Source of the DNA: Hymenobacter sp. 15J16-1T3B
Lineage (GTDB): Bacteria; Bacteroidota; Bacteroidia; Cytophagales; Hymenobacteraceae
DNA length: 64,000 nucleotides
Assembly: GCF_020711235.1 (NCBI RefSeq)
Contig: NZ_JAJFAV010000006.1
Coordinates: 124,001-188,000, forward strand
Direction of reading: 5' to 3'
Below are positions 1-64,000 of this stretch, piece by piece. Made by a program: the position numbers and the translations under genes. Numbering within the stretch: the stretch's first letter is position 1; every line of letters starts with the position of its first letter. A model generated the notes under the pieces. The model was not told the DNA's origin. It did not search any database and saw only the letters and a list, made by a program, of their open reading frames with translations.

Positions 1-1701
1 GGTACCCGTCACCGAGTTGCCCGTCACGGCCACCGTTTGGGCGGTGGCGCCGGTGCTGGTGTGGTTGATGGTGCCGGCGTAGGCGCCGGGCGCGCTGGCG
101 TTCAGGCGCACGCTGATGGTGGTGCTAGCCAGGGTGTTGGCGGTGGGCGTCAGCACCAGCGGCGAGGCCGTGGTGTACCAGTTGGTGCCGCCGTTAGCCG
201 ATACTTCGTAGCCCGCCGGCGGGGTCACCGTCACGTTGTCGGTCAGGTTCACGCCGCTCAGGGTGTAGCTCTGCACGGCCGAGGGGCCGCCCGCGTACTG
301 CGTAAAGGCGCCCAGCGTGCCGGTTACGCTGATGGTTTGCACGCTCGATACCTGAATGGTTTCGGTGGTGTGCGTGGCCGAGCCGGTTTTGGAGGCGCGC
401 AGGTAGTAGTAGTACGCCGTGCCGGAGGCCGGCAGCGCGTCGGTGGTCGAGAAGTTGATGGTCGAGTCGTTCTGCGCCGTCACCTCGTAGATTTTGCTGA
501 AGGTGGTGTTGTCGGCCGAGCGGAACAGCTCGTACTTGATCTGGCTCATGGCCCAGCTGATATTCCAGCTCAGCGTGGCCTGCGAGGCGCCCTTCACGGC
601 GCGGAAGTTCGACACGGCAATGTCCGGGGCGGTGCCGGTGCAGAAGCCGGTGGCCACGGCGCACGGGTCCCAGGTGCCGAAGAGGCTGGCGCGGCTGTAG
701 GCCGCCGTGTCGGCCGCGGTCAGCTGCTGCGACCAGCTCACGCGCTGCGTCGTGGGTACCAGCGTGCCCGAGTAGTACTTGCTGCGGAACTCGGCGTAGG
801 TAATCAGGCTGGTGTTGGTGCCCGAGTCCCAGGTGCTCCAGCCGGTCGGCTGAATCTGGTTGGCACCCACCGTGCTGTTGATAAACACGGTTTTGTTGTT
901 AGCCAGGGGCGAAGTGCCGGTCGAATTCTGCCAGGGGCGGCCCAGGTAATACAGCGTGCCGCCGGTGTTGGCCGGTAGCTTGGTTTTCTTGAACACGTAG
1001 CCGTAGGTCTGGCCGGCGGGCGTGTTGGCCGCGGTGATGTAAGAGCTGCTGGTGCTCGGGCGCGCCTTGGCGTACACCACGCAGTTCTCGAACAACGCCA
1101 CCGACGAGCCGAAAATGAAGTCTACGTTGCCGTCGATGTAGCAGTCTTTGAAGTAGTGGCGCGGCGTGCCGTTGCCCTTGGTGTAGAGCGTGTCCTGGTT
1201 GCCCAGGAAACGGCAGTTTTTAAAGGCGGCGCGGTCGGCATTGACCAGCACGGCCACCGCCTGCGACCCGTCACCGAAGGAGTTTTCGAAGGTGATGTTC
1301 AGGGCCGAGAAGTCGTCGGCGCCGATGCTGAAGCTGGCCGAGTTCTGGGTGCCCAGCGTGCCGCCGCCGGGGGCGGCCGTGCTGGCCCCGTCGTCGTAGG
1401 TCAGGATGGTATTGGCCACGCTCTCACCCACCAGCTGCAGGAAGGGCTTGGTGCTCGGTACCGATATTTTCTCCCGGTAGCGGCCGTTTTTGATGAAGAT
1501 GGTATACGCCGTGGTGCGGCCCGTCGGGGCGGCGTTGATAGCGGCCTGCACGGTAGTGTAGTTGCCACTGCCGTCTTTGGCCACCACCACGTCGTAGGCC
1601 AGCAGCCGGGAGCTGAGTCCCGAGAGCAGTAGCAGACATAGGGTTAGCCACGACCAGCGCAGGGCGGTGTTTTGCCTAGGCAGGGTAAAAGGTTGGGGCA
1701 T
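1..1701 (-). CDS. Pectinesterase (CE8) with C-terminal accessory domains, 3' end cut by the window
   Basis: Pectin methylesterase that would remove methyl esters from homogalacturonan outside the cell. The reading frame stays open through all 567 codons and leaves the window, so the C-terminus is missing. The start is ATG at 1701, followed by a hydrophobic signal segment (about residues 16-34). The CE8 motifs are in order: GRYRE (about 74-77), SQAVA (146-150), QDTLY (169-173, acid/base Asp170), DFIFG (194-198, nucleophile Asp194) and GRPW (254-257). After about residue 340 come a fibronectin-III-like stretch and an Ig-like repeat (GYEVSANGG region), a common architecture in T9SS cargo; the sorting domain itself would lie outside the window. 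It pairs functionally with the pectate lyase at 18130-19413, since demethylation makes substrate for the lyase. Confidence 0.93.
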   Translation of the reverse strand, partial: MPQPFTLPRQNTALRWSWLTLCLLLLSGLSSRLLAYDVVVAKDGSGNYTTVQAAINAAPTGRTTAYTIFIKNGRYREKISVPSTKPFLQLVGESVANTILTYDDGASTAAPGGGTLGTQNSASFSIGADDFSALNITFENSFGDGSQAVAVLVNADRAAFKNCRFLGNQDTLYTKGNGTPRHYFKDCYIDGNVDFIFGSSVALFENCVVYAKARPSTSSSYITAANTPAGQTYGYVFKKTKLPANTGGTLYYLGRPWQNSTGTSPLANNKTVFINSTVGANQIQPTGWSTWDSGTNTSLITYAEFRSKYYSGTLVPTTQRVSWSQQLTAADTAAYSRASLFGTWDPCAVATGFCTGTAPDIAVSNFRAVKGASQATLSWNISWAMSQIKYELFRSADNTTFSKIYEVTAQNDSTINFSTTDALPASGTAYYYYLRASKTGSATHTTETIQVSSVQTISVTGTLGAFTQYAGGPSAVQSYTLSGVNLTDNVTVTPPAGYEVSANGGTNWYTTASPLVLTPTANTLASTTISVRLNASAPGAYAGTINHTSTGATAQTVAVTGNSVTGT

Positions 1702-2049
1702 GTAAGAAGCGGGTTAAGGTGAGAATCACCTGAATATTAGCCCCTGAAGAGCTGGCTTCGCGCATGCGCGGCAATCCTTTATTTGCGCAAACGATGTCGG
1801 GAACGTTGCCGGAACCGGACTTTTGCGCCCCGCCATGGGTGAGTGCTTACTATTGTGCCCCAAACGTTTTCGGGAGCTGGCCTCGTTCAACGTCAAAACA
1901 CCGCCCCACAGGCCCCGGCCAACCCACCGCGCTACGCTCCCGACTGGCGGTAGGAGCACGGTGCACCCCGCCCGCTCCCCACGACAAAATTTCGCGCCGC
2001 TTCAACCTTCGGGGCGGCAAGTGGCTCCTGCCAGAAATCCACCTTGCCA
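1702..2049. other. Intergenic region between divergent genes
   Basis: About 350 bp between the pectinesterase (leftward) and the small secreted protein (rightward). It must carry both promoters. I see no convincing TAnnTTTG box, no RNA gene and no reading frame with coding character. A short palindrome (CGCGCATGCGCG) lies near 1759. Confidence 0.5.
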
Positions 2050-2511
2050 ATGTTCCTTGATCGGTTGTTCGTTTGTCGATTAGTACTCCTCGTACTTAGC
2101 TTTTTCGGTGCCGGCCTGACATATCCCGCTACTGCGCAGCTACGGCGGGCTGTTCCGCCGGTCATGGGTCGGGCCCACACCCTGGAAGACACTGTGCAGG
2201 CCGTGCGCCGGCTGTTTAACAAGCACGACGCCACCAGCACCACCGGCCTCGCTACCGGCGTCGGCGGGCTCAGCGCCATCGGCGTAGGGGCGCTGATGCC
2301 GGCGCCCTTCGGCAACCCCGCGCTCAAGCGCAACTTCATTTCGGTTGGCACCCTGGCTACCGGCATCGGGGCCGGGCTGTCGTTGCGGCGCATGCTGCGC
2401 TTCAGCCCCAAGCACCGCGACGAGGTGCTGGCTGCTTACCAGCAGGGCGAGCCGCTGCCGCGCTACGTGCGCCGCCGCCTGCGCCCCGAGCATTTCCAGC
2501 CCGGCCGGTAA
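2050..2511 (+). CDS. Small secreted protein, paralog of the 3895-4452 product
   Basis: Unrecognised 153-residue protein. ATG at 2050 was chosen over an in-frame TTG two codons upstream. It has an N-terminal signal sequence ending near YPATAQ, a glycine/alanine-rich hydrophobic middle (about residues 70-120, containing GVGGLSAIGVGALMP) that could be one or two membrane segments, and a basic C-terminus. The C-terminal YQQGEPLPRYVRRRLRPEHF matches YESGKPVPARLRRRLKPKDF in the gene two positions downstream, so the two are paralogs although their N-terminal halves have diverged. It converges on the lipoprotein gene across a hairpin at 2568-2611. Function unknown; exported or membrane-anchored is inferred. 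Confidence 0.75.
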   Translation: MFLDRLFVCRLVLLVLSFFGAGLTYPATAQLRRAVPPVMGRAHTLEDTVQAVRRLFNKHDATSTTGLATGVGGLSAIGVGALMPAPFGNPALKRNFISVGTLATGIGAGLSLRRMLRFSPKHRDEVLAAYQQGEPLPRYVRRRLRPEHFQPGR

Positions 2512-2567
2512 CCAATAGCAAGGCCCCGCAGCTGCCTCAGCGCGGGCCCGACTTCGCCAAGCAAGTG

Positions 2568-2611
2568 CAAGCCCCGGCTCCGCCGGCGGGTTGCCGGGAA
2601 GCCGGGGCTTG
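2568..2611. terminator. Bidirectional hairpin terminator candidate
   Basis: CAAGCCCCGGCT (2568-2579) pairs perfectly with AGCCGGGGCTTG (2600-2611). It sits between convergent genes ending at 2511 and 2668. There is no strong T-tract on either strand. Confidence 0.6.
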
Positions 2612-2667
2612 CGAAGTAATAGCTGCCGGAAGCGCTACGATGAGTTTTTGCCAGCGCCTGAATACCA

Positions 2668-3675
2668 CTAGAAGCGCGTTTTGACGATGGCAAAGCGCGG
2701 CGACGTGGCCTGGTAGGGGTAGAGTACGTAGGCGTCGTTGCTGCGGCGCGTGATGGTGGTCGGGCCGACGGCGCCGGTGACAAAGCTGCCCGCGTTGCTG
2801 GCGTTGGCCCAGGAGTCGGAGCTGGTGAGGCGGTACACGGTTCCCTGGCTGCCGGCCACCACCAGCAAGGTTTGGTTGTCGAACAGCAGCAGGCCGTCGG
2901 CGCCGGCCAGGTTTTGGGAGGTCGTGACTTTAGTGAAGCCCGCGGGATTGTTGACGGGGATTTTGAAAAGGCTGCCGTCACTGGTCTTGGCCGCTAGCAG
3001 GTAGCCGTCGGGGTGGTACACGATGCCGTTCAGGCCGAAGCCCGTGCCGCCGCTAAGCTGGGTATTATCGAGGAAGACGGTGGCGTTGCCCTGCAAATCC
3101 AGCTTGTAGATAACCGGGGCAAAGCTGTCGGTGATGTAGGCGTTGCCCTGCCCGTCCACGGCAATATCGTTGGCGAAGTGCTGCGGGTAGGCGGCGGCCT
3201 TGCTGCCCAGGTCGGTGTAGGAAATCAGGCTGCCGGTGCTGGCGTTGAAGATGGCCACGGCCGCCAGCTTGCGCTGCGTCGCAGTCGTGGTGCGCGCCGG
3301 GTTGAAGTTGTTGTCCGACACGGCGGCCAGCACACGATTGCGGCCGGCGTCGAGGTTGACGCCGATGGTTGAAATCAGGCGCGGGTCGTCGGCCAGCTGG
3401 GTGTAGCTGCTGTCGTCCTTGACCGTGCCCAGGCGCCCCTCACGGCGCGAGCTGACGATGAAACGCTGGTTGGCGTCGTCCCACTGAATGCCCTCGGGGT
3501 GCAGCGCCGCCCGCGGCACCGAAAGCTTGTCGGGACCGGCCGGCGGCGTGTCGATGGGGTCATCGTCGTCGTTGGAACAGCCGGGCAGCAGGCTCAGCAA
3601 CGGAAGCAGCAGCACCAGCAGGCGTAATAAGCGGGGCACTGGCCCGGGTAGGGGCGTAAAGGAAGGGTAGGACAT
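2668..3675 (-). CDS. Beta-propeller lipoprotein, SMP-30/NHL-like
   Basis: A 335-residue exported lipoprotein predicted to fold as a six-bladed propeller. The start is ATG at 3675, which gives a signal peptide with lipobox LLPGC (Cys about residue 32) followed by an acidic SNDDDD stretch, as on Bacteroidota surface lipoproteins. Blade-like segments include HPEGIQWDDANQRFIVSS, FANDIAVDGQGNAYITDS and GLNGIVYHPDGYLLAA, which resemble the calcium-binding blades of SMP-30/gluconolactonase and NHL proteins. An enzyme of that family would hydrolyse lactones; a sugar- or ligand-binding role is equally possible because catalytic residues cannot be assigned by eye. It lies between two paralogous small secreted genes, so the three may form a functional neighbourhood. 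Confidence 0.8.
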   Translation of the reverse strand: MSYPSFTPLPGPVPRLLRLLVLLLPLLSLLPGCSNDDDDPIDTPPAGPDKLSVPRAALHPEGIQWDDANQRFIVSSRREGRLGTVKDDSSYTQLADDPRLISTIGVNLDAGRNRVLAAVSDNNFNPARTTTATQRKLAAVAIFNASTGSLISYTDLGSKAAAYPQHFANDIAVDGQGNAYITDSFAPVIYKLDLQGNATVFLDNTQLSGGTGFGLNGIVYHPDGYLLAAKTSDGSLFKIPVNNPAGFTKVTTSQNLAGADGLLLFDNQTLLVVAGSQGTVYRLTSSDSWANASNAGSFVTGAVGPTTITRRSNDAYVLYPYQATSPRFAIVKTRF

Positions 3676-3894
3676 AACTGCGGCGTGAAGTGATGGTGGA
3701 ACAGTATGCTGGCTATACGCTCGCAACCACGGCATGGCTGGTTTGCCGGGCCTTGCGGGAGGGGCGGTGCTGCCGGGTTTTGGGCAGGCCGAGGCGGCGC
3801 AGTCAATGCACTGTTGTTTGTATAGGCACGGTACGGCCCTGCGGGTTTTAGTACCTTGCCAAGCTTTTAACCCGCATTATCAGGCCCTCGGCTG

Positions 3895-4452
3895 ATGTTT
3901 AAACGACTACTTCTCGGCGGCGCCCTGGCGGCGCTGGCCACGCCGGGGCTGGCGCAAACGGCCCCGCTGGCGGCGGCCCCCGATTCCATTCCGACGATGA
4001 TTGGCCGGTGGTACCTACCGCACTACCAGTCCAGCGCCACGGTGGCCGACAGCACCGGCGCTCTGCTTTCCCTGTATGTGCGCAAGCGCAGCTCGGCGTG
4101 GCTGTACCTGCTGGGCCTGCCGGTGGGGGCGGCGGCCCTGCAGCCCAACGAAAGCTCCACCGGCTCGGTCACCACCAAAACGCCGCCGGAAGGCTGGCGC
4201 ATAGCTTTGGGCATTCCCCTGGTGGCCGCCTCGGCCGGGGGCTACATCGCGCGGCTGGCCACGTACAGCAAAACCGGGCTGCAGCAGGTGCAGCGCGACT
4301 ACGAAAGCGGCAAACCGGTGCCAGCGCGCCTGCGCCGCCGGCTCAAACCCAAGGATTTTGCCAATGCCGCCGCCATTCGGGTGAGCATCGTGCAGCAGAT
4401 GCAGTACCAGCAGGCGCTGCAGGCGCAGAAAGCCGCCCGCAAACAGAAATAG
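3895..4452 (+). CDS. Small secreted protein, paralog of the 2050-2511 product
   Basis: Unrecognised 185-residue protein from ATG at 3895. It has a signal peptide ending at LAQTAPLA, a hydrophobic segment SSAWLYLLGLPVGAAAL (about residues 61-77), a second hydrophobic glycine-rich segment (about 103-120), and a charged C-terminal tail rich in Gln, Lys and Ala. The YESGKPVPARLRRRLKPKDF block (about 138-157) is shared with the upstream paralog. The next gene, clpB, is convergent across a hairpin terminator. I assign no function; repeated hydrophobic segments and the basic motif suggest a membrane-associated envelope protein. Confidence 0.75.
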   Translation: MFKRLLLGGALAALATPGLAQTAPLAAAPDSIPTMIGRWYLPHYQSSATVADSTGALLSLYVRKRSSAWLYLLGLPVGAAALQPNESSTGSVTTKTPPEGWRIALGIPLVAASAGGYIARLATYSKTGLQQVQRDYESGKPVPARLRRRLKPKDFANAAAIRVSIVQQMQYQQALQAQKAARKQK

Positions 4453-4461
4453 CGGGCATAA

Positions 4462-4496
4462 AAAAGCCCCGCTGGCGCAGTGCCGGCGGGGCTTTT
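4462..4496. terminator. Bidirectional intrinsic terminator
   Basis: AAAAGCCCCGC (4462-4472) pairs with GCGGGGCTTTT (4486-4496) around a 13-nt loop. A/T runs on both sides give a U-tract in either direction, serving the small secreted gene and clpB. Confidence 0.85.
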
Positions 4497-4515
4497 AATC
4501 TAGCAGCTCGGAAGC

Positions 4516-7128
4516 TTACTCCACGGTGGGCAGCTCCACGTTGACGAAGCGAATCTGCCCGTCTTCCAGCTCGGCTTCCACCACGGCGTCCTTCGAGACT
4601 TTGCCGCTCAGGATTTCCTTCGACAGCTCGTTCAAAATCAGCCGCTGCAGCACGCGCTTCAGGGGGCGGGCACCGAAGGTCGGGTCGAAGCCTTGCTCGC
4701 CGAGGAAGTCCAGCACCTCGTCGGTGGCTTCCAGGCGGATGCCGGCTTCTTCCAGGCGCTGCTGAATCTGCTTGAACTGGATGTCGACAATCTTGCGAAT
4801 CTCCTTGCGCTTGAGCGGCTGGAACATCACGATTTCGTCGATGCGGTTCAGGAACTCGGGGCGCATGTGCTGCTTGAGTCGCTCAATAACCTCCTCGCGG
4901 GTGCGGTCTACCACTTCCTCGTGGTTGTATTCATTCAGCTCCTTGAAGTTCTTCTGAATGATGTCAGCCCCCGTGTTGGAGGTCATGATGATGATGGTGT
5001 TCTTGAAGTTGGCCACCCGACCCTTGTTGTCGGTGAGGCGGCCGTCGTCGAGCACCTGCAGCAGGATGTTGAACACGTCCGGGTGGGCCTTCTCGATTTC
5101 GTCGAGCAGAATTACCGAGTAGGGCTTGCGGCGCACGGCCTCGGTCAACTGCCCGCCTTCGTCGTAGCCCACGTAGCCGGGAGGCGCCCCGATCAGGCGC
5201 GATACGGCGTGGCGCTCCTGGTACTCCGACATGTCGATGCGTACCATGGCGTTTTCGTCGTTGAACAGGTACTCGGCCAGGGCCTTGGCCAGCTCAGTTT
5301 TCCCGACGCCAGTCGTGCCGAGGAAGATAAACGAGCCGATGGGGCGCTTGGGGTCCTGCAAGCCGGCGCGGGAGCGGCGCACGGCGTCGCTGATGGCCGC
5401 AATGGCTTCCTGCTGGCCGGCCACGCGCTTGCCCAGCTCGGCTTCGAGGTTAAGCAGCTTCTCGCGGTCCGACTGCAGCATCTTGCTCACCGGGATACCG
5501 GTCCACTTGGCTACCACTTCGGCAATGTCCTCCTGCGTGACCACTTCCTGCAGCATGGAGCCGCCGTCCTTGTTGGCGTTGGCTTGCTCCTGCAGGGTTT
5601 TGAGCTTGGCTTCGGCTTCCTGGATTTTGCCGTAGCGCAGCTCGGCCACGCGGCCGTAGTCGCCCTGGCGCTCGGCCTGCTCGGCTTCGGTCTTGAACCG
5701 CTCGATGGCTTCTTTCTGCTCCTGGATGTCGTTGAGCACGTTTTTCTCCGACTCCCAGCGGGCTTTGAGCGAGTCGCGCTTGTCGCCCAGCTCGGCCAGC
5801 TCCTTGTTGAGCACAGCTTCGCGGTCCTTGTTGTCCTCGCGGCGGATGGCTTCGCGCTCAATTTCCAGCTGCATGATGCGGCGCTGCACCTCGTCGAGCT
5901 CCACGGGCATGGAGTTCAGCTCGATGCGGAGCTTGGCGGCGGCTTCGTCCATCAGGTCGATGGCCTTGTCGGGCAGGAAACGGTCGGTGATGTAGCGGCT
6001 CGACAGCTCCACGGCGGCAATGACGGCGTCGTCGGTGATGCGCACGCCGTGGTGCAGCTCGTACTTCTCCTTGATGCCGCGCATGATGCTGATGGCATCC
6101 TCAATCGAGGGCTCGTCCACCATCACGGCCTGGAAACGGCGCTCCAGGGCCTTGTCCTTCTCGATGTACTTCTGGTACTCCTTGAGGGTGGTGGCGCCGA
6201 TGGAGTGCAACTCGCCGCGGGCCAGGGCGGGCTTGAGCAGGTTGGCCGCGTCCATGGCGCCCTCGCCGCCCGCGCCGGCCCCGATCAGGGTGTGCATCTC
6301 GTCGATGAACAGGATGATCTGGCCTTCGGAGTCGGTGACTTCCTTGATGACGGACTTGAGGCGCTCCTCAAACTCGCCCTTGTACTTGGCGCCGGCAATG
6401 AGCAGGCCCATGTCCAGCGACATGATGGTCTTGTCCTTGAGGTTCTCGGGCACGTCGCCGGCCACGATGCGCTGGGCCAGGCCTTCCACGATGGCGGTTT
6501 TGCCCACGCCGGGCTCGCCGAGCAGCACGGGGTTGTTCTTGGTGCGGCGCGAGAGAATCTGCAGCACGCGGCGGATTTCCTCGTCGCGGCCGATGACTGG
6601 GTCCATCTTGCCCGAGCGCACCTGCTCGTTGAGGTTGCGGGCGTAGCGGTTCAGGCTCTGGTACTGGTCCTCTGCCGACTGCGAGGTTACTTTGCGGCCG
6701 CCCCGCAGTTCTTTGATGGCGGCTTTGAGGTCCTTGAGGTTGAAGCCCGTGTCCTTGAGCAGGGTAGCCACCTGGTCGCGGCCGTCCACCAGGGCCAGCA
6801 GCAGGTGCTCCACCGACACGTACTCGTCGCCGAACTCCTTGAGGAAGCCGTTGGCGCGCTGCACGGCGGCGGCGGCTTCGTTGGCGAGGTAGGGCGAACC
6901 GCCGCTCACCTTCGGATAGCCATTGACGATGGCATCCAGGCGCGGGGCGAGAATGTTCAGGTTGACGCCGAGCTTCCCGGCCAGGAAGCTGGTCACGTTT
7001 TCATCCACCTGAAAGATGCCTTTCAGGAGGTGACCCGTCTCGATGGCCTGCTGCTGATTGCCGCCGGCAATTTCGGTGGCCTTCTGCACGGCCTCCTGGG
7101 CCTTGATGGTGAAGTTGTTGAAGTTCAT
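4516..7128 (-). CDS. clpB: ClpB protein disaggregase (Hsp100)
   Basis: Hexameric AAA+ unfoldase that rescues aggregated proteins together with DnaK in the cytoplasm. At 870 residues it has the normal family length. Domains in order: an N-terminal Clp-N double repeat (1-145), AAA-1 with Walker A GEPGVGKT (about 205) and Walker [10 protein letters not shown], a coiled-coil middle domain rich in Glu, Lys and Gln (about 400-530), AAA-2 with Walker A GTTGVGKT (about 607) and Walker [12 protein letters not shown], and the C-terminal D2-small domain. The ClpP-binding loop of ClpA/ClpX is not apparent, consistent with a disaggregase. It is monocistronic, ending at the shared terminator at 4462-4496. 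Heat-shock control is likely from the family, but I saw no clear CIRCE element upstream. Confidence 0.98.
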
Positions 7129-7302
7129 AGGTCTAAGTCTGTCTCAGGTGATTTGGTGTAAAGCTGATACGGGCTTAGCAAATGGCGGGCTACTCAGAAA
7201 AAACGGACTTTTTGGCTAGATTCCTTGATTTGATAGTAATGTTTTGGGTCAAAGTGTCTTATTGTTGCTTATTTGCTGCCCGTAATACAGTCAAAAGGGC
7301 AT

Positions 7303-8022
7303 ATGAACAGAAATTTAGGCAAGTCTATTATAGACGCTAGTGCCTCTAGTCTCACAGATATTACTAAAGATGTAACTGAAGCAGCAATAGATTCTTTGCT
7401 GCAAGATGGAGTCGTTAAAGATATTCCACTTGTAAATCTGATTCATTCTGTTTATAAGATTGGGTCAGGTATTCGTGAAAGAATATTTATCAATATGCTG
7501 CTTAAGTTCCTATTTGAATTAAAAGATATTCCAATAGAAGAAAGAATGAATTTTATAAGTAAGCTCGAAAATGAAGATTACAAGAATAAAGCAGGTGAGA
7601 AAATAATGGTGATACTTGATAAGCTTGATGATTCTGATAAAGCACCCATGGTCGGTAGGGTTTTTAGGGCTTGTCTTCAGGGGAAGTTTACTTTTAATGT
7701 ATTCTTAAGGCTTTCTCATGTCATTAATAATGCTTTTGTTGATGATATAAAATCATTAGGTAATTGTTTTACACCTAGCGGCGCTACATATCAATTAGGT
7801 GCTGAGCTTGCTGATAGTTTGAATCGTGTAGGTTTAACAACTGCTAAACTGAAAGCAGATCCATATACCCAAGAGAGGTTTAAAAGAACAACAGGACGAG
7901 ATGCTACATCAGTGCCTTATGAATATAACGTAGTGCATACTTTGAATAACGATGCTCTAATTTTAGCTAGAGAAATTTTTGATTTTGAATGGATTGAGCA
8001 TGCATATCATATATACAAATAG
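7303..8022 (+). CDS. Unknown AT-rich helical protein in a likely acquired island
   Basis: A 239-residue protein that I do not recognise. ATG at 7303 is preferred over a TTG ten codons upstream. It has no signal peptide. The N-terminal part (NLGKSIIDASASSLTDITKDVTE, then IDSLLQDGVVKDIPLVNLI) looks like amphipathic helices leading into a hydrophobic stretch around residues 40-85; the rest is mixed and charged. Base composition is strikingly AT-rich, with AAA, ATT and GAT codons that neighbouring genes avoid, which points to recent transfer. It lies next to a possible gene remnant and an Imm9-like immunity gene. Membrane association is possible. A defence or toxin-related role is only suggested by context. 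Confidence 0.75.
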   Translation: MNRNLGKSIIDASASSLTDITKDVTEAAIDSLLQDGVVKDIPLVNLIHSVYKIGSGIRERIFINMLLKFLFELKDIPIEERMNFISKLENEDYKNKAGEKIMVILDKLDDSDKAPMVGRVFRACLQGKFTFNVFLRLSHVINNAFVDDIKSLGNCFTPSGATYQLGAELADSLNRVGLTTAKLKADPYTQERFKRTTGRDATSVPYEYNVVHTLNNDALILAREIFDFEWIEHAYHIYK

Positions 8023-8051
8023 TAGTTGCAAATTCAGATATTGGCTGATAA

Positions 8052-8194
8052 GCTACCTCATCAGCGCACGCGAAGACAACCTGCTCGGTATCACGGGCCA
8101 GCAGCTACTGAACGAAGAAGAAGCGCAAAGCATAGTGTGAGTGAAGGTGTTTCTGTTGGACCAAGAGTTGCCAGTGGTGAGGTTATTAGCAATT
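8052..8194 (+). pseudogene. Possible gene remnant inside the AT-rich island
   Basis: Reading from 8052 gives SYLISAREDNLLGITG, then QQLLNEEEAQSIV and a TGA at 8139-8141. The same frame then continues as VKVFLLDQELPVV before another stop. GC-type codons in the first part contrast with the AT-rich flanks. It may be the 3' end of a host gene with an internal stop, left beside the island. Evidence is composition only. Confidence 0.25.
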
Positions 8195-8201
8195 GGCTGG
8201 C

Positions 8202-8669
8202 TTATTTCAACTTGATTTTTACTCCATTAACAGTAAATCCTTTCTCAAAGCATAGCATTATTCCTCTTCGCATAGAATCAAGGATGTAGTCTGTTCGGTT
8301 GGAGAAACCTGCGAAGTTGACATCTAAATACGAACAGTATCTAGCTTCATCTGGATGTGTTTTTAATTTCACTTGTTGTTTTGGAGTAACACCCCAAGCA
8401 ACAATGTCTTGTTTTGGAATTGGTATGTGAATGACAATAAGCTTTTGTTTGTCATTTGTATAGGACCTCGTTCTCATGAATACTCTAAGCGGTGGGTTGC
8501 TGCCGTAGGTAGCTTTAAATTGAAGTTCCCAATCTGATAAAGATGGGATGTCTATTAAATTTAATATGTTATCTGCTTCCTTTTTGAGTATACGACTGAT
8601 TTCATCTGAGTTAAAGTCGATATCCAAGAAGTTTATAACGTAAGAAGTGTGTAGTATTCTGGAAACCAT
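8202..8669 (-). CDS. Immunity protein, Imm9-like
   Basis: A 155-residue cytoplasmic protein without a signal peptide, starting at ATG 8669. The order of features, DWELQFKATYGSNPPLRVFMRTRSY, then VIHIPIP, then WGV, and finally DYILDSMRRGI with the C-terminal FTVNGVKIK, resembles my memory of the Imm9 family of polymorphic-toxin immunity proteins. That assignment is from memory and needs a profile search. Such proteins neutralise a matching secreted or contact-delivered toxin. No toxin gene lies beside it, so it may be an orphan immunity gene that protects against neighbours. It is AT-rich like the gene at 7303 and opposite in direction; both sit between clpB and GC-rich genes, which suggests a shared acquisition. 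Confidence 0.55.
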   Translation of the reverse strand: MVSRILHTSYVINFLDIDFNSDEISRILKKEADNILNLIDIPSLSDWELQFKATYGSNPPLRVFMRTRSYTNDKQKLIVIHIPIPKQDIVAWGVTPKQQVKLKTHPDEARYCSYLDVNFAGFSNRTDYILDSMRRGIMLCFEKGFTVNGVKIKLK

Positions 8670-8740
8670 TGGAGGTAAAGCGTTTTAGTAGGTGTAACCG
8701 CAGTGCCATAGCTACAGCACGGCAGAAAGTTGCAAAAAGA

Positions 8741-8792
8741 AGCAGCGAAGCGGATGAGTTCCTTCACTCCGCTTCGCTGCGTTCAGGATGAC
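8741..8792. repeat. Partial palindromic intergenic repeat (family of TTCAGGATGAC ends)
   Basis: GCAGCGAAGCGGA (from 8742) pairs with TCCGCTTCGCTGC (8768-8780), followed by TTCAGGATGAC. The end sequence matches one end of the longer repeats at 20457, 37800 and 43573, so this looks like a short or truncated member at the right edge of the AT-rich island. Confidence 0.7.
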
Positions 8793-8823
8793 AGGCGACC
8801 AAGGCTGCTGAGGTGGTTAGCTG

Positions 8824-9516
8824 TTACTGTTGCTTCGCCGGCGTCTCTGGGCTGCTTTTCTGCTTGCCTTTGCGGTCGATGACGAGGCGGGCGGCTTGGA
8901 TGCGCTGGTAGAAATCGGGGTGGGAGCGGGCGTACTTGCGCAGGCTGCGGTCGAGGCGGTCTTCGAGCAGGGTGGCTAGCTGGCTGAACTTGGCTTTGAT
9001 AGCGAGGCGGGCGGCTTTGGCTTCGCTGATTTGCTGGCGTGGGTCGTTTTTGCTGCCGTCGAAGGCGGCCAGGGCCTCGCGCAGCTCCTGCAGGCGCGCT
9101 TGGGTGACGTCGTAATCTTCGAGGGGCTTGCTGTGCTGGGTGGCGAGGTCGAGCAGGTGCTGGGCCACGTCGGTGAGGGCGGTGGCGCGCAGGCGGGCCA
9201 GGGTGCCGTAGCTGTGGTTGGCGGCGGCTTGCAGGGCGCGGTCTTGCTGGTCGGTGGCGTAGGCGTACAGGTCGCCGGCAATTTCGCCGGCGCTGGTGGC
9301 CAGCAGCTCGCGGCGGTCGGTCTTGGCGGCGCTGGCGCCCTTGGCGGGGCGCAGGGTTTCTTGGCGCAGCGGGGTGAGGTCGTCGGCGAGCTGCTGCAGC
9401 TCGGCCAGGGCGCGTTGCAGGGCTTTGTCCTGCTGGTAGGGGGCGGCGTCGCGGCCGAGGGCGAGCAGCACGTTTTGGGCGGCGGTGAGCCGGTTGTCTT
9501 GTTTGGCGGTAAGCAT
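8824..9516 (-). CDS. Helical hypothetical protein
   Basis: An uncharacterised 230-residue protein, nearly all predicted helix, with heptad-like runs of Leu, Ala, Gln and Arg and no signal peptide or membrane segment. Starting at ATG 9516 it reads MLTAKQDNRLTAAQNVLLAL; the C-terminus is Lys/Gln-rich (about residues 208-230). The protein could form a coiled-coil or helical bundle. No catalytic motif is visible. It stands alone between the AT-rich island and a tandem-repeat tract. Codon use and composition match the host genes, which supports it as real coding sequence over the overlapping frames on either strand. Confidence 0.7.
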   Translation of the reverse strand: MLTAKQDNRLTAAQNVLLALGRDAAPYQQDKALQRALAELQQLADDLTPLRQETLRPAKGASAAKTDRRELLATSAGEIAGDLYAYATDQQDRALQAAANHSYGTLARLRATALTDVAQHLLDLATQHSKPLEDYDVTQARLQELREALAAFDGSKNDPRQQISEAKAARLAIKAKFSQLATLLEDRLDRSLRKYARSHPDFYQRIQAARLVIDRKGKQKSSPETPAKQQ

Positions 9517-9654
9517 TGGGAATGCGGGTATGGGTAAACGTGGAAATCAAACGACGCGAATAGGTGTGCGCAGCGGTAGTATAGAGCGAAGCTCAAGAAT
9601 AGGAATATCCGGGTGAATTGTGGTAATACCGGGAGTAGAAAATGTGTGCCTCAG

Positions 9655-9885
9655 CTTGCGTGGCCTGCAACCAGGGTGCGGACGACCGGGACCGGTATGC
9701 AGACGCCTGAAACCGGCTGACAGCAGCCGGTGGCCGGCCTGCAAACGACCGGAGCCGGGCTTGCGACCAGCGCGGCGGGCCTGCGGACGCCCGGGGCTGG
9801 GCTTGCGCGGGCAGCGACGACGCTTGCGCGGATTGGGGCGGGGCTTGGGCTGACCGGGGCGGGGCTTGCGGGCGTACGGGCTTGG
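9655..9885. repeat. Degenerate 21-bp tandem repeat tract (about 11 units)
   Basis: Units start every 21 nt from 9655. Read on the + strand most units translate as seven residues ending in GAG or TG, e.g. LQTTGAG, LRTPGAG, LARIGAG, LGLTGAG. One unit (9718) starts with a TGA stop, so the tract is not an intact gene in this frame. Base composition is very G-rich on this strand. It fills most of the 524-bp gap between 9516 and 10041, where I see no gene. Confidence 0.75.
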
Positions 9886-10040
9886 CTTGTGCCTCGGCAA
9901 CTGCTTTGCGGGGACGCGGAGCGGCAAGGGGAAGCGTGGGCAGCTACCCAGTGGACGCCTGGCGGCGAACGGTCACGCGGGCGAGGTGGCCCGAAAAGGT
10001 GCAGGCGCGGGCAGCTCGGCCGCGGGCCGCCGGGCCGGGG

Positions 10041-10646
10041 CTACAGCTCCCGGGTGGGCAGGGGCTTGGGAAAGCGCACCGATTCGAGGAAGCGCTTTTT
10101 GTCGGCGAGGGTTTCGGCGGTGGCGGGCAGGCGATAGGTGCTGCCGAAGAAGTAGAGCATGTGGCCCCGCCAGGCGTAGATAACGTCGAGGTAGGCGGGC
10201 TGCTCGCGCACGAGGTCGAAGCAGCCGAAGCGGGCGGCGCGGGCGGGCAAGCCGGCAAACACCACGTTGTCTTGGTGGAGCAGCTGCACGTTCTGGGCCT
10301 TGAATTCTTTGGTCTTGAGTTGCTTGGCGTAGTGATGGATGATGCGGTCGAAGGTCTTGCTCAGCGACTCGGCCGTGACCAGGTCGTTGGGGTTGTAGTC
10401 GGGCTGGTAGCGCAGATCAATCGAGCCGACGAAGAGGATGATGTTTTCGGTATCCGTCGTGAAGTAGGACGCGCCTTTCGCCTTGGGGTCGTGCTCGGCC
10501 TCCGTGGCGTAGGGCAGCTGCACGGTGGTGTAGTCGTCGATTTGGGTATCGACCCAGGTGGTGACGGCCCACTGCGCCGCCGCGGGGCGGGACCACAGCA
10601 AGGTGAGCAGCGCAAGGAGGCGAAGAAGGTGCGGAGCGGCTCGCAT
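10041..10646 (-). CDS. Secreted hypothetical protein
   Basis: An exported protein of 201 residues with no recognised family. ATG at 10646 was chosen; a TTG four codons upstream is less likely. A signal peptide (LLRLLALLTLLWSRPAAAQ) ends near residue 26. The mature part is mixed alpha/beta with WVDTQIDDYTTVQLPY early and a cysteine in FGCFDLVREQPAYLDVIYAWRGHMLYFF (about 145-172). This overall pattern, ending in a beta-rich segment followed by a helix, resembles small periplasmic proteins of unknown function. Its left neighbour is the repeat tract. It is divergent from the lipoprotein at 11050. Confidence 0.7.
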   Translation of the reverse strand: MRAAPHLLRLLALLTLLWSRPAAAQWAVTTWVDTQIDDYTTVQLPYATEAEHDPKAKGASYFTTDTENIILFVGSIDLRYQPDYNPNDLVTAESLSKTFDRIIHHYAKQLKTKEFKAQNVQLLHQDNVVFAGLPARAARFGCFDLVREQPAYLDVIYAWRGHMLYFFGSTYRLPATAETLADKKRFLESVRFPKPLPTREL

Positions 10647-11049
10647 CAGCAATAGCAATGGCAGCTAACGAAACGGAGGTTGAAAATAGCAGAACGGTCG
10701 GGCTTGGGCCGGCGGCCGCCCGATGAGCACGACGGTAAAGAAGCCTAAAGTGACTTTGCGGCCGCCGCTCATTGCCTTGCCAGGGCAATGGGGGCGCGGG
10801 GCAGAGCTCAAGACGGGCCGCCGCGTGCTGACAAGCTACCTCAGGCTGACCCCGGCGGCAAGCGCAACGGCCGCCGCGGCCGAAATCGAGACGCGCACGA
10901 CCGAGGCCGGACCCGCGGCAATCAGCGCTGGCCGGAGGAAACCGCGTGGGTACGTGCGGGCAACAGGAGCAGGAAACGGAATGCCCAGGGGAATAAGCCG
11001 GCAATGAAAAAGGCGCGCGATGAGAGCAGTACGCCGTTATCTTTCGTGC
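10647..11049. other. Intergenic region between divergent genes
   Basis: About 400 bp of GC-rich DNA between the secreted protein (leftward) and the lipoprotein (rightward). Open frames here are arginine/alanine-rich and overlap on several phases, as expected by chance at this GC. ATTGCC (10771-) and GGGCAAT form a small hairpin. I see no supported gene. Confidence 0.45.
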
Positions 11050-11466
11050 ATGAAATCGACGATTAGCGCATTATTAGGAGTGGGCGTATTGCTTGGAGCG
11101 TGCAAGAAGGACGAATCGAGGCCCGAGCCAAAACCTGAGCCGACGCTGGACGGGGAATGGCGGATGACGGAAAGTGTGCGCACGGATCAGCAATCGGGCT
11201 ACGGGCAGACGTTGGCTCCGACGGTGACGTATAACTTCCGCTTAGTGGCCAAAGGCGACACGGTGCGCTCGTACCTGGTCAATAGCACGGCGCCGCCGCT
11301 GGTGCTGGTGCGCAACGGCCACGAGCTGCGGTATACCCGCGGCGTGGGCGTGTACTGCACCATCAAGGAGCTGACGGAACATCGGCTGGTGCTGCATTCC
11401 ACGGCGCCTTCTCAAATTCCAGGTTCGGGCATTATGCTCAACATCGACGACGTATACACGCGCTGA
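11050..11466 (+). CDS. Lipocalin-like lipoprotein
   Basis: A 138-residue lipoprotein. ATG at 11050 gives a clean signal peptide with lipobox LLGAC (Cys about residue 18) followed by KKDESRPEPKPEP, a charged proline-rich linker. The remaining about 100 residues open with LDGEWRMTESV and alternate short strands, which resembles the small lipocalin-like domains common in Bacteroidota lipoproteins that begin with a GxW motif. A ligand is not predictable. An in-frame ATG at 11020 is possible but would put ten extra residues before the signal peptide. It precedes the Crp/Fnr regulator by 76 bp in the same direction. Confidence 0.7.
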   Translation: MKSTISALLGVGVLLGACKKDESRPEPKPEPTLDGEWRMTESVRTDQQSGYGQTLAPTVTYNFRLVAKGDTVRSYLVNSTAPPLVLVRNGHELRYTRGVGVYCTIKELTEHRLVLHSTAPSQIPGSGIMLNIDDVYTR

Positions 11467-11503
11467 GGCCTGGGGCGGTAGTTGGTGCCGGGGTGGTTAT
11501 TTT

Positions 11504-11521
11504 GGCAACGATTCTGTTGCC
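11504..11521. promoter_or_regulatory. Inverted repeat upstream of the Crp/Fnr regulator
   Basis: GGCAAC-GATTCT-GTTGCC, perfect six-base arms, 21 bp before the regulator start at 11543. It could be an autoregulatory site; the sequence differs from the palindrome at 12131. Confidence 0.35.
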
Positions 11522-11542
11522 TCCTCCTCCGACCTTCGCCCG

Positions 11543-12118
11543 ATGCTTGCTCCGCTGCTCGCCCATATTGCCCGGTACGTGTCGCTGACGGCGGCCGAGG
11601 CGGAGCTGCTGGAGGCCTACGTGGTGCCGCACACGCTGGAGCGCCGGGCGCACCTGCTGCGCGAAGGGGAGGTATGCACGGCCACCTACTTTGTGGTGAG
11701 CGGGTGCCTGCGCACGTATTTTCTGACCGAGAAGGGGGTGGAGCACACGCTGCAGTTTGCCATCGAAAACTGGTGGCTGACGGACTACGCCAGCCTGGAC
11801 GCGCACGCACCGTCGGCGTTTTTTCTGCAGGCGGTGGAGCCTACGTGGGTGCTGGTGCTGGAGCAGCGCGGGCAGGAAGAGCTGTTTGGGCGGGTGCCGC
11901 AGCTGGAACGCTACTTTCGGCTGGTGCTGCAGCGCGGGGCCGCGGCGGCGCAGCACCGGGTGAAGCTGCTGTATAGCCTGAGCGGCGAGGCGCGTTACCG
12001 GCAGTTTGCGAGCCTGTTTCCGGCCTTTGTGCAGCGGGTGCCGCAGTATATGCTGGCCTCGTACCTGGGCTTCACGCCGGAGTTTCTGAGCAAGATCCGG
12101 GCGCGGATGGGGGAGTAG
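11543..12118 (+). CDS. Crp/Fnr-family transcriptional regulator
   Basis: A 191-residue cytoplasmic regulator of the Crp/Fnr superfamily. The N-terminal cyclic-nucleotide-binding-type beta barrel (about residues 25-115) contains LREGEVCTATYFVVSGCLRTYFLTEKGVEHTLQF, matching the family's glycine-containing turns. The C-terminal part has RYRQFASLFPAFVQRVPQYMLASYLGFTPEFLSKIRARM, a helix-turn-helix of the type found in Bacteroidota Crp paralogs, where YLG..PE.LS.IR is the recognition region. The phosphate-binding residues for cAMP are not clearly conserved, so the effector is unknown. It is followed by an AhpD-like gene with an 18-bp perfect palindrome in between, so it probably controls that gene (inference). 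Confidence 0.88.
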   Translation: MLAPLLAHIARYVSLTAAEAELLEAYVVPHTLERRAHLLREGEVCTATYFVVSGCLRTYFLTEKGVEHTLQFAIENWWLTDYASLDAHAPSAFFLQAVEPTWVLVLEQRGQEELFGRVPQLERYFRLVLQRGAAAAQHRVKLLYSLSGEARYRQFASLFPAFVQRVPQYMLASYLGFTPEFLSKIRARMGE

Positions 12119-12130
12119 GCGGGCCGCGTT

Positions 12131-12148
12131 TCTTGAACTAGTTCAAGA
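12131..12148. promoter_or_regulatory. Perfect 18-bp palindrome, candidate operator for the AhpD-like gene
   Basis: TCTTGAACTAGTTCAAGA is its own reverse complement. It lies 13 bp after the regulator stop and about 20 bp before a near-consensus -7 box GACCTTTG (12168-12175), so a bound protein would cover the -33 region of the downstream gene. Confidence 0.65.
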
Positions 12149-12206
12149 GGTGGCGGGGTGGTCGGGGCGGACCTTTGGGCTATCAATCACCCTAACCCCT
12201 TCTGGT

Positions 12207-12638
12207 ATGCGCCTCGACATGCAGAAAACCGAACCGGAGTCCTACCAGGCCGTTTTCGCCCTGGAAAAATACCTGAGCAAGTCGCGCCTCACCCGCACGC
12301 ACAAGGAGCTCATCAAGCTGCGCGCCTCCCAGCTCAACGGCTGCGCCTACTGCCTCAACATGCACTCCCGCGAAGCCCGGCAGGCCGGCGAAACCGAGCA
12401 GCGCCTGTACGTGCTGTCGGCCTGGCGCGAGGCCGGAGACCTGTTCACGCCCGAGGAGCGCGCCCTGCTGGCGCTGACGGAGGAAGTCACGCTCATCGGC
12501 CAGCGCGTATCGGACGCCACCTACGCGCAGGCCGCGGCCCTCTTCGACGAGCAGTATTTGGCGCAGGCCATCATGGCCATTGCCACGATTAACGTCTGGA
12601 ACCGCATTGCCATAGCCACGGAGAAGCCCCTGGACTAA
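12207..12638 (+). CDS. AhpD-like/carboxymuconolactone decarboxylase family protein
   Basis: A 143-residue protein of the alkylhydroperoxidase AhpD/CMD superfamily. The CxxC motif with its following histidine, NGCAYCLNMH (Cys46, Cys49, His53), is the redox centre used to reduce peroxides or to relay electrons to peroxiredoxins. The helical second half, LALTEEVTLIGQRVSDATY and IAIATINVWNRIAI, fits the family. ATG at 12207 gives MRLDMQKTEP; the ATG at 12219 is an alternative. It follows the Crp/Fnr regulator and the palindrome at 12131, an arrangement that suggests induction by oxidative or nitrosative conditions (inference). Confidence 0.9.
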   Translation: MRLDMQKTEPESYQAVFALEKYLSKSRLTRTHKELIKLRASQLNGCAYCLNMHSREARQAGETEQRLYVLSAWREAGDLFTPEERALLALTEEVTLIGQRVSDATYAQAAALFDEQYLAQAIMAIATINVWNRIAIATEKPLD

Positions 12639-12667
12639 TGGCCGCGGGGGGCGGTTTGCCCCCGGGG

Positions 12668-12689
12668 AGCCGGCCCCAACGGGCCGGCT
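12668..12689 (+). terminator. Hairpin after the AhpD-like gene
   Basis: AGCCGGCCC (12668-12676), loop CAAC, GGGCCGGCT (12681-12689). A perfect nine-base stem without a T-tract, 30 bp after the stop. Confidence 0.5.
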
Positions 12690-13010
12690 GGTTCATCAGC
12701 GCCGTCTTGTCGCTCGCGGAGCCGGTGGCTTCTGCTGGCGACGGGGCGGCGCTGGTCGATGAGGTTGCGGGGTAGGTGGCACCGGGTGGGCGGTGCGCTA
12801 CGCCCCGATGCCCGCTCCCTTTGCCATCCGCCGGCGGTAGTATGGCCGCTTCATAGTCGACAACCTGCTGGTAAGCTTCGCTGCTGGCGGAAGCACAAGC
12901 TGGGCCGATAAGCCGAGGGTCTGGGGCTGTCCGGCTTCTCAGGCCGCAGCCAGCGGGTAGATTTTTGCGAAGTTTTTTTATGTCGGTATTCGTCCGTAAG
13001 TGGGCAGATG

Positions 13011-13018
13011 TATCTTTG
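13011..13018 (+). promoter_or_regulatory. Bacteroidota -7 box TATCTTTG
   Basis: Matches TAnnTTTG. It lies 37 bp before the GTG at 13056, leaving an approximately 30-nt leader and supporting that start. Confidence 0.65.
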
Positions 13019-13055
13019 AGCCCATTTTTTTCACCTCATTCTCCCACCCAATCCT

Positions 13056-13706
13056 GTGCAAAACTTTACGCATAAGGTTACCCTACTGCTGGCCCTGCTG
13101 CTGACGGCCACCCTGGGCTATGCCCAAACCACTTACCAAACGGTTGGCATCATCGGCTCGGCCACCGCAGCTGGCTGGAACACCTCCACGCCTATGATGC
13201 TGGTGTCGGCCACCGACCCGCACACCTGGACCATCACCCTGCAGCTGACGCCGGACGAGGTGAAGTTCCGCGCCAACAACGACTGGGGGGTAAACTGGGG
13301 CGCCGCGACGTTCCCGACCGGCACGGGCGTGGCCAACGGGCCCAACATTCCGATTCAGACGGCGGGTCGCTACACGGTGCTCTTCAACGACGTAACCGGG
13401 GCCTACCAGTTCACCGCGTCGACGCCCATGGCTGCCAAAGCTGCCGGCAACCTGCTGCGCCCCATGCTGACGCCCAACCCCGCCAGCGGTGCCGTGCGCG
13501 TGGCCTACGACCTGCCCGCGGCCGGAGCCGTGACGGTATCGGTGCAGAACCTGCTGGGCCAGCTGGTGCGCCAGCAGACGCCGGTGCGCCAAGGTGCCGG
13601 CCAGCAGGAGCAAGTGCTGGCGCTGGCTGGCCTGGCGCCGGGCCTGTACTTGGTGCAGGTGCAGAGCGGCAGCCGCGTCGAGACGGCCCGCCTGCGGGTA
13701 GAATAG
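13056..13706 (+). CDS. Secreted SusE/F-type domain protein with T9SS sorting domain
   Basis: A 216-residue exported protein. The start is GTG at 13056; no nearer in-frame ATG exists until residue 47, and the promoter at 13011 fits. The signal peptide ends at LGYAQ. Residues about 28-105 (VGIIGSATAAGWNTSTPMMLV..DPHTWTITLQLTPDEVKFRANNDW) resemble the starch-binding SusE/SusF outer-membrane module, here a single copy, so glycan binding is plausible. The last 75 residues (LTPNPASGAVRVAYDLPAAG..LAPGLYLVQVQSG) form a T9SS type A sorting domain, which directs the protein to the cell surface or the medium. It is monocistronic, ending 71 bp before a long hairpin at 13777-13837. Confidence 0.85.
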   Translation: MQNFTHKVTLLLALLLTATLGYAQTTYQTVGIIGSATAAGWNTSTPMMLVSATDPHTWTITLQLTPDEVKFRANNDWGVNWGAATFPTGTGVANGPNIPIQTAGRYTVLFNDVTGAYQFTASTPMAAKAAGNLLRPMLTPNPASGAVRVAYDLPAAGAVTVSVQNLLGQLVRQQTPVRQGAGQQEQVLALAGLAPGLYLVQVQSGSRVETARLRVE

Positions 13707-14016
13707 TGACTGCCCGCCGGGCCGGCGCCTGACGCTGGTTTCGGCAACGTAGGCGGGCTGGGGCTCGTCTACCGCGGCGCCACCCTGCGGCGCGGACTCC
13801 GGGTACGCTACCCCGGAGCCGCGCGGCGGGGTGGCGCTACGCTTTAGCGGCCGGCTAACAGGTGTGGCAAAACGTAGCGCTGCTCCGTCGGCAGGTGCGG
13901 TAGTGAGGTGCGGCCGGCCGCTGGCTGCTTTAAGTCGCTGCCCCGATGCGAGGTGAGCGAGGCGGCTAGGTCTGAGCAGAGTATGGCTACCCGTAATCTG
14001 TCCCCAGCGGGAGGGC
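13707..14016. other. Intergenic region between convergent genes
   Basis: About 310 bp holding the long inverted repeat at 13777-13837. The rest shows no supported gene. Confidence 0.5.
13777..13837. terminator. Long inverted repeat, bidirectional terminator candidate
   Basis: GCGCCACCC (13777-13785) pairs with GGGTGGCGC (13829-13837), and the interior continues to pair through CTCCGGGT and ACCCCGGAG with few mismatches, giving a 61-nt near palindrome between convergent genes. Confidence 0.65.
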
Positions 14017-14613
14017 TTAACGGCTGCCCGCGCCGTGGTGGGCGTGGGGCAGGCCCTGCAGCAGCGTCGCGGCGTGGTCGGCGTGGCGGGCCACGATGGT
14101 TTGCATACGGCCGAGCCACTCCTTGTAGTCAGCGTCGCGGGCGCTGTCGGCGGCTTGGCCGAACAGCCGGACGGCGTTGCGGTGGTCGACCACCATCATC
14201 TGGGCGTAGTAAGCGTCGAACTGGTCGGCGGGCAGCCGGCGCAGGCTGTCGATTTTCTGGCGGTAAACGCGCAGGGTGGTATTGGGCGGCACCAAGCCCT
14301 TGCGGCGCATCAGGGCCCGGTACTCGCCGTTGATGGCGCTGTGTTCCGTGACCATCTGGGCGGCGTAGGCCTGCACGGCGGGGCGGGTGGCGCGCTCGGC
14401 CGCCACCGTGCCCGCTTCCACTTCGAAAATGCCCGCGCAGCCCGCCATGGGCATAAAGAAGCAGCCGAACGGGTCGAGCGGGCAGGCCGGTGGGGTGTGG
14501 CCGTCCGGCCGAGTTGTTGCCACGGGCTGCTCGGTTTTGGGGGCTTGCTGGCAGGCACCAAGGACGAGCAAGAGCAGGATGGGCAAACCGGACAGGCGGC
14601 GGGCGTTGGGCAT
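14017..14613 (-). CDS. DUF4142 lipoprotein
   Basis: A 198-residue lipoprotein from ATG at 14613, with signal peptide and lipobox VLGAC (Cys about residue 21). A cysteine-containing linker (PACPLDPFGCFF) leads into a DUF4142 helical bundle: VEAGTVAAERATRPAVQAYAAQMVTEHSAINGEYRALMRRKG, then YYAQMMVVDHRNAVRLFGQAAD and a final helix with HADHAATLLQGL. DUF4142 domains are four-helix bundles related to ferritin-like folds; several are stress-associated, but no enzymatic role is established. The gene is preceded by an AT-rich tract (TATACTATATTG near 14655) that probably contains its promoter. Confidence 0.85.
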   Translation of the reverse strand: MPNARRLSGLPILLLLVLGACQQAPKTEQPVATTRPDGHTPPACPLDPFGCFFMPMAGCAGIFEVEAGTVAAERATRPAVQAYAAQMVTEHSAINGEYRALMRRKGLVPPNTTLRVYRQKIDSLRRLPADQFDAYYAQMMVVDHRNAVRLFGQAADSARDADYKEWLGRMQTIVARHADHAATLLQGLPHAHHGAGSR

Positions 14614-14768
14614 GGCAGAAGGAATGCAGGTGAAGAGCCGGAGGGCTTTCAATATAGTATAATGTCTATGCTAAGGCCACGGCGGTTTCACCGGCCTTGC
14701 CCAGGCATGACGACCAGCCAGAATGAACTTCAGCGCCGCTGCAAACGCGACGCCGTAATGCGCGGGCT

Positions 14769-15500
14769 TTAGGCGTGGTGAGGGGTGAAATCGGCCGGGG
14801 CGGGCTGCACCTCTTCACGGAACTTATTACCCCGGATCAGCAGCCAGAGCATGAAAAGCGGTTCGCCGTAAAAGGTGTACATGGCGAAGTCCACGTTGAG
14901 CTCGGGGAAGAGGTAGGGGCGCACCGCCGTGAGCAAGTACCCGAGGCCGGTGATGACCAGCAGCACGCCGAAGACGCGGGGAATGTAGCCGGAGCGGAAC
15001 ACGAGGTAGCCGAGCAACACCAAGTGCAGGGCGAAGACGATGAGGCCGAAGTACCAGTGATTCTTGAAGGCGCGCAGGTGCACCATGGCCAGGGCCTGCA
15101 CTTGCGCCTGCGGGAAAAGGGCAAGGTAGTCGGGGGTGGTGAGCAGGCGCAGCGCGGTGACGAGCTGGTTGAGTGCAACCAACGCCAGCAGGGAGTACGC
15201 AAGCTTCAGCCAGGCCGTGAATTGGGCCAGCGGCGGGTGCACGGACCGCAGCAAGTGGTACAGGGCCCAGGCAATGACGATGTCGAGGAGAAAGGTGAGG
15301 AAATAAGCCAGCAGCCCGGCCGTGAACAAGCCTTGGTGCGCGAGGATGTTGCGGGCGGTTTCGGCGGCTTTGTAGGGAATGATCAGCTTCGGAAAGACGT
15401 ACATCTCCGCAAAGGGCGCGGCGACAACCGAGCCGAGCAGGGCCAGGCCGGCAATGAGGGCGGCGGTGCGCAGCGGCAGGTACTGGGGGCGCGTCGGCAT
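14769..15500 (-). CDS. DUF4386 multi-pass membrane protein
   Basis: A 243-residue inner-membrane protein with about seven hydrophobic helices. ATG at 15500 gives MPTRPQYLPLRTAALIAGLALLGSVVAAP as the first helix. FAEMYVFPKLIIPYKAAETARNILAHQGLF and the loop between the helices LFTAGLLAYFLTFLLDIVIAWALYHLLR fit the DUF4386 family, whose function is unknown. It ends with a short hydrophilic tail (FREEVQPAPADFTPHHA). The nearest upstream gene, DUF885, is in the same direction but 243 bp away, so it probably has its own promoter; an AT-richer patch near 15565-15600 is a candidate. Confidence 0.85.
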   Translation of the reverse strand: MPTRPQYLPLRTAALIAGLALLGSVVAAPFAEMYVFPKLIIPYKAAETARNILAHQGLFTAGLLAYFLTFLLDIVIAWALYHLLRSVHPPLAQFTAWLKLAYSLLALVALNQLVTALRLLTTPDYLALFPQAQVQALAMVHLRAFKNHWYFGLIVFALHLVLLGYLVFRSGYIPRVFGVLLVITGLGYLLTAVRPYLFPELNVDFAMYTFYGEPLFMLWLLIRGNKFREEVQPAPADFTPHHA

Positions 15501-15743
15501 GGGGGCGGGAGCTAGGGGCGGGGAAGCGGCCGCACGCCCCGTTGCCGGGCTGCGAGCCAGCAACAATGTAAGGGAATATGCGCGACGGTGAATGTAAGCG
15601 AAGCAAGGAATTTCCACGCCCCGGCTCCCACCAGCGCCTTGGTTTACACGGCCTTTAAGCGCGCGACAAAGCTGCGGCGCCGCACGGGACAACCGGGGCG
15701 GCTTCTCTCTGCTGGCGGTTGGCTTCTTCCCGGCCGCCCTGCC

Positions 15744-17063
15744 CTAGCCGCGGGCGGGCAGGCTGCGGTACACGGCCTCGATGTGGCGTTCTACTACCTC
15801 CAGGGGTAGGCCAGACAGGGCCAGGTAGGCGGCGTGGAAGCGCGGGAGGCTGAAGCCGGGCTGCTGGCTGAGGCGGGCTTTCATGGCCTCGATGCGCTGC
15901 GCGCCCACTTTGTAGCTCAGGCACTGGGCGGGCCAGGTGGTCACGCGGTTGATTTCGCGCTCGGCAATGTCCTGCTGCCCGGGCACGCTGGCCTGCCAGT
16001 AAGCCAGGGCCTGCGCGTGCGTCCAGCCCCGGTCGTGAATGCCCACGTCGAGCACCACGCGGGCGGAGCGCACCAGGTCCCATTCCCACTTGCCCAGCTC
16101 GGCTTCGGGCGCTTGGTAGAGGCCAAGCTGAGCGCCGAGGTACTCCACGTAGCAGCCCCAACCCTCGGCGTTGCCGGAGTAAAAGGTAGCGGCGCTCAAG
16201 GGGGAGTAGGCCGGGCTGCGGTGCTGCAACGACGACTGGTAATGGTGGCCCGGAATGCCCTCGTGCTCGAAAATCCACTCCATGGCGCGGGTGTTGTGGC
16301 GGCCGGTGGCGAAGTTGAAGTCGTAGCGGCCCTGGCGGTAGATGCCCGGTGGCATGGCCGCGGTGGCGCCCTCCCAGGGCTGAATGCGCAAGGCGGGCAC
16401 GGCCGTATCGGCGAAGACGGCGCCGAGGTGCTGGCGTACCCGCCGCTCGATGGCGCGGTAGCGGCGCTGGATCTGGGCCGTGTCGCGGAGCTCGAAGGTT
16501 TCGGAGGCGAGGTAGCGGTAGAAGCCGGCGCTATCCTGGCCGTAGCCCAGCTGGCGGCGCAGGCGGCGGATTTCGCCCTGCACCCGGCGTACCTGCTGCT
16601 GCCCGAAGGCGTACAGCTCGTCGGCCGTGAGCGGGGTGCTGGTGTACTGATGAGCGTAGAGGGCGTACCAGGCGTGGGGCGTGGGCAGGGCGTTTAGGCC
16701 GGTGGCAGGCACCGGAGCGGCCGTTTGGCGGAACGCCAGTTCCAGCTCCACGCGGCGCAGGTGCTGGCTGACTTCGTAGCGCAGGTGGTCGGCTGTTATA
16801 GCTTCGGCAAGGCCCAGGCCGGTGGTGGGGAGTTGGGCCAACCGGTGCTGCACATCCCGAAAAAACGCTTGCTGCCGGCGCAACTGCGCCGGCTCCGCCA
16901 CGCGGCGCAGGTTGTTCTGGTAGTCGAACTGAAAAGCCGGTACCTGCAGATGCTCCAATCTCGCCTGGTAATGCCGGGCCAGCAGCTCCACCGTCGACTG
17001 GGCCCGAAGCCGGCTGCCGGTGGCGCACAGCAAGCAAATAACGAACAGGAGCTTGGTCGGCAT
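15744..17063 (-). CDS. DUF885 zinc metallopeptidase, secreted
   Basis: A 439-residue exported protein of the DUF885 family, related to carboxypeptidase Taq-like metallopeptidases. ATG at 17063 gives a signal peptide ending at SRLRAQ. The zinc-binding HEGIPGHHYQ lies at about residues 267-276, followed by the EGWGCYVEYLG motif (about 300-310) that supplies further active-site residues. Members cleave peptides from the C-terminal or dipeptide side; exact specificity cannot be told. It is somewhat shorter than the family's usual 550-600 residues, with the reduction in the N-terminal half. It lies 100 bp downstream of the hypothetical gene at 17163 in the same direction. Confidence 0.9.
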   Translation of the reverse strand: MPTKLLFVICLLCATGSRLRAQSTVELLARHYQARLEHLQVPAFQFDYQNNLRRVAEPAQLRRQQAFFRDVQHRLAQLPTTGLGLAEAITADHLRYEVSQHLRRVELELAFRQTAAPVPATGLNALPTPHAWYALYAHQYTSTPLTADELYAFGQQQVRRVQGEIRRLRRQLGYGQDSAGFYRYLASETFELRDTAQIQRRYRAIERRVRQHLGAVFADTAVPALRIQPWEGATAAMPPGIYRQGRYDFNFATGRHNTRAMEWIFEHEGIPGHHYQSSLQHRSPAYSPLSAATFYSGNAEGWGCYVEYLGAQLGLYQAPEAELGKWEWDLVRSARVVLDVGIHDRGWTHAQALAYWQASVPGQQDIAEREINRVTTWPAQCLSYKVGAQRIEAMKARLSQQPGFSLPRFHAAYLALSGLPLEVVERHIEAVYRSLPARG

Positions 17064-17162
17064 GACGCGCGGTGAGTAACGGTTCGCGCCAACGACGCCC
17101 GTTTGCGTCACAAATTGCACGACGAACTTATACGCCCTGCGTTAGGGCCGCTGGCCGCCGGA

Positions 17163-17726
17163 CTACGCCGCCGGGCCCGTCAGCCGCCGGAGCAAGGCGT
17201 ACAGCATGTGGTAGACCTCGCGCAACTGCTCCGGCTCGACCAGGGCGTCTTCCTTGGTAAACACCAATTGCAGGGGCGCGTCGGGCGCGTGCGAGGCGGG
17301 GCCCAGGGTGAGGCGGCACTCTTGGTAGCGCAGCAGAGTAGCGCGCACGTCGGCAGTATCGAGCAGCAGGATGCGCAGGGCCTCGGCGTCGTTGGTAGTG
17401 ATGATGAAGGCCGCGTCCAGCTCCGGGTCGTTCAACTCCACGTCGGTCAGGCCCAGGAGCTTGCCCACTTCGTGCAGCCAGTCCTGCTCGTGCAGGGCAA
17501 AACGCAACGGTACCGAGGCCGGAACCGGCGCCGTGAAGCTCGTGCTGGCAAACCCGCTTTCGAAACCGCCGCCTAGGTCGATGTCGATGTCGAGGCGCAC
17601 GGGAAGGTGGTCCTGCACCAGCTCGGCCGAATACTCAAACAAGTCCGGGTCCCGGCGAATGTCGGCGGCGACTTGCTGCCACAGGGCATCCTCGGTGGTG
17701 GCAGTGAACGTGTGGCTGGGGAGCAT
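17163..17726 (-). CDS. Hypothetical cytoplasmic protein
   Basis: An unrecognised 187-residue acidic protein from ATG at 17726, with no signal peptide or transmembrane helix. It is mixed alpha/beta: RLDIDIDLGGGFESGFAS in the first third, LRFALHEQDWLHEVGKLLGLTDVEL in the middle, and a helical C-terminus LREVYHMLYALLRRL. The alternation of strands and helices suggests one globular domain. Codon use is like the host's. It is divergent from the small membrane protein at 17887 and probably shares that promoter region; DUF885 follows in the same direction. Confidence 0.75.
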   Translation of the reverse strand: MLPSHTFTATTEDALWQQVAADIRRDPDLFEYSAELVQDHLPVRLDIDIDLGGGFESGFASTSFTAPVPASVPLRFALHEQDWLHEVGKLLGLTDVELNDPELDAAFIITTNDAEALRILLLDTADVRATLLRYQECRLTLGPASHAPDAPLQLVFTKEDALVEPEQLREVYHMLYALLRRLTGPAA

Positions 17727-17824
17727 GGCAACAGGGGGAAATAGGCGCGTTTGACCTTCGCTTACTGCGCAGACGCAGGCAGGGTTGTGGCCCGCGCAGC
17801 TAGATGAGGCGTCTTATTGATGAG

Positions 17825-17860
17825 TAGAAATATATCTTTAAAAATTAGTATATTTAAGAA
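17825..17860 (+). promoter_or_regulatory. AT-rich promoter region of the 46-residue gene
   Basis: Two overlapping near-consensus boxes, TATCTTTA (about 17832) and TATATTTA (about 17848), stand in an AT-rich patch 30-60 bp upstream of ATG 17887. Confidence 0.4.
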
Positions 17861-17886
17861 GAGCATTTCACCCGAAGACAATAGTC

Positions 17887-18027
17887 ATGGAAACGCAACC
17901 CAAAAAATACCGGGGCTTCGGCGTGCTGCGCGGCGGCGTGCCGTGGTGGTTCTACGTCGTCTTGCTGGTCGGCTTCTACCTGTTTGGGTGGGTGCTGCGC
18001 CTGCTGGGCGTCATTCCGTCGCATTAG
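17887..18027 (+). CDS. 46-residue single-pass membrane protein
   Basis: ATG at 17887 to TAG at 18025-18027 encodes 46 residues: a short basic N-terminus (METQPKKYRGFGVLRGG), one strong hydrophobic helix (VPWWFYVVLLVGFYLFGWVL) and a short tail ending GVIPSH. It has its own AT-rich promoter patch and is closed by a long perfect hairpin (18063-18107), so it looks like a real monocistronic gene. By the positive-inside rule the basic N-terminus would be cytoplasmic. No homolog is recognised. Small membrane proteins of this type often modulate larger envelope proteins, but nothing here identifies a partner. Confidence 0.7.
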   Translation: METQPKKYRGFGVLRGGVPWWFYVVLLVGFYLFGWVLRLLGVIPSH

Positions 18028-18062
18028 CGCACGGAAAAGCGGCAGCCGCCGGGCTGTTAGCC

Positions 18063-18107
18063 AACGGGCCCCGGGGCCGGCACGCGTGGCCGGCCCCGGG
18101 GCCCGTT
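18063..18107. terminator. Perfect 19-bp-stem bidirectional hairpin
   Basis: The 19-nt arm 18063-18081 is exactly complementary to 18089-18107 around loop ACGCGTG. It lies between convergent genes ending at 18027 and 18130. No T-tract follows. Confidence 0.8.
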
Positions 18108-18129
18108 CGGGTGTCATGCGCGCCGTGCG

Positions 18130-19413
18130 CTACTGCACCAGCAACTGGCGGGTAGTGGTACCGGTGGTCGTGCGCACGGCGTAGTAGTAGGCCCCGGCCG
18201 GCAGCGCGCCCAGCGCGTAGTCGAGGCGGTGGGCGCCGGCGCCGAGCACCTGGCCGGCGGGCAGCACTTCGGCCACGCGCTGCCCGGTGGCGCTGTAAAG
18301 CGTAATGCTGACCGCCTGCGGCCGGTCCAGGGTCAGCTCGAAGGTAGTGCGGCCGTGGCTGGGGTTGGGGAAGGCGTTCAGCTGCAGGGAGCTGGCCGCT
18401 TTGGTAGCCGTCACGGTGTTCAGCTTGCCGATGCCCGCACCGGCCAGCACCACGGCCGGCACGTCGGCGGCCGTGTTTAGCACGGCGGCGTAGGGGTAGG
18501 GCACCGTGGCCGTGCAGGCGCCGAGCGGAAACGTGTCGCTGGAGTACTGAAACGCGGTGCCGTTGGTGAGCTGGTTGCCCACGATGTCGCCGTAGCCCAC
18601 CACCGCGCTGTACGCCGACACGTAGGGGTTTTTGACGTTGTCGAAGTAGTTGTTCTCGATTTTCAGGCAGGCCCCCACCCGCGAGTTGATGGCCGTGGAG
18701 GCAATGTTCTTGTAGTAGTTGTTGAACACGTGCCCCGTGCCCCCGCGAAACAGCGGCAGACGGGAGTTGATGTTCTCGAAGCGGTTGTGGTGGTAGGTGA
18801 TTTTCCGGTCGTACGTGTCGGTTTCGGTGAAACCGCAGAGGCTGGCCTTCCACGCGTCGTGCAGGTAGTTCCAGCTGTAGGTAATGTACTCGCAGTCGTC
18901 CTTGGCGTCGAGCAGGCCGTCGTAGTCGTCCACGCCCACGCCTTGGTACTGGTTGTACAGCTCGCAGTGGTCCACCCAGATGTGGTTGGCCGGCCCCTCG
19001 ATGCCGATGCAGTCCTTGGGCCCGAGCAGCACGTGGTGCACCTTGATGTTCTGGATGATGATGTTCGAGGCGCGGCGCACGTACAGCCCGATGCCGTCGA
19101 ATTCCCCGCTGGTGCCCACCCCGATGATGGAAATGTTGTTGCGGTCCTTGATTTCGATTTTGTCGTAGGTCGAGGGCGTGTTGGCCGGGGTGATGACGCC
19201 GTTGACGTAGATGGTGAGCGGGGCGTTGGTGGTGTTGGCGCGGATGGCGGCCATCAGCGCCGTGCCGGTGCTGACGGTAACGCTGGCTCCGCCCGCCCCG
19301 CCGGTGGTTCCGGTGGTCAGCGCGGCATTGCCGTAGAGGCCGAAAACGGGCGTCTGGGCCTGGGCGGTGGTCAGCCCGAGCACGGCCAGGGCGGCGAGTA
19401 AAGGTTTCTTCAT
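18130..19413 (-). CDS. Pectate lyase, family PL1, with T9SS sorting domain
   Basis: A 427-residue secreted lyase that would cleave de-esterified polygalacturonate by beta-elimination, needing calcium. Start at ATG 19413; the signal peptide ends at TAQAQ. The parallel beta-helix runs from about 40 to 325. IWVDHCEL (145-152) and DGLLD (165-169) match the Pel family calcium-binding region, and R218/P220/R223 in NSRLPLFRGG match the catalytic arginine motif. The final 75 residues (LNAFPNPSHGRTTFELTLDRP..ALPAGAYYYAVRT) are a T9SS type A sorting domain. Together with the pectinesterase at 1-1701 it indicates pectin use. It is monocistronic and ends at the hairpin at 18063-18107. Confidence 0.95.
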   Translation of the reverse strand: MKKPLLAALAVLGLTTAQAQTPVFGLYGNAALTTGTTGGAGGASVTVSTGTALMAAIRANTTNAPLTIYVNGVITPANTPSTYDKIEIKDRNNISIIGVGTSGEFDGIGLYVRRASNIIIQNIKVHHVLLGPKDCIGIEGPANHIWVDHCELYNQYQGVGVDDYDGLLDAKDDCEYITYSWNYLHDAWKASLCGFTETDTYDRKITYHHNRFENINSRLPLFRGGTGHVFNNYYKNIASTAINSRVGACLKIENNYFDNVKNPYVSAYSAVVGYGDIVGNQLTNGTAFQYSSDTFPLGACTATVPYPYAAVLNTAADVPAVVLAGAGIGKLNTVTATKAASSLQLNAFPNPSHGRTTFELTLDRPQAVSITLYSATGQRVAEVLPAGQVLGAGAHRLDYALGALPAGAYYYAVRTTTGTTTRQLLVQ

Positions 19414-19685
19414 GGCGGGAACGACTGGGAAGGGAGGAGCGAGGGAGGCACGCCCGGCGGGGAGCCGCCCAAAGCCGATGGCAGTGAGAGGCTTAGACTA
19501 GCGGGGCGGAGTTGCCGGCGAATATGGCAATAGCCCTATGGCTACCGCCGCGTCGGGCGGTATTTATCTGTGCAATCGATATCGGGAACGATGCCGGCCG
19601 GCCGCCGGGTGTCGTCGCGAAACGCCGCCCGTACGTATGCCCCAGGCCCCTGGCCGCCTACGTCCCGGCCCGGGCCCGCTGCCCC

Positions 19686-20420
19686 ATGCCCGCCCGCTAC
19701 CTCATCGGCTGTTCCGGCTTCAGCTTCCGCGACTGGAAAGGCGTGTTCTACCCCGCCGAACTGCCGCCGCGCAAGTGGTTCGGCTACTACTGCACGCAGT
19801 TCGACGCGCTGGAGCTGAACGTGACCTTCTACCGCATGCCCGAGCTCAGTACTTTCGAAGGCTGGTACCAGCAAAGCCCGGCGCACTTTCGCTTCGCCGT
19901 GAAGGCTCCGCGGCAGGTGACGCACTACAAGAAGTTCGGCCCCGAAGCCGCGCCCATTCTGGCCGATTTCTACGGCACCGTGCAAGAGGGCCTGCGCGAC
20001 AAGCTCGGGCCGGTGCTCTTTCAGCTGCCGCCCAAAGCCGCTTACTCACCCGAGCTGCTCGGGCGCATCCTGGAGCAGCTCGACCCGGCGTTTCAGAACG
20101 TGCTGGAGTTTCGCCACCCGAGCTGGTGGGACGGCGAATTGTTTCGGGAGCTGGGCCGGCGCGGCATCAGCTTCTGCGGGCAGAGTCACCCGCAGCCCCT
20201 GCCCGACGAAGTCGTGGCCAACGCCCCGCTGCTCTACTACCGCCTGCACGGCGTGCCCGAGCTCTACAAGTCGAGCTACTCACCCGCGTTTCTGCAGCGC
20301 CTGGCCACTGACATCCAAACGGCCCCGAACGTGCGCGAAGCCTACGTGTTTTTCAACAACGGCATCGGTGGGGTAGGGGCCCTGAATGCGCGAGAAATGG
20401 TCGGGCTGATGAAGGGATGA
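19686..20420 (+). CDS. DUF72 family protein, copy 1
   Basis: A 244-residue cytoplasmic protein of the DUF72 family, a TIM-barrel fold of unknown function. ATG at 19686 gives the standard opening YLIGCSGFSFRDWKGVFYP. Conserved blocks are seen in order: LELNVTFYRMP, FRFAVKAPRQVTHYKKF, LGPVLFQLPP, NVLEFRHPSWW, YYRLHG and AYVFFNNGIGG. The length fits. A second copy lies 2.5 kb downstream (22956-23678) with the same blocks and many identical stretches, so the two arose by duplication. It may be translated from a monocistronic message; a 197-bp repeat follows at 20457. Confidence 0.93.
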   Translation: MPARYLIGCSGFSFRDWKGVFYPAELPPRKWFGYYCTQFDALELNVTFYRMPELSTFEGWYQQSPAHFRFAVKAPRQVTHYKKFGPEAAPILADFYGTVQEGLRDKLGPVLFQLPPKAAYSPELLGRILEQLDPAFQNVLEFRHPSWWDGELFRELGRRGISFCGQSHPQPLPDEVVANAPLLYYRLHGVPELYKSSYSPAFLQRLATDIQTAPNVREAYVFFNNGIGGVGALNAREMVGLMKG

Positions 20421-20456
20421 GTAGGTGAATGAACGGAGAAACGAAGAAACCAGCCC

Positions 20457-20653
20457 GTCATCCTGAGGCGTAGCCAAAGGACCTTGCTCGCTGCACCCCG
20501 TGCCGCCGCTGCCGGCGACGTGCTGACGCTTTTCAGTAGTGGCAGTGACGCCAAAAGCGCAGCCACCGCGGCCTATACACCAGGGCGGTGGTGGCTGCGT
20601 TTATCGGTTGGTGCAGGGATAGAGGAAGGTCCTTCGCTTAGGCTCAGGATGAC
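20457..20653. repeat. Palindromic intergenic repeat, copy A (~197 bp)
   Basis: Begins GTCATCCTGAGGCG and ends GGCTCAGGATGAC. Inside, AAGGACCTT near the left end mirrors AAGGTCCTT near the right end, and AAAGCGCAGCCACC (from about 20554) pairs with GGTGGCTGCGTTT (20590-20602). Same family as 37800-37994 and 43573-43752. It fills the gap between the DUF72 and PfkB genes. Confidence 0.85.
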
Positions 20654-20684
20654 GTTCTATCTTATCCACTCATCCACTGGGCAC

Positions 20685-21638
20685 CTACGCCGCGGCGCGG
20701 TCTTGGGGCATAGTGTCGAGCAGCCACTGGTAGAGCTTGTCGACGTCGGCTTTCTTGAACAGCTCGGTGCCGGGGTTCATGGTGGCGGCGGTGCCGCAGG
20801 CCACCCCCAGGCGGGCCGCCTCGCGCACACCTTGGCCCTGGGCCAGGGCGTGCACCAAGCCCGCTACCATACTGTCGCCGGCGCCCACGGTGCTGCGCTT
20901 TTTCACGGCCGGGGCCGGAATGTGGTCGACTAGGTCGCGGGTGACGACGCAGGCGCCCTGCGGCCCGAGCGAAGTCACCACAATTTCGCAGCGGCCCTCG
21001 CCGATGAGGCCCTGCGCGGCGTCGGCCAGGCCGGCGCTGTCCAGCTCTTCGACGCCGGCTAGCTTGCTCAGCTCGCCCACGTTGGGCTTGATCAGGTACA
21101 CGCCCGCCTCGATGACGCGTTGCAGGGCCGGCCCCGACGTATCGGCCACCACCTTGGCGCCGATGCTGTGGGCCCAGCGTACGATGTCGACCAGAAACTC
21201 GGGCTCGACGCCGGGCGGCAGGCTGCCGCTCACCACCAGAAAATCGGGGGTGGGCAAGGCCCGCAGCGCCGCCAGCACCTGCTGCTGTTCGGCGGCCGTG
21301 AGCGGGGTGCCGGGCATGCCGAAGCGGTACTGCTGCCCGGCCGAAGAATCGACTACAATGAAGTTTTCGCGCGTCCAGCCGGCGGCGGGCACGGCGTGCG
21401 GCTCTAAGCCTTCCTCGCGCAGCAATTCCTGCAGCCGCTGCCCGGTGGCCCCACCCGCCGGAAACAGCGCCGTCGAGTCGGACCCTAGGCGCTTAAGGGC
21501 CCGCGACACGTTGATGCCGCCGCCGCCGGGCTCGTACTTGGGCGTTTCGCAGCGCAGCTTCTGGTCGGGCACGATCTTGTCGACGGCGGTGCTCTTGTCC
21601 ACGGTCGGGTTCAGGGTCAGGGTGACGATGCGTTTCAT
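20685..21638 (-). CDS. PfkB-family sugar/phosphosugar kinase
   Basis: A 317-residue cytoplasmic kinase of the ribokinase/PfkB fold, close in length and layout to E. coli phosphofructokinase-2 and 1-phosphofructokinases. ATG at 21638 gives MKRIVTLTLNPTVDKSTAVDKI. The substrate loop KYEPGGGGINVSRALKRLGSDSTALFPAGG (about 35-64) and the ATP-site signature STVGAGDSMVAGLVHALAQG (about 250-270, catalytic Asp in GAGD) are intact. The likely reaction is ATP-dependent phosphorylation of fructose-6-phosphate or a related hexose phosphate; tagatose-6-phosphate is an alternative. No sugar transport genes sit beside it. It converges on DUF72 copy 1 across repeat A. Confidence 0.88.
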   Translation of the reverse strand: MKRIVTLTLNPTVDKSTAVDKIVPDQKLRCETPKYEPGGGGINVSRALKRLGSDSTALFPAGGATGQRLQELLREEGLEPHAVPAAGWTRENFIVVDSSAGQQYRFGMPGTPLTAAEQQQVLAALRALPTPDFLVVSGSLPPGVEPEFLVDIVRWAHSIGAKVVADTSGPALQRVIEAGVYLIKPNVGELSKLAGVEELDSAGLADAAQGLIGEGRCEIVVTSLGPQGACVVTRDLVDHIPAPAVKKRSTVGAGDSMVAGLVHALAQGQGVREAARLGVACGTAATMNPGTELFKKADVDKLYQWLLDTMPQDRAAA

Positions 21639-22002
21639 CGGAAGGAAGGTGCAAATGGAAGAATCTGGCCGCCAAGCGGCTGCCAGCGGCAATGTACTTG
21701 CTGCGCCGGTAGCGGGTTGTGGATAAGTGGTGGATAAAGGGGGTGGCGGGTAGGGTCGCGCGTTAGGGGGGCGGGCTGTTCTTCATAACGCCCGCGCAAG
21801 CAACGTTGCTGTGCTGTCGAACGGCGTGGAAAAACGCCATGCTGGGCGGGGCGAAGCAGCTCCACCGACTCGTTGTTCGGTGAACATGCTTCGACCCGCC
21901 CAGCATGGCAATATGTTCAACAGTCGGCCCGCGCGGCGTCTAGGCTGGGCAGCCGCGCTTAGGCGCCGGGCTGCAGGCCGCGCAAACGGCGCGCCCCGGC
22001 CG
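21639..22002. other. Intergenic region with a 15-bp-arm inverted repeat
   Basis: About 364 bp with no supported gene. It holds the PfkB promoter side and the hairpin at 21836-21909. Confidence 0.5.
21836..21909. repeat. Inverted repeat with perfect 15-base arms
   Basis: GCCATGCTGGGCGGG (21836-21850) pairs with CCCGCCCAGCATGGC (21895-21909), enclosing GCGAAGCAG and CATGCTTCG, which extend the pairing. It lies downstream of the SDR gene and upstream of PfkB, and resembles the other palindromic repeats in style but not in sequence. Confidence 0.75.
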
Positions 22003-22803
22003 TTACTTTTTCTCCTCCGGTTGCATCTGCATGTTCATCATTGTGGCCAGCATGGAGTCGGGGAAGAACACGCTGCTGGCGAAGTTCATCTTGGCCCCGA
22101 AGGTGGGCAGCACGCGGGCCTCGCCGGCCAGCAGGCCCTTGTAGCCGGCTTCGGCCACTTCCTCGGGCGTGGCTTTCTTGCTCTGGCCGACTTTGGTGTC
22201 TTCGGCCCCGGCCACCTGGAAAAAGTTGGTTTCGGTAGCGGGCGGGCAGAGCACGGTGATGGTGACGTCGGATTTCTGCTCCTTCAGCTCCTGCTGCAGG
22301 GCCTCGGAAAAGCTGAGCACGAAAGCCTTGGTGGCGGCGTACACGGCTTGGCGCGGGTTGGGCAAGAACGACACCACCGAGCCCAGCTGCAGGATTTTGC
22401 CGGCGTTGCGGGCCACCATTTCGCGCAAGTACAGCTTGGTCAGGTGCATCAACGACACCACGTTGACGTGCACAATGCCGATTTCCTTCTGCAAATCGGT
22501 TTCGGTAAAGAGCCCGGCTTCGCCGAAACCCGCGTCGTTCACGAGAATATCCACCTGCCCGCCCTGCGCCTTGACGGCGTCGTAGAGCTGCTGCGGGCCC
22601 TCGTGGGTGCTCAGGTCGGCGGCAATGCTGCTGCTCTGCACCTGCGGAAACTCGCCGCGGATTTTCTGCTCGGCCGCTTGCAGGCCGGCCGCGTCGCGGG
22701 CCGAGAGGATGAGGCGGTGCCCGTCGCGGGCGAAGCAGCGGGCCAGCTCGAAGCCAATGCCGGACGAGGCGCCGGTGATGAGCACGGTTTGGGAAGTAGC
22801 CAT
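22003..22803 (-). CDS. Short-chain dehydrogenase/reductase (SDR)
   Basis: A 266-residue NAD(P)H-dependent classical SDR. ATG at 22803 gives MATSQTVLITGASSGIGFELARCF with the nucleotide-binding TGASSGIG near the N-terminus. The usual NNAG is NDAG here (VNDAGFGEAG), a common variant. The catalytic set is LGSVVSF (Ser) then YAATK (Tyr and Lys, about 152-156). The sequence matches the DltE/YqjQ-like branch that acts on unknown ketones or aldehydes. C-terminal residues after about 235 include a methionine-rich tail (MLATMMNMQMQPEEKK). It is divergent from DUF72 copy 2 with 152 bp between starts. Confidence 0.93.
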   Translation of the reverse strand: MATSQTVLITGASSGIGFELARCFARDGHRLILSARDAAGLQAAEQKIRGEFPQVQSSSIAADLSTHEGPQQLYDAVKAQGGQVDILVNDAGFGEAGLFTETDLQKEIGIVHVNVVSLMHLTKLYLREMVARNAGKILQLGSVVSFLPNPRQAVYAATKAFVLSFSEALQQELKEQKSDVTITVLCPPATETNFFQVAGAEDTKVGQSKKATPEEVAEAGYKGLLAGEARVLPTFGAKMNFASSVFFPDSMLATMMNMQMQPEEKK

Positions 22804-22955
22804 AAAGGGGTAATTGGTTGTGGGTGATGGGGTGTGGGTACCGGCTTGCTTACTGCCGGCCTCGGCAAAGAGTTGCTGGCGCCGGGGCGCCAGCTCGGCC
22901 GGAGCCCCGGCGGCGCGGGCCGCGTACAAGGCAGTTTCGTGCTTCGTTGTCCGCC

Positions 22956-23678
22956 ATGCCCACTTACCACATCGGTTGCTCCGGCTACCACTACCGCCAC
23001 TGGCGCGGGCGTTTCTATCCCGACAAGCTGCCCGTGCGCCGCTGGTTTGAGTTCTACAGCCAGCACTTTGCCACGCTGGAGCTAAACGTGACCTTCTACC
23101 GCTTCCCGCAGCTGAGCTTCCTGCAGACCTGGCACGCCGCCAGCCCGCCCGAGTACCGCTTTGCCGTGAAGGCCCCGCGGCTGATAACGCACTACAAGCA
23201 GTTCAACGAGGTGGGCCCCCTGCTCACCGACTTCTACGACACGGTGCAGCAGGGCCTGCGGGAAAAGCTCGGGCCGGTGCTCTTTCAGCTGCCGCCCCGG
23301 GCCGCCTATACCCCCGAGCGCCTCGCCCGCATCCTCGACGCGCTTCACCCCGGTTTCACCAACGTGCTTGAATTTCGCCACCCGAGCTGGTGGCAGGAGC
23401 CGGTGTACGCGGCCTTGCGCGAGCGGGGCGTCACGTTTTGCGGGCAGAGCCACCCGGCCCTGCCCGACGCGCTCATTGCCACCACCCCGACGCTGTACTA
23501 CCGCCTGCACGGCGTGCCCAACCTCTACCAGTCGCCCTACGACGAGGCCTTTCTGCGCCGGCTAAAATCGGCGGCCGATGCAGCCCCGGGGGCCCGGGAA
23601 GCGTTTGTGTACTTCAACAACGACATCGACGCCTCGGCCATTCACAACGCCCGGCAGCTGCAAGCCCTGGTGGAATAG
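22956..23678 (+). CDS. DUF72 family protein, copy 2
   Basis: A 240-residue TIM-barrel DUF72 protein from ATG at 22956, paralogous to the 19686-20420 product. All blocks are kept: YHIGCSGYHYRHWRGRFYP, LELNVTFYRFP, YRFAVKAPRLITHYKQF, LGPVLFQLPP, NVLEFRHPSWW, YYRLHGVPNLYQ and FVYFNND. Conservation of the putative pocket residues in both copies suggests that both are active, with different substrates or expression. It is divergent from the SDR gene. Function is unknown for the family; a phosphate- or nucleic-acid-related enzyme has been suggested only by fold. Confidence 0.93.
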   Translation: MPTYHIGCSGYHYRHWRGRFYPDKLPVRRWFEFYSQHFATLELNVTFYRFPQLSFLQTWHAASPPEYRFAVKAPRLITHYKQFNEVGPLLTDFYDTVQQGLREKLGPVLFQLPPRAAYTPERLARILDALHPGFTNVLEFRHPSWWQEPVYAALRERGVTFCGQSHPALPDALIATTPTLYYRLHGVPNLYQSPYDEAFLRRLKSAADAAPGAREAFVYFNNDIDASAIHNARQLQALVE

Positions 23679-24104
23679 CCGCGCGTCAAGACCCGTTTCG
23701 CATGAGTTTGCCACCCGCCGGGAAGAGCCGAAAGCTGTTTGATTGTTGTACTCATTGGTTTGATTCACTTTACCGATGCGGGCACGGCTGACGGATCTTT
23801 GCGTTGCCGCACGCATCCGGCGCCGGAACTGCCGCCCGGTTTGCTCGCCCGCCCCGCCTAACCCGCCGCGGCGGCGCCCCAACCACAACCCGACGGCCGC
23901 GCATAACCTTTTGCGGCCGGCTTGGTTTAACAGTGCCTACCACCCACCCACTGAGTACCTGCTGATTCCTGCTTTGCCCGGCCGCCGGCCGGGGAATGGG
24001 GCGCAGCGTTGGGGCGGGGCCAGCCGGGCCCCCTCCGCCGCCTGCCACCGGTACTTCTGCGCCTCTCCAACACAGAATTTTGCGCCTTTCTGCGCCCGAG
24101 CTAC
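23679..24104. other. Leader region of the RND efflux operon
   Basis: About 426 bp without a supported gene. A near-consensus -7 box GATCTTTG lies at 23794-23801, about 300 bp upstream of the TolC start. No operator-like palindrome was found by eye. Confidence 0.4.
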
Positions 24105-25463
24105 ATGCGCTATTTCTCCCGGGCGGCCCGCACCGCCGGTATCCTGAGCGGTCTGTTGCTGGCGTTTAGCCAGCCCGCGGCCCGCGCCCAAACCCAACCC
24201 GCTGCGCCCAGCGGCACCCTGACCCTGGAGCAGTGCCTGCAGTTTGCCCTGCAGAACCAGCCCGCGGTGCGCCAGGCCCGCCTCGACGAGGAAACCAACG
24301 AGTCCAGCATCCGCATCGGGCTGGCCGGCTGGCTGCCCCAAATTGCCCTGAACGGCACCGGCCAGCACTACTTCCAGCTGCCCTACACCGTCATTCCCAT
24401 CGACGGCATCAACACGCCGCGGCAAATCGGGCTGCGCAACCAGTCTACCATCGGGCTGGCCGCCACCCAGAGCATCTACAACAACGACCTGAGCCTGGCC
24501 CGGCGCAGCGCCGGCCCCTCGCGGCAGTTCTACCAGCAAAATTCGGTGGGCGTGCGCATCGACGTGGTGTCGGACGTGAGCAAGGCCTTCTACGACGTGC
24601 TGCTCTCCCAGCGCCAGCTCGACGTGCTCAACGAGGACATCGTGCGGCTGCAGCGCAGCCTGCAGGACGCCAAGGCGCGCTACGACGCCGGCATCGTCGA
24701 TAAAATCGACTACAAGCAGGCCGAAATTCTGCTCAACAACTCCATCGTGGCCCGCAAGCAGGCCCAGGAAAGCATCAAAGCTAAGTCGGCCTACCTCAAG
24801 GAGCTAATGGGCCTGAGCGCCCCGCAGCCGCTGCAGCTGCAGTACGACACCACCCGGCTGATGCAGGACGCGGTGGTGGACACGGCCGTGGCCCTGGACC
24901 CCGCCAACCGCATTGAGTTCCAGCAGCTGCAGACGCAAAAAGCCCTTCAGAACGCCCAGATCCGCTATTACCAGTACGGCTGGCTGCCCTCGGTGGGCGC
25001 CTTCGGCAACTACAACACCGCCTTTCTGAGCAACGAGCTGAGCACGCTTTATAGCCAGCGCCTGCCCAACTCCTACGCCGGGTTGCAGTTTTCGCTGCCC
25101 ATCTTCACCGGCACGCGCCGCCTGCAGAACCTGCGCCGCGAGCGGCTCACCGACCAGCGCATCGACCAGGACATCCTGGCCACGCGTAACCGCATCAATA
25201 CCGAGTACGAGCAGGCCTTGGCTTCCTACAAGGGCAACTACGCCGACTACCTCACCGGCCAGCGCAACCTCGCGCTGTCGAAGGAGGTGTACAACGTGGT
25301 GCAGCTGCAGTACCGCGAAGGCATCAAGACTTACCTCGACGTCATCGTGGCCCAGACCACGCTGCGCACGGCCCAGCTGAACTACTACAGCGCCTTGTTT
25401 CAGGTGCTGAGCAGCAAGGTGGACCTGCTGCGCGCCCAGGGCACCCTGCCGACTCAGTACTGA
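24105..25463 (+). CDS. TolC-family outer-membrane efflux protein
   Basis: A 452-residue outer-membrane channel of a tripartite RND pump. ATG at 24105 gives a signal peptide ending at ARAQTQPA. The two OEP repeats are visible: LTLEQCLQFALQNQPAVRQARLDEETNESSIRIGLAGWLPQIALNG (about 30-85) and QKALQNAQIRYYQYGWLPSVGAFGNYN (second). Long helices (DVSKAFYDVLLSQRQLDVLNEDIVRLQRSLQDAKARYDAGIVDKIDYKQAE) form the periplasmic barrel. The C-terminus ends LLRAQGTLPTQY. It is the first gene of a same-strand set with the membrane-fusion protein (25669) and the inner-membrane pump (27204). Confidence 0.95.
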   Translation: MRYFSRAARTAGILSGLLLAFSQPAARAQTQPAAPSGTLTLEQCLQFALQNQPAVRQARLDEETNESSIRIGLAGWLPQIALNGTGQHYFQLPYTVIPIDGINTPRQIGLRNQSTIGLAATQSIYNNDLSLARRSAGPSRQFYQQNSVGVRIDVVSDVSKAFYDVLLSQRQLDVLNEDIVRLQRSLQDAKARYDAGIVDKIDYKQAEILLNNSIVARKQAQESIKAKSAYLKELMGLSAPQPLQLQYDTTRLMQDAVVDTAVALDPANRIEFQQLQTQKALQNAQIRYYQYGWLPSVGAFGNYNTAFLSNELSTLYSQRLPNSYAGLQFSLPIFTGTRRLQNLRRERLTDQRIDQDILATRNRINTEYEQALASYKGNYADYLTGQRNLALSKEVYNVVQLQYREGIKTYLDVIVAQTTLRTAQLNYYSALFQVLSSKVDLLRAQGTLPTQY

Positions 25464-25495
25464 TGGCAACGGCCGCTAGAACGACCTAAACAGAA

Positions 25496-25614
25496 CGTCA
25501 TGCTGAACCTCGAGAAGCATCTCTACCGCTTCGCCTGATAGCAACATACTCAGCCGGACGCCCTAAGTCGAGCAGCGAAGCGGTAGAGATGCTTCGGCTT
25601 CGCTCAGCATGACG
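25496..25614. repeat. Inverted repeat in the TolC/MFP gap (GTCATGCTGA ends)
   Basis: CGTCATGCTGA (25496-25506) and TCAGCATGACG (25604-25614) are exact inverted ends. Inside, AAGCATCTCTACCGCTTCGC pairs with GCGAAGCGGTAGAGATGCTT. The element is about 119 bp and lies inside the efflux operon. Confidence 0.85.
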
Positions 25615-25668
25615 GCCTTTCTACTGAGTGCTGTCGTTCTTATTCTTCTTCGCGCTTCTACTTCCAAC

Positions 25669-26913
25669 ATGAATAAATCCCTGCTCATCCTCGCCTACGC
25701 CGCGGGCCTGCTGGCCTTCACCGGCTGCGGCAACAAGGACGAAAAAGCCGCCGCGGCCGGCCCGCCGCCCGCCACGCCGGTGACCTTGGTATCGGCCCAA
25801 ACCACCGACGCCGTGTACTACGACCAGTACCCGGCCACCGTGGTAGCCCTCAACAACGTGGAGCTGCGCAGTCAGGTGGCGGGCTTTATCACCGGCATCT
25901 ACTTCAAGGAGGGCGAGGTGGTGCCCAAGGGCAAGACGCTCTACGAAATCGACCGGCGCAAGTACCAGGCGGCCTACCAGCAGGCGCTGGCTGGGCTGCG
26001 CAGCACCCAGGCCACGGCCCAAAACGCCAAGGTGAACCTGAACCGCTACGAGCGGCTGGCCCAGCAGGACGCCATTGCTCTGCAGATCGTGGACAATGCC
26101 CGCACGGCCTACGCCACGGCTCAGAGCCAAGTGGCCGTGGCCGAAGCCAGCGTGGCCGCCGCCCGCACCGACCTGAGCTACTCGCTGATTACGGCGCCGT
26201 TTACCGGCCGCATCGGCATTTCGCAGGTACGCCTGGGTTCCCAGGTCAGCCCCGGCAGCACCTTGCTCAACACCATCAGCGGCGAGGACCCCATGGGCGT
26301 GGACTTCGTGGTGCCCGAGGCCGACCTGGCCCGCTTCGCCGACATGCAGGGCAAAACCGGCGGCCGCGCCGACTCCACCTTCCGCCTGGAGCTGCCCGAC
26401 GGCACGCGCTACAACCAGCCGGGTAAGATCCTGGCCATCGACCGCGGCATCGACCAGCAGACGGGCACCGCCACGGTGCGCGTGCAGTTCTCGAACCCGG
26501 ACCGCAAGCTCAAGGATGGCATGAGCGCCGTGCTGCGCGTGCTTAACCGCACCTCGGGCCGCCGCATCGTGATTCCCTTCAAGGCCGTGACCGAGCAGAT
26601 GGGCGAAAACTTCGTCTTCGTGGCCGGCGACAGCAGCAAGGCCGAGCAGCGCAAGGTGCAGCTGGGCCCGCGCCTGCGCGACCAAATTGTGATTCTGGGC
26701 GGCATCAAGGAAGGCGACCAGGTGGTAACCGAGGGCCTGAACCGCCTGCGCGACGGCGGCCTGATTCAGGCCGGCTCGCCGGAACAGGCCGCCGCTGGCG
26801 GCGCCCCGGGCCAGCCCAACGGCGCTGCGGGCCAAGGTGCCGGCTCGGCGGCCAACGGCGGAGCCAGCACGGGCACCCCGGCTGCCCGCAACAGCAGCAA
26901 CGCCACCCGCTAA
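25669..26913 (+). CDS. RND membrane-fusion lipoprotein (AcrA/MexA type)
   Basis: A 414-residue periplasmic adaptor. ATG at 25669 gives a lipoprotein signal with FTGC (Cys about residue 19). After a short AAAAG linker come the barrel-sandwich/lipoyl halves (VVALNNVELRSQVAGFITGIYFKEGEVVPKGKTLYEID, about 60-98; and the matching YSLITAPFTGRIGISQVRLGSQVSPGSTL), a helical hairpin between them, and the beta-barrel and membrane-proximal domains. The last about 40 residues are a low-complexity Gly/Ala/Asn/Ser tail, which is unusual for AcrA. It bridges the pump (27204) and channel (24105). A 119-bp inverted repeat separates it from tolC. Confidence 0.95.
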   Translation: MNKSLLILAYAAGLLAFTGCGNKDEKAAAAGPPPATPVTLVSAQTTDAVYYDQYPATVVALNNVELRSQVAGFITGIYFKEGEVVPKGKTLYEIDRRKYQAAYQQALAGLRSTQATAQNAKVNLNRYERLAQQDAIALQIVDNARTAYATAQSQVAVAEASVAAARTDLSYSLITAPFTGRIGISQVRLGSQVSPGSTLLNTISGEDPMGVDFVVPEADLARFADMQGKTGGRADSTFRLELPDGTRYNQPGKILAIDRGIDQQTGTATVRVQFSNPDRKLKDGMSAVLRVLNRTSGRRIVIPFKAVTEQMGENFVFVAGDSSKAEQRKVQLGPRLRDQIVILGGIKEGDQVVTEGLNRLRDGGLIQAGSPEQAAAGGAPGQPNGAAGQGAGSAANGGASTGTPAARNSSNATR

Positions 26914-26925
26914 GGCGGATATGAA

Positions 26926-27045
26926 CGTCCTGTCGAGCGCCGCCGAGACATCTCGCGTGCTGATGTGGGATAGTAACTCATCGTTCAACGAGGAATTTAC
27001 TACCTGACCAAACACGCGAGATTCCTCGACAAGCTCGGAATGACG
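26926..27045. repeat. Inverted repeat in the MFP/pump gap (GTCGAG family)
   Basis: CGAGACATCTCGCGTG near the left end mirrors CACGCGAGATTCCTCG near the right end, between CGTCCTGTCGAG and CTCGGAATGACG. Related to the element at 54463-54567 and different from the one at 25496-25614. Confidence 0.75.
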
Positions 27046-27162
27046 CGCTGGTAGGCTGTTCAATGACTGGGCAACCCACCCATAGCCAACGCGGCTTTCT
27101 TCAAACCCAACTCACGCCATTCCGCTGACGCACACATAGCCTCCCCAGCCACTCGTCAGGCT

Positions 27163-27185
27163 CCCCCTCTGCGCCAAAGAGGGGG
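27163..27185 (+). promoter_or_regulatory. Hairpin just before the pump start
   Basis: CCCCCTCT (27163-27170) pairs with AGAGGGGG (27178-27185), 18 bp before ATG 27204. The following GGTGAGG is a plausible ribosome site, so the stem could influence initiation. Confidence 0.5.
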
Positions 27186-27203
27186 CCGGGGGGTGAGGTC
27201 CCT

Positions 27204-30200
27204 ATGATTGCAGAAACCTTTATTCGGCGCCCCGTCACGGCCATTGTCATCTCGCTGGTGATAGTGCTGGTGGGGGTGCTGGCCATCCTGAACCTGCCCG
27301 TGGGGCAGTACCCCGAGATTACGCCGCCCACCGTGTCGGTATCGGGCAACTACATCGGGGCCGACGCCCAAACCGTGGAGCAAACCGTGGCCACGCCCGT
27401 GGAGGTGCAGGTCAACGGCACGCCCGGCATGACCTACCTGCAGAGCAACAGCACCAGCAACGGGCAGATGAGCATGACGGTGAACTTCGAGGTGGGCACC
27501 AACATCAACATCGCCGCCCTCGACGTGCAAAACCGCGTGGGCATTGCCCTGCCCACGCTGCCGCAGGAGGTACAGCGCCTGGGCCTGACGGTGCGCAAGC
27601 GTAACCCCAGCATCCTGATGCTGGTGGCCATGTACGCGCCCAAAGGCACTCACAACACCACCTTCCTCGACAACTACGCCAACGTCTTCATCAAGGACGC
27701 CTTGCTACGCACCAAGGGCGTGGGCGACATTGTCTCGCGCGCCGACGACTTTTCGATGCGCGTGTGGCTCAACCCCGACAAACTCTCGCAGCTCGGCGTG
27801 ACGGCCCAGGAAGTGACGGCCGCCATTCAGGAGCAGAACGCGCAGATTGCCGCCGGCTCCATCGGCGCGCCGCCGGCCCAGACCGGGCAGACCTTCGAGT
27901 ACATCGTGTTTGTGAAGGGCCGCCTGACCTCCACCGAGGAATTCGGCGACATCGTGGTGAAAACCCGGCCCGAGGACGGCTCGGTGGTCTACCTCAAGGA
28001 CGTGGCCCGGCTGGAGCTGGGCAAGTTCAACTACTCCTCGAACTCCTTCGTGGACGGCAAGCGCGCCGCCTACCTGCTGGTGTACCAGGCCCCCGGCGCC
28101 AACGCGCTGGAAACCTTCGAAAACGTGAACAAGACGATGGTGCAGCTTAAAAAGAGCTTCCCCGCCGACCTGGATTACGTGGTGCCCTTCGAGGCCGCCT
28201 CGGTGGTGAAGGTATCCATCAACGAGGTGCTGCACACGCTCATCGAAGCCCTGGTGCTGGTCGTGATTGTGGTGTTCCTGTTTCTGCAGAGCTGGCGCTC
28301 CACGCTCATTCCGGTGCTGGCCATTCCGGTGTCCATCGTGGGCACCTTCCTGTTCTTCATTCCGCTGGGCTTCACCATCAACACGCTCACCATGTTCGGC
28401 TTCGTACTGGCCATCGGCATCGTGGTCGACGACGCCATCGTGGTGGTGGAAGCCGTGGAGCACAACATGAACGATCGGGGCCTCTCGCCGCTGGACGCCA
28501 CGCTGGCGGCCATGCGCGAAATTTCGGCCCCGGTTATTGCCATTGCCCTGATTCTGGCGGCCGTGTTCGTGCCGGTGGGCTTTATCCCGGGCATCACCGG
28601 GCGCCTCTACCAGCAGTTCGCCATTACCATTGCCATTTCGGTGCTGATTTCGGCCTTTGTGGCGCTTTCGCTCACGCCCGCCTTGTGCGTGCTGCTGCTC
28701 AAGCCCCACAAGCGCGACGAAAACTCCACCGGCCTCGACAAGTTCTTCTACCGCTTCAACACTTGGTTTGACCGCGTGACGGGCAAGTATGGCCGGGGCG
28801 TGCAGCGCGGCATCAAACACTCGCGCCTGGTGGTCGTCATCCTCATCTGCGTGGTGGCGGGCACGGCCTTGCTGTTCAAGAGCAAGCCCTCGGGCTTTAT
28901 TCCGACCGAGGACGAAGGCCGCCTAATCGTGACCTTCAACCTGCCCGAAGCCGCTTCCACGGAGCGCACCGTGAGCACGCTGCACGGCATTATGAAGGAG
29001 CTGAGCCAGGTGAAGGGCATTGCGCACTACGCCGGCCTCGGGGGCCTGAACGCGGTGAACTTCTCCTCCAAGTCGAACAGCGGCACGGTGTTCTGCCAGC
29101 TGCAGCCCTGGGAGGACCGCAAGGAAAAGGAAGTACAGCTGCAGGGCCTGATCGAGACGGTGCAGAAGCGCCTGAGCCGCTTCAAGGAAGCCAACATCGT
29201 GGTGATTTCGCCCCCGGCCATTCCGGGCCTGGGCAACACCGGCGGCTTCTCCTTCGTGCTGCAGGAGCGCGAGGCCGGCGGCGACATCCGCAACTTCGAC
29301 GCGACGCTGCAGAAGTTTCTGGGTGCCCTGCGCCAGCGCAAGGAACTGGCCGGTCCGTTCTCGTTCTTCACCGCCAACACCCCGGGCTACCAGCTCACCA
29401 TCGACCGCGAAAAAGCCAAGAAGCTTGGCGTCTCGATTTCCGACATCGGTACGGCCCTGCGCACCTACCTGGGCTCGGCCTACGTGAACGACTTCACCCT
29501 CTACGGCCGCAACTTCCGCGTCGTCACCCAGGCCGACTCGGCCTACCGCGGCGACATCTCGAACCTGGGCCAGTATTTCGTGCGCAGCAACCAGGGCGCC
29601 ATGGTGCCGCTGAGCACGCTCACCAGCTACAAGCGCACCGAGTCGGCCCCGCTGATTTCGCACTACAACCTGTTCCGCTCGGCCGAAATCAACGGCAACG
29701 CGGCCCCGGGCTACTCCTCCGGCGACGCCATCAAGGCCCTGCAGGAAACGGCGGCCCAGAATCTGCCCCAGGGCTATGGCTACGAATTCTCGGGCCTCTC
29801 GCGCGAGGAGTTGCTGGCCGGCGGGCAGACGGTGTACATCTTCGCCCTCTCGCTGATTTTCGTGTTCCTGTTCCTGGCCGCGCTCTACGAAAGCTGGTCG
29901 GTGCCCTTCTCGGTGCTGCTGGCCGTGCCGCTGGGCGCCTTCGGCGCCATTCTGGCGCTGTACTTCCTGCCCAAGCTGACCAACAACGTGTACGCGCAGA
30001 TCGGTCTGATTACGCTTATCGGGTTGTCGGCCAAAAACGCCATTCTGATCATCGAATTCGCCAAGGAGCGCGTGGACAAGGGCATGCCGCTGGTCGAAGC
30101 TACCCTGGAAGCCGTGCGCCTGCGTCTGCGCCCCATCGTGATGACCTCGCTGGCCTTTATCCTGGGCGTGTTGCCGCTGGTATTTGCCTCGGGCGCCGGC

Positions 30201-30437
30201 GCCCAAAGCCGCCAAACCATTGGCTGGACGGTGCTCGGCGGCATGCTCTCGGCCACCTTGCTGGCCATCTTCATCGTGCCGGTACTCTACGTCATCATCA
30301 CCCGCCTGGCCTACGGCAAAGCCAAGCTGGCCGAACTGGAAGCCAACTACCAGCCCGACGAGGAGCACGGCGGCCCCCACCGCGACGGCGACGAGTCGGC
30401 CGGCGAGGGCAACCACCCGGCCCCGCAGCCGGCCTAA
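27204..30437 (+). CDS. RND inner-membrane drug-efflux pump (AcrB type, HAE-1)
   Basis: A 1077-residue proton-driven exporter of drugs and other amphiphiles, as a trimer. Start at ATG 27204 (MIAETFIRRPVTAIVIS). Twelve transmembrane segments are arranged as in AcrB, with two large periplasmic loops. The proton-relay pair is intact in TM4 (LAIGIVVDDAIVVVEAVEHNM, the two Asp), as is the TM10 lysine in LIGLSAKNAILIIEFAKE. Signatures such as PTLPQEVQRLGLTVRK and SIGAPPAQTGQ (periplasmic) match the HAE-1 family. The last about 25 residues are acidic and Gly/Pro-rich. It is the third gene of the operon and closes with a strong terminator at 30453. Confidence 0.97.
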   Translation: MIAETFIRRPVTAIVISLVIVLVGVLAILNLPVGQYPEITPPTVSVSGNYIGADAQTVEQTVATPVEVQVNGTPGMTYLQSNSTSNGQMSMTVNFEVGTNINIAALDVQNRVGIALPTLPQEVQRLGLTVRKRNPSILMLVAMYAPKGTHNTTFLDNYANVFIKDALLRTKGVGDIVSRADDFSMRVWLNPDKLSQLGVTAQEVTAAIQEQNAQIAAGSIGAPPAQTGQTFEYIVFVKGRLTSTEEFGDIVVKTRPEDGSVVYLKDVARLELGKFNYSSNSFVDGKRAAYLLVYQAPGANALETFENVNKTMVQLKKSFPADLDYVVPFEAASVVKVSINEVLHTLIEALVLVVIVVFLFLQSWRSTLIPVLAIPVSIVGTFLFFIPLGFTINTLTMFGFVLAIGIVVDDAIVVVEAVEHNMNDRGLSPLDATLAAMREISAPVIAIALILAAVFVPVGFIPGITGRLYQQFAITIAISVLISAFVALSLTPALCVLLLKPHKRDENSTGLDKFFYRFNTWFDRVTGKYGRGVQRGIKHSRLVVVILICVVAGTALLFKSKPSGFIPTEDEGRLIVTFNLPEAASTERTVSTLHGIMKELSQVKGIAHYAGLGGLNAVNFSSKSNSGTVFCQLQPWEDRKEKEVQLQGLIETVQKRLSRFKEANIVVISPPAIPGLGNTGGFSFVLQEREAGGDIRNFDATLQKFLGALRQRKELAGPFSFFTANTPGYQLTIDREKAKKLGVSISDIGTALRTYLGSAYVNDFTLYGRNFRVVTQADSAYRGDISNLGQYFVRSNQGAMVPLSTLTSYKRTESAPLISHYNLFRSAEINGNAAPGYSSGDAIKALQETAAQNLPQGYGYEFSGLSREELLAGGQTVYIFALSLIFVFLFLAALYESWSVPFSVLLAVPLGAFGAILALYFLPKLTNNVYAQIGLITLIGLSAKNAILIIEFAKERVDKGMPLVEATLEAVRLRLRPIVMTSLAFILGVLPLVFASGAGAQSRQTIGWTVLGGMLSATLLAIFIVPVLYVIITRLAYGKAKLAELEANYQPDEEHGGPHRDGDESAGEGNHPAPQPA

Positions 30438-30858
30438 CCCGGCTGGAAACGCAACAGCGGCGGCGCGAACCAATCTGGTTCGCGCCGCCGCTGTTTTATG
30501 GATGGTTACGCGCCGATCAGCCCGCTGGCGCTGCCGCCGGGCCGGGGGCCTTGCCCGCCTGGTTCAGCCGCTCAGGCTCAGCCGTTAATCGGTCCGGAGC
30601 GCGCGACGGCACCGAAGCCGCTGCAACGACCGAAATGAGGCCAAAACATGACGAATATCTGCTTCGGCACGACGGATATCAAGCCGAAAGGGTGTCCTGG
30701 GCCACCAGGACAGCGTAATTTAGGGGGAACTGTGAAGGGGTAGCGCCGAGCGGGCGCTGGGAAGTAAGCACAACCATTCGTTGCCGCGCATTGAAGGCGC
30801 CGCCCGCTGTCGGGCGGCAAAAGGAAGAAAGCGGCCGGGCGCCCCGGTCCCCATTGCT
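30438..30858. other. Intergenic region after the pump operon
   Basis: About 421 bp containing the terminator at 30453-30495 and a small stem GTCCTGG/CCAGGAC (30694-30711). I see no supported gene. Confidence 0.5.
30453..30495 (+). terminator. Strong intrinsic terminator of the efflux operon
   Basis: A perfect 19-nt arm (30453-30471) pairs with 30477-30495 around loop AATCT and is followed by TTTTA. Confidence 0.9.
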
Positions 30859-32880
30859 ATGTCCTCTTCCTCCGTCCTCTACGACTTACTGATCATCCTG
30901 CTGCTGTCGGTGGGCGTGACGCTGCTCTTCAACCGCATCAAGTTGCCCTCCATCATCGGCTTCCTGGTAACGGGCATGCTGGCCGGGCCCTACGCGCTGG
31001 CGCTGGTGAAAGCCCCGCACAAGGTCGACCACATTGCCGAGCTGGGCGTGATGCTGCTCATGTTCACCATCGGCTTGGAGTTTTCGGTGCACAGCCTGAT
31101 GCGCATCAAACGGGCTGTGTTCTTGGGCGGCGCGCTGCAGGTGGGCCTCACCGTGGGCGTGGTAGCCGTGCTGGCCATGGCCGCGGGCAGTCCGCCGGGC
31201 GCCGCCGTGTTTTGGGGTTTTCTGCTGGCGCTCAGCAGCACGGCCATCGTGCTCAAGCTCATGCAGGAGCACATGGAGGTGGAATCCATGCACGGCCAGA
31301 TCGTGCTGGCCATCCTGATTTTTCAGGACCTGGTGGTGGTGCCCATGATGCTGCTCGTGCCCTTGCTTAGCGGGCAGGGCGTGGGCTCCTCCTGGCTGAC
31401 CCTGGGCATCATGCTCGCCAAAATGCTGGCGGTGCTGGCGCTGGTGGTGCTCGGCAGCCGCTACCTCATGCCCCGGCTGCTGCTGCTGGTGGTGCGCACC
31501 CGCAGCCGCGAGCTGTTTTTGCTCACCATCATCGGCACCTGCCTGGGCGTGGCCTGGCTTACCGAAGTGGCCGGCCTCTCCATGGCCCTGGGCGCCTTTT
31601 TGGCCGGGCTCATCATCTCCGAGTCGGAGTACAGCTACGAGGCGGTGAGCAACGTGCTCCCGTTCCGCGAGATATTCGCCAGCTTCTTCTTCGTGTCCAT
31701 CGGCATGCTGTTCGACGTGCACGTGCTGCTGGAGCACCCGGTGCAGATTCTGCTCATTACCCTGGGCGTGATGCTGCTGAAAACGCTGCTGACGCCCGCC
31801 GCTGCCGTGTTTTTGTACATCCCGGTGCGCGAGGTGCTGCTGGCGGCCCTGGCGCTGTGCCAGGTCGGGGAGTTTTCCTTTGTGCTGTCGCGCGTGGGGG
31901 TCGAGGCCGGGCTGATTTCCCCCGATGAGTACCAGATCTTCCTCGCCATTTCGGTGCTCACCATGTGCTGCACCCCGCTCGTGTCGATGGGGGCCGAACC
32001 GGTGGTGGCGTGGGTGATGGGCCGGCCGCTGCTGCAGAAGCTGGAGCGGCAGCTGCACCCGCCCACGCCCACTCCGCTGCTGCCCCTGGCCGCGCCCGAA
32101 ACTCCGCTGTCCGACCACCTCGTGGTGGTGGGTTACGGGCTCAACGGCCGCAACCTGGTGCGGGCGGCGCGGGCCATGAAGCTGCCCTACATCATCCTGG
32201 AAGCCGACGCCGACAAGGTGCACCGCGGCCTGAAGCGCGGGGAGCGAATCGTGTACGGCGACGTAACGCACCAGCACGTGCTCGAGCACCTGGGCGTGGC
32301 GCGGGCCCGTGTGGTGATGCTGGCCATTTCCGACCCGGCCGCCAGCCTGCGGGCCGTCGTCACCATCCGCCGCCTCAACCCCGACGTGTGCATCGTGGTG
32401 CGCACCCTCTACCTGCACGAGCGGAAACAGCTCTACCAGGTGGGCGCCACGGAGGTCATTTCGGAAGAGCAGGAAACGAGCATGGAGGTGCTGGCCCACG
32501 TGCTGGCCCGCTTCATGGTGCCGGTATGCGAAATCGACCGGCTCATCGACGAGCTGCGCCACGGCGGCCACGCCATGCGCCGCCGCCGCTCCCTCGACGA
32601 GGCGGCGTGGTCCCGGCTGCACCTGCGCTTCGTCGAGTCGGAGCTGGCCACCGTGCCGGTCGACGCCGACCCGGGGGCGCATTTCGTCGGCAAGAGCTGC
32701 CTGCACTCCGACGTGCAGGAGCGCTTCGGCCTGAGCCTGCTGGCCATCCGCCGCGACGGGCACCTGCTGGACCCGCTCAGCCAGGATACCACCATCTGCC
32801 TGCACGACACGCTGTACGTGTTCGGCAAGCCCGAGCAGGTCAACCGCCTGGCCCACGAGGTGCAGCCCAGTGAGGTGTAG
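30859..32880 (+). CDS. KefB/CPA2-type cation/proton antiporter with TrkA domains
   Basis: A 673-residue inner-membrane antiporter of the CPA2 family. ATG at 30859 gives MSSSSVLYDLLIILLLSVGVTLLF as the first helix. About twelve helices fill residues 1-395, with the ion-binding region at FQDLVVVPMM and EVAGLSMALGAFLAGLIIS. A TrkA-N (RCK) nucleotide-binding domain begins at LSDHLVVVGYGLNGRNLVRAARAMKLPYIILEADADKVHRG, and a TrkA-C domain occupies the last about 110 residues. This layout fits K+/H+ exchange gated by NAD(H) or other ligands (KefB/KefC-like); a glutathione-sensing role is unlikely to be decidable here. It stands alone, possibly for pH or osmotic control. Confidence 0.93.
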   Translation: MSSSSVLYDLLIILLLSVGVTLLFNRIKLPSIIGFLVTGMLAGPYALALVKAPHKVDHIAELGVMLLMFTIGLEFSVHSLMRIKRAVFLGGALQVGLTVGVVAVLAMAAGSPPGAAVFWGFLLALSSTAIVLKLMQEHMEVESMHGQIVLAILIFQDLVVVPMMLLVPLLSGQGVGSSWLTLGIMLAKMLAVLALVVLGSRYLMPRLLLLVVRTRSRELFLLTIIGTCLGVAWLTEVAGLSMALGAFLAGLIISESEYSYEAVSNVLPFREIFASFFFVSIGMLFDVHVLLEHPVQILLITLGVMLLKTLLTPAAAVFLYIPVREVLLAALALCQVGEFSFVLSRVGVEAGLISPDEYQIFLAISVLTMCCTPLVSMGAEPVVAWVMGRPLLQKLERQLHPPTPTPLLPLAAPETPLSDHLVVVGYGLNGRNLVRAARAMKLPYIILEADADKVHRGLKRGERIVYGDVTHQHVLEHLGVARARVVMLAISDPAASLRAVVTIRRLNPDVCIVVRTLYLHERKQLYQVGATEVISEEQETSMEVLAHVLARFMVPVCEIDRLIDELRHGGHAMRRRRSLDEAAWSRLHLRFVESELATVPVDADPGAHFVGKSCLHSDVQERFGLSLLAIRRDGHLLDPLSQDTTICLHDTLYVFGKPEQVNRLAHEVQPSEV

Positions 32881-33013
32881 CGGCGGTCTGCGGGGAGGCG
32901 GGGCTTGGGCCAGGGGCTCTTGGCGGAGCGTATGGCACTACCAATGCCGGCGTGCCGCACTGGGACGAAATGAGCAGCTTCTACCCCGAAAGGCTGGGCA
33001 GGTCGGGGGCAGG

Positions 33014-35206
33014 TTACTGTACCTTAGCACATTGGCAATGCACGCGAATATCACGGGAGACGCCGGAGGTGTTGGCCACGCGCAGCGTCCAGAGGTTGGG
33101 CGCGCCGACGGGGTCTTCCACCCCGCTGAAGAGCACCACCATGCCGTCGGCGTAGCCGGCGGGCGTGATGTTGCGGAAGCCGCCCCCGCCGCCGAGCAGG
33201 CGGGTGCCCGCCGGGCACGGCACCTGCAGGGTGGACAGTGTGTTGGTGGCCACCGTCGCGTCAATCGATTGGATGCTGAGCCCCACCTCGAAGTTGCCGC
33301 TGGCGCGCACGTTGCCGGTCACGTCCAAGGCCGCCTGGGGGTTGCTGGTATTGATGCCCACGTTGCCGCCGGGCTTGAGATAGAGACGGTAGTCGGCCAC
33401 GCCGGTTTGGGCCACGTTTAGCCCCCCGCCGTCCAGGTTGAAGTGCCAGCGGCTGGTGCCCCCGGCGTCTTTCCACGACACCAGGTCGCTGGCAGTGCCG
33501 GTGCCCTGCACGCTCAGCGGCCGGTCGGGGGCGGCGGTGCCGATGCCCACCAGCCCGCTGCCGAGCACCGTCAGGCGGGGGGTGCCGCTGGTGCCCAGCT
33601 GCAGCGGGCCGTTCAGCTCGTTGACGATGCCGAGGGTGGTGCTGCCGTCGGCGGGGTAGCCCAGGTAGCCGCCCCGGCTGGCGCCGAAGCCGTTGGGGAA
33701 GAACGTGAGGTAGGTGTGCTTGCCGGGGCCCGTGCCGCCGAGCTGCAGGGCGTTGGCGTCGGCTTCGATGCGCTGCCGGCCGAGCACGTGCAGGGTTTCC
33801 TGCGGGTCGGTCAGCCCGATGCCCACGCGCCCGCTGTTGCCAATGGCCAGGCGGGCGGTGGAGTTGGTAAAGAAGGTCAGCCCGAAGCGGTTGGGGCTGC
33901 CGGCGCTGCGGGCCGAGGCAATGACCTCGCCCGAATTGGTGCCGAAGCGCAGCCCGTTGCCGTTGACCGTGCCGTCGTTGACGCCGCTCACGTCCAGGTT
34001 TACCCCGCCGTTCACGTTGAGCCGGTCCGAGCCGCTGCTGGTGCCCACGCCCACGTTGCCGGCGTTGTCGACGCGCAGACCCTCGGACCCGCCGTCGTTC
34101 GAGAGCCAGTTGCCGTTGAGGCTCAGGGTGGTGGTGGCCGTGTGGTTGCCCAGGTTGTCGCCCTGCCCGCTGGGCGTGGCGCCCGCGCTGAGGTTGCCGG
34201 CCGCGTCCACCGTCACCACCCGGGCCCCGGTGCCGGCCAGCGCGTCGAAGCGGGTGGCGCCGGCCACGTGCAGGGGCACCTGCGGAGCAGTGGTGCCCAC
34301 GCCCAGGCGTCCGGCCTGCACCGTCAGCACGTTGGCATCGGCCGTGGGCAGGTAAATCTGGGTACCGAACAGCAGGTCGCGCCCCGTGCCCGCCGTCGAC
34401 TCGCCCCCGGCATACACGTCGCCGTCGGTGTAGCTGACCTGCACCGAGCCGTTGCTGGTCAGTCGGCTGAACCGCAGCTGGTACTGCTGCCCGGCCTGCA
34501 CCGGCAGCGCAGTGCCCAGTGTAAAGCTCAGCGGGCCGCCCCCGAACAAGGGCGTGGTCACTTGCGCCGCCACTGTGGTGGCCGGCAGCGGGCCCACCAC
34601 GTCGAGGCGGGCCGAGCCGGTGGTAGCCGTGCTCTGGGTGCTCAGCATCACCGACACCACCTTGAGCGCGCCGGTTTGCTGCACCGTAAAGCTTTGCCAG
34701 GTACCCGAGCCCATGGTGGCCCCGCCCGCCACCGTGCCGCTGGAACCCGCATCGGCTACCAGGGTGGCGGTGTTGTAGGTGCCGGGCGAGCTGCTGATGG
34801 CCAGCGTCTGGCTGCCGGCCGCTACGGTGGTGGCCCGGGTTAGGGCGCCGCCTAACTGCACCTCGCTACCGGTCTTGCTCAGGCCGTTGCCGGCGCCCAC
34901 GGTGGCCTGCTGGGCGCTGGGCAGGCGGTTCCACTGGCCGGCGAAGAAGTACCAGAAGCCGGGCTCGGGCCCGTCGGTCTGGAACACCATCAGGCCCAGG
35001 GGCACGTTCGTCATGGCCGTGCGCTGGGCCTCGCTCAGGCGCGGGATGAGCAAGCCCTTGTCGGTGCTGCTGATGTCCAGCGCCGCTTTCGGGTCGGGCG
35101 TGGCCGTGCCGATGCCCACCGTGCCCGGCGTTTGGGCGTGAAGAGCGGTGGGCAGCCCCAGCAGCAGGCTGCCCGCGACAAGAAAGCGGGAGTAACGGTT
35201 TGTCAT
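33014..35206 (-). CDS. Large secreted surface protein with GIG repeats
   Basis: A 730-residue exported protein from ATG at 35206, signal peptide ending at ALHAQTPG. It opens with the VGIGTATPDPKAALDISSTDKG block shared with the gene at 35418-36959, then many repeats of the type VGIGT..P...LHV.G (GVGTSSGSDRLNVNGG, VGIGLTDPQETLHVLGRQR, VGIGTAAPDRPLSVQG, VGINTSNPQAALDVTGN). The middle holds a Thr/Gly-rich region (about 100-260) with a beta-rich adhesion-like or lectin-like segment. The C-terminus ends with VHCQCAKVQ; no T9SS sorting domain is obvious. Such proteins in Bacteroidota are cell-surface or tail-fibre-like; function is unknown. It follows its paralog in the same direction, 211 bp apart. 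Confidence 0.8.
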   Translation of the reverse strand: MTNRYSRFLVAGSLLLGLPTALHAQTPGTVGIGTATPDPKAALDISSTDKGLLIPRLSEAQRTAMTNVPLGLMVFQTDGPEPGFWYFFAGQWNRLPSAQQATVGAGNGLSKTGSEVQLGGALTRATTVAAGSQTLAISSSPGTYNTATLVADAGSSGTVAGGATMGSGTWQSFTVQQTGALKVVSVMLSTQSTATTGSARLDVVGPLPATTVAAQVTTPLFGGGPLSFTLGTALPVQAGQQYQLRFSRLTSNGSVQVSYTDGDVYAGGESTAGTGRDLLFGTQIYLPTADANVLTVQAGRLGVGTTAPQVPLHVAGATRFDALAGTGARVVTVDAAGNLSAGATPSGQGDNLGNHTATTTLSLNGNWLSNDGGSEGLRVDNAGNVGVGTSSGSDRLNVNGGVNLDVSGVNDGTVNGNGLRFGTNSGEVIASARSAGSPNRFGLTFFTNSTARLAIGNSGRVGIGLTDPQETLHVLGRQRIEADANALQLGGTGPGKHTYLTFFPNGFGASRGGYLGYPADGSTTLGIVNELNGPLQLGTSGTPRLTVLGSGLVGIGTAAPDRPLSVQGTGTASDLVSWKDAGGTSRWHFNLDGGGLNVAQTGVADYRLYLKPGGNVGINTSNPQAALDVTGNVRASGNFEVGLSIQSIDATVATNTLSTLQVPCPAGTRLLGGGGGFRNITPAGYADGMVVLFSGVEDPVGAPNLWTLRVANTSGVSRDIRVHCQCAKVQ
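34913..35139. repeat. 227-bp exact direct repeat, copy 1
   Basis: As read, identical to 36681-36907. It encodes the start of the mature parts of the two surface proteins (the AQTPGTVGIG..NRLPSA region). Confidence 0.9.
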
Positions 35207-35417
35207 AGCTAGGTGTGTAGCAAGAAAGGAAGGGAAATGGAAGGCGGGCAACTACCCGCTGACCGGAACTCCGGGGCGGGCAAGGAGGCGAAGCCGGCCG
35301 TAGGCTAGGCCACCGACGGCAGCCAAGGCGTAAGCAGTCCGGCCACCGGAGCCGCCGGCAGGCAAGCCAGGACAGAAGCGGCAGGGCCAAAGCCGCGCGG
35401 CTTTGGCCCTGCGGGTG

Positions 35418-36959
35418 CTACTCGGCCTGGTACACGATGTAGGTCAGGCGCACGTGAGTGAGCGTGACGGCGCCGTTGCTGTTCATATCCACGTCGATCA
35501 GGTAGCTGAACTGGGCGTTGTCGACGACGATGTTCACGCCCTGGTTGACGGTCTGAAACTGGTTTCGGTCGCTGCCCAGCGTGGCGTAGGCGGTGGTAGA
35601 GGAGGTGTAGTTGTCGGCGCCGTTGTTGCCGCGAATGGCTACCAGGCGGGCCCGCATGGTCGTTGCGCCGTTGCCGTCGTCGTCGTAGCCCTGCAGCTCG
35701 ATGTTGGTGATGGTGGCGCCCTGGGGCAGGTGTACCGGGGCCACCAGCCGCCCGGCGCCCGAACCGCCGAGGTACACCTCGGCCGGGTTGCCGCCGGTGC
35801 TGATGGAGGCAAAGACCGGGTGGTTGGTCGGGTCGGTCGACGCGAAGTCGAAGGGCGTGAGCATGTAGTACTGCGTGCGGGCCGAGCTGTAGGCGTAGTT
35901 TTCCCCGCCCGGGATGCTCACGCCGTTGCTCACCTGCAGCTGCCCGTCCTGGCTCAGCGTCATCAGGGTGCTGGCCACGGTGGAATTCAGGTTGTAGGTC
36001 ACCCACTGAAACCGCTTGGTGGCAATGGCCGGCACGCCGAAGGTCAGCGCGTTGGGCTCCATGAACACGCCCCAGCGGCCGATGCCGCTGTAATTGCCCG
36101 AGGTAAACGCATCCCAGGCCCGGGTGATAAGCGGGCGGTCGGCCCCGGCCAGAATGATACCCAGCGCGCCGTCGGCGGCGATGTTGCCGGCCACGTGCAG
36201 CTGCTGCTGGGCCGAGGTACGCCCGATGCCGACGTTGCCGTTGCTGAGGACGCGCAGGCGCTCCTGCCCGCCGGTGCCGAGGCGGATGGTCTGGTGCACG
36301 TCGCTCTGCTGGCTGAAGCCGGCCAGATCAATAAAGCTCTTGGTAGCTGCGCTGCTGCCCCCGCCGGCCGAGAGGCGCAGGTAGCCGTCGTCGGCCGCGG
36401 CCGAGAGCGTGCCGCCGCCGGCCAGACCGTAAGCGCTGATTTCGCCGCTGATGCGGGCGGTGCCCACGGCCGGGCGCACGGCGTTGTTGCCGATGGCCGC
36501 GCCCAGCATGAGCGCGCCCTGGCCCAAATCGAGGCGGGCGTTGGGAGCGGCCACGCCCACGCCCACGTTGCCGCTGTTGTCGAGGCGCAGGCCGGTGCTG
36601 CTGCCGTCGTTTGAGAGCCAATGCCCGTTCAGCCCTAGGTTTTGCGTGGCGGTGTGGTTGCCCAGGTTGTCGCCGGCAGTGGCGCTGGGCAGGCGGTTCC
36701 ACTGGCCGGCGAAGAAGTACCAGAAGCCGGGCTCGGGCCCGTCGGTCTGGAACACCATCAGGCCCAGGGGCACGTTCGTCATGGCCGTGCGCTGGGCCTC
36801 GCTCAGGCGCGGGATGAGCAAGCCCTTGTCGGTGCTGCTGATGTCCAGCGCCGCTTTCGGGTCGGGCGTGGCCGTGCCGATGCCCACCGTGCCCGGCGTT
36901 TGGGCGTAAGCGGCCAGCCCCGCCAACAAGGCAATCAAGGTGGAATAAAGCTGTTTCAT
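35418..36959 (-). CDS. Secreted surface protein, paralog of the 33014-35206 product
   Basis: A 513-residue exported protein from ATG at 36959; signal peptide ends at AAYAQTPG. The first about 75 residues of the mature part are identical to those of the downstream paralog (227-bp exact repeat). GIG-type units follow (VGVGVAAPNARLDLGQGA, VGIGRTSAQQQLHVAGN), then a distinct C-terminal domain (about 300-513) with GENYAYSSARTQYYMLTPFDF, a beta-rich segment YLGGSGAGRLVAPVHLPQGATITNIELQGYDDDG and a terminal strand LTHVRLTYIVYQAE. The two genes thus share a common N-terminal cassette and different ends, a modular arrangement. Function unknown; surface attachment or ligand binding is plausible. Confidence 0.8.
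   Translation of the reverse strand: MKQLYSTLIALLAGLAAYAQTPGTVGIGTATPDPKAALDISSTDKGLLIPRLSEAQRTAMTNVPLGLMVFQTDGPEPGFWYFFAGQWNRLPSATAGDNLGNHTATQNLGLNGHWLSNDGSSTGLRLDNSGNVGVGVAAPNARLDLGQGALMLGAAIGNNAVRPAVGTARISGEISAYGLAGGGTLSAAADDGYLRLSAGGGSSAATKSFIDLAGFSQQSDVHQTIRLGTGGQERLRVLSNGNVGIGRTSAQQQLHVAGNIAADGALGIILAGADRPLITRAWDAFTSGNYSGIGRWGVFMEPNALTFGVPAIATKRFQWVTYNLNSTVASTLMTLSQDGQLQVSNGVSIPGGENYAYSSARTQYYMLTPFDFASTDPTNHPVFASISTGGNPAEVYLGGSGAGRLVAPVHLPQGATITNIELQGYDDDGNGATTMRARLVAIRGNNGADNYTSSTTAYATLGSDRNQFQTVNQGVNIVVDNAQFSYLIDVDMNSNGAVTLTHVRLTYIVYQAE
36681..36907. repeat. 227-bp exact direct repeat, copy 2
   Basis: Identical to 34913-35139 as read. The exact match extends a little past the coding block, ending where the two signal peptides differ. 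Confidence 0.9.
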
Positions 36960-37168
36960 AGCGGAGAAAAGAGTGAGACTAAGCGCTGCCGGGGCGCCGC
37001 GGGCTCGGCCGTTGCAAGTATCTGAATACGACCCGCGAATATATAAGCAGGGGCTTTTTCTTAAGCGCACGGTGCCCGGCCCTACCCGAAACAATCGGCC
37101 CGCCCACCGGCTTATCTTGCCGACCCGGCTGTTCCCGCGCCCGTCCGTTCACCCTTTCTTGTTTGTGC

Positions 37169-37765
37169 ATGTCCACCGACACCCCGCTGCCAACCCCCGA
37201 ACAGTTCGATACCCTTATCCGCGCCCGGCGCAGCATTCAGCCCATTCAGTTTGAGCCCGGCCGCGTCATTCCCGACGATATTATTGAGCGCATGCTCGAA
37301 AACGCCAACTGGGCGCCCACCCACAAACGCACCGAGCCCTGGCGCTTCGTCGTGTTCAAGGGCGCAGGCCTGCAGCGCCTGGCCGAGTTTCAGTCCGGCC
37401 TCTACCGGCAGCAGGCCGGCGAGTTCGTCGACGAAAAAAAGGCGCACAAGCTCGCTACCAATCCGCTGCTGGCTTCCCACGTCATTGCCATCGGCATGAA
37501 GCGCCACCACGTGCTGCCCGAAATCGAGGAAATCGAGGCCGTGGCCTGCGCCGTGCAAAACCTGCACCTGACGGCCGTGGCCAACGGCGTTGGCGGCTAC
37601 TGGGGGTCGGGCGGCGTGACGTACCTGGAAGAAGCCAAGCCCTTCTTCGGCCTCGGCCCCGAGGACAAGTTGCTCGGCTTCTTCTACCTGGGCTACGTGG
37701 CGCAGCAGCCCGGCCGCAATCTGCGCAAACCCATAGCGGAAAAAGTAACCTGGGTGACGGAGTAG
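37169..37765 (+). CDS. Nitroreductase-family flavoprotein
   Basis: A 198-residue FMN-dependent oxidoreductase. ATG at 37169. The opening LIRARRSIQPIQFEPGRVIPDDIIERMLENANWAPTHKRTEPWRFVVF matches the FMN phosphate-binding RARRS motif and APT..EPWRF. Later blocks ASHVIAIGM and AVANGVGGYWGSGGVTYL (with FFYLGYV) complete the fold. The family reduces nitro groups, quinones or other oxidised substrates using NAD(P)H; the native substrate is unknown. It appears monocistronic, divergent from the surface protein gene, and is followed by an intergenic repeat at 37800. Confidence 0.92.
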   Translation: MSTDTPLPTPEQFDTLIRARRSIQPIQFEPGRVIPDDIIERMLENANWAPTHKRTEPWRFVVFKGAGLQRLAEFQSGLYRQQAGEFVDEKKAHKLATNPLLASHVIAIGMKRHHVLPEIEEIEAVACAVQNLHLTAVANGVGGYWGSGGVTYLEEAKPFFGLGPEDKLLGFFYLGYVAQQPGRNLRKPIAEKVTWVTE

Positions 37766-37799
37766 TTGCGAGTTGCGGGAGGTAGGTTGTCTGGCATTC

Positions 37800-37994
37800 G
37801 TCATCCTCCCATCTGGCGTACACACCGCGAAGGACCTTCCTCGCACCCTGCACTAACTACCAAGCGCAGCCACCAACGCCCTTATCATTCGGGCATGGTG
37901 GCTGCGCTTCTCGATTTGATTGAGAGTAGCAAACGTCAGAGCATTGCCGGCAGCGGCGGTGCGAGGAAGGTCCTTCGCTACGCCTCAGGATGAC
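37800..37994. repeat. Palindromic intergenic repeat, copy B (~195 bp)
   Basis: Has perfect 21-nt inner arms (37827-37847 with 37958-37978) and ends GTCATCCT and CTCAGGATGAC. The centre pairs AAGCGCAGCCACC with GGTGGCTGCGCTT. Its left half resembles the reverse complement of the right halves of copies A and C, so it is inverted relative to them. Confidence 0.9.
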
Positions 37995-38018
37995 ATTGCT
38001 TTTGCACTCTGGTACACA

Positions 38019-38053
38019 AAAAAGGCCCGCTGCACTGTGCAGCGGGCCTTTTT
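38019..38053. terminator. Bidirectional intrinsic terminator
   Basis: AAAAAGGCCCGCTGCA (38019-38034) pairs with TGCAGCGGGCCTTTTT (38038-38053) around a 3-nt loop, with A/T runs on both sides. It serves the OmpA-family gene at 38075. Confidence 0.9.
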
Positions 38054-38074
38054 ATTGGGCAAGCAGGCTAAGGC

Positions 38075-39670
38075 CTAGCGGCGCGGGGCCGGCTTGCGGG
38101 CGGGGGCTTTCTTGGCCGGCGCCTTTTTGGTCGTCGTTTTCTTGGCCGGCGTGGCCTTGGCGGGCGTCGTCGGAATGACGATGTCGGGCATGGCCGGCTC
38201 GGGGCCGTACTTCACCTCGGCCGCGTTCGGGTCGCCGGTCAGGTACAGGTCGAAGTCCACGCGGCGGTTCAGGGCGCGGCCGGCGTCGGTGGCGTTGTCG
38301 GCAATGGGCTTGGTTTCGCCGTAGCCGCGCGACTCGATGCGGGCGTCCGGAATGCCTTTGCTGAGCATGTACACGCGGGCGGCGGCGGCGCGGTCGTGCG
38401 AGAGGCGCAGGTTGTACGGGTCGGAACCCTTGCTGTCGGTGTGGCCGGCAATGCTCAGGGTGTAGTCCGGGTACTCGTTCAGGATCTGCACGATGGCGTC
38501 CAGGGTCGGGTACGAAGAGGGCAGCAGCACGGCCTTATTGAACTCGAAGTTGATATACTTCGTGGCTTCCTGCAGGCGCTTCTTGGCCTCGGCCTTAATC
38601 TCGGGGCAGCCGCGGTTCGAAGCCGGACCCGGGCGGTTCGGGCAGCGGTCCTGGTAGTCGGGCACGCCGTCGCCGTCGGTATCGAGCGGGCAGCCGGAGG
38701 CATCCACTTTCACGCCGGCCGGGGTGTCCGGGCACTTGTCGTTCTGGTCGATTACGCCGTCGTTATCCGCATCCGGGCAGCCTTTCAGCTCCGGCTTGCC
38801 GGGCGTATCGGGGCAGGCGTCGTCCTTGTCGGCCACGCCGTCGTTGTCGCGGTCGGGGCAGCCCTGCAGCTCCGGCTTACCGGCTTCGGTGGGGCACTGG
38901 TCCTGGTAGTCGGCCACGCCGTCCTTGTCCGTGTCGATGGGGCAGCCGTTTTCGTCCACCTTCACGCCGGTGGGCGTGCCGGGGCACTTGTCCTTGCGGT
39001 CGGCCACGCCGTCCCCGTCCTCGTCCTTGGCCTTGCCCAGGTTGAAGTTCAGGCCCACGGTGTGCTGCAGAAACTTGTCGTCCCAGCCGTTGTCGTCGCG
39101 GGTCTGGTCGCCATCGAAGTTGGCGTAGGAGGGTGCGTGTTGCGCCGTCTGCACGAACAGGTTCACCGTTTCGCCGAGGCGGAAATTAATACCGGCGCCG
39201 GCGGCAATGTCGAAGTAGCTCTTGTCCTGGTCGATGCGGCCGCCCCGGTAAAATCCTTCGCGCGAGGTGTAGGTCCAGCCCGGCATGGCCAGCAGGTAGG
39301 GCTGGATGAAGGCGTCTTCCTTCAGCGCCCAGCCGTTGTTGAGCTTGAGCTTGATGCCCAGGTTCACGTTCACCAGGTTGGTGGCGAAGTACGTGTTGGC
39401 GCTTTGGCTGCCCTTCAGCTCCCCGTAGAAGCCTTGCAGGCTCAGGTCGAGGCCCTTGGTCAGGTAGCGGTTGATGGCCAGGCCCGGGGCGTAGCGGTTG
39501 CTGCTGAAGTTCCAGTAGTCGGAGCCGTAGTTGCCCTTGTACTGCAGCGCGCTGACGTTGAGTCCGATGCTGGTTTTGCGGTCGGCCGACTGGGCCTGAC
39601 TCAGAAGCGGTACGACGGCCAGCGCCAAGGGCAGCACCAGTCGTCGAGGATTGGGAATAAGGTGTTTCAT
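38075..39670 (-). CDS. OmpA-family protein with TSP3 Asp repeats and Lys-rich tail, copy 1
   Basis: A 531-residue outer-membrane protein. ATG at 39670 gives a signal peptide ending at LLSQAQS. An N-terminal eight-strand-type beta-barrel domain (about 20-225: SIGLNVSALQYKGNYGSDYWNF..NNGWALKEDAFIQPYLLA..LQHTVGLNFNLG) is followed by five calcium-binding thrombospondin-3-type repeats (DEDGDGVADRKDKCPGTPTG, DTDKDGVADYQDQCPTEAG and so on; about 230-360), then a peptidoglycan-binding OmpA domain (INFEFNKAVLLPSSY..LSIAGHTDSKGSDPYNLRLSHDRAAAARVYML, with RNRRVDF). A Thr/Pro/Ala/Lys tail (ATPAKKTTTKKAPAKKAPARKP) closes it. Its close paralog lies immediately upstream (39839). Confidence 0.93.
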   Translation of the reverse strand: MKHLIPNPRRLVLPLALAVVPLLSQAQSADRKTSIGLNVSALQYKGNYGSDYWNFSSNRYAPGLAINRYLTKGLDLSLQGFYGELKGSQSANTYFATNLVNVNLGIKLKLNNGWALKEDAFIQPYLLAMPGWTYTSREGFYRGGRIDQDKSYFDIAAGAGINFRLGETVNLFVQTAQHAPSYANFDGDQTRDDNGWDDKFLQHTVGLNFNLGKAKDEDGDGVADRKDKCPGTPTGVKVDENGCPIDTDKDGVADYQDQCPTEAGKPELQGCPDRDNDGVADKDDACPDTPGKPELKGCPDADNDGVIDQNDKCPDTPAGVKVDASGCPLDTDGDGVPDYQDRCPNRPGPASNRGCPEIKAEAKKRLQEATKYINFEFNKAVLLPSSYPTLDAIVQILNEYPDYTLSIAGHTDSKGSDPYNLRLSHDRAAAARVYMLSKGIPDARIESRGYGETKPIADNATDAGRALNRRVDFDLYLTGDPNAAEVKYGPEPAMPDIVIPTTPAKATPAKKTTTKKAPAKKAPARKPAPRR

Positions 39671-39787
39671 GGAGTGGCGGCGTTCCGCGGGCGACATTAC
39701 CCGCGGCGGAATGGCCTCATATACCCCCGCTTTCGGCCGAAGGTTATGCTTGCTTCCCCGACTTCATCACCGCTTCATATCCAGCAA

Positions 39788-39816
39788 AACGGCCGACCCT
39801 TGCGAGGTCGGCCGTT
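39788..39816. terminator. Hairpin between the two OmpA-family genes
   Basis: AACGGCCGACC (39788-39798) pairs with GGTCGGCCGTT (39806-39816) around a 7-nt loop. It lies just after the stop of the upstream copy. Confidence 0.7.
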
Positions 39817-39838
39817 AAGCAGGCAATGCAAAACCTAA

Positions 39839-41593
39839 TTAGCGCTTGGGCTGGGCCTTCCGGGGCGTCGGCGCCGCTTGGGGTTTGGCGACTGTTGCCT
39901 TGGCCGCCGGAGTTTTGGCGGCGGCCGGTTTGCGGACGGCGGAGGCTTTGGCCGGCGCTTTGGCGGCTGGGCGGCGTGCGCTCGGGCGGACCGCCGCTTT
40001 GCGGGCGGGCTTGGCCGGTTGGGCCTTGGCCGGGGTGCCGGTGGGCTCTTTGCCGTATTTCACTTCGGCCGCGTTACGGTCGCCGGTCAGGAACAGATCG
40101 AACTCCACGCGACGATTTTTGGCGCGGCCGGCCTCGGTGGTATTCGGCGCGACGGGGCGGGCCGGGCCATAGCCGCGCAGCTGCAGGCGGTCTTCGGCAA
40201 TGCCTTGGCCCACGAGGTAGCTGCGGGCGGCGGCGGCCCGCTCGCGCGAGAGGCGCTGGTTGAAGGCCGCCGGGCCCTTGCTGTCGGTGTGGCCGGCAAT
40301 GCTGAGCGAATAATCGGGGTAATCACGCAGAATCTGGGCAATACCATCGAGCGTGGCGTGCGAGCTGGACAGCAGCGTGGCCCGGTTCGGCTCGAAGCTG
40401 ATGAAGCGGGTGGCTTCGCGCAGGCGCTTGCGGGTTTCGGCCCGCACGATGGGACAGCCCTTGTTGCTGGCCGCGCCGGCGCTGGTCGGGCAGCGGTCGG
40501 CCGCGTCGGGCACGCCGTCGCCGTCGGTATCGGCCGTGGCCGAGGGCGCCGGCGCCGGGGTGGCGGGCTGGGCCGGTGGCGTGGGCGCCACTTCGGCTAC
40601 GGGGCAACCTGAGGGGTCTACCTGGGTGCCGCTGGGCGTGTCGGCGCACTTGTCTTCCGCGTCGGGTACGCCGTCGTTGTCGGCATCGGGGCAGCCCTGC
40701 AACTCGGGTTTGCCGGCCACGTCCGGGCAGGCGTCGTCGCCGTCCGATACGCCGTCGCCGTCCTTGTCGGCGCAGCCTTTCAGCTCCACGGTGCCGGCTT
40801 GGTCGGGGCATTGGTCCTGGTAGTCGGGCACGCCGTCGCGGTCCGAGTCGAGGGGGCAGCCTTTTTCATCCACCAGGATGCCGGTGGGCGTGCCCGGGCA
40901 CTGGTCCTTGCGGTCGGGCACGTCGTCGTCGTCCTCGTCGCGCGACTGGCCCAGGTTGAAGGTCAGCCCCACAGTGTGCTGCAAAAATCGGTCGTCCCAC
41001 CGGTCTTTGTCGTTGGCTTTGTTCACGCCGTCCAGGTTGGCGTCGAGCGGCAGGTGCTGGCCGGTCTGCACGAAGAGGCTCACGCCCCCGCCGAGGCGGA
41101 AATTCAGCCCCGCTGCCCCAAACAAGTCGAAATACCCCTGGTCGCGGTCGGAACGGATGTTGTCGGCCCAGCCGATGCGGCTGGTGTAGGTCCACCCCGG
41201 GGAAGCCAGCAGGTAGGGCTGGATGAAGGCGTTTTCCTTCAGGGCCCAGCCGTTGTTGAGCTTGAATTTCAGGCCTAGGTTGGCGTTGACAACTGTGGTA
41301 GTGAAACGCGTGCGGGCGCTGGGGTTGTTTCCCGTCAGCTCCCCGAAAAACAGCTGGCTACTTAAATCCAGGCCTTTGCCCAGGTACTGGTTGATGGCAA
41401 TGCCGCCGGCGTACTTGCTGCGGTCGAATTTCCAGTAGTCAGAGCCGTAGTCGCCCTGGTACTGCAGGGCGCTGAGGTTGATGCCGAAGCTGGTGCGGCG
41501 GTCGGCGGTTTGGGCCTGCGCCGGCCGCGGCGCGGCCAGCCACGCCAGCGGCAGCGCCAGCAGCCAACGGCCAAAGAGTATGGAGTGCTTCAT
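39839..41593 (-). CDS. OmpA-family protein with TSP3 Asp repeats and Lys-rich tail, copy 2
   Basis: A 584-residue outer-membrane protein from ATG at 41593, signal peptide ending at RPAQAQT. Domains match copy 1: barrel part (about 25-225), TSP3 repeats (DEDDDDVPDRKDQCPGTPTG, DSDRDGVPDYQDQCPDQAG, DKDGDGVSDGDDACPDVAG), a Pro/Ala-rich linker (VAEVAPTPPAQPATPAPAPS) that splits the repeat array, and the OmpA peptidoglycan-binding domain (ISFEPNRATLLSSSH..LSIAGHTDSKGPAAF). The Lys/Ala/Pro tail is much longer (about 75 residues: RKAAVRPSARRPAAKAPAK and more). Tandem duplication with divergence. The barrel/OmpA pair links the outer membrane to the wall; the tail's role is unknown. Confidence 0.93.
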   Translation of the reverse strand: MKHSILFGRWLLALPLAWLAAPRPAQAQTADRRTSFGINLSALQYQGDYGSDYWKFDRSKYAGGIAINQYLGKGLDLSSQLFFGELTGNNPSARTRFTTTVVNANLGLKFKLNNGWALKENAFIQPYLLASPGWTYTSRIGWADNIRSDRDQGYFDLFGAAGLNFRLGGGVSLFVQTGQHLPLDANLDGVNKANDKDRWDDRFLQHTVGLTFNLGQSRDEDDDDVPDRKDQCPGTPTGILVDEKGCPLDSDRDGVPDYQDQCPDQAGTVELKGCADKDGDGVSDGDDACPDVAGKPELQGCPDADNDGVPDAEDKCADTPSGTQVDPSGCPVAEVAPTPPAQPATPAPAPSATADTDGDGVPDAADRCPTSAGAASNKGCPIVRAETRKRLREATRFISFEPNRATLLSSSHATLDGIAQILRDYPDYSLSIAGHTDSKGPAAFNQRLSRERAAAARSYLVGQGIAEDRLQLRGYGPARPVAPNTTEAGRAKNRRVEFDLFLTGDRNAAEVKYGKEPTGTPAKAQPAKPARKAAVRPSARRPAAKAPAKASAVRKPAAAKTPAAKATVAKPQAAPTPRKAQPKR

Positions 41594-41816
41594 CGGGGCG
41601 CGGGTTGAGCGGGCAAATTGACCTTTAACGGGGCTGCCCAGAGGGGCTGCCGGCCCGCCCGGTGGTGCTGGGGTGGGGGGTGGGGCGGCATTAATAGTCT
41701 AAACATACGGGCAAATGCCGGTTGCAGCCAAGCCCGCCGCCAACTTTGCCCGCCGTACCGGCCGCGCAAGTGCGAAGCGAGGAATCCGGGGGAGTAGAAG
41801 GATACCAATAAGCAAA

Positions 41817-41852
41817 CGCGGCCCCGCCCGGGCAAAACCGGACGGGGCCGCG
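41817..41852. terminator. Hairpin after the OsmC-family gene
   Basis: CGCGGCCCCG (41817-41826) pairs with CGGGGCCGCG (41843-41852); an A-run follows on the + strand. It lies 16 bp after the stop of the leftward gene. Confidence 0.6.
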
Positions 41853-41868
41853 CAAAAAAACGGCGCAA

Positions 41869-42267
41869 TTATTCCGCCAAGGCGGTTTCTATGGTCACGC
41901 CGGCCGTCAGAGCTTTGTGCACCGGGCAGGCGTTGGCCACCTGCAGCAGGCGCTGCCGCTGCTCGGCCGTCAGCTCACCCAGCAACTCGATGCGCCGCGT
42001 GAGGTGGCGCACCACGTGGTCGGCCGCCTGCTCGAAGCTCACCTGCGTATCGATGCGCTGCAGGGGCCAGCCTTTGCGGTTGGCGTACATGCGCACCGTG
42101 ATGCACGTGCAGGCCGTGAGGGCCGCGGCCAGTAGCTCGCCGGGGCTGGGGCCCATGTTCTGCCCGCCGTCGGCCAGGGGCTCGTCGGCTAGTAAGGCGT
42201 GGCCGCTGTCGGTGGTCAGATCCGTTACGTAAGGGTCGGGGCCGAGGTGGCCGGTGATGCGGGGCAT
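41869..42267 (-). CDS. OsmC-family peroxide-reducing protein
   Basis: A 132-residue cytoplasmic OsmC/Ohr-superfamily protein. ATG at 42267 (MPRITGHLGPDPYVTDL) was preferred over one nine codons upstream. The two reactive cysteines are in AALTACTCITVRMYANRKGW and VANACPVHKAL; the first block has two cysteines and either could be the reactive one. It is in the YhfA-like branch (OsmC proteins starting with a G-H-x-G type sequence) and would reduce organic hydroperoxides. It has no adjacent regulator on its own strand; the pirin gene follows 53 bp upstream in the same direction. Confidence 0.88.
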   Translation of the reverse strand: MPRITGHLGPDPYVTDLTTDSGHALLADEPLADGGQNMGPSPGELLAAALTACTCITVRMYANRKGWPLQRIDTQVSFEQAADHVVRHLTRRIELLGELTAEQRQRLLQVANACPVHKALTAGVTIETALAE

Positions 42268-42319
42268 GGCAGGACGAAAAGAAGGTGCGCGCAAGGTAAC
42301 CGCCGAAGCGGCCGGCCGG

Positions 42320-43036
42320 TTAGCCGAGCATGGGCACTTCCATCAGCAGCACCCGGGCCGCGCTGTCGGCCTGAATGGCAAACCGGTCGGTTTCCCAGAT
42401 GCCGAAACCGTCGCGGCGGTGCAGGGCCTGCCCGTCGACGGTCACGTCGCCTTCGAGCACGAAGATGTACACGCCGTTGCCGGCTTTTTTCAGCTCGTAT
42501 TCCGTGGCGAAGCCCGCGTCGAGCTGGCCGAGGTGAAACCACGCATCCTGGTGCAGCCACACGCCCTCGTCGTCCGCGTTAGGCGACAGCACCTGCTGCA
42601 GGCGGTTGTGCTGGTCTTCGGGGCGGAAGGTCTGCTGGTCGTAGCGCGGCGGCACGTTGCGCTTATTCGGAATCACCCATATCTGCAGAAACTTCACCTC
42701 TTCGGTGGCCGAGTGGTTTTTCTCGCTGTGGGCCACGCCGGTGCCGGCGCTCATCACCTGCACGTCACCGGGCCGGATAACGGCCTTGTTGCCCATGTTG
42801 TCTTGGTGCTCCAAAGAACCCGACAAGGCAATGGACACGATTTCCATGTTGTCGTGCGGGTGGCGGCCGAAGCCCATGCCGCCGGCCACGGTGTCGTCGT
42901 TGAGCACGCGCAGGGCTCCGAAGTGCATGCGCTGCGGCTCGTAGTAGCCGGCGAAGCTGAAGGTGTGGTAAGAATTAAGCCAACCGTGGTTGGCGTGGCC
43001 GCGGGTAGCGGCCGGGTGAAAAACAGTGCGTGCCAT
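42320..43036 (-). CDS. Pirin-family protein (bicupin)
   Basis: A 238-residue cupin protein of the pirin family. ATG at 43036 gives MARTVFHPAATRGHANHGWLNSYHTFSFA. The metal-binding set His59, His61 (GRHPHDNMEI), His103 and Glu105 (VAHSEKNH) is complete. Pirins of this type are iron-binding; some have quercetinase activity and others bind regulatory proteins, so the exact role is not settled. It is divergent from the HxlR regulator at 43208 with about 170 bp between, holding a pair of inverted TTGCAAG sites. That pairing is a recurring one in bacteria and suggests that the regulator controls this gene. Confidence 0.93.
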   Translation of the reverse strand: MARTVFHPAATRGHANHGWLNSYHTFSFAGYYEPQRMHFGALRVLNDDTVAGGMGFGRHPHDNMEIVSIALSGSLEHQDNMGNKAVIRPGDVQVMSAGTGVAHSEKNHSATEEVKFLQIWVIPNKRNVPPRYDQQTFRPEDQHNRLQQVLSPNADDEGVWLHQDAWFHLGQLDAGFATEYELKKAGNGVYIFVLEGDVTVDGQALHRRDGFGIWETDRFAIQADSAARVLLMEVPMLG

Positions 43037-43111
43037 AACAAAAGGCCGGTAGGATGACGAAGGTAGCTGAGCCGAATACCCAGATAATCAGCAGCGTTGG
43101 CGCCGAGTGAC

Positions 43112-43148
43112 CTTGCAAAGGTGAATCATCGTACTATACTTTTGCAAG
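43112..43148. promoter_or_regulatory. Inverted TTGCAAG pair, candidate HxlR operator, with -7 boxes
   Basis: CTTGCAA at 43112-43118 and TTGCAAG at 43142-43148 face each other with centres 30 bp apart. TACTTTTG at 43137-43144 fits the -7 box for the HxlR gene and CACCTTTG (minus strand, 43123-43116) is close to one for the pirin gene, so the sites overlap both promoters. Confidence 0.6.
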
Positions 43149-43207
43149 TAGTTACATCAATGTATATCAGTATACGTTTTGTAACTTTTGCTTGAAATCA
43201 GCGTGTT

Positions 43208-43570
43208 ATGAAAGCAGAAAATCCAAAAAAACTTGCCGGCGGCTGCGCCTTTCGCCAAACACTTGACGTGCTGGAGGGCAAATGGAAGTTTGCCATTATC
43301 CACAGCCTGCTGCAGCACGGCACCCTGCGCTTCAAAGCCCTGGAGCGCGACGTGGAGGGCATCACCCCGCGCATGCTCATCAAGGAGCTGAAGCTGCTCG
43401 AAAACCACGGCATCCTCACGCGGCAGGCCTACGCCACCGTGCCGCCCACCGTCGAGTACACCCTCACCGACTGCGGCCGCTCCCTCGGGCCCATCATCAC
43501 GGCCATCGAAGAGTGGGGCCTGCAGAACCAGGCCGTTATCAGCAGCGGGCCGGTGCAGAGTAATAATTAG
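43208..43570 (+). CDS. HxlR-family transcriptional regulator
   Basis: A 120-residue winged helix-turn-helix regulator. ATG at 43208. The typical cysteine near the N-terminus is in GGCAFRQTL (Cys13), a possible redox or electrophile sensor as in related proteins such as YodB/HypR. KWKFAIIHSLLQHGTLRFKALERDVEGITPRMLIKELKLLENHGILTRQAYATVPPTVEYTLTDCG follows the family consensus (wing at VPPTVEYTLT). The C-terminal helix IEEWGLQNQA probably makes the dimer. It is divergent from the pirin gene, and inverted TTGCAAG sites in between are its likely operator. Confidence 0.93.
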   Translation: MKAENPKKLAGGCAFRQTLDVLEGKWKFAIIHSLLQHGTLRFKALERDVEGITPRMLIKELKLLENHGILTRQAYATVPPTVEYTLTDCGRSLGPIITAIEEWGLQNQAVISSGPVQSNN

Positions 43571-43572
43571 CT

Positions 43573-43752
43573 GTCACCCTGAGCGAAGGACCTTCCTCGC
43601 ATCTGGCACCGCCGTTGCTGACGAAGTGCCGGCTTTTTTCTGCTGTTGAAAGCCCAAGCGCAGCCCCGCCGCCCGGATGATAGGGAGCTGGGGCTGCGCT
43701 TGGTAGTTGGTGCGGGGTGCGAGCAAGGTTCTTCGCTCAGGCTCAGGATAAC
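43573..43752. repeat. Palindromic intergenic repeat, copy C (~180 bp)
   Basis: GCGAAGGACCTTCCTCGCA at the left mirrors GGTGCGAGCAAGGTTCTTCGC at the right; ends GTCACCCTGAG and CTCAGGATAAC. The core is AAGCGCAGCCCC paired with GGGGCTGCGCTT, a matched change compared with copies A and B. It lies between the HxlR gene and the S9 peptidase. Confidence 0.85.
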
Positions 43753-43778
43753 GGGCTGGGTTTGACCTGCCGCAACAA

Positions 43779-43811
43779 AAAAGCCCCGCATCGACTAGAT
43801 GCGGGGCTTTT
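43779..43811 (-). terminator. Intrinsic terminator of the S9 peptidase gene
   Basis: AAAAGCCCCGCATC (43779-43792) pairs with GATGCGGGGCTTTT (43798-43811) around GACTA, with T-runs on both strands. Confidence 0.85.
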
Positions 43812-43831
43812 GCTGTAAAGGTGCAAGCCGC

Positions 43832-46264
43832 TTAGTTCGCCGCGGCCGTGGCCGGCGACTTCACATACTTGTCGAGCCAGGCGTTCATTTCCCAGAGCAT
43901 GTGCAGCACGTTCTCGCGGGCGGCGTAGCCGTGCGACTCGTAAGGCAACACCACGTAGCGGGCGGTGGCGCCGTGGCCCTTCAGGGCGTTATAAAACCGC
44001 TCGCTCTGAATGGGGAACGTGCCTGAGTTGTTGTCCAGTTCGCCGTGAATCAGCAGAATCGGCGTCTTGATTTTGTCGGCGTAGTTAAACGGCGACATGG
44101 CGTTGTACACCTCCGGGGCCTGCCAGTAGGTGCGCTCCTCGCCCTGGAAGCCGAAGGGCGTCAGGGTGCGGTTGTAGGCGCCGCTGCGGGCAATGCCGGC
44201 CTTGAACAGGGTGGAATGCGCCAGCAGGTTGGCCGTCATGAAGGCCCCGTAGGAGTGGCCCATTACCGCCACGCGGCTGGGGTCCACCACGCCCAGGCGC
44301 TTGCCTTCGTCGATGGCGGCTTTGGCGCTGCTCACCAGCTGCTCCACGTAAGTATCGTTGGGCTGCTTGTCGCCCTCACCCACTATCGGAATGCTGGCGC
44401 CCTGCAGCACGGCGTAACCCTGCGTCACCCAGAAAATGGGCGAGCCGTAGCCCACGCGCGTGAAAGCGTAGGGCGAGCCCGACACCTGCCCGGCGTTTTT
44501 CTTATCCTTGAACTCCACCGGGTACGCTTCCATCAGCGTGGGTAGTGGGCCGTCGGTGGCCTTGTAGTTGGGCGGCAGGTAGAGGTTGGCCGTCAGCTCC
44601 ACGCCGTCGGCGCGCTTGTAGCGCAGCACCTGCTTCTTGAAGGCGCCGCCAAACGCCGCGTAGGGGTTGGCAAACTTGGTAATGGGCGTGAGCTTGCCGC
44701 TCTTGTCGCGCACGTAGTAGTTCGGGTTCTGGTCGATGGCCTCGCGGCGCGTGAGCAGCCGGTGCTTGTCGGCGTCGAGGATGGCCAGGGGTACTTCGTA
44801 GAACGGAGCCTCCGAGCGCCACCACCGGGTCGCTTTCTTGGTGGCTAGGTCCAGCTCATCCACGAAGGGCCGGTCGCCCTCGGGCGAGGCGCCCTGCCCC
44901 AGGAAGTAGATGGTTTTGTTGCCGGCGTCGGTCAGGAGCACCGGTTTGCCCTGGGCATTGCGGCGGGTATAGGCCGTGCCCGGGTTGCTGTACTTGTCCT
45001 GCGACGAGCGGTCGAAGAGCACCTGCAGCGAGGGCAGCGCACCCGGCGTCACGCGCCAGGTCACTTCCTTGCGGTCGGCCCAGCGCGAGCCGTACACCAG
45101 CGCCACCGAGTTGTTGCCCCAGCTTACGCCGTCGTAGCGCAGCGGCAGGGCCGCAAATTCCTCGGGCGTGCCCATGAAAGGCGCCGTGAGGGTAAACATC
45201 TTGTCGCGGATGGGCGCCTCCGTTTTGGGGTCCCCGCCGTCCTGGGCCTCGGTCCAGAACAGGGTGGCGGGCACGTCGGCGCGCCAGCCGTGCTCCCGCT
45301 GCCCGGTGGGCACGGCATCGAAAGCCGTGGGCACTTCGTCGGCCAAGGGCAGGTCAGCCAGGGTTTTTACCGGGTCGCCGGTGGCCACGTCGTACACTTC
45401 CACCTTCAGCGGAAAGCCGCTTACCGGCAGGGTGTAAGAGAAAGGCCGGTGGCGCGTCTTCACCAGCAAATACTTGCCGTTGGGCGAGGGCACCGCGGAC
45501 TGAATCAGGCCAGGCTGGCTGATGGGTTGCAGCTTGCCGTCGAGCGTCACTCTCACCATCTGGGAGGTGGCGTAAAACTCCAACAGCCGCTCGTCGGTGG
45601 GGTTGCGGAGCAGGTCTTGGTAAGTGCGGGCGCCGGTTTTGCGGCCCACGTTTTCCTGCACAGCCGGGCCGGTGGGGGCCGCCGTGGTGCTCGGGGCCGC
45701 GCCGCGGCCGGCCACCAAGGCCCGCACGATGAGCGTCTGGTTGTCGGACAGCCACTCGAAGGGCGTGCCGAACACCGCATTCAGCGAAACGCCCGCCACG
45801 CGCCGGGCCATGAAGTTGTTCAAATCCACCACCCACAGCTCGGTGCGGCCTTCGGCGCCGGCGTTGTTGGCAATGGTCAGGGCCAGCTTGCTATTGTCGG
45901 GCGACCACACCGCGTCGCTGATCAGGGTGGGCTGGGGCAGGTTGAGCACGGCCATGTCCTTGCCGTCTTCGAGGCGGCGCAGCATCAAGCCGGTGGCGTA
46001 GCTCTGCCGGCTGGGCGCGTTCAGGCGCGGGTTGATGCGCATGCCGGCCAGGCGCAGCTCGGGTTGGGCCAGTTCGGCCACCGTGGGCATGGCCTGCACT
46101 GCCAGCAGGGCCATCCACTTGCCATCCGACGAGAGGCTGATGCGCGGGGTAAGCGGCGCGTCGACGAGGTCGGCAATGGCTCTGGGGGGCGTGCGGTAGC
46201 CCACGTCCTGGGCTTGGGCCAGCGTGGTGAGGCTAAGCAGCCCCGCGAGTAGCAGTTGTTTCAT
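43832..46264 (-). CDS. S9-family prolyl-oligopeptidase-type peptidase, secreted
   Basis: An 810-residue exported serine peptidase of clan SC. Start at ATG 46264; signal peptide ends at LAQAQDVG. An N-terminal beta-propeller gate (about 35-545: e.g. DAVWSPDNSKLALTIANNAG, QSAVPSPNGKYLLVKTRHRP) precedes an alpha/beta-hydrolase domain with the triad Ser671 (GHSYGAF), Asp744 (HGELDNNSG) and His778 (PYESHGY). The HGELDNNSGT and ALKGHGA pattern fits the bacterial glutamyl/alanyl dipeptidase-like S9 group; exact specificity is not decidable. It has its own promoter: TATCTTTG on the minus strand at 46308-46301. It closes with the terminator at 43779. Confidence 0.94.
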   Translation of the reverse strand: MKQLLLAGLLSLTTLAQAQDVGYRTPPRAIADLVDAPLTPRISLSSDGKWMALLAVQAMPTVAELAQPELRLAGMRINPRLNAPSRQSYATGLMLRRLEDGKDMAVLNLPQPTLISDAVWSPDNSKLALTIANNAGAEGRTELWVVDLNNFMARRVAGVSLNAVFGTPFEWLSDNQTLIVRALVAGRGAAPSTTAAPTGPAVQENVGRKTGARTYQDLLRNPTDERLLEFYATSQMVRVTLDGKLQPISQPGLIQSAVPSPNGKYLLVKTRHRPFSYTLPVSGFPLKVEVYDVATGDPVKTLADLPLADEVPTAFDAVPTGQREHGWRADVPATLFWTEAQDGGDPKTEAPIRDKMFTLTAPFMGTPEEFAALPLRYDGVSWGNNSVALVYGSRWADRKEVTWRVTPGALPSLQVLFDRSSQDKYSNPGTAYTRRNAQGKPVLLTDAGNKTIYFLGQGASPEGDRPFVDELDLATKKATRWWRSEAPFYEVPLAILDADKHRLLTRREAIDQNPNYYVRDKSGKLTPITKFANPYAAFGGAFKKQVLRYKRADGVELTANLYLPPNYKATDGPLPTLMEAYPVEFKDKKNAGQVSGSPYAFTRVGYGSPIFWVTQGYAVLQGASIPIVGEGDKQPNDTYVEQLVSSAKAAIDEGKRLGVVDPSRVAVMGHSYGAFMTANLLAHSTLFKAGIARSGAYNRTLTPFGFQGEERTYWQAPEVYNAMSPFNYADKIKTPILLIHGELDNNSGTFPIQSERFYNALKGHGATARYVVLPYESHGYAARENVLHMLWEMNAWLDKYVKSPATAAAN

Positions 46265-46300
46265 GCACTAGTAGTAAGCGAAAACCAGAAAGCGGCACCA

Positions 46301-46308
46301 CAAAGATA
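46301..46308 (-). promoter_or_regulatory. -7 box TATCTTTG of the S9 peptidase
   Basis: Exact match to TAnnTTTG on the minus strand, about 37 bp before ATG 46264. A TTG about 16 bp further upstream could be the -33 element. Confidence 0.6.
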
Positions 46309-46491
46309 CTACTGTTGCAAGCAGCAATGCCAGATCGTTTATTGTGATATACGGCTAATACTTTGGCTATTTACTGTTTGTTAAGCGGAATAGAATCCAC
46401 TAAATAGCTTGAATTTCAGAGAAGAAGTAATAGTAGGAGGGTAGAAGCAACGGAATTTTGAATAGGACTTAAGTACTGCTTCGCTTTTTGT

Positions 46492-47163
46492 TTAAAACCG
46501 GACGCCTAGCTTAAATCCAACCGGGAAGTAGAGGCCCTGCGCGCCGTAATCGAGCATGGAAGTGCGGTAGCGACTAGTGGGCAGCGCCGAGCGGGAACGG
46601 GCGTGCCGCCAGCCCATACCGGCGTAGAAATCCAGCACCAGCGGGCCTAGTTCCAGCGGGCCTTGGTAGCCGGCCAGCGCGCAGGCCCCGTAGCGCGTGA
46701 TGGTTTCGGTGTAAGGCAGCAGCGCCGGCACCAGCAGGGGCAGCTCGTCGGGGCGGGTGTACTCAATCCACCCGCTTTCCTGAAAGTTCAACCGGAAACG
46801 CTGCACGTGCGGCCCGGCCGCCAGGTAAAAGCCCGATTGCAGCTCCGCATTGCGCCCCGGGAAGTAGAGCCGGGGCAGCAACTCGGCGCCAAAGCCGCGC
46901 ACCCGCTCGCCGGGCTGCACCTCGCGCCGAACTGTAATGCCCGTCACGGTACCGCGGTAATATTGCGCCGTCAGGCCCAGGCTGTAGCGCGGGTGCGCCC
47001 GCCAGAGCTTTTCGGCTTCGAGGTGGTAGCCGCGGGCCAGGGGCTGAAACACGTTGGCCTTCACCACCCACGACGGGGGCGTTTGGGCCACGGCTACCGG
47101 AGGCACCAGCAGCGCCGCCCACGTGCCCCAAGCACGGCAACCGGTGGCGAGGGCCGTACGCAT
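46492..47163 (-). CDS. Outer-membrane beta-barrel-like protein
   Basis: A 223-residue exported protein from ATG at 47163 (MRTALATGCRAWGTWAALLVPPVAVAQ signal peptide). The mature part has repeated strand-like segments: SWVVKANVFQPLARGYHLEAEKLWRAHPRYSLGLTAQYYRG, VRGFGAELLPRLYFPGRNAELQSGFYLAAGPHVQRFRLNF and a terminal GLYFPVGFKLGVRF ending in an aromatic residue, as in outer-membrane barrels. It resembles small outer-membrane proteins of about eight strands with no known ligand. Its ATG overlaps the upstream stop (TGATG), so it is translationally coupled to the propeller lipoprotein before it. Confidence 0.75.
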   Translation of the reverse strand: MRTALATGCRAWGTWAALLVPPVAVAQTPPSWVVKANVFQPLARGYHLEAEKLWRAHPRYSLGLTAQYYRGTVTGITVRREVQPGERVRGFGAELLPRLYFPGRNAELQSGFYLAAGPHVQRFRLNFQESGWIEYTRPDELPLLVPALLPYTETITRYGACALAGYQGPLELGPLVLDFYAGMGWRHARSRSALPTSRYRTSMLDYGAQGLYFPVGFKLGVRF

Positions 47164-47930
47164 CAGGGGCGCGGAACCACGGGAATCACGCTCAGCACGC
47201 GCAGGCTGCGGCCGCGGGCATCGTACCGGCATTGGTACAGCCCGTTTTTGCCGGTGAGCAGCAGGCCGGCCGGCGTGGTCGTCGCTTCGTAGGCGTCCGC
47301 CTGAAACGCATCTAGCTGCGTAAGGGCCGGCGGGGCGCTCAGGTCAAACACTTTCAGACCCTCGTCGCACACCATGAGGTAGGACGAGTCGATTGCCAAA
47401 CCGTACGGGTGCGTCAGGGGATAGGTGCGCGCCAGCGTTGGGCGCGCCGGATCGACCAAGTCGACCACCTGCAGTTGGTTAGCTGCGGACCCGCAGGCCC
47501 GGTCTTGGCGCGTGGTCAGGTAGGCCCAGCGGCCGTGTACCACCAGCGGGTCGCAGCTGGCGGCCTGCGCGTAATAGCCCACGCGCTGCGGCTGCAGCGG
47601 CTGCGATATGTCGTAGAGATACATGCCCGCGGAGGTGCCTACGAAGAGAGAACTGCCGACGGGATAAATGGTTTCGATGGAGTAATTCAGTCCCAGGGAC
47701 TGCACCGGCACGGGCAGACCGGTACTGCTCGCGTTCAGGTCAAACACGCGCAGCCACCCCCCATCGATGACGTACATGGCGTCGCCGACGGTGGCAAAGC
47801 GGGCCCGGGCGCCGGTGAGGCCGATGGCGTTGACGGTGGGGCCGTAGTCGGCGCTGGTGCAGCCGCTGAGCAGCCCCAGCGCCAGCAAGGCGAACCAACA
47901 ACGGCGGCCGAAGGTGGAAACGTGCTTCAT
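47163..47930 (-). CDS. LVIVD-repeat beta-propeller lipoprotein (255 residues)
   Basis: A 255-residue lipoprotein from ATG at 47930: signal with LLSGC (Cys about residue 22). The body is a propeller of LVIVD-type repeats: GDAMYVIDGGWLRVFDLNAS, VGTSAGMYLYDISQPLQPQRVGYYAQ, GRWAYLTTRQDRACGSAANQLQVVDLVDPARPTLA, DSSYLMVCDEGLKVFDLSAPPALTQLD. Such repeats occur in surface proteins of unknown ligand. It starts 7 bp after the upstream lipoprotein stop and its TGA overlaps the ATG of the barrel gene downstream, so the three make one operon. Together they look like a small surface complex (inference). Confidence 0.8.
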   Translation of the reverse strand: MKHVSTFGRRCWFALLALGLLSGCTSADYGPTVNAIGLTGARARFATVGDAMYVIDGGWLRVFDLNASSTGLPVPVQSLGLNYSIETIYPVGSSLFVGTSAGMYLYDISQPLQPQRVGYYAQAASCDPLVVHGRWAYLTTRQDRACGSAANQLQVVDLVDPARPTLARTYPLTHPYGLAIDSSYLMVCDEGLKVFDLSAPPALTQLDAFQADAYEATTTPAGLLLTGKNGLYQCRYDARGRSLRVLSVIPVVPRP

Positions 47931-47937
47931 GGCCGGA

Positions 47938-48450
47938 CTACTGTACTTTTTGCCAGCCCACCACCACGGCGTCGGGCGGCCGGTTTTCGGCCCGGTAGCC
48001 GGGCTCGATGCTCGCCGTTTCGGGCAGGGGTAGCTCCGGAAATACGTTACGCACCCGGCCGAGCACGCGGGCATTGGCCGGGTCGCTCAGGTCGACGGTC
48101 ACCAAGTCCACGGCGTTATCGGCGTAGAGCACCGTTCCGTGCATGGCCACGTCGAGCGAGCCGGGCACGCGCAGAAACCCTACGTTGCGCGGGTGGGCCG
48201 GGTCGTGGTTGTCGAGGATGTGCAGGCCTTCGTACTGCTCGTTGACGAGCAGGTAGCTGCCCTGCGAATAGATTTTGCCCGGCACTTGCACGTCGCGCGG
48301 GGGCAGCAACGCCACGGCCTGCTCCAGGGTGGCGCGCGTCATGAGCAGCGGGCGGTAAACGGGCAACGACTTGGGTTCGTCCTGCTGCACGTAACAACCC
48401 GGCAGCAGCAGCAAGGCGCAGCAGGTCAGCAAAACGGAAAATGTAGACAT
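47938..48450 (-). CDS. LVIVD-repeat lipoprotein (170 residues)
   Basis: A 170-residue lipoprotein from ATG at 48450: signal MSTFSVLLTCCALLLLPGC with lipobox LPGC (Cys about 19). Repeat-like segments GSYLLVNEQYEGLHILDNHDPAHPRNVGFLRVPGSL and GTVLYADNAVDLVTVDLSDPANARVLGRV are half a propeller, fewer than in the next gene, so it may be a partial propeller or may assemble with the next protein. It is the first gene of a three-gene unit (170, 255 and 223 residues). Confidence 0.75.
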   Translation of the reverse strand: MSTFSVLLTCCALLLLPGCYVQQDEPKSLPVYRPLLMTRATLEQAVALLPPRDVQVPGKIYSQGSYLLVNEQYEGLHILDNHDPAHPRNVGFLRVPGSLDVAMHGTVLYADNAVDLVTVDLSDPANARVLGRVRNVFPELPLPETASIEPGYRAENRPPDAVVVGWQKVQ

Positions 48451-48845
48451 AGGCGGAAGCGCGCCCGCGGCACTTGAGCTGATCGACTGCGGGCGTAGGC
48501 AGGAGCCGACGCGGCGCGCAAAAGTTGCAAGCTCGGTTTCGGCCGCCGCAAAAATACACCAGCCGCAGGACGCCGCGCACGGAATGAGGCCGCTAGCGGA
48601 GGAGGCGGAAAAGTAAAAAGCCCCTCCGTACCGGCGGAGGGGCTTGCTCTTGCAGCTAAATAAGTCACGAATTGACTAACGGTCGGGGCTGCTGGCGGCG
48701 ACGAACGGGTAGCAGTGAATTTGGGGTAGAAAACGAGCTGGTAGCGGCTTGATGATGACAAAGTAACGGCTCCGGCGCGTCGTGGTCAATCCGTGGAGGC
48801 ACGGGTTTTTGACATGGGGCTAGCACGGATAAACATAGAACAATG
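48451..48845. other. Intergenic region between two leftward genes
   Basis: About 395 bp with the terminator of the serine hydrolase (48617-48644) and, to its left, the promoter side of the lipoprotein operon. No supported gene. Confidence 0.5.
48617..48644 (-). terminator. Intrinsic terminator of the serine hydrolase gene
   Basis: AAGCCCCTCCG (48617-48627) pairs with CGGAGGGGCTT (48634-48644). On the minus strand it is followed by a T-run. Confidence 0.8.
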
Positions 48846-50174
48846 CTAATGCAATACGCGGCTTGAGCCAAGCATTTGGCCTTGTCCGTCAACGGCTTGC
48901 AGATAATAGCTTCCGGCGGGCAGGCCGCGCAGCGATAGGGGCTGGTACGGAGCCTGCCCCGTAGCCGAGCGCACGCAACGCCCCAGCACGTTGTACAAAC
49001 GCAGCTGGACGCGGCCCCAAGCGGCGTCCAGAGGCACGGTCAGCTCGTCGGCGGCGGGCACGGGGTACGGCGCCAAGGGCGCCGGATGCGCCGGCACGGC
49101 TGCGGCGCTGGGCCGGCACTGCACAGTGGCCATCAGCCGGCGCCACAGCTCGGTGTCGAAGGACGACAGCGCCAGCTTGGGCTGCCCGGCCGACTGGCCC
49201 AGGCGCACGGCCACCAAACCCAGGCTCGGCACCACGTAGATTTTCTGGTCGTTTTTGCCCAGGGCCATGAGCATGTCGGCCGGGGCGGTGGGTACCAGCG
49301 GCCCGGGCAGCACCAGCTGCGACTGGGGCAGCATGTAGCTCGACTGCCCGTTGAGCCACCAGAGGTAGCCGTAGCTGCGGTTGAGCGGCTGCGAGGGCGT
49401 GGTCATCTGGCGGAAATAGGTCGTATCGCGCAGCACGGCGGTGCCGTTCCAGTTGCCGCGGGCCAGCACGAGCAGGCCGAAGCGGGCCGCGTCGCGCAGG
49501 CGGCTGTAGTACACGTCGTTGACCCAGGCCCCGCTCATGCCGATGACGTTGCCGATTTTCTGGTTGGTGTACTGGTTCATGCTCAGGCCCGAGGCGGCGG
49601 CCAGCAGGGGCTGCAGCTTGCGGTAGGCCCCGGTGTGGTAGGCCCAGCGGGTGCCGGCGTCGGTTTGGTAGAGCAGGCAGGCGGCCTGGGTGCTTTCGTT
49701 GTCGCAGGGCGCGGGCGGGGTGTCGTCGAGGCCGGAGGTCATGGTGAGCAGGTGGCGCACCGTGATGAGCCGCTCTTTGCCGGCCGGCGCCGAGGTCCAG
49801 CCCCGGCCGAGGAAGCGCGAAGCTGAATCCGAGAGGCTTAACAGGCCGTCCTGCCGAGCCACGCCGACCAGCGTGGCGGTGAGCGACTTGCCGGCCGAGG
49901 CCCAGTACCAGAGCGAGTCGCGGGTGAAGCTGCCGTAGTACTGCTCCACCACCAAGCGGCCGTCTTTCAAGACGATGAAGCCCTTGGTGTGCTGGCGGCC
50001 AAGGTAGTTGAGCAGGGTATCCAGCTGGGGCTGGCACCAGCCCAGGCTCTGGGGAGGGGTGCTGGCCCAGGTGGTGCCGGTCGTCGGCGGAAAGTACAGC
50101 GGCGTTTGGGCGCGGCCGGTTGACGTTAGCAGCAGGAACAGCAGCAGGGCGGCGTAGCGTAGCACAGGGTTCAT
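48846..50174 (-). CDS. Beta-lactamase-like serine hydrolase with T9SS sorting domain
   Basis: A 442-residue exported protein of the class C beta-lactamase/D-peptidase family. Start at ATG 50174; signal peptide ends at GRAQTPL. The SxxK motif is in YWASAGKSLTATLVG (about 94-97). The usual Y-x-N appears as YHT in RWAYHTGAYRKL, so the third residue is altered. LLTMTSGL and LVLARGNWNG match family turns. The last about 80 residues (VPLDAAWGRVQLRLYNVLGRCVRS..LRGLPAGSYYLQAVDG) are a T9SS sorting domain. Likely an esterase or peptidase outside the cell, with altered specificity. It is divergent from the OhrR-type regulator. Confidence 0.88.
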   Translation of the reverse strand: MNPVLRYAALLLFLLLTSTGRAQTPLYFPPTTGTTWASTPPQSLGWCQPQLDTLLNYLGRQHTKGFIVLKDGRLVVEQYYGSFTRDSLWYWASAGKSLTATLVGVARQDGLLSLSDSASRFLGRGWTSAPAGKERLITVRHLLTMTSGLDDTPPAPCDNESTQAACLLYQTDAGTRWAYHTGAYRKLQPLLAAASGLSMNQYTNQKIGNVIGMSGAWVNDVYYSRLRDAARFGLLVLARGNWNGTAVLRDTTYFRQMTTPSQPLNRSYGYLWWLNGQSSYMLPQSQLVLPGPLVPTAPADMLMALGKNDQKIYVVPSLGLVAVRLGQSAGQPKLALSSFDTELWRRLMATVQCRPSAAAVPAHPAPLAPYPVPAADELTVPLDAAWGRVQLRLYNVLGRCVRSATGQAPYQPLSLRGLPAGSYYLQAVDGQGQMLGSSRVLH

Positions 50175-50282
50175 AGGACGGCAATTTGCGGCTTAGAGCC
50201 GCGGCAGCCGCGCTGGTTTAGCGGCTATAGTACATTTTGAATATAAAAGGCCCGTCCGGCAGCCCAATTGGATACCAAGTGA

Positions 50283-50309
50283 ATCAAATTGCCCGCAATT
50301 AAATTTGAT
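50283..50309. promoter_or_regulatory. MarR-type inverted repeat over the OhrR-type promoter
   Basis: ATCAAATT (50283-50290) and AATTTGAT (50302-50309) are exact inverted arms. The -7 box TAAATTTG (50300-50307) lies inside the right arm, so binding would block transcription of the regulator itself. Confidence 0.6.
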
Positions 50310-50337
50310 GGTTACTTTCATTGTCACGCCCCTCGAC

Positions 50338-50778
50338 ATGTCCAAGCCCACGCCCAACCCGCTGCTGCAGCTGGAAAATCAGCTCTGCTTTCCCCTGTAT
50401 GCTGCGTCGCGGCTGTTCACCAAGGCCTACCAGCCGCTGCTGCAGGAGCTGGAGCTGACGTATCCACAGTACTTGGTGCTGCTGCTGCTGTGGGAGCACG
50501 GCGAACTGACGGTAAAAGAACTGGGCGAGCGGCTGCTGCTCGATTCGGGCACCCTCACGCCCTTGCTGAAGCGGCTGGAGCAGCGGGCCCTGGTGAGCCG
50601 CCGCCGCGACCCGCGCGACGAGCGTTCGGTCGTTATCGGGCTACTGCCGGCCGGGCAGGCCCTACAGGAAAAGGCGCTCTGCATTCCGGCGGCCCTGCAG
50701 ACGCGCCTGCAGCTGAGCCCGGAAGAGTTTGAGGCCTTGCGCGCCCAGCTGAAGCAGCTGGTGGCGCAACTGTCGTAG
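50338..50778 (+). CDS. ohrR: MarR-family peroxide-sensing regulator, OhrR type
   Basis: A 146-residue winged-helix repressor of the MarR family. ATG at 50338 is chosen because the -7 box at 50300-50307 would place the transcript start near 50314, after the ATG at 50308. The OhrR N-terminal pattern LENQLCFPLYAASRLFTKAYQPLL carries Cys17, the peroxide-reactive position, and a second cysteine Cys115 (EKALCIP) suggests a two-cysteine OhrR. The winged helix has VKELGERLLLDSGTLTPLLKRLEQRALVSRRRDPRDERSVVIGL. It likely represses the ohr gene 2 kb downstream and itself; a palindrome with different sequence sits at the ohr promoter. Confidence 0.9.
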   Translation: MSKPTPNPLLQLENQLCFPLYAASRLFTKAYQPLLQELELTYPQYLVLLLLWEHGELTVKELGERLLLDSGTLTPLLKRLEQRALVSRRRDPRDERSVVIGLLPAGQALQEKALCIPAALQTRLQLSPEEFEALRAQLKQLVAQLS

Positions 50779-50853
50779 CGGCGCGGCCCGCCATAACCTC
50801 AGGGCTTTTGAGTAGTTTGCCGCCCGTTTTTCTACTCTGCACTAGTCAGTCTA

Positions 50854-52572
50854 ATGGGGTTAAATTCTACTGTGTTGCGGCGCTTGGCGGTGCTGCTGGT
50901 GAGTTTGCTGGCAAGCCTGCTGGCGCCGGCCCAGACACCGGCCTGGCAACCGGTGAGCTTCCCGGTTCAACTGGCCAATAGTTCATCCAAAATAGCGGTA
51001 ACGGCCACCGATGCGGCTGGTAACGTGTACGTTGCCGGTGGGTTCTACGGCACGCTGCGCTTCGGCAGCACCACGCTTGTCAACGCTGACCCCCAGTACC
51101 GGGACGACATCTTCGTGGCCAAATGGACGCCTACGGGCGGGTACGTATGGGCCCAGCAGGCCAGCGGAGCTAGCTCGGAGCTGGTATCGACCATCACGGC
51201 CTACGGCGGTAGCGTGTACGTGTCGGGGACCTTTCTCAGCCCCACGCTCACCATCGGCAGCACCGTGCTGCCCGGCGGAGGCGCTACGAGTTTCCTGGCC
51301 AAGTTTACCGATGCCGGGGCCCTGCAGTGGGCCGAATCGACGGGCGGGGCCACCTGCTCGGGCCTAGCGGTGAGCAGCGCCGGCGTGTACGTAGCCGGCT
51401 CCTTTTCCGGGCGCGTGGTCCTGGGCAGCACCATGCTGGATGCCGTCAGCGGGGCGGGGGATGCCTACGTGGCCAAGCTCACCGAATCGGGCGCTACGCA
51501 CCAGTTTGTCTGGGCCGTACGCGGGGGCGGCAACTACACCGATGGCCTCGAAGACGTGGCCGTGAGCGGAAACAAAGTGTACGCGGTCGGCACCTTTAGC
51601 AGTCCTACCGTCAGCTTTGGCAGCCTCACGCTCAGCAACACCGGGGGCTTCTCCGATACCGGCGACATGTACGTGCTCAAGCTGCAGGACAACGGCAACT
51701 CGGCATCGTTTGTCTGGGCCGTGCGCGGCGGGGGCACCGGAATCGACGGTGCCAGCAACCTGGTGCTGGCCGGAACGAACGTGTACGTGACGGGGCTGTT
51801 TGAAAGCGCCACGGCCACTTTTGGAACGAGCACCCTGCAGAAGGCCCCCTCGACGGCCCCACCTGGTTACTACATCTACGATGTGTTCCTGGCCAAGCTC
51901 GTCGATGCGGGCAGCAGCGGCAGCTTTGCGTGGGCCCAGCGCCTGGGCGGCCCCGGCGACGACCGGGTAACGGGTCTGGCGGGCAGCGGTTCGCGGGTGT
52001 ACGTGGCGGGCACGTTCAGAGGCACGGCCAGCTTCGGCAGCACTACGCTCACCGGTGACCCGACCTACAACGACATGTTCATGACCCAGCTGACGGACGG
52101 CGGTGCCAGCAGTTCCTTCGACTGGGTGCAGCAGGCCGGTGGCGTCGGCGACGACGTGGCCGGCAGCATCGCGCTGGCCGGCAGCTCGCTGTATCTCGGG
52201 GGCTGGACGTCGGGGGCGGCCACTTTCGGCACGTACACCATGCCCGGCCCAAGCTGCTGCTCGGCGCAGGCTTTCCTCACCGCGCTGGCCGGCGGCGTGC
52301 TGGGCACCAAAGCGGCCCGGCAGCCGGAGCTTAGTGTTTTTCCCAACCCGGTTCGCGGCAGCGTGCAGGTGCAGCTTCCCGTCGGAGCGCCGCGCACGGG
52401 GCTCCGCTACGTGCTGGTGGATGCCGCTGGGCGCACCTTGCTGAGCCGTTCTTGGCCGGGCACTGCCGACCGGGCCACGGTGGCGCTGGGGCTACTACCA
52501 AAGGGTTTGTATCTGCTGCGTATGGAAGGGCCCGGCGGCTACTTTGCTTCCCGGCGCCTCGTGGCGGAATAG
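50854..52572 (+). CDS. Secreted SBBP-type beta-propeller protein with T9SS sorting domain
   Basis: A 572-residue exported protein from ATG at 50854; signal peptide ends at LAPAQTP. Repeated units of about 60 residues carry the SBBP-type pattern: VTATDAAGNVYVAGGFYGTLRFGSTTL, TITAYGGSVYVSGTFLSPTLTIGS, VAVSGNKVYAVGTFSSPTVSFGS, LVLAGTNVYVTGLFESATATFGT, LAGSGSRVYVAGTFRGTASFGS, giving a propeller. The last about 75 residues (LSVFPNPVRGSVQVQLPVG..LLPKGLYLLRMEG) are a T9SS sorting domain. It is a probable adhesin or binding protein of unknown ligand. It sits between the OhrR-type gene and ohr but shows no functional link to them. Confidence 0.85.
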   Translation: MGLNSTVLRRLAVLLVSLLASLLAPAQTPAWQPVSFPVQLANSSSKIAVTATDAAGNVYVAGGFYGTLRFGSTTLVNADPQYRDDIFVAKWTPTGGYVWAQQASGASSELVSTITAYGGSVYVSGTFLSPTLTIGSTVLPGGGATSFLAKFTDAGALQWAESTGGATCSGLAVSSAGVYVAGSFSGRVVLGSTMLDAVSGAGDAYVAKLTESGATHQFVWAVRGGGNYTDGLEDVAVSGNKVYAVGTFSSPTVSFGSLTLSNTGGFSDTGDMYVLKLQDNGNSASFVWAVRGGGTGIDGASNLVLAGTNVYVTGLFESATATFGTSTLQKAPSTAPPGYYIYDVFLAKLVDAGSSGSFAWAQRLGGPGDDRVTGLAGSGSRVYVAGTFRGTASFGSTTLTGDPTYNDMFMTQLTDGGASSSFDWVQQAGGVGDDVAGSIALAGSSLYLGGWTSGAATFGTYTMPGPSCCSAQAFLTALAGGVLGTKAARQPELSVFPNPVRGSVQVQLPVGAPRTGLRYVLVDAAGRTLLSRSWPGTADRATVALGLLPKGLYLLRMEGPGGYFASRRLVAE

Positions 52573-52700
52573 CGGCAGCTGCCAAGCCCGCGTCGGCGCG
52601 CCTGTTCGGCACAAGCTGCTGGATGGGCGCGTTGCGCTATTTAGCTGGTTATAAACTGATTATCAAAGATGATTGAATTGCGTTAATTGATTGTGCAAAA

Positions 52701-52735
52701 TTATATTTTGTGAAATATAAAATTCATTACCTTTG
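52701..52735 (+). promoter_or_regulatory. ohr promoter with overlapping palindrome
   Basis: TTATATTT (52701-52708), TGTG, AAATATAA (52713-52720) is a perfect inverted repeat. It overlaps TTTG (52707-52710), a -33 element 17 bp from the -7 box TACCTTTG (52728-52735). A bound repressor here would block ohr. Confidence 0.75.
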
Positions 52736-52819
52736 CCCAGCAGTAATTCAACGTTCGGGCAGCTCCGGAATATGAGCAAGCTTGAACGCTGCCAACACAA
52801 CCGCTAAAACGCAACACCC

Positions 52820-53251
52820 ATGAAAATCGAGAAAGTGTACACGGCGCAAGCCCACGTGAAAGGCGGCCGCAACGGCCAGGTGACCAGCAACGACAACGCG
52901 CTGGAACTGGAGCTTAGCACGCCCAAGGCCATGGGCGGCATGGGCAAAGAAGGCGCCACCAACCCCGAGCAGTTGTTTGCCGCCGGGTACGCCGCCTGCT
53001 TCGAGGGCGCGCTGGGCGTGGCCGCCCGCCAGGCCAAAGTGAGCCTGAAGGACGTGACCATCGAAAGCTTCGTGCACTTCGGCAAGGCCGAGGACGGCGG
53101 CTTCGGCATCGCGGCCGACCTGCACGTGAACCTGCCCGGCATCGAGCAAGCCCAGGCCGAAGACCTCGTGGCCGCTGCCCACCAGATTTGCCCTTACTCG
53201 CGCGCTACCCGCGGCAACATCGAGGTGAACCTGCACACCACAACCAACTAA
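52820..53251 (+). CDS. ohr: Organic hydroperoxide resistance protein (Ohr)
   Basis: A 143-residue thiol peroxidase of the OsmC/Ohr family that reduces organic (lipid) hydroperoxides to alcohols, regenerated by lipoamide or other dithiols. ATG at 52820 follows a strong AT-rich promoter. The catalytic pair is Cys60 (YAACFEGAL) and Cys124 (ICPYSRATRGN), with the conserved Arg and Glu residues nearby (GGRNG, NPEQLF). Length and layout are standard. An OhrR-type repressor gene lies 2 kb upstream on the same strand, and the palindrome at 52701-52720 overlaps the -33 element. It ends at a terminator at 53283. Confidence 0.96.
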   Translation: MKIEKVYTAQAHVKGGRNGQVTSNDNALELELSTPKAMGGMGKEGATNPEQLFAAGYAACFEGALGVAARQAKVSLKDVTIESFVHFGKAEDGGFGIAADLHVNLPGIEQAQAEDLVAAAHQICPYSRATRGNIEVNLHTTTN

Positions 53252-53282
53252 GCCCAACCCGGGCTCCACGTTTGGAGTTTAG

Positions 53283-53330
53283 CAAGGGCGACGACCGGCA
53301 CTGGCGGGTCGTCGCCCTTGTCATTTTTTA
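53283..53330 (+). terminator. Intrinsic terminator of ohr
   Basis: CAAGGGCGACGACC (53283-53296) pairs with GGTCGTCGCCCTTG (53307-53320), followed by TCATTTTTTA. It lies just upstream of the next gene. Confidence 0.9.
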
Positions 53331-53358
53331 CGCCTTGGCCTTTTACCCACGCACTGCC

Positions 53359-54366
53359 ATGACCAACCGCACCATTCTGCTCGACCACCGGCCCAAAGGC
53401 GAACCGACGGCCGAGGTATTCCGCTTCGAAACCGCCGACGCCCCTCGGCCCCAGGCGGGCCAAGTGCTGCTCAAGACGCTGTACGTGTCCGTCGACCCCT
53501 ACATGCGGGGGCGCATGAACGCGGGCAAGTCGTACGTGGCGCCGTTTGAGGTGGGCCAGCCCATCAGCGGGGGCGTGGTAGCGCAGGTGGTGGAAAGCCA
53601 GCTGGACAAGCTGCCGGCGGGCACCATCGTGGTGGGCAACCTGGCTTGGAGCGAGTACCAGGTTTCGGACGGCAAAGGCTTGCAGCCGGTGCCCCGGGAC
53701 GCGGCCCCGCTGAGCTACTACCTCGGCCTGCTGGGCATGACGGGCCTGACGGCCTATTTCGGTCTGCTGGACATCTGCCAGCCCCAGCCCGGCGAAACCG
53801 TGGTGGTGTCGGGGGCGGCCGGAGCGGTAGGCACGGTGGTGGGCCAGCTGGCCAAGATTCAGGGCGCCCGCGTGGTGGGCACCGCCGGCTCGGCCGAGAA
53901 AATTGCCTACCTGAAAGACGAACTGGGCTTCGACGAGGCCATCAACTACAAAACCGCCGACGTGGCCGCCGCCCTGGCCCAGGCCTGCCCCGACGGCGTC
54001 GACTGCTACTTCGACAACGTGGGCGGGGCCGTGACCGATGCCGTGTACGGCCTGCTCAACAAGCACGCCCGCATTGCCCTCTGCGGGCAGATTTCGACCT
54101 ACAACGCCCAGGAAGTGCCCGTGGGCCCGCGCCCCGAAACCAAGTTATTGCAGAGCAGCGCCTTGCTCAAGGGCTTCATCGTGGGCGACTATTACCCGCG
54201 CTGGCCCGAGGGCGTGCGGGCCCTGACCGCGTGGTACCAGCAGGGCAAGCTCAAGTTCGAGGAAACGGTGACCGAAGGCTTCGAGCAGATTCCGCAGGCC
54301 TTTCTGGGCCTGTTCCGGGGCGAGAATACCGGCAAGGCGGTGGTGAAAGTGGCCGACCCAAAGTAG
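53359..54366 (+). CDS. NADP-dependent medium-chain oxidoreductase (Zn-independent MDR)
   Basis: A 335-residue cytoplasmic oxidoreductase of the zinc-independent MDR family close to leukotriene B4 dehydrogenase/prostaglandin reductase and CurA. ATG at 53359 (MTNRTILLDHRPKGEPTAEVFRFE). VSVDPYMRGRMN (about 43-54) is the family signature, followed by the GroES-like domain; the nucleotide-binding Rossmann is GETVVVSGAAGAVGTVVGQLAKIQGARVVGTAGSAEK (about 140-177). It would reduce the double bond of enones with NADPH; the physiological substrate is unknown but may be a product of lipid peroxidation, which would fit the neighbouring ohr gene (inference). It is separated from ohr by a terminator. Confidence 0.93.
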   Translation: MTNRTILLDHRPKGEPTAEVFRFETADAPRPQAGQVLLKTLYVSVDPYMRGRMNAGKSYVAPFEVGQPISGGVVAQVVESQLDKLPAGTIVVGNLAWSEYQVSDGKGLQPVPRDAAPLSYYLGLLGMTGLTAYFGLLDICQPQPGETVVVSGAAGAVGTVVGQLAKIQGARVVGTAGSAEKIAYLKDELGFDEAINYKTADVAAALAQACPDGVDCYFDNVGGAVTDAVYGLLNKHARIALCGQISTYNAQEVPVGPRPETKLLQSSALLKGFIVGDYYPRWPEGVRALTAWYQQGKLKFEETVTEGFEQIPQAFLGLFRGENTGKAVVKVADPK

Positions 54367-54462
54367 CCGCGGTCGGGAAGGCTAGAACGTTCTGCCCGCC
54401 GGAAATCTGCTGGCTGAAATACCTATGCTGATCCATTAGCCAGTTCGTTGGTCGCTTATGGC

Positions 54463-54567
54463 CGTCATGTCGAGCGCAGTCGAGACATCTCGCCAGATAG
54501 TAATCTGCTCGTTGCGTTTACTACCCAGAGTCAGCACGCTAGATGTTTCGGCAAGCTCGACCTGACG
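54463..54567. repeat. Inverted repeat of the GTCGAG family
   Basis: CGTCATGTCGAGCGCAGTCGAGACATCTCG at the left mirrors CTAGATGTTTCGGCAAGCTCGACCTGACG at the right with a few mismatches. Related to the element at 26926-27045. It separates the oxidoreductase from the metal-efflux locus. Confidence 0.75.
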
Positions 54568-54722
54568 AGCTGTTGGGCTCGTTTATGCAGAGCAGGCAAG
54601 CTGCTACGCGGACTCTGGATCAGCTAAGCTAGCCTCCATCCAAACGGGGCGGTTTACTCTTAAGAACTGCTTAAAAAACCGCCGCGGCCGGCACGGAGCC
54701 GGCCGCACCTTGTTTCCTGCCG

Positions 54723-54730
54723 TATCTTTG
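54723..54730 (+). promoter_or_regulatory. -7 box TATCTTTG of the metal-efflux locus
   Basis: Exact TAnnTTTG match, only about 8 bp before the first ATG of the next gene, so the leader would be nearly absent. Confidence 0.65.
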
Positions 54731-54738
54731 CGTCTAGG

Positions 54739-55152
54739 ATGATGAAGCAACTGGTCATAGCTGTGCTGAGCCTGCACCTGTTTGTGGCGGGCCTGATGCC
54801 CGCCGGCAACGTGCTGGAGCTGGCCAAGCTGCCCGTGCTCATCAGCCACTACCAGCAGCAGCACGCCACCAACTCGGTGTGGCGTTTCTTGTACGACCAC
54901 TACGCCGGCCGCCACAACCAGGAGCACCAGCGCGACCATGCGCAGCTGCCCCTGCACTGCTGCCTGCACCAAGCCGTGGCGCTGGCCCTGCCGCCCACGC
55001 TGCGCCTGCTGACGGTGCCCCCGCTGCCGCTCGAGTTTCCGGTGGATCAGCAGTACCGCGGCGAGTACGTGGCCTCGGCCCCGCGCGGCATTTCGCGCCC
55101 GTTGTTCCAACCTCCGCGCCCCGTGGCTGCCTTCGCGGCAAGCCGGGCGTAG
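54739..55152 (+). CDS. Small secreted protein of the metal-efflux locus
   Basis: A 137-residue exported protein from ATG 54739 (ATG at 54742 is an alternative). The signal peptide QLVIAVLSLHLFVAGLMPAGNVLEL is followed by a short mature part with several His and Cys residues: HYQQQHATNSVWRFLYDHYAGRHNQEHQRDHAQLPLHCCLHQ (about 37-80) and a Pro-rich C-terminus. The clustered His/Cys suggest metal binding, and the gene precedes the CusA-like pump in the same direction, as similar small genes do in other Bacteroidota efflux loci. A periplasmic metal chaperone role is plausible but unproven. Confidence 0.75.
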   Translation: MMKQLVIAVLSLHLFVAGLMPAGNVLELAKLPVLISHYQQQHATNSVWRFLYDHYAGRHNQEHQRDHAQLPLHCCLHQAVALALPPTLRLLTVPPLPLEFPVDQQYRGEYVASAPRGISRPLFQPPRPVAAFAASRA

Positions 55153-55282
55153 GCTAGCGGCCCGGCTTGGGCGGCGTCGGCGCGTTTCTGCAGGCAGAAG
55201 CGCAGCGCGGCCCGCTGCAATTCGGTTGGCCCTTTCTGATGGCCGTGCTGCGCCCCATGGGGCGTAGGCGGCGTGCGGATTC

Positions 55283-58200
55283 ATGTTCAACAAGCTGATA
55301 CTGCTCAGCCTCCGGCACAAGCTGGGGGTGGGCATCGGGGTAGCGGCCCTGCTCGTGTGGGGGCTCTACGCCCTGCGGCACCTGCCCATCGACGCGGTGC
55401 CCGACATCACCAACAACCAAGTCATCGTCTTCACCGTGTCGCCCTCCCTGAGCGCGGCCGACGTGGAGCGGCTCGTCACCTTCCCGGTGGAGCAGAGCAT
55501 GGCCACCATTCCGGGCCGCGAGGAAGTGCGCTCCTTTTCGCGCGCCGGCCTCTCGGTGGTCACCATCGTGTTCGGCGACGAGGTAGACAACTACTGGGCC
55601 CGGCAGCAAGTGGCCGAGCGCATCCGCGCCGCCGAGGCGCAGATTCCGCCCGGCCTGGGCCAGCCCGAAATCGGCCCGGCCACGACCGGCCTGGGCGAAA
55701 TCTACCAGTACGCCCTCCGCATCAAGCCCGGCTTCGAGAAGAAATACTCGCTGGCCGAGCTGCGGACGCTGCAGGACTGGGTGATTCGGCGGCAGCTGCT
55801 GGGCACTACCGGCGTGGCCGACGTGTCGTCGTTTGGCGGCTACCTGCGCCAGTACGAAGTGGCCATAGCTCCGGACCGCCTGCGCAGCTTCGGGCTGACC
55901 ATCGAAGACCTGCAAACGGCGCTGAGCCGCAACAACGGCAACGCCGGCGGCGGCTACCTGGTGCGCGGCCCGCAGGCCTGGTTTATCCGCACCGAAGGCT
56001 TGTCGCAATCCGAGGCCGACATCGGGCGGGCGGTGGTGCGGCCGGCGGCGCCCGGGCGCGGGCCGGTGCTGGTGCGCGATGTGGCCGAGGTGCGCCCCGG
56101 CGCCGCGCCGCGCTTCGGGGCGCTCATCCGCAACCACACCGGCGAAACGGTAGGCGGCTTGGTGCTGATGCTGCGCGGGGCCAACTCCTCGGAAGTCGTG
56201 AAGGCGGTGAAGGAGAAGATGGCTGCTATCGAAAAGACGCTGCCGCCCGGGCTGGAAATCAAGCCCTTCATCGACCGTACCAAGCTGGTGGACCAGGCCA
56301 TCCATACCGTGGAGAAAAACCTGGCGGAGGGTGCGCTCATCGTGATTTTTGTGCTGGTGCTGTTTCTGGGCAACCTGCGCGCCGGCCTGCTGGTGGCCTC
56401 GGTTATTCCATTGGCCATGCTCTTTGCCATTGGCATGATGCAGATGTTTGGCGTGTCGGGCAACCTGATGAGTTTGGGTGCCATCGACTTCGGCCTCATC
56501 GTCGACGGGGCGGTTATCATCGTGGAAGCCACCATGCACCGGCTGGCCTCGCGCTTCGGCCACGCCCACGGCGACGGGGAAATTCCGTTGCTCGACCAGG
56601 ACCTCACGCCCGAGGAAATGGACGAGGAAGTGTACGACGCGGCCTCGCGCATTCAGCAGTCGGCCTCGTTCGGGCAGTTCATCATCCTGATGGTGTATTT
56701 GCCGATTCTGGCGCTGGTGGGCATCGAGGGCAAGATGTTCCGGCCCATGTCCCAGACGGTGGCCTTCGCCATCATGGGCGCCTTCATTCTCTCCTTGACC
56801 TACGTGCCGGTGATGTCGGCGCTGGTGTTGCGCAAGGGCGTGCGCGGCGGCGGCTGGTCCGACCGCGTGCTGGCCATGCTGGCGGCCCGCTACCGCCGCC
56901 TGGTTACGCGCGTACTGGCCATGCCTCGGCTGGTCGTGGCCTCCGCCGTGCTGCTGCTCGTGGGCGCGGCCTTGCTGCTGGGTACGCTCGGCGGCGAGTT
57001 TATTCCGACCCTGGAAGAGGGCGACTTCGCCGTCGAAACCCGCGTGCTGCCCGGCTCCTCGCTCGACCACACCGCCAAGCAGGCGCAGCTGGCCTCGGAC
57101 ATTCTCAAGGAGAAGTTTCCAGAAGTCAAGGAAGTCGTGGCCAAGGTCGGTTCCTCGGAAATTCCCGTCGACCCCATGCCGCTGGAAGCCTGCGACCTGA
57201 TTATCGTGCTCAAGGACCGCAAGGAGTGGACTACGGCCCACAACCGCGAGGACCTCGCCGCCAAAATGGTAAAAGCGCTGAGCGTGCTGCCGGGCGTGAC
57301 GTACAGCTTCCAGCAGCCCATTCAGATGCGCTTCAACGAGCTGATTTCGGGGGCGCGGCAGGATGTGGTCATCAAGATTTACGGCGAAGACCTCGACCAG
57401 CTGGCCGGTTACGCCCGCCGCGTGGGCGCGGTGGTGCGGCAGGTGCCCGGCGCCGCCGACCTCTACGTGGAGCAGGCCACCGGCCTCTCCCAAATCGTGG
57501 TGGCGCCCGACCGGGAGCGGCTGGCCCAGTTCGGCCTGAGCGTGCAGGACCTGAACCACAGCATCGAAGCCGCCTTTGCCGGGGCCGGCGCGGGGCAGGT
57601 GTTCGAGGGCGACCGGCGCTTCGACCTGGTGGTGCGCCTCGCCGACGAGTACCGCCACGACATCAGCCAAGTGCGCGCCCTGAACGTGCCCTTGCCCGGT
57701 GGTGGGCAGGTGCCGCTGGAGCAGGTGGCGCGGGTGGATTACCAAGTCGGCCCCAGCCAGATTCAGCGCGACAACGCCCAGCGCCGCATCACCGTGGGCT
57801 TTAACGTGCGCGGCCGCGACGTGGAAAGCGTGGTGCAGGACGTGCAGGCAGCCGTGCAGCGGCAAGTGCACTTCGCGCCCGGCTACGTCACCACCTACGG
57901 CGGGCAGTTTGAGAACCTGCGCCAGGCCAACGCCCGCCTCGCGGTGGCCGTGCCAGCGGCCCTGCTGATGATTTTCGGGCTGCTCTACCTCACCTTCGGC
58001 TCCCTGCGGCAGGCCTTGCTCATTTTCACCGCCATTCCGCTGGCGGCGGTGGGCGGGGTGCTGGCCTTGTGGCTGCGCGACTTGCCCTTTAGCATTTCGG
58101 CCGGCGTGGGCTTCATTGCCCTCTTCGGCGTGGCCGTGCTCAACGGCATCGTGCTGCTGAGCTCCTTCAACCACCTGCGCGACTTCGGCATCCGCGACGT

Positions 58201-59779
58201 GCGCGAGAGGGTGCTGCGCGGCACCGAGGAGCGCCTGCGCCCGGTGCTGATGACGGCCACGGTGGCTTCGCTGGGCTTTCTGCCGATGGCCCTGGCCGGC
58301 ACCGCTGGCGCCGAGGTGCAGCGCCCCTTGGCCACGGTGGTCATCGGCGGGCTGGTGTCGGCCACGCTGCTGACCTTGCTGGTGCTGCCGGTGCTCTATT
58401 ACCTGAGCGAATCGGAGGGCGGCTTCTGGCGCAACCTGCTCGGCCGCCGGCCCAAAGCGGTACCGGTGGCGGCGGTAGGCGCGGGCTTGCTGCTCCTGCT
58501 GACGGCAACCGCCCAGGCCCAAACCCCGTCGCCCGACCCGGCCACCACGCCGCTGACGCCGGCTGGCCCCATCACCGCCGCTGGTGCCGTGCAAACGGCC
58601 CTAGGCCGCAGCGGGGAGGTGCGGGCGGCTACCTACCAGCTTTCGGCCCGCTCGGCGGTGCGCGGGGCGGTGTGGGAGCTGCCGCGCACCACGGTGCAGG
58701 CCGGCTTCGGGCAGTTCAACTCGCCCTACCTCGACAACCAGTTTTCCCTCTCGCAGCCGCTGCCGGCGCTGGGCCGCATCCGGGCCCTCACCGGGCTGGC
58801 CGAGGCCCAAGTAGCGCTGGCCCAATCGGAGCTGGACTTGCGCCGGGCTGAGCTGCGCCGGCAGGTGCGCTTAACGTATCAGCAGGCCGTGTACGCGCGG
58901 CACCGGCTGCTGCTGCTGCGCGCCCAGGACAGCCTCAGCCGCGAGTTCCGCCGCGCGGCCGACCTGCGCTTCCGTACCGGCGAGGCGGCCCGCATCGAGC
59001 CGGCCACGGCGCTGGTGCAGCAGGGCGAAACCCGGGTGGCCCAGCAGCGCACCCGCGCCGACTACGTGGCTGCCCGCCGCCAACTGCAGGCCTTGCTGCA
59101 ATTGCCCACTCCGCCCGCGCCGGCCGATTCGCTGCTGCAGCCGCTGCCGGTGCCCGCCGAGCTGGCCGCCATCCTCGCGGACACTCTGCTAACCACAGCC
59201 GCCGATACCAGCTCCGCCCCGCCCGACCCCGCGGCCCGGGTGCTGGCCCGACAGGCCGCCGAACGGCAGGCCGCAGCTCTGGTAGAGCTGCGCAGCCGCC
59301 GCCCCGAGCTGGGCCTGACTTACCTCAACCAGTCCCTGCGCGGCAACATTCAGTACAAGGGCACGGAGCGCTTCTACGGTCCCGGTGACCGGTTTCAGGC
59401 CGCCCAGCTTAGCCTGAGCGTGCCGCTGCTCACGCGCCCCTACAAGGCCCGCGAGGAAGCCGCCCGCCTGCAGACCTTGGCCGCCGAAGCCGCCTACCGT
59501 CGTCGCGTGGCCGAAGTAGCCGCCTCGCAGGCTGCGCTGCTGAACCGCCTGCGTGAGCAGCAGGCGCGCATGCAGTTCTACCAGCAAACCGGCCTGCCCC
59601 AGGCCGCACTCATTCTGCGCCTGGCCAGCAAGGGCTGGCGCAGCGGCGAAATGCCCTTCGCCGAGTACCTGCTGCACGCCGAGCGGGCCCAGCGCCTGCG
59701 CACCGACTACCTCGACGCCGTGCTGGCCTACAACCAAACGGTGCTGGAAGTGGAATACCTGCTCGGCCGCACCGACTGA
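55283..59779 (+). CDS. cusA: CusA/CzcA-type heavy-metal RND pump fused to a TolC-type channel
   Basis: A 1498-residue protein with two parts. Residues 1-1050 are an HME-type RND pump: MFNKLILLSLRHKLGVGIGVAALLVW begins TM1, GLIVDGAVIIVEATMH carries the TM4 acidic residue, and twelve TM segments with two periplasmic domains follow. Residues about 1061-1080 (VPVAAVGAGLLLLLTATAQA) look like a signal peptide, and 1085-1498 is a TolC-like domain with two OEP repeats (AAGAVQTALGRSGEVRAATYQLSARSAVRGAVWELPRTTVQAGFGQF; LRSRRPELGLTYLNQSLRGN). The frame has no stop and the join is seamless. It is the pump and the channel of one metal exporter; the adaptor is at 59973. Confidence 0.93.
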   Translation: MFNKLILLSLRHKLGVGIGVAALLVWGLYALRHLPIDAVPDITNNQVIVFTVSPSLSAADVERLVTFPVEQSMATIPGREEVRSFSRAGLSVVTIVFGDEVDNYWARQQVAERIRAAEAQIPPGLGQPEIGPATTGLGEIYQYALRIKPGFEKKYSLAELRTLQDWVIRRQLLGTTGVADVSSFGGYLRQYEVAIAPDRLRSFGLTIEDLQTALSRNNGNAGGGYLVRGPQAWFIRTEGLSQSEADIGRAVVRPAAPGRGPVLVRDVAEVRPGAAPRFGALIRNHTGETVGGLVLMLRGANSSEVVKAVKEKMAAIEKTLPPGLEIKPFIDRTKLVDQAIHTVEKNLAEGALIVIFVLVLFLGNLRAGLLVASVIPLAMLFAIGMMQMFGVSGNLMSLGAIDFGLIVDGAVIIVEATMHRLASRFGHAHGDGEIPLLDQDLTPEEMDEEVYDAASRIQQSASFGQFIILMVYLPILALVGIEGKMFRPMSQTVAFAIMGAFILSLTYVPVMSALVLRKGVRGGGWSDRVLAMLAARYRRLVTRVLAMPRLVVASAVLLLVGAALLLGTLGGEFIPTLEEGDFAVETRVLPGSSLDHTAKQAQLASDILKEKFPEVKEVVAKVGSSEIPVDPMPLEACDLIIVLKDRKEWTTAHNREDLAAKMVKALSVLPGVTYSFQQPIQMRFNELISGARQDVVIKIYGEDLDQLAGYARRVGAVVRQVPGAADLYVEQATGLSQIVVAPDRERLAQFGLSVQDLNHSIEAAFAGAGAGQVFEGDRRFDLVVRLADEYRHDISQVRALNVPLPGGGQVPLEQVARVDYQVGPSQIQRDNAQRRITVGFNVRGRDVESVVQDVQAAVQRQVHFAPGYVTTYGGQFENLRQANARLAVAVPAALLMIFGLLYLTFGSLRQALLIFTAIPLAAVGGVLALWLRDLPFSISAGVGFIALFGVAVLNGIVLLSSFNHLRDFGIRDVRERVLRGTEERLRPVLMTATVASLGFLPMALAGTAGAEVQRPLATVVIGGLVSATLLTLLVLPVLYYLSESEGGFWRNLLGRRPKAVPVAAVGAGLLLLLTATAQAQTPSPDPATTPLTPAGPITAAGAVQTALGRSGEVRAATYQLSARSAVRGAVWELPRTTVQAGFGQFNSPYLDNQFSLSQPLPALGRIRALTGLAEAQVALAQSELDLRRAELRRQVRLTYQQAVYARHRLLLLRAQDSLSREFRRAADLRFRTGEAARIEPATALVQQGETRVAQQRTRADYVAARRQLQALLQLPTPPAPADSLLQPLPVPAELAAILADTLLTTAADTSSAPPDPAARVLARQAAERQAAALVELRSRRPELGLTYLNQSLRGNIQYKGTERFYGPGDRFQAAQLSLSVPLLTRPYKAREEAARLQTLAAEAAYRRRVAEVAASQAALLNRLREQQARMQFYQQTGLPQAALILRLASKGWRSGEMPFAEYLLHAERAQRLRTDYLDAVLAYNQTVLEVEYLLGRTD

Positions 59780-59815
59780 CTATAGCCCGGGCGTAGTTAC
59801 GCTGCCCCGTGGTTG

Positions 59816-59894
59816 AGCCCGCGTCCGGCCGAACGATTGTCGACGACCGACGGCGGTTCGGGCTATTTGATATTCCATCTGACCGACGCGGGCT
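59816..59894. repeat. Inverted repeat between the pump and its adaptor gene
   Basis: AGCCCGCGTC (59816-59825) and GACGCGGGCT (59885-59894) are exact inverted 10-base arms. The interior has further pairing possibilities (CCGAAC with GTTCGG). It could stabilise or attenuate the polycistronic message. Confidence 0.6.
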
Positions 59895-59972
59895 AAGCTG
59901 CAAGTCGACGCAGCGAAGCCCGCGCTACACCGCGCCGACGCCCCGCCACCGGCGCGCAACTTCGACCTTCCC

Positions 59973-61151
59973 ATGTTTCGCATACCCTTTCTTTCTGCCG
60001 CTTACCTGCTGCCCTTGGCCCTGCTGACGGCCCTGGGCGGCTGCCAGTCTTCCGCCAACGAAAAGCCTGCCCCTGAATCGGCCGAGGCGCCGGCTGCGCC
60101 TTCCGATGAAGTGCATCTTAACGCCGACGAGCTGCGCGTGGCCGGCGTGCGCACCGGCCGGGTGAGCTACCAAGCCGCGGCCGGCGCGCTGCGCGTAAAC
60201 GGCTCGTTGGAGGCGCCGCCGCAAAGCCTAGTGGTGCTCAGCGCCCCGCTCGGCGGCTACATTGAGCGGTTGCCCTTGCTGCCGGGCGCGCACGTGCGCC
60301 GCGGCGAGGCCGTGGCCGTAGTGCGCAACCCCGAGTTCATTCAGGTGCAGCAGGATTACCGGCAGGTGCTCAGCCAGCTCGACTACGCCCGCGCCGAGCT
60401 GGACCGCCAGCGCGAGCTGGTGCGCGAGGAAGTAGCCCCGGCCAAGAACCTGCAGCGCGCCCAGGCCGAGTTTCGCAGCCTGCAGGCCCAGCGCGACGCC
60501 CTGGCCGCCCGCCTGCGCCTGGCCGGCCTGCCGGTGCAAGCCAGCGGCCCGATGAGCAGTACCGCCGAGCTGCGGGCGCCCATCAGCGGCTTTGTGCGGC
60601 ACGTGCGGGCCACCACCGGCCAAACGGTAACGTCCACCGAGCCCGTAGCCGAGCTGGTCGACCCCACGCACCTGCACGTGGAGCTGACCGTGTTCGAAAA
60701 GGACGCCCCGCGCCTGGCAGTGGGTCAGCGCATCCGCTTCACCCTGGCCTCCGATTCGGCCGGCAAAGAGCACCTGGGCCGCATCACGCTGGTCAGTCGG
60801 GCCGTGGACCCCGAGGCGCGCACCGTGAGCGTGCACGCACACCCCGACGAGGAAGACAACCCCGCGCTGCTGCCCGGTATGTTTGTGCGGGCCACGGTGG
60901 AAACGGCCGCGGCGCAGGCCCAGGCGCCCACACTGCCCGAGGCCGCGGTGGTCGACTACGAGGGCAAGAGCTACATCTTCGTGCAGCGGGCCGCCGGCCG
61001 CTTCCGCATGGTGGAGGTGCGCCGCGCCGGCGCCGTGGAAAACGGTACGGTGCCGCTGGTGCTGCCGGCCAGCGTCACGGCCGAAACCACGGTGGCTACC
61101 ACCGGGGCCTACAGCCTGCTGGGCAAGCTGAAAAATACCCTCGACGAGTAA
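59973..61151 (+). CDS. cusB: Metal-efflux membrane-fusion lipoprotein (CusB/CzcB type)
   Basis: A 392-residue periplasmic adaptor from ATG at 59973, signal with LGGC (Cys about residue 24). After an acidic linker (NEKPAPESAEAPAAPSDE) come the barrel-sandwich halves: LVVLSAPLGGYIERLPLLPGAHVRRGEAVAVVRNPEFIQVQQDY, then the helical hairpin (YRQVLSQLDYARAELDRQRELVREEVAPAKNLQRAQAEFRSLQAQR) and SSTAELRAPISGFVRHVRATTGQTVTSTEPVAELVDPTHLHVEL. The usual His-rich N-terminal metal-binding region of some CusB proteins is absent. It bridges the fused pump/channel at 55283. The message ends at a hairpin at 61160. Confidence 0.9.
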   Translation: MFRIPFLSAAYLLPLALLTALGGCQSSANEKPAPESAEAPAAPSDEVHLNADELRVAGVRTGRVSYQAAAGALRVNGSLEAPPQSLVVLSAPLGGYIERLPLLPGAHVRRGEAVAVVRNPEFIQVQQDYRQVLSQLDYARAELDRQRELVREEVAPAKNLQRAQAEFRSLQAQRDALAARLRLAGLPVQASGPMSSTAELRAPISGFVRHVRATTGQTVTSTEPVAELVDPTHLHVELTVFEKDAPRLAVGQRIRFTLASDSAGKEHLGRITLVSRAVDPEARTVSVHAHPDEEDNPALLPGMFVRATVETAAAQAQAPTLPEAAVVDYEGKSYIFVQRAAGRFRMVEVRRAGAVENGTVPLVLPASVTAETTVATTGAYSLLGKLKNTLDE

Positions 61152-61159
61152 AGCAGGTG

Positions 61160-61225
61160 CCCGGGGCAACGCCGGACTGTGAACCGCGCCGCGGGTTGCG
61201 GCTTGTAGTCCGACTTTGCCCCGGG
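61160..61225. terminator. Bidirectional inverted repeat after the metal-efflux locus
   Basis: CCCGGGGCA (61160-61168) pairs with TGCCCCGGG (61217-61225), and CGGACT (61173-61178) with AGTCCG (61207-61212). It stands between convergent genes ending at 61151 and 61252. Confidence 0.6.
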
Positions 61226-61251
61226 CTATGGGCAATGGCGGCGCGGGCCCG

Positions 61252-62406
61252 CTAGCCCAATACCCATTTGGCTAGCCGGGGGTAGACGCGGTAGCTCAGG
61301 GCCACCAGCGCCCAGGCCGCCAGAAAAACCAGCCCCGCCGTAACTGGAATGCGGATTGCGACGGGCACGCGCAGCGCGTCGACCACCGAGTAGCCGATGC
61401 CTACCAGCAGGTAATGCGTCAGGTAAATGCCCAGACCGCATTTGGTGATGTTGGCCAAAGCGCGTGTAACCGCGGGCGAGGAGAGTCTGATTTGCTGGGC
61501 ACTGATAAACACGGCCAAGGTCATCAGGGCCACGTTGGGTGAGCAGTAGAGGAAAAACAGCTCCAACTGCTCCTCCGAGATGCCCAGGCGAGCCGTCATG
61601 TGGCGAAACCCCAGGTAGGTAAGGGCGTAGCCAATGCCAAAGAGCACAACCGACAGCAGTACGCTACGCAGCAGGTTTAACCGATTGTGACGCCGTAAAT
61701 AATGGCCCAGCAGCAAGTAGCCATTGAAACCGGCGAAGTAGTAGAACACGCCGAAGCTGTTCCAGGCGCACACCCCCAAAAGGTACCGGGAGGCAAATTC
61801 GTAGGCGTAGGGCAGAAAAAGCGTGATACCCCAGACCGCCAGAAACAGCTGCTGCTGCCGGGCCGTGGCCTGCGCTACCCAAGCCGAAAACACGGGCATG
61901 TACAAGTACAGGCCAATCAGCATGTACATGTACCACATGGGCACGGTGTAAGTGCTGAACTGAAAGGGAATCAGCAGGATGTGGTGCCAGCTGTCGGCCC
62001 AGGCCTGGGAAGGGTGCGGGCCGGCGTACGCGAACAGGCGGCTGACCACCTCGGGGCCCAGGCCTAGCACGCCCGTCAACCAGGGAACCAGGTTGTAGAA
62101 AACGGACCAAACCAGAAAGGGCACCACAATGCGCAGCAGCCGCTTTCGGTAAAATGCGCTCATCGACTCCCGGATGGGTAGCAGAAACATGCCCGTCAGC
62201 ATCACGAACAGCGGCACGCAGGGGCGCAGAAACGAACCGTAGATGCTGCCCCAAAAATTGAATTCCGGATTGGCGCGGGCTTCCGGCGACACGTTGAACG
62301 GGTCGGCGCAGTGCACGGCAATAACCATGAGAATGGCGGCGAGGCGCACGACATCGGCCCAGGCCAGTCGAGGCGGAACCAGCGGGTGGTTAGGTGTGGG
62401 TTGCAT
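61252..62406 (-). CDS. Acyltransferase 3 family membrane protein (OafA/WecH-like)
   Basis: A 384-residue inner-membrane acyltransferase. ATG at 62406 (MQPTPNHPLVPPRLAWADVVRLAAILMVIAVHCADPF) gives the family's hallmark histidine (VIAVH) in TM1. About ten hydrophobic helices follow; RESMSAFYRKRLLRIVVPFLVWSVFYNL carries the RxxR-type basic loop. Such proteins transfer acetyl or other acyl groups to sugars of lipopolysaccharide, peptidoglycan or antibiotics; this one is close to O-acetyltransferases. No glycan biosynthesis genes are near. It is divergent from the GluQRS-like gene with 144 bp between, and converges on the metal-efflux locus. Confidence 0.9.
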   Translation of the reverse strand: MQPTPNHPLVPPRLAWADVVRLAAILMVIAVHCADPFNVSPEARANPEFNFWGSIYGSFLRPCVPLFVMLTGMFLLPIRESMSAFYRKRLLRIVVPFLVWSVFYNLVPWLTGVLGLGPEVVSRLFAYAGPHPSQAWADSWHHILLIPFQFSTYTVPMWYMYMLIGLYLYMPVFSAWVAQATARQQQLFLAVWGITLFLPYAYEFASRYLLGVCAWNSFGVFYYFAGFNGYLLLGHYLRRHNRLNLLRSVLLSVVLFGIGYALTYLGFRHMTARLGISEEQLELFFLYCSPNVALMTLAVFISAQQIRLSSPAVTRALANITKCGLGIYLTHYLLVGIGYSVVDALRVPVAIRIPVTAGLVFLAAWALVALSYRVYPRLAKWVLG

Positions 62407-62538
62407 AAGTTGTACCGGGGTATTCCCTGGTTTTGGTGGGGCGCCTTGCGGCCAAGGCGTGCTCGAAGCCGGCAATGATACCCGTTTTCGGTAAGCGGCC
62501 CGGGCACCAGCGGCGCGGTACCCTGCGCCAACCCCCTT

Positions 62539-62546
62539 TATGTTTG
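62539..62546 (+). promoter_or_regulatory. -7 box TATGTTTG just before the GluQRS-like gene
   Basis: Matches TAnnTTTG, ending 4 bp before ATG 62551. If used, the transcript would start at or next to the start codon (leaderless). No clear -33 element is seen, so this is weak. Confidence 0.4.
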
Positions 62547-62550
62547 AGCC

Positions 62551-63489
62551 ATGAATCCGCCTTCGTCCCTCGCTGAGCTTGCCAAAACGCCCGCGCCATT
62601 GGTGGGCCGGCTGGCGCCCACGCCCAGCGGCTACCTGCACCTGGGCAACGCCGTCAACTTCGTGCTGACCTGGCTGCTGGTGCGCCGCAGCGCAGGCCAG
62701 CTGCACCTGCGCATCGACGACCTGGACCGCAACCGCCTGCGCCGCCCGTACTTGGACAGCATCTTCCGCACCGTCGAGTGGCTGGGCCTCGACTACGACC
62801 ACGGCCCCAGCGGCCCCGACGACTTCCTGCGCCACCACTCCCAGTTGCTGCACCTGCCCGCCTACAACTACCTGCTGCGCCGCCTGCGCCTGCGGCCCGG
62901 CCTGCTGCACGCCAGCACCCGCAGCCGCACGCAGGAAACGGAAGTGCCCGTGCCGCTCGAGCAGCCCGGCGCGGCCTGGCGCGCTGCAGTGCCGGCCGGC
63001 ACGGCGGTGCGCTTCGCGGATGCCTGGCAAGGCCCCGTGGAAATAGCCCTGGACCGCGCCATGCCCGATTTCGTGCTGCGCAAAAAGGACGCGGTGGTGG
63101 CTTATCAGCTGGCCAGCATTGCCGATGACCTGCGCCTGGGCACCACGCTCATCGTGCGCGGCCTGGACCTGCTGCCGAGCACAGCGGCCCAGCTCTGGCT
63201 GGCCGATCAGCTGCCCGAAACGGCTGCTTTCAACGCCCTGCGCATCCAGTTTCTGCACCACCCGCTGCTGCCCGGCCCCGACGGCCGCAAGCTCAGCAAG
63301 TCGCAGCAACAGCCGCTGGACCGGGGCGTGCTCGGAGCCGCGGCGGGCCCATCGGTGGTGTATGCCGCGGTGGCCGAGCTGCTGCAGCTGCCGCCCGCCG
63401 CGGCCGAGTCGCTGGCTGCGCTGCAAGCGGCTTTCGAGCACGCCGTGGCGGTGGCCGGTAGCCCAACGGTTGGCGGCCGCGCCGGCTGA
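62551..63489 (+). CDS. gluQ: Glutamyl-Q tRNA(Asp) synthetase-like protein lacking zinc cysteines
   Basis: A 312-residue class I aminoacyl-tRNA synthetase-type protein that matches the catalytic core of GluRS and GluQRS without an anticodon domain. GluQRS makes glutamyl-queuosine on tRNA(Asp). ATG at 62551. The class I signatures are present: APTPSGYLHLGNAVNF (HIGH variant, residues 27-33) and KLSKS (about 247-251), with RIDDLDRNR and the KKDAVVAYQLAS substrate loop. The usual CxC zinc motif (YACTCSR in typical members) is replaced by LLHASTRSR (about 117-125), so no zinc site is apparent. Codon use is host-like. Function is inferred from the core. Confidence 0.82.
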   Translation: MNPPSSLAELAKTPAPLVGRLAPTPSGYLHLGNAVNFVLTWLLVRRSAGQLHLRIDDLDRNRLRRPYLDSIFRTVEWLGLDYDHGPSGPDDFLRHHSQLLHLPAYNYLLRRLRLRPGLLHASTRSRTQETEVPVPLEQPGAAWRAAVPAGTAVRFADAWQGPVEIALDRAMPDFVLRKKDAVVAYQLASIADDLRLGTTLIVRGLDLLPSTAAQLWLADQLPETAAFNALRIQFLHHPLLPGPDGRKLSKSQQQPLDRGVLGAAAGPSVVYAAVAELLQLPPAAAESLAALQAAFEHAVAVAGSPTVGGRAG

Positions 63490-63523
63490 TGCACTGGAGC
63501 TGCGCCCGGGCTGGGGTGGCTGC

Positions 63524-64000
63524 TTAGGCGCTGCAGGGCACGCGCAAATCCAGCAGCACCAGCCGCCACCGACCATCCAATCGGGCCCAGTAGAAGCGGT
63601 AGCCGGAATCGGTCTGGAGCACGGCGTAGCGGCTGGTGGCCACGGCGGCTCGGCCTTGGGCCGCCGTGCCGCCGCGCAAGGTGGCGTGGTCCCAGATGCT
63701 GCCCAGCGCAGCGCCCTTGGCCGGACCGAGCAGGCAGCCGGTGCGCGCAAAGCCCGCTTCGTTGCCGGGCCTTCCGTCGCAGGTGGCCGTCGGCAGCGTG
63801 TCGACGGCGGTGGGGCGCAGGCAGGGCATCAGCTCGGCGGCCAGGGTGAAAAACGAGGGCTGCGGCTGACTGCGACGCAGCCGGCGCACGTCCGCCACGC
63901 GGGTGAGCAGGGGCAGGGCGCCGGGCTGCTCCAGCACCCACAAGCCGTGCGCGGGGCTGATGAACCCGTTGACGGCGGCCGTATCGGCGCGGCGCACGGC
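63524..64000 (-). CDS. Hypothetical protein, N-terminus cut by the window
   Basis: The frame is open from the stop at 63524 to the window edge, at least 158 codons, so the start lies outside. The visible part is PAHGLWVLEQPGALPLLTRVADVRRLRRS, then SFFTLAAELMPCLRPT, a Cys/Gly region TATCDGRPGNEAGFARTGCLLGP, and a C-terminal YAVLQTDSGYRFYWARLDGRWRLVLLDLRVPCSA with several cysteines and strand-like segments. I do not recognise the family. The cysteines suggest an exported protein, which cannot be confirmed without the N-terminus. It converges on the GluQRS-like gene 34 bp away. Confidence 0.65.
   Translation of the reverse strand, partial: AVRRADTAAVNGFISPAHGLWVLEQPGALPLLTRVADVRRLRRSQPQPSFFTLAAELMPCLRPTAVDTLPTATCDGRPGNEAGFARTGCLLGPAKGAALGSIWDHATLRGGTAAQGRAAVATSRYAVLQTDSGYRFYWARLDGRWRLVLLDLRVPCSA

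Follow-up and report, generated by a model that had tools for sequence, protein, structure and literature searches.

CGTC-tagged REP repeats, arranged as head-head dimers, have been reported from Bacteroidetes among five phyla (Di Nocera and colleagues, PMC3733652), and the portion of that report consulted also names MITEs including ERIC, YPAL, NEMIS, RUP, and Nezha. From a different angle, template switching has been described, in the parts of the two papers used here, as a process that homogenizes arms and inverts spacers (PMC8604942) and that is able to create compensatory changes (PMC8794818). The repeat analyzed here, of which several copies occur in the window (i.e., the whole 64,000-base stretch of DNA that was analyzed), resembles known bacterial palindromic repeats. 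We consider it probable that it is a dispersed, gene-free, REP-like and MITE-sized palindrome of Hymenobacter, that it is mobile, and that its matched changes and inversions originated at the DNA level. Text searches of the open-licence literature, partly judged by title, found no description of this Hymenobacter repeat.

Three copies (A, B, and C) were confirmed in the window (Table 1). In what follows, G000 is the genome of the window and G002, G003, G005, G006, G101, and G113 are comparison genomes. The 18-nt inner arm GCGAAGGACCTTCCTCGC matched the window six times at up to three mismatches, as against a mean of 0.12 and a maximum of 2 matches in 100 dinucleotide shuffles of the window. 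Each copy contains two of these matches in inverted orientation, which bears out the inner inverted block that the original prediction had described as common to the copies. The outer ends were also thought to be common, and in A both are exact, but the left end of B reads GTCATCCTCCC and the ends of C read GTCACCCTGAG and CTCAGGATAAC. Likewise, the matched change proposed for the core stood only in part. Copy A has one mismatched core pair because its right core arm is GGTGGCTGCGTTT and not GGTGGCTGCGCTT, while the "compensatory change" of C is indeed matched, but consists of one A:T pair lost from both arms (i.e., a matched deletion). As proposed, B has the opposite orientation to A and C, yet the orientation of a site is not stable across species.

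Table 1. Positions of the three copies, their parts, and adjoining hairpins in the window.
Feature	Positions	Strand	Remark
Element A	20457..20653	-	Long subtype; core closer to right arm
A left inner arm	20474..20491	+	3 mismatches to consensus
A core hairpin	20555..20602	-	Right arm GGTGGCTGCGTTT
A right inner arm	20620..20637	-	2 mismatches to consensus
Element B	37800..37994	+	Long subtype; orientation opposite to A and C
B left inner arm	37827..37844	+	Exact consensus match
B core hairpin	37862..37909	+	
B right inner arm	37961..37978	-	Exact consensus match
Separate terminator-like hairpin adjoining B	38018..38053	.	Also in G002, where the full element is absent
Element C	43573..43752	-	Long subtype; core shorter by one pair
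C left inner arm	43583..43600	+	Exact consensus match
C core hairpin	43656..43701	-	
C right inner arm	43719..43736	-	2 mismatches to consensus
Separate terminator-like hairpin adjoining C	43777..43811	.	Similar in G003 and G006, both without the full element

Each element is made of two arms in inverted orientation, (C)GTCATCCTGAGC-nnn-GCGAAGGACCTT, around a spacer, and each arm forms a small, imperfectly paired hairpin whose loop varies. There are two subtypes, one with a short spacer and a span of about 100 nt, the other with a span of about 180-210 nt and a long spacer that includes a AAGCGCAGCCACC core hairpin. The 260 ends inspected comprised 178 tagged with CGTC, 26 with TGTC, 15 with another tag, and 41 without an exact GTCAT. 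A C faced the first A of the arm stem in 172 of the 188 arms read, and the arm tail was CTT in 170 of 188. Read by eye in A, B, and C, the arm stem has 9 positions, including an A-C pair and two G-A mismatches. The commonest loop blocks were 2-3 nt between GAGC and GCG, and in the other arms the loop had been replaced by a block as long as about 20 nt; the sample comprised 58 pairs of G000, 24 of 25 from other genomes, and 81 of the 84 named pairs (the latter chosen in part by exact pattern). Owing to the way the search was built, the delimited pairs have their tags on the outside; of 125 adjacent converging ends in all 118 named stretches, which lie around elements, 122 were no more than 260 nt apart.

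The family is large. At up to three mismatches, G000 contained 113 inner-arm matches (18 in the reversed-sequence control), and outer-end matches amounted to 144 (control, 0). Outer ends occur in 45 of 120 family genomes, with up to 329 ends in one genome, and 62, 52, and 16 long elements were delimited in G000, G003, and G002, respectively. The arm motif was found in at least 118 named stretches, 109 of the 118 listed being titled Hymenobacter (one scan took 80 of the 118, those of arm-pair spacing and of A-run/T-run palindromes took all of them). The arm search across the genome and related genomes agreed with a dispersed family devoid of an internal transposase, and the copies are far from few. 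Since the 51 core-bearing interiors of G000 had a mean pairwise identity of 0.795 and a maximum of 0.921, this number of copies cannot be explained by a single recent duplication.

Orthologous sites differed among species in the presence, absence, or remnant state of the element, in the orientation of its interior, and in its arm blocks. The G002 counterpart of A has the core closer to the left arm. B is common to G003 in the same orientation (L007/L333), and its site in G002 holds a one-arm remnant alone (alignment read by eye). At the site of C, G003 has both arms with the interior missing, and no arm was seen in G005 and G006. Among 35 shared pairs, 8 were without a core on one side or both, and the interiors of the remaining 27 were in the same orientation in 18 and inverted in 9. 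Inversions were counted by site because three sites yield three dependent pairs each. By this count, 9 of the 22 sites common to different species had an interior whose orientation with respect to the neighboring genes was reversed (8 inversions at 21 sites, plus A versus G002 read by eye); two of the inversion calls are less sure, as L315 (247 nt) and L314 (182 nt) are atypical in length. This fraction equals the expectation for random orientation, and repeated insertion at favored sites is therefore also conceivable. Similarity between orthologous interiors had a mean z of 0.82 (s.e. 0.25) in same-orientation pairs and 0.00 (s.e. 0.46) in inverted pairs, a contrast that favors substitution by a different copy over simple in-place inversion. 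Subtype can differ at one site as well (L060/L228 and L011/L274).

Arm blocks of about 20 nt recurred on both sides of single elements. In a comparison that took 32 of the 35 shared pairs and 128 of 130 elements, blocks were identical within the element in 8 of 62, 19 of 51, and 2 of 15 cases (0.6, 4.1, and 0.4 when shuffled), and the same arm was identical between species in 3 of 64 cases versus 17 of 64 within elements. The interiors of L048/L330 are 94% identical, and the loops of both arms have changed jointly. Arms matched in both species but differing between them were found in 2 of 32 shared pairs, a count that speaks against a DNA-level origin.

The absence of the element from some orthologous sites, together with its size, terminal inverted repeats, lack of coding capacity, and numerous copies, would be compatible with a MITE in the strict sense, i.e., a remnant left by deletion within an insertion sequence, whose DDE-type transposase would act on the arms and duplicate the target. 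We consider this unlikely. No parent element was seen in the stretches around elements that were scanned, and the two arm pairs 501-4000 nt apart, candidates for an autonomous parent, enclose ordinary-looking genes. Sites without an element were found, with intergenic flanks too diverged to read a target-site duplication; the alignment of nine shared-site cases and of the C site revealed no target duplication and no empty site clean to the base.

Covariation was measured by shuffled-partner tests with 300 shuffles, and the core was scored in 101 of 106 oriented elements. The core hairpin had 19 matched changes in these 101 elements versus 3.5 when shuffled (maximum 10), so core covariation does extend beyond the three window copies. 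It was weak in the arms, the longest stem (43 matched changes versus 28.2 shuffled, maximum 40), and no covariation was detected in the ten bases adjoining them (21 versus 22.3). A-C mismatches were not rarer than G-U in the core (42 and 26), nor was there a G-U preference in the inner arm (62 A-C and 60 G-U), while in the ten-base extension G-U exceeded A-C (97 and 63), a result counted against DNA-level events. Transversions accounted for 7 of the 19 matched core changes and one was a matched deletion. RNAalifold, applied to 47 copies, kept the core stem alone, with 11 pairs, 5 of them changed on both sides, and a covariation term of 0.02. These patterns and the arm blocks repeated within elements do not sustain the earlier claim that selection on pairing can be deduced from compensatory change; the matched changes and the repeated blocks are explained at least as well by copying at the DNA level, from arm to arm or from copy to copy. 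Also counted against such copying, wholesale perfection of the upper core stems from one arm to the other was not seen (1 element versus 0.33 shuffled).

The elements sit behind genes. Long elements were located between convergent genes in 64 of 130 cases, between divergent genes in 5, and inside a gene in none, while 279 background gaps, which include element-bearing ones, comprised 50 convergent and 64 divergent (genes were called with a home-made codon-usage finder). Between tandem genes, elements ran with and against the genes in 11 and 7 cases in G000, 12 and 8 in G003, and 3 and 2 in G002. This placement, the covarying core, the G-U excess of the extension, and the very high predicted stability of the folds (-101 to -146 kcal/mol in six copies) would suit a structured RNA or mRNA 3'-end element, cotranscribed with the upstream gene, whose fold protects or processes mRNA ends and is under the selection that generates the covariation. 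However, the core and inner arm are without G-U preference, the interior is inverted at many shared sites, tandem-gene elements lie about equally with and against genes, the covariation term is small, and Rfam 15 had no match above the gathering score on either strand of the window. From these sequence comparisons the RNA option seems to have gained no positive evidence, and we give it little probability.

Two inverted REP-like hairpins in numerous intergenic copies are also what a REPIN-type element moved by a RAYT (Y1 tyrosine) transposase would look like, and Y1_Tnp matches were obtained in 99 of 120 family genomes. Nevertheless, G000 has no Y1_Tnp at an E-value of 0.001 or better (three candidates scored), at least 11 of the 45 genomes that carry the element lack any match, including G113 (290 ends) and G101 (205 ends), and the 18-nt arm at up to four mismatches was present in 0 of 26 Y1/RAYT loci examined among more than 150 matches listed. 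A RAYT-driven REPIN is thus largely refuted in G000 and very improbable as an explanation of the family. Equally improbable are repeated intrinsic transcription terminators, in spite of the convergent placement and of some short elements elsewhere that lie in A-run ... T-run palindromes, since B and C have separate terminator-like hairpins of their own, and these are still found without the full element in G002 for B and in G003 and G006 for C. Termination was accordingly rejected as the principal function of B and C.

Under the favored interpretation of a mobile palindrome, the element would spread as DNA, a putative enzyme acting in trans may recognize the folded arms, and insertions would persist mainly where no gene or promoter is broken. 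Matched changes and inversions would arise from DNA-level events at foldbacks, whether a polymerase switching its template from one arm to the other or exchange, in either orientation, with other copies, alongside which a foldable core would be retained; no RNA function would be needed. More tentatively, the elements might be long-lived chromosomal docking sites whose interior is repeatedly inverted and exchanged through foldback replication or a putative arm-acting enzyme. If so, they would evolve in concert, one mobile palindrome replacing another in place, and "compensatory" changes would be created without any RNA function. Matched hairpin changes are usually taken to prove a functional RNA. 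This family calls for caution in covariation-based RNA discovery, as its core covaries, yet interiors are inverted between species and neither core nor arms prefer wobble pairs. Present in dozens of copies in each genome and at sites common to sister species, it is a natural data set suited to measuring template switching, copy exchange, and the turnover of REP-like elements in Bacteroidota.

Compared with REPIN/RAYT systems, in the parts of the descriptions considered (PMC3116915, PMC8266576), the Hymenobacter elements share paired inverted REP-like hairpins, probably moving as one unit, in numerous copies, but differ by the lack of a RAYT in G000 and of these arms at the RAYT loci examined. 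Compared by description alone with ERIC, YPAL, NEMIS, RUP, and Nezha, as outlined in part of PMC3733652, they are similarly non-coding and intergenic, 70-300 bp long with inverted ends, whereas their arm blocks are exchangeable and no parent insertion sequence or target duplication was found. Arm homogenization, spacer inversion, and multi-base matched changes recall the template-switch signatures presented in portions of PMC8604942 and PMC8794818; those signatures come from a mutational process affecting genes and RNA genes, while here the subject is a dispersed bacterial repeat in which exchange between copies may mimic them. Finally, relative to the CGTC-tagged REPs, as far as the part of PMC3733652 describing them goes, Hymenobacter arms have A-C instead of A-T as first stem pair, CTT instead of CCA as tail, a loop that is usually 3 nt long or substituted by another block rather than 4-5 nt, and tandem G-A mismatches in a stem of 9 positions by eye (8-9 bp in the CGTC-tagged REPs); the long two-part spacer and the complete avoidance of gene interiors (0 of 130) are further differences. 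On the other hand, both have a CGTC or TGTC outer tag, an inverted arrangement of pairs whose tags face outward, structured spacers, intergenic placement behind genes, no associated transposase (here checked for Y1_Tnp), and a predominance of head-head dimers, the outside position of the tags following here from the construction of the search.

The three palindromic copies that the original prediction reported in the window were confirmed as real, each consisting of two inverted arms that enclose an asymmetric spacer and a core hairpin. The arms follow the consensus GTCATCCTGAGC-nnn-GCGAAGGACCTT, whose part TCCT-GA-GC-nnn-GC-GA-AGGA could form a hairpin containing tandem G-A mismatches; pairing between the two arms of one element is also possible. 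A short subtype with a span of about 100 nt and a spacer different from that of the long subtype likewise occurs in the same genome (G000). Coordinates are listed in the table, together with those of other repeats in the window and of related inverted repeats.

Coordinates of the palindromic elements and of other repeats (L-numbers are individual loci of the compared genomes)
Feature	Location	Description
Copy A	window 20457-20653	
Copy B	window 37800-37994	
Copy C	window 43573-43752	
Arm-block element	L355:1521-1590	70 nt, in G000; long arm block alone (GAGCAGAGCGAACCGAAGGTC), no spacer
Direct repeat	window 34913-35139, 36681-36907	227 nt, 100% identical, 1768 nt apart; adjacent minus-strand genes
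In-phase repeats	window 38627-40942	spacing 81-90 nt, common to two neighbouring minus-strand genes (families D1-D4)
Paralogous gene pair	window 19686-20420, 22947-23678	plus strand, 3.26 kb apart (families D6, D8, D12)
Flank-extended short elements (among others)	L191:7624-7720, L189:3903-4002, L225:7880-7977, L255:2040-2119	
Separated arms	L195:2714-3574	861 nt apart, enclosing a predicted 186-aa gene; identical TT loop, palindromic flank CCGTCT ... AGACGG
Further inverted repeats	L216:5907-5980, 6320-6407	similar build; GTCATTCCGAGC... and one with end GCTCAGCATGAC

The inner arm matched G000 113 times at up to 3 mismatches (18 for the reversed-pattern control) and the outer end GTCATCCTGAG had 144 exact matches (control 0). 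Long elements were delimited in G000 (62) and in two compared genomes, G003 (52) and G002 (16), and the 51 core-bearing interiors of G000 shared a mean pairwise identity of 0.795. Among 120 genomes of the family, 45 carried the exact arm pattern, which was thus found in 3 of the 6 genera; the number of ends in a genome ranged from 0 to 329. Scanning named contigs yielded at least 118 stretches with the arm motif; among the matches listed, 109 were titled Hymenobacter and the remaining 9, by title, Adhaeribacter, Siphonobacter and assorted metagenome bins. We infer that the palindrome is mobile, given that it is present in many copies and missing from some sites.

According to a simple codon-usage gene finder, none of 130 elements lay inside a gene; 64 were flanked by convergent, 61 by tandem and 5 by divergent genes, versus 50, 165 and 64 of 279 background gaps. 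This placement is consistent with a bias towards gene ends, or with insertions that persist downstream of genes and disappear from other positions. Between tandem genes, interiors ran along the gene direction in 11, 12 and 3 cases (G000, G003 and G002) and opposed it in 7, 8 and 2.

Among short elements of the named genomes, 21 of 84 had at least 6 bases of unique flank that prolong the palindrome, compared with a mean of 1.2 and a maximum of 5 after shuffling. Several resemble hairpins with an A-run ... T-run stem whose loop contains the element; cases close to contig ends (L176, L222, L238, L273) may be assembly fold-backs. Such flanks were found in 0 of 10 short elements of G000 and were scarce in long elements (3/34 and 5/39, inside the shuffle range). 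The L195 gene was perhaps trapped between arms, and the L216 repeats suggest sister families sharing one design.

Comparison of matched changes with shuffled partners shows genuine covariation in the core, a weak signal in the arms and none beside them. The 13-bp core stem (101 elements) had 19 matched changes versus 3.5 (maximum 10, 300 shuffles), 7 of them transversions, and 94 single changes; the 18-bp inner arms (106 elements) had 43 versus 28.2 (maximum 40), and the ten adjoining bases showed no excess (21 versus 22.3). The RNAalifold covariation term for 47 copies was just 0.02, and the signal therefore depends on the shuffled-partner test. Perfect upper core stems were not above chance (1 versus 0.33 expected). 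Single mismatches on the oriented strand included 42 A-C and 26 G-U in the core, compared with 62 A-C and 60 G-U in the arms. The ten-base extension had more G-U (97) than A-C (63), an excess that we suspect reflects one position with T opposite G in many copies.

Flanking genes were used to match sites of G000, G002 and G003, which gave 35 shared pairs. The interior had the same orientation in 18 and was inverted in 9 of the 27 pairs with a core on both sides; in addition, copy A is inverted relative to its G002 counterpart. Counted by site, inversion affected 9 of 22, where random orientation would yield an equal share. The arm block that separates GTCATCC from the inner arm was identical at both ends of an element in 8/62, 19/51 and 2/15 cases (0.6, 4.1 and 0.4 after shuffling, respectively); special long arm blocks were also paired within elements (11 versus 3.1, 7 versus 2.1, 1 versus 0.6). 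This block agreed in 3/64 comparisons between species versus 17/64 within elements, and L048 and L330 share 94% interior identity, yet the loops of both arms were altered together. At two sites G000 has a long element (L011) and an element that lacks the core but has ends of the long type (L060), where another species has a short one (L274 and L228, respectively). Only remnants were found of C in G003 and of B in G002.

Template switching between inverted repeats homogenises arms and inverts spacers, according to the available text of PMC8604942, and can generate compensatory changes in hairpins, according to that of PMC8794818; both signatures are present in this family. An equally good candidate is exchange between copies, whichever their relative orientation, since orthologous similarity was absent from inverted pairs (mean z 0.00, s.e. 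0.46) and retained in same-orientation pairs (mean z 0.82, s.e. 0.25). A RAYT-driven REPIN was without support for G000. The signatures and the similarity pattern therefore favour DNA-level dynamics, and we regard the family as a REP-like mobile palindrome with such dynamics, singling out no prevailing process.

The nearest description found is the CGTC-tagged REP superfamily which, as far as the available text of PMC3733652 goes, shares with the Hymenobacter palindrome the tag, head-head dimers, structured spacers and the lack of a transposase, but differs from it in having a first A-T pair, a CCA tail and a 4-5 nt loop. Because of these three differences the palindrome is not filed as a member, although it probably works like the CGTC-tagged REPs.
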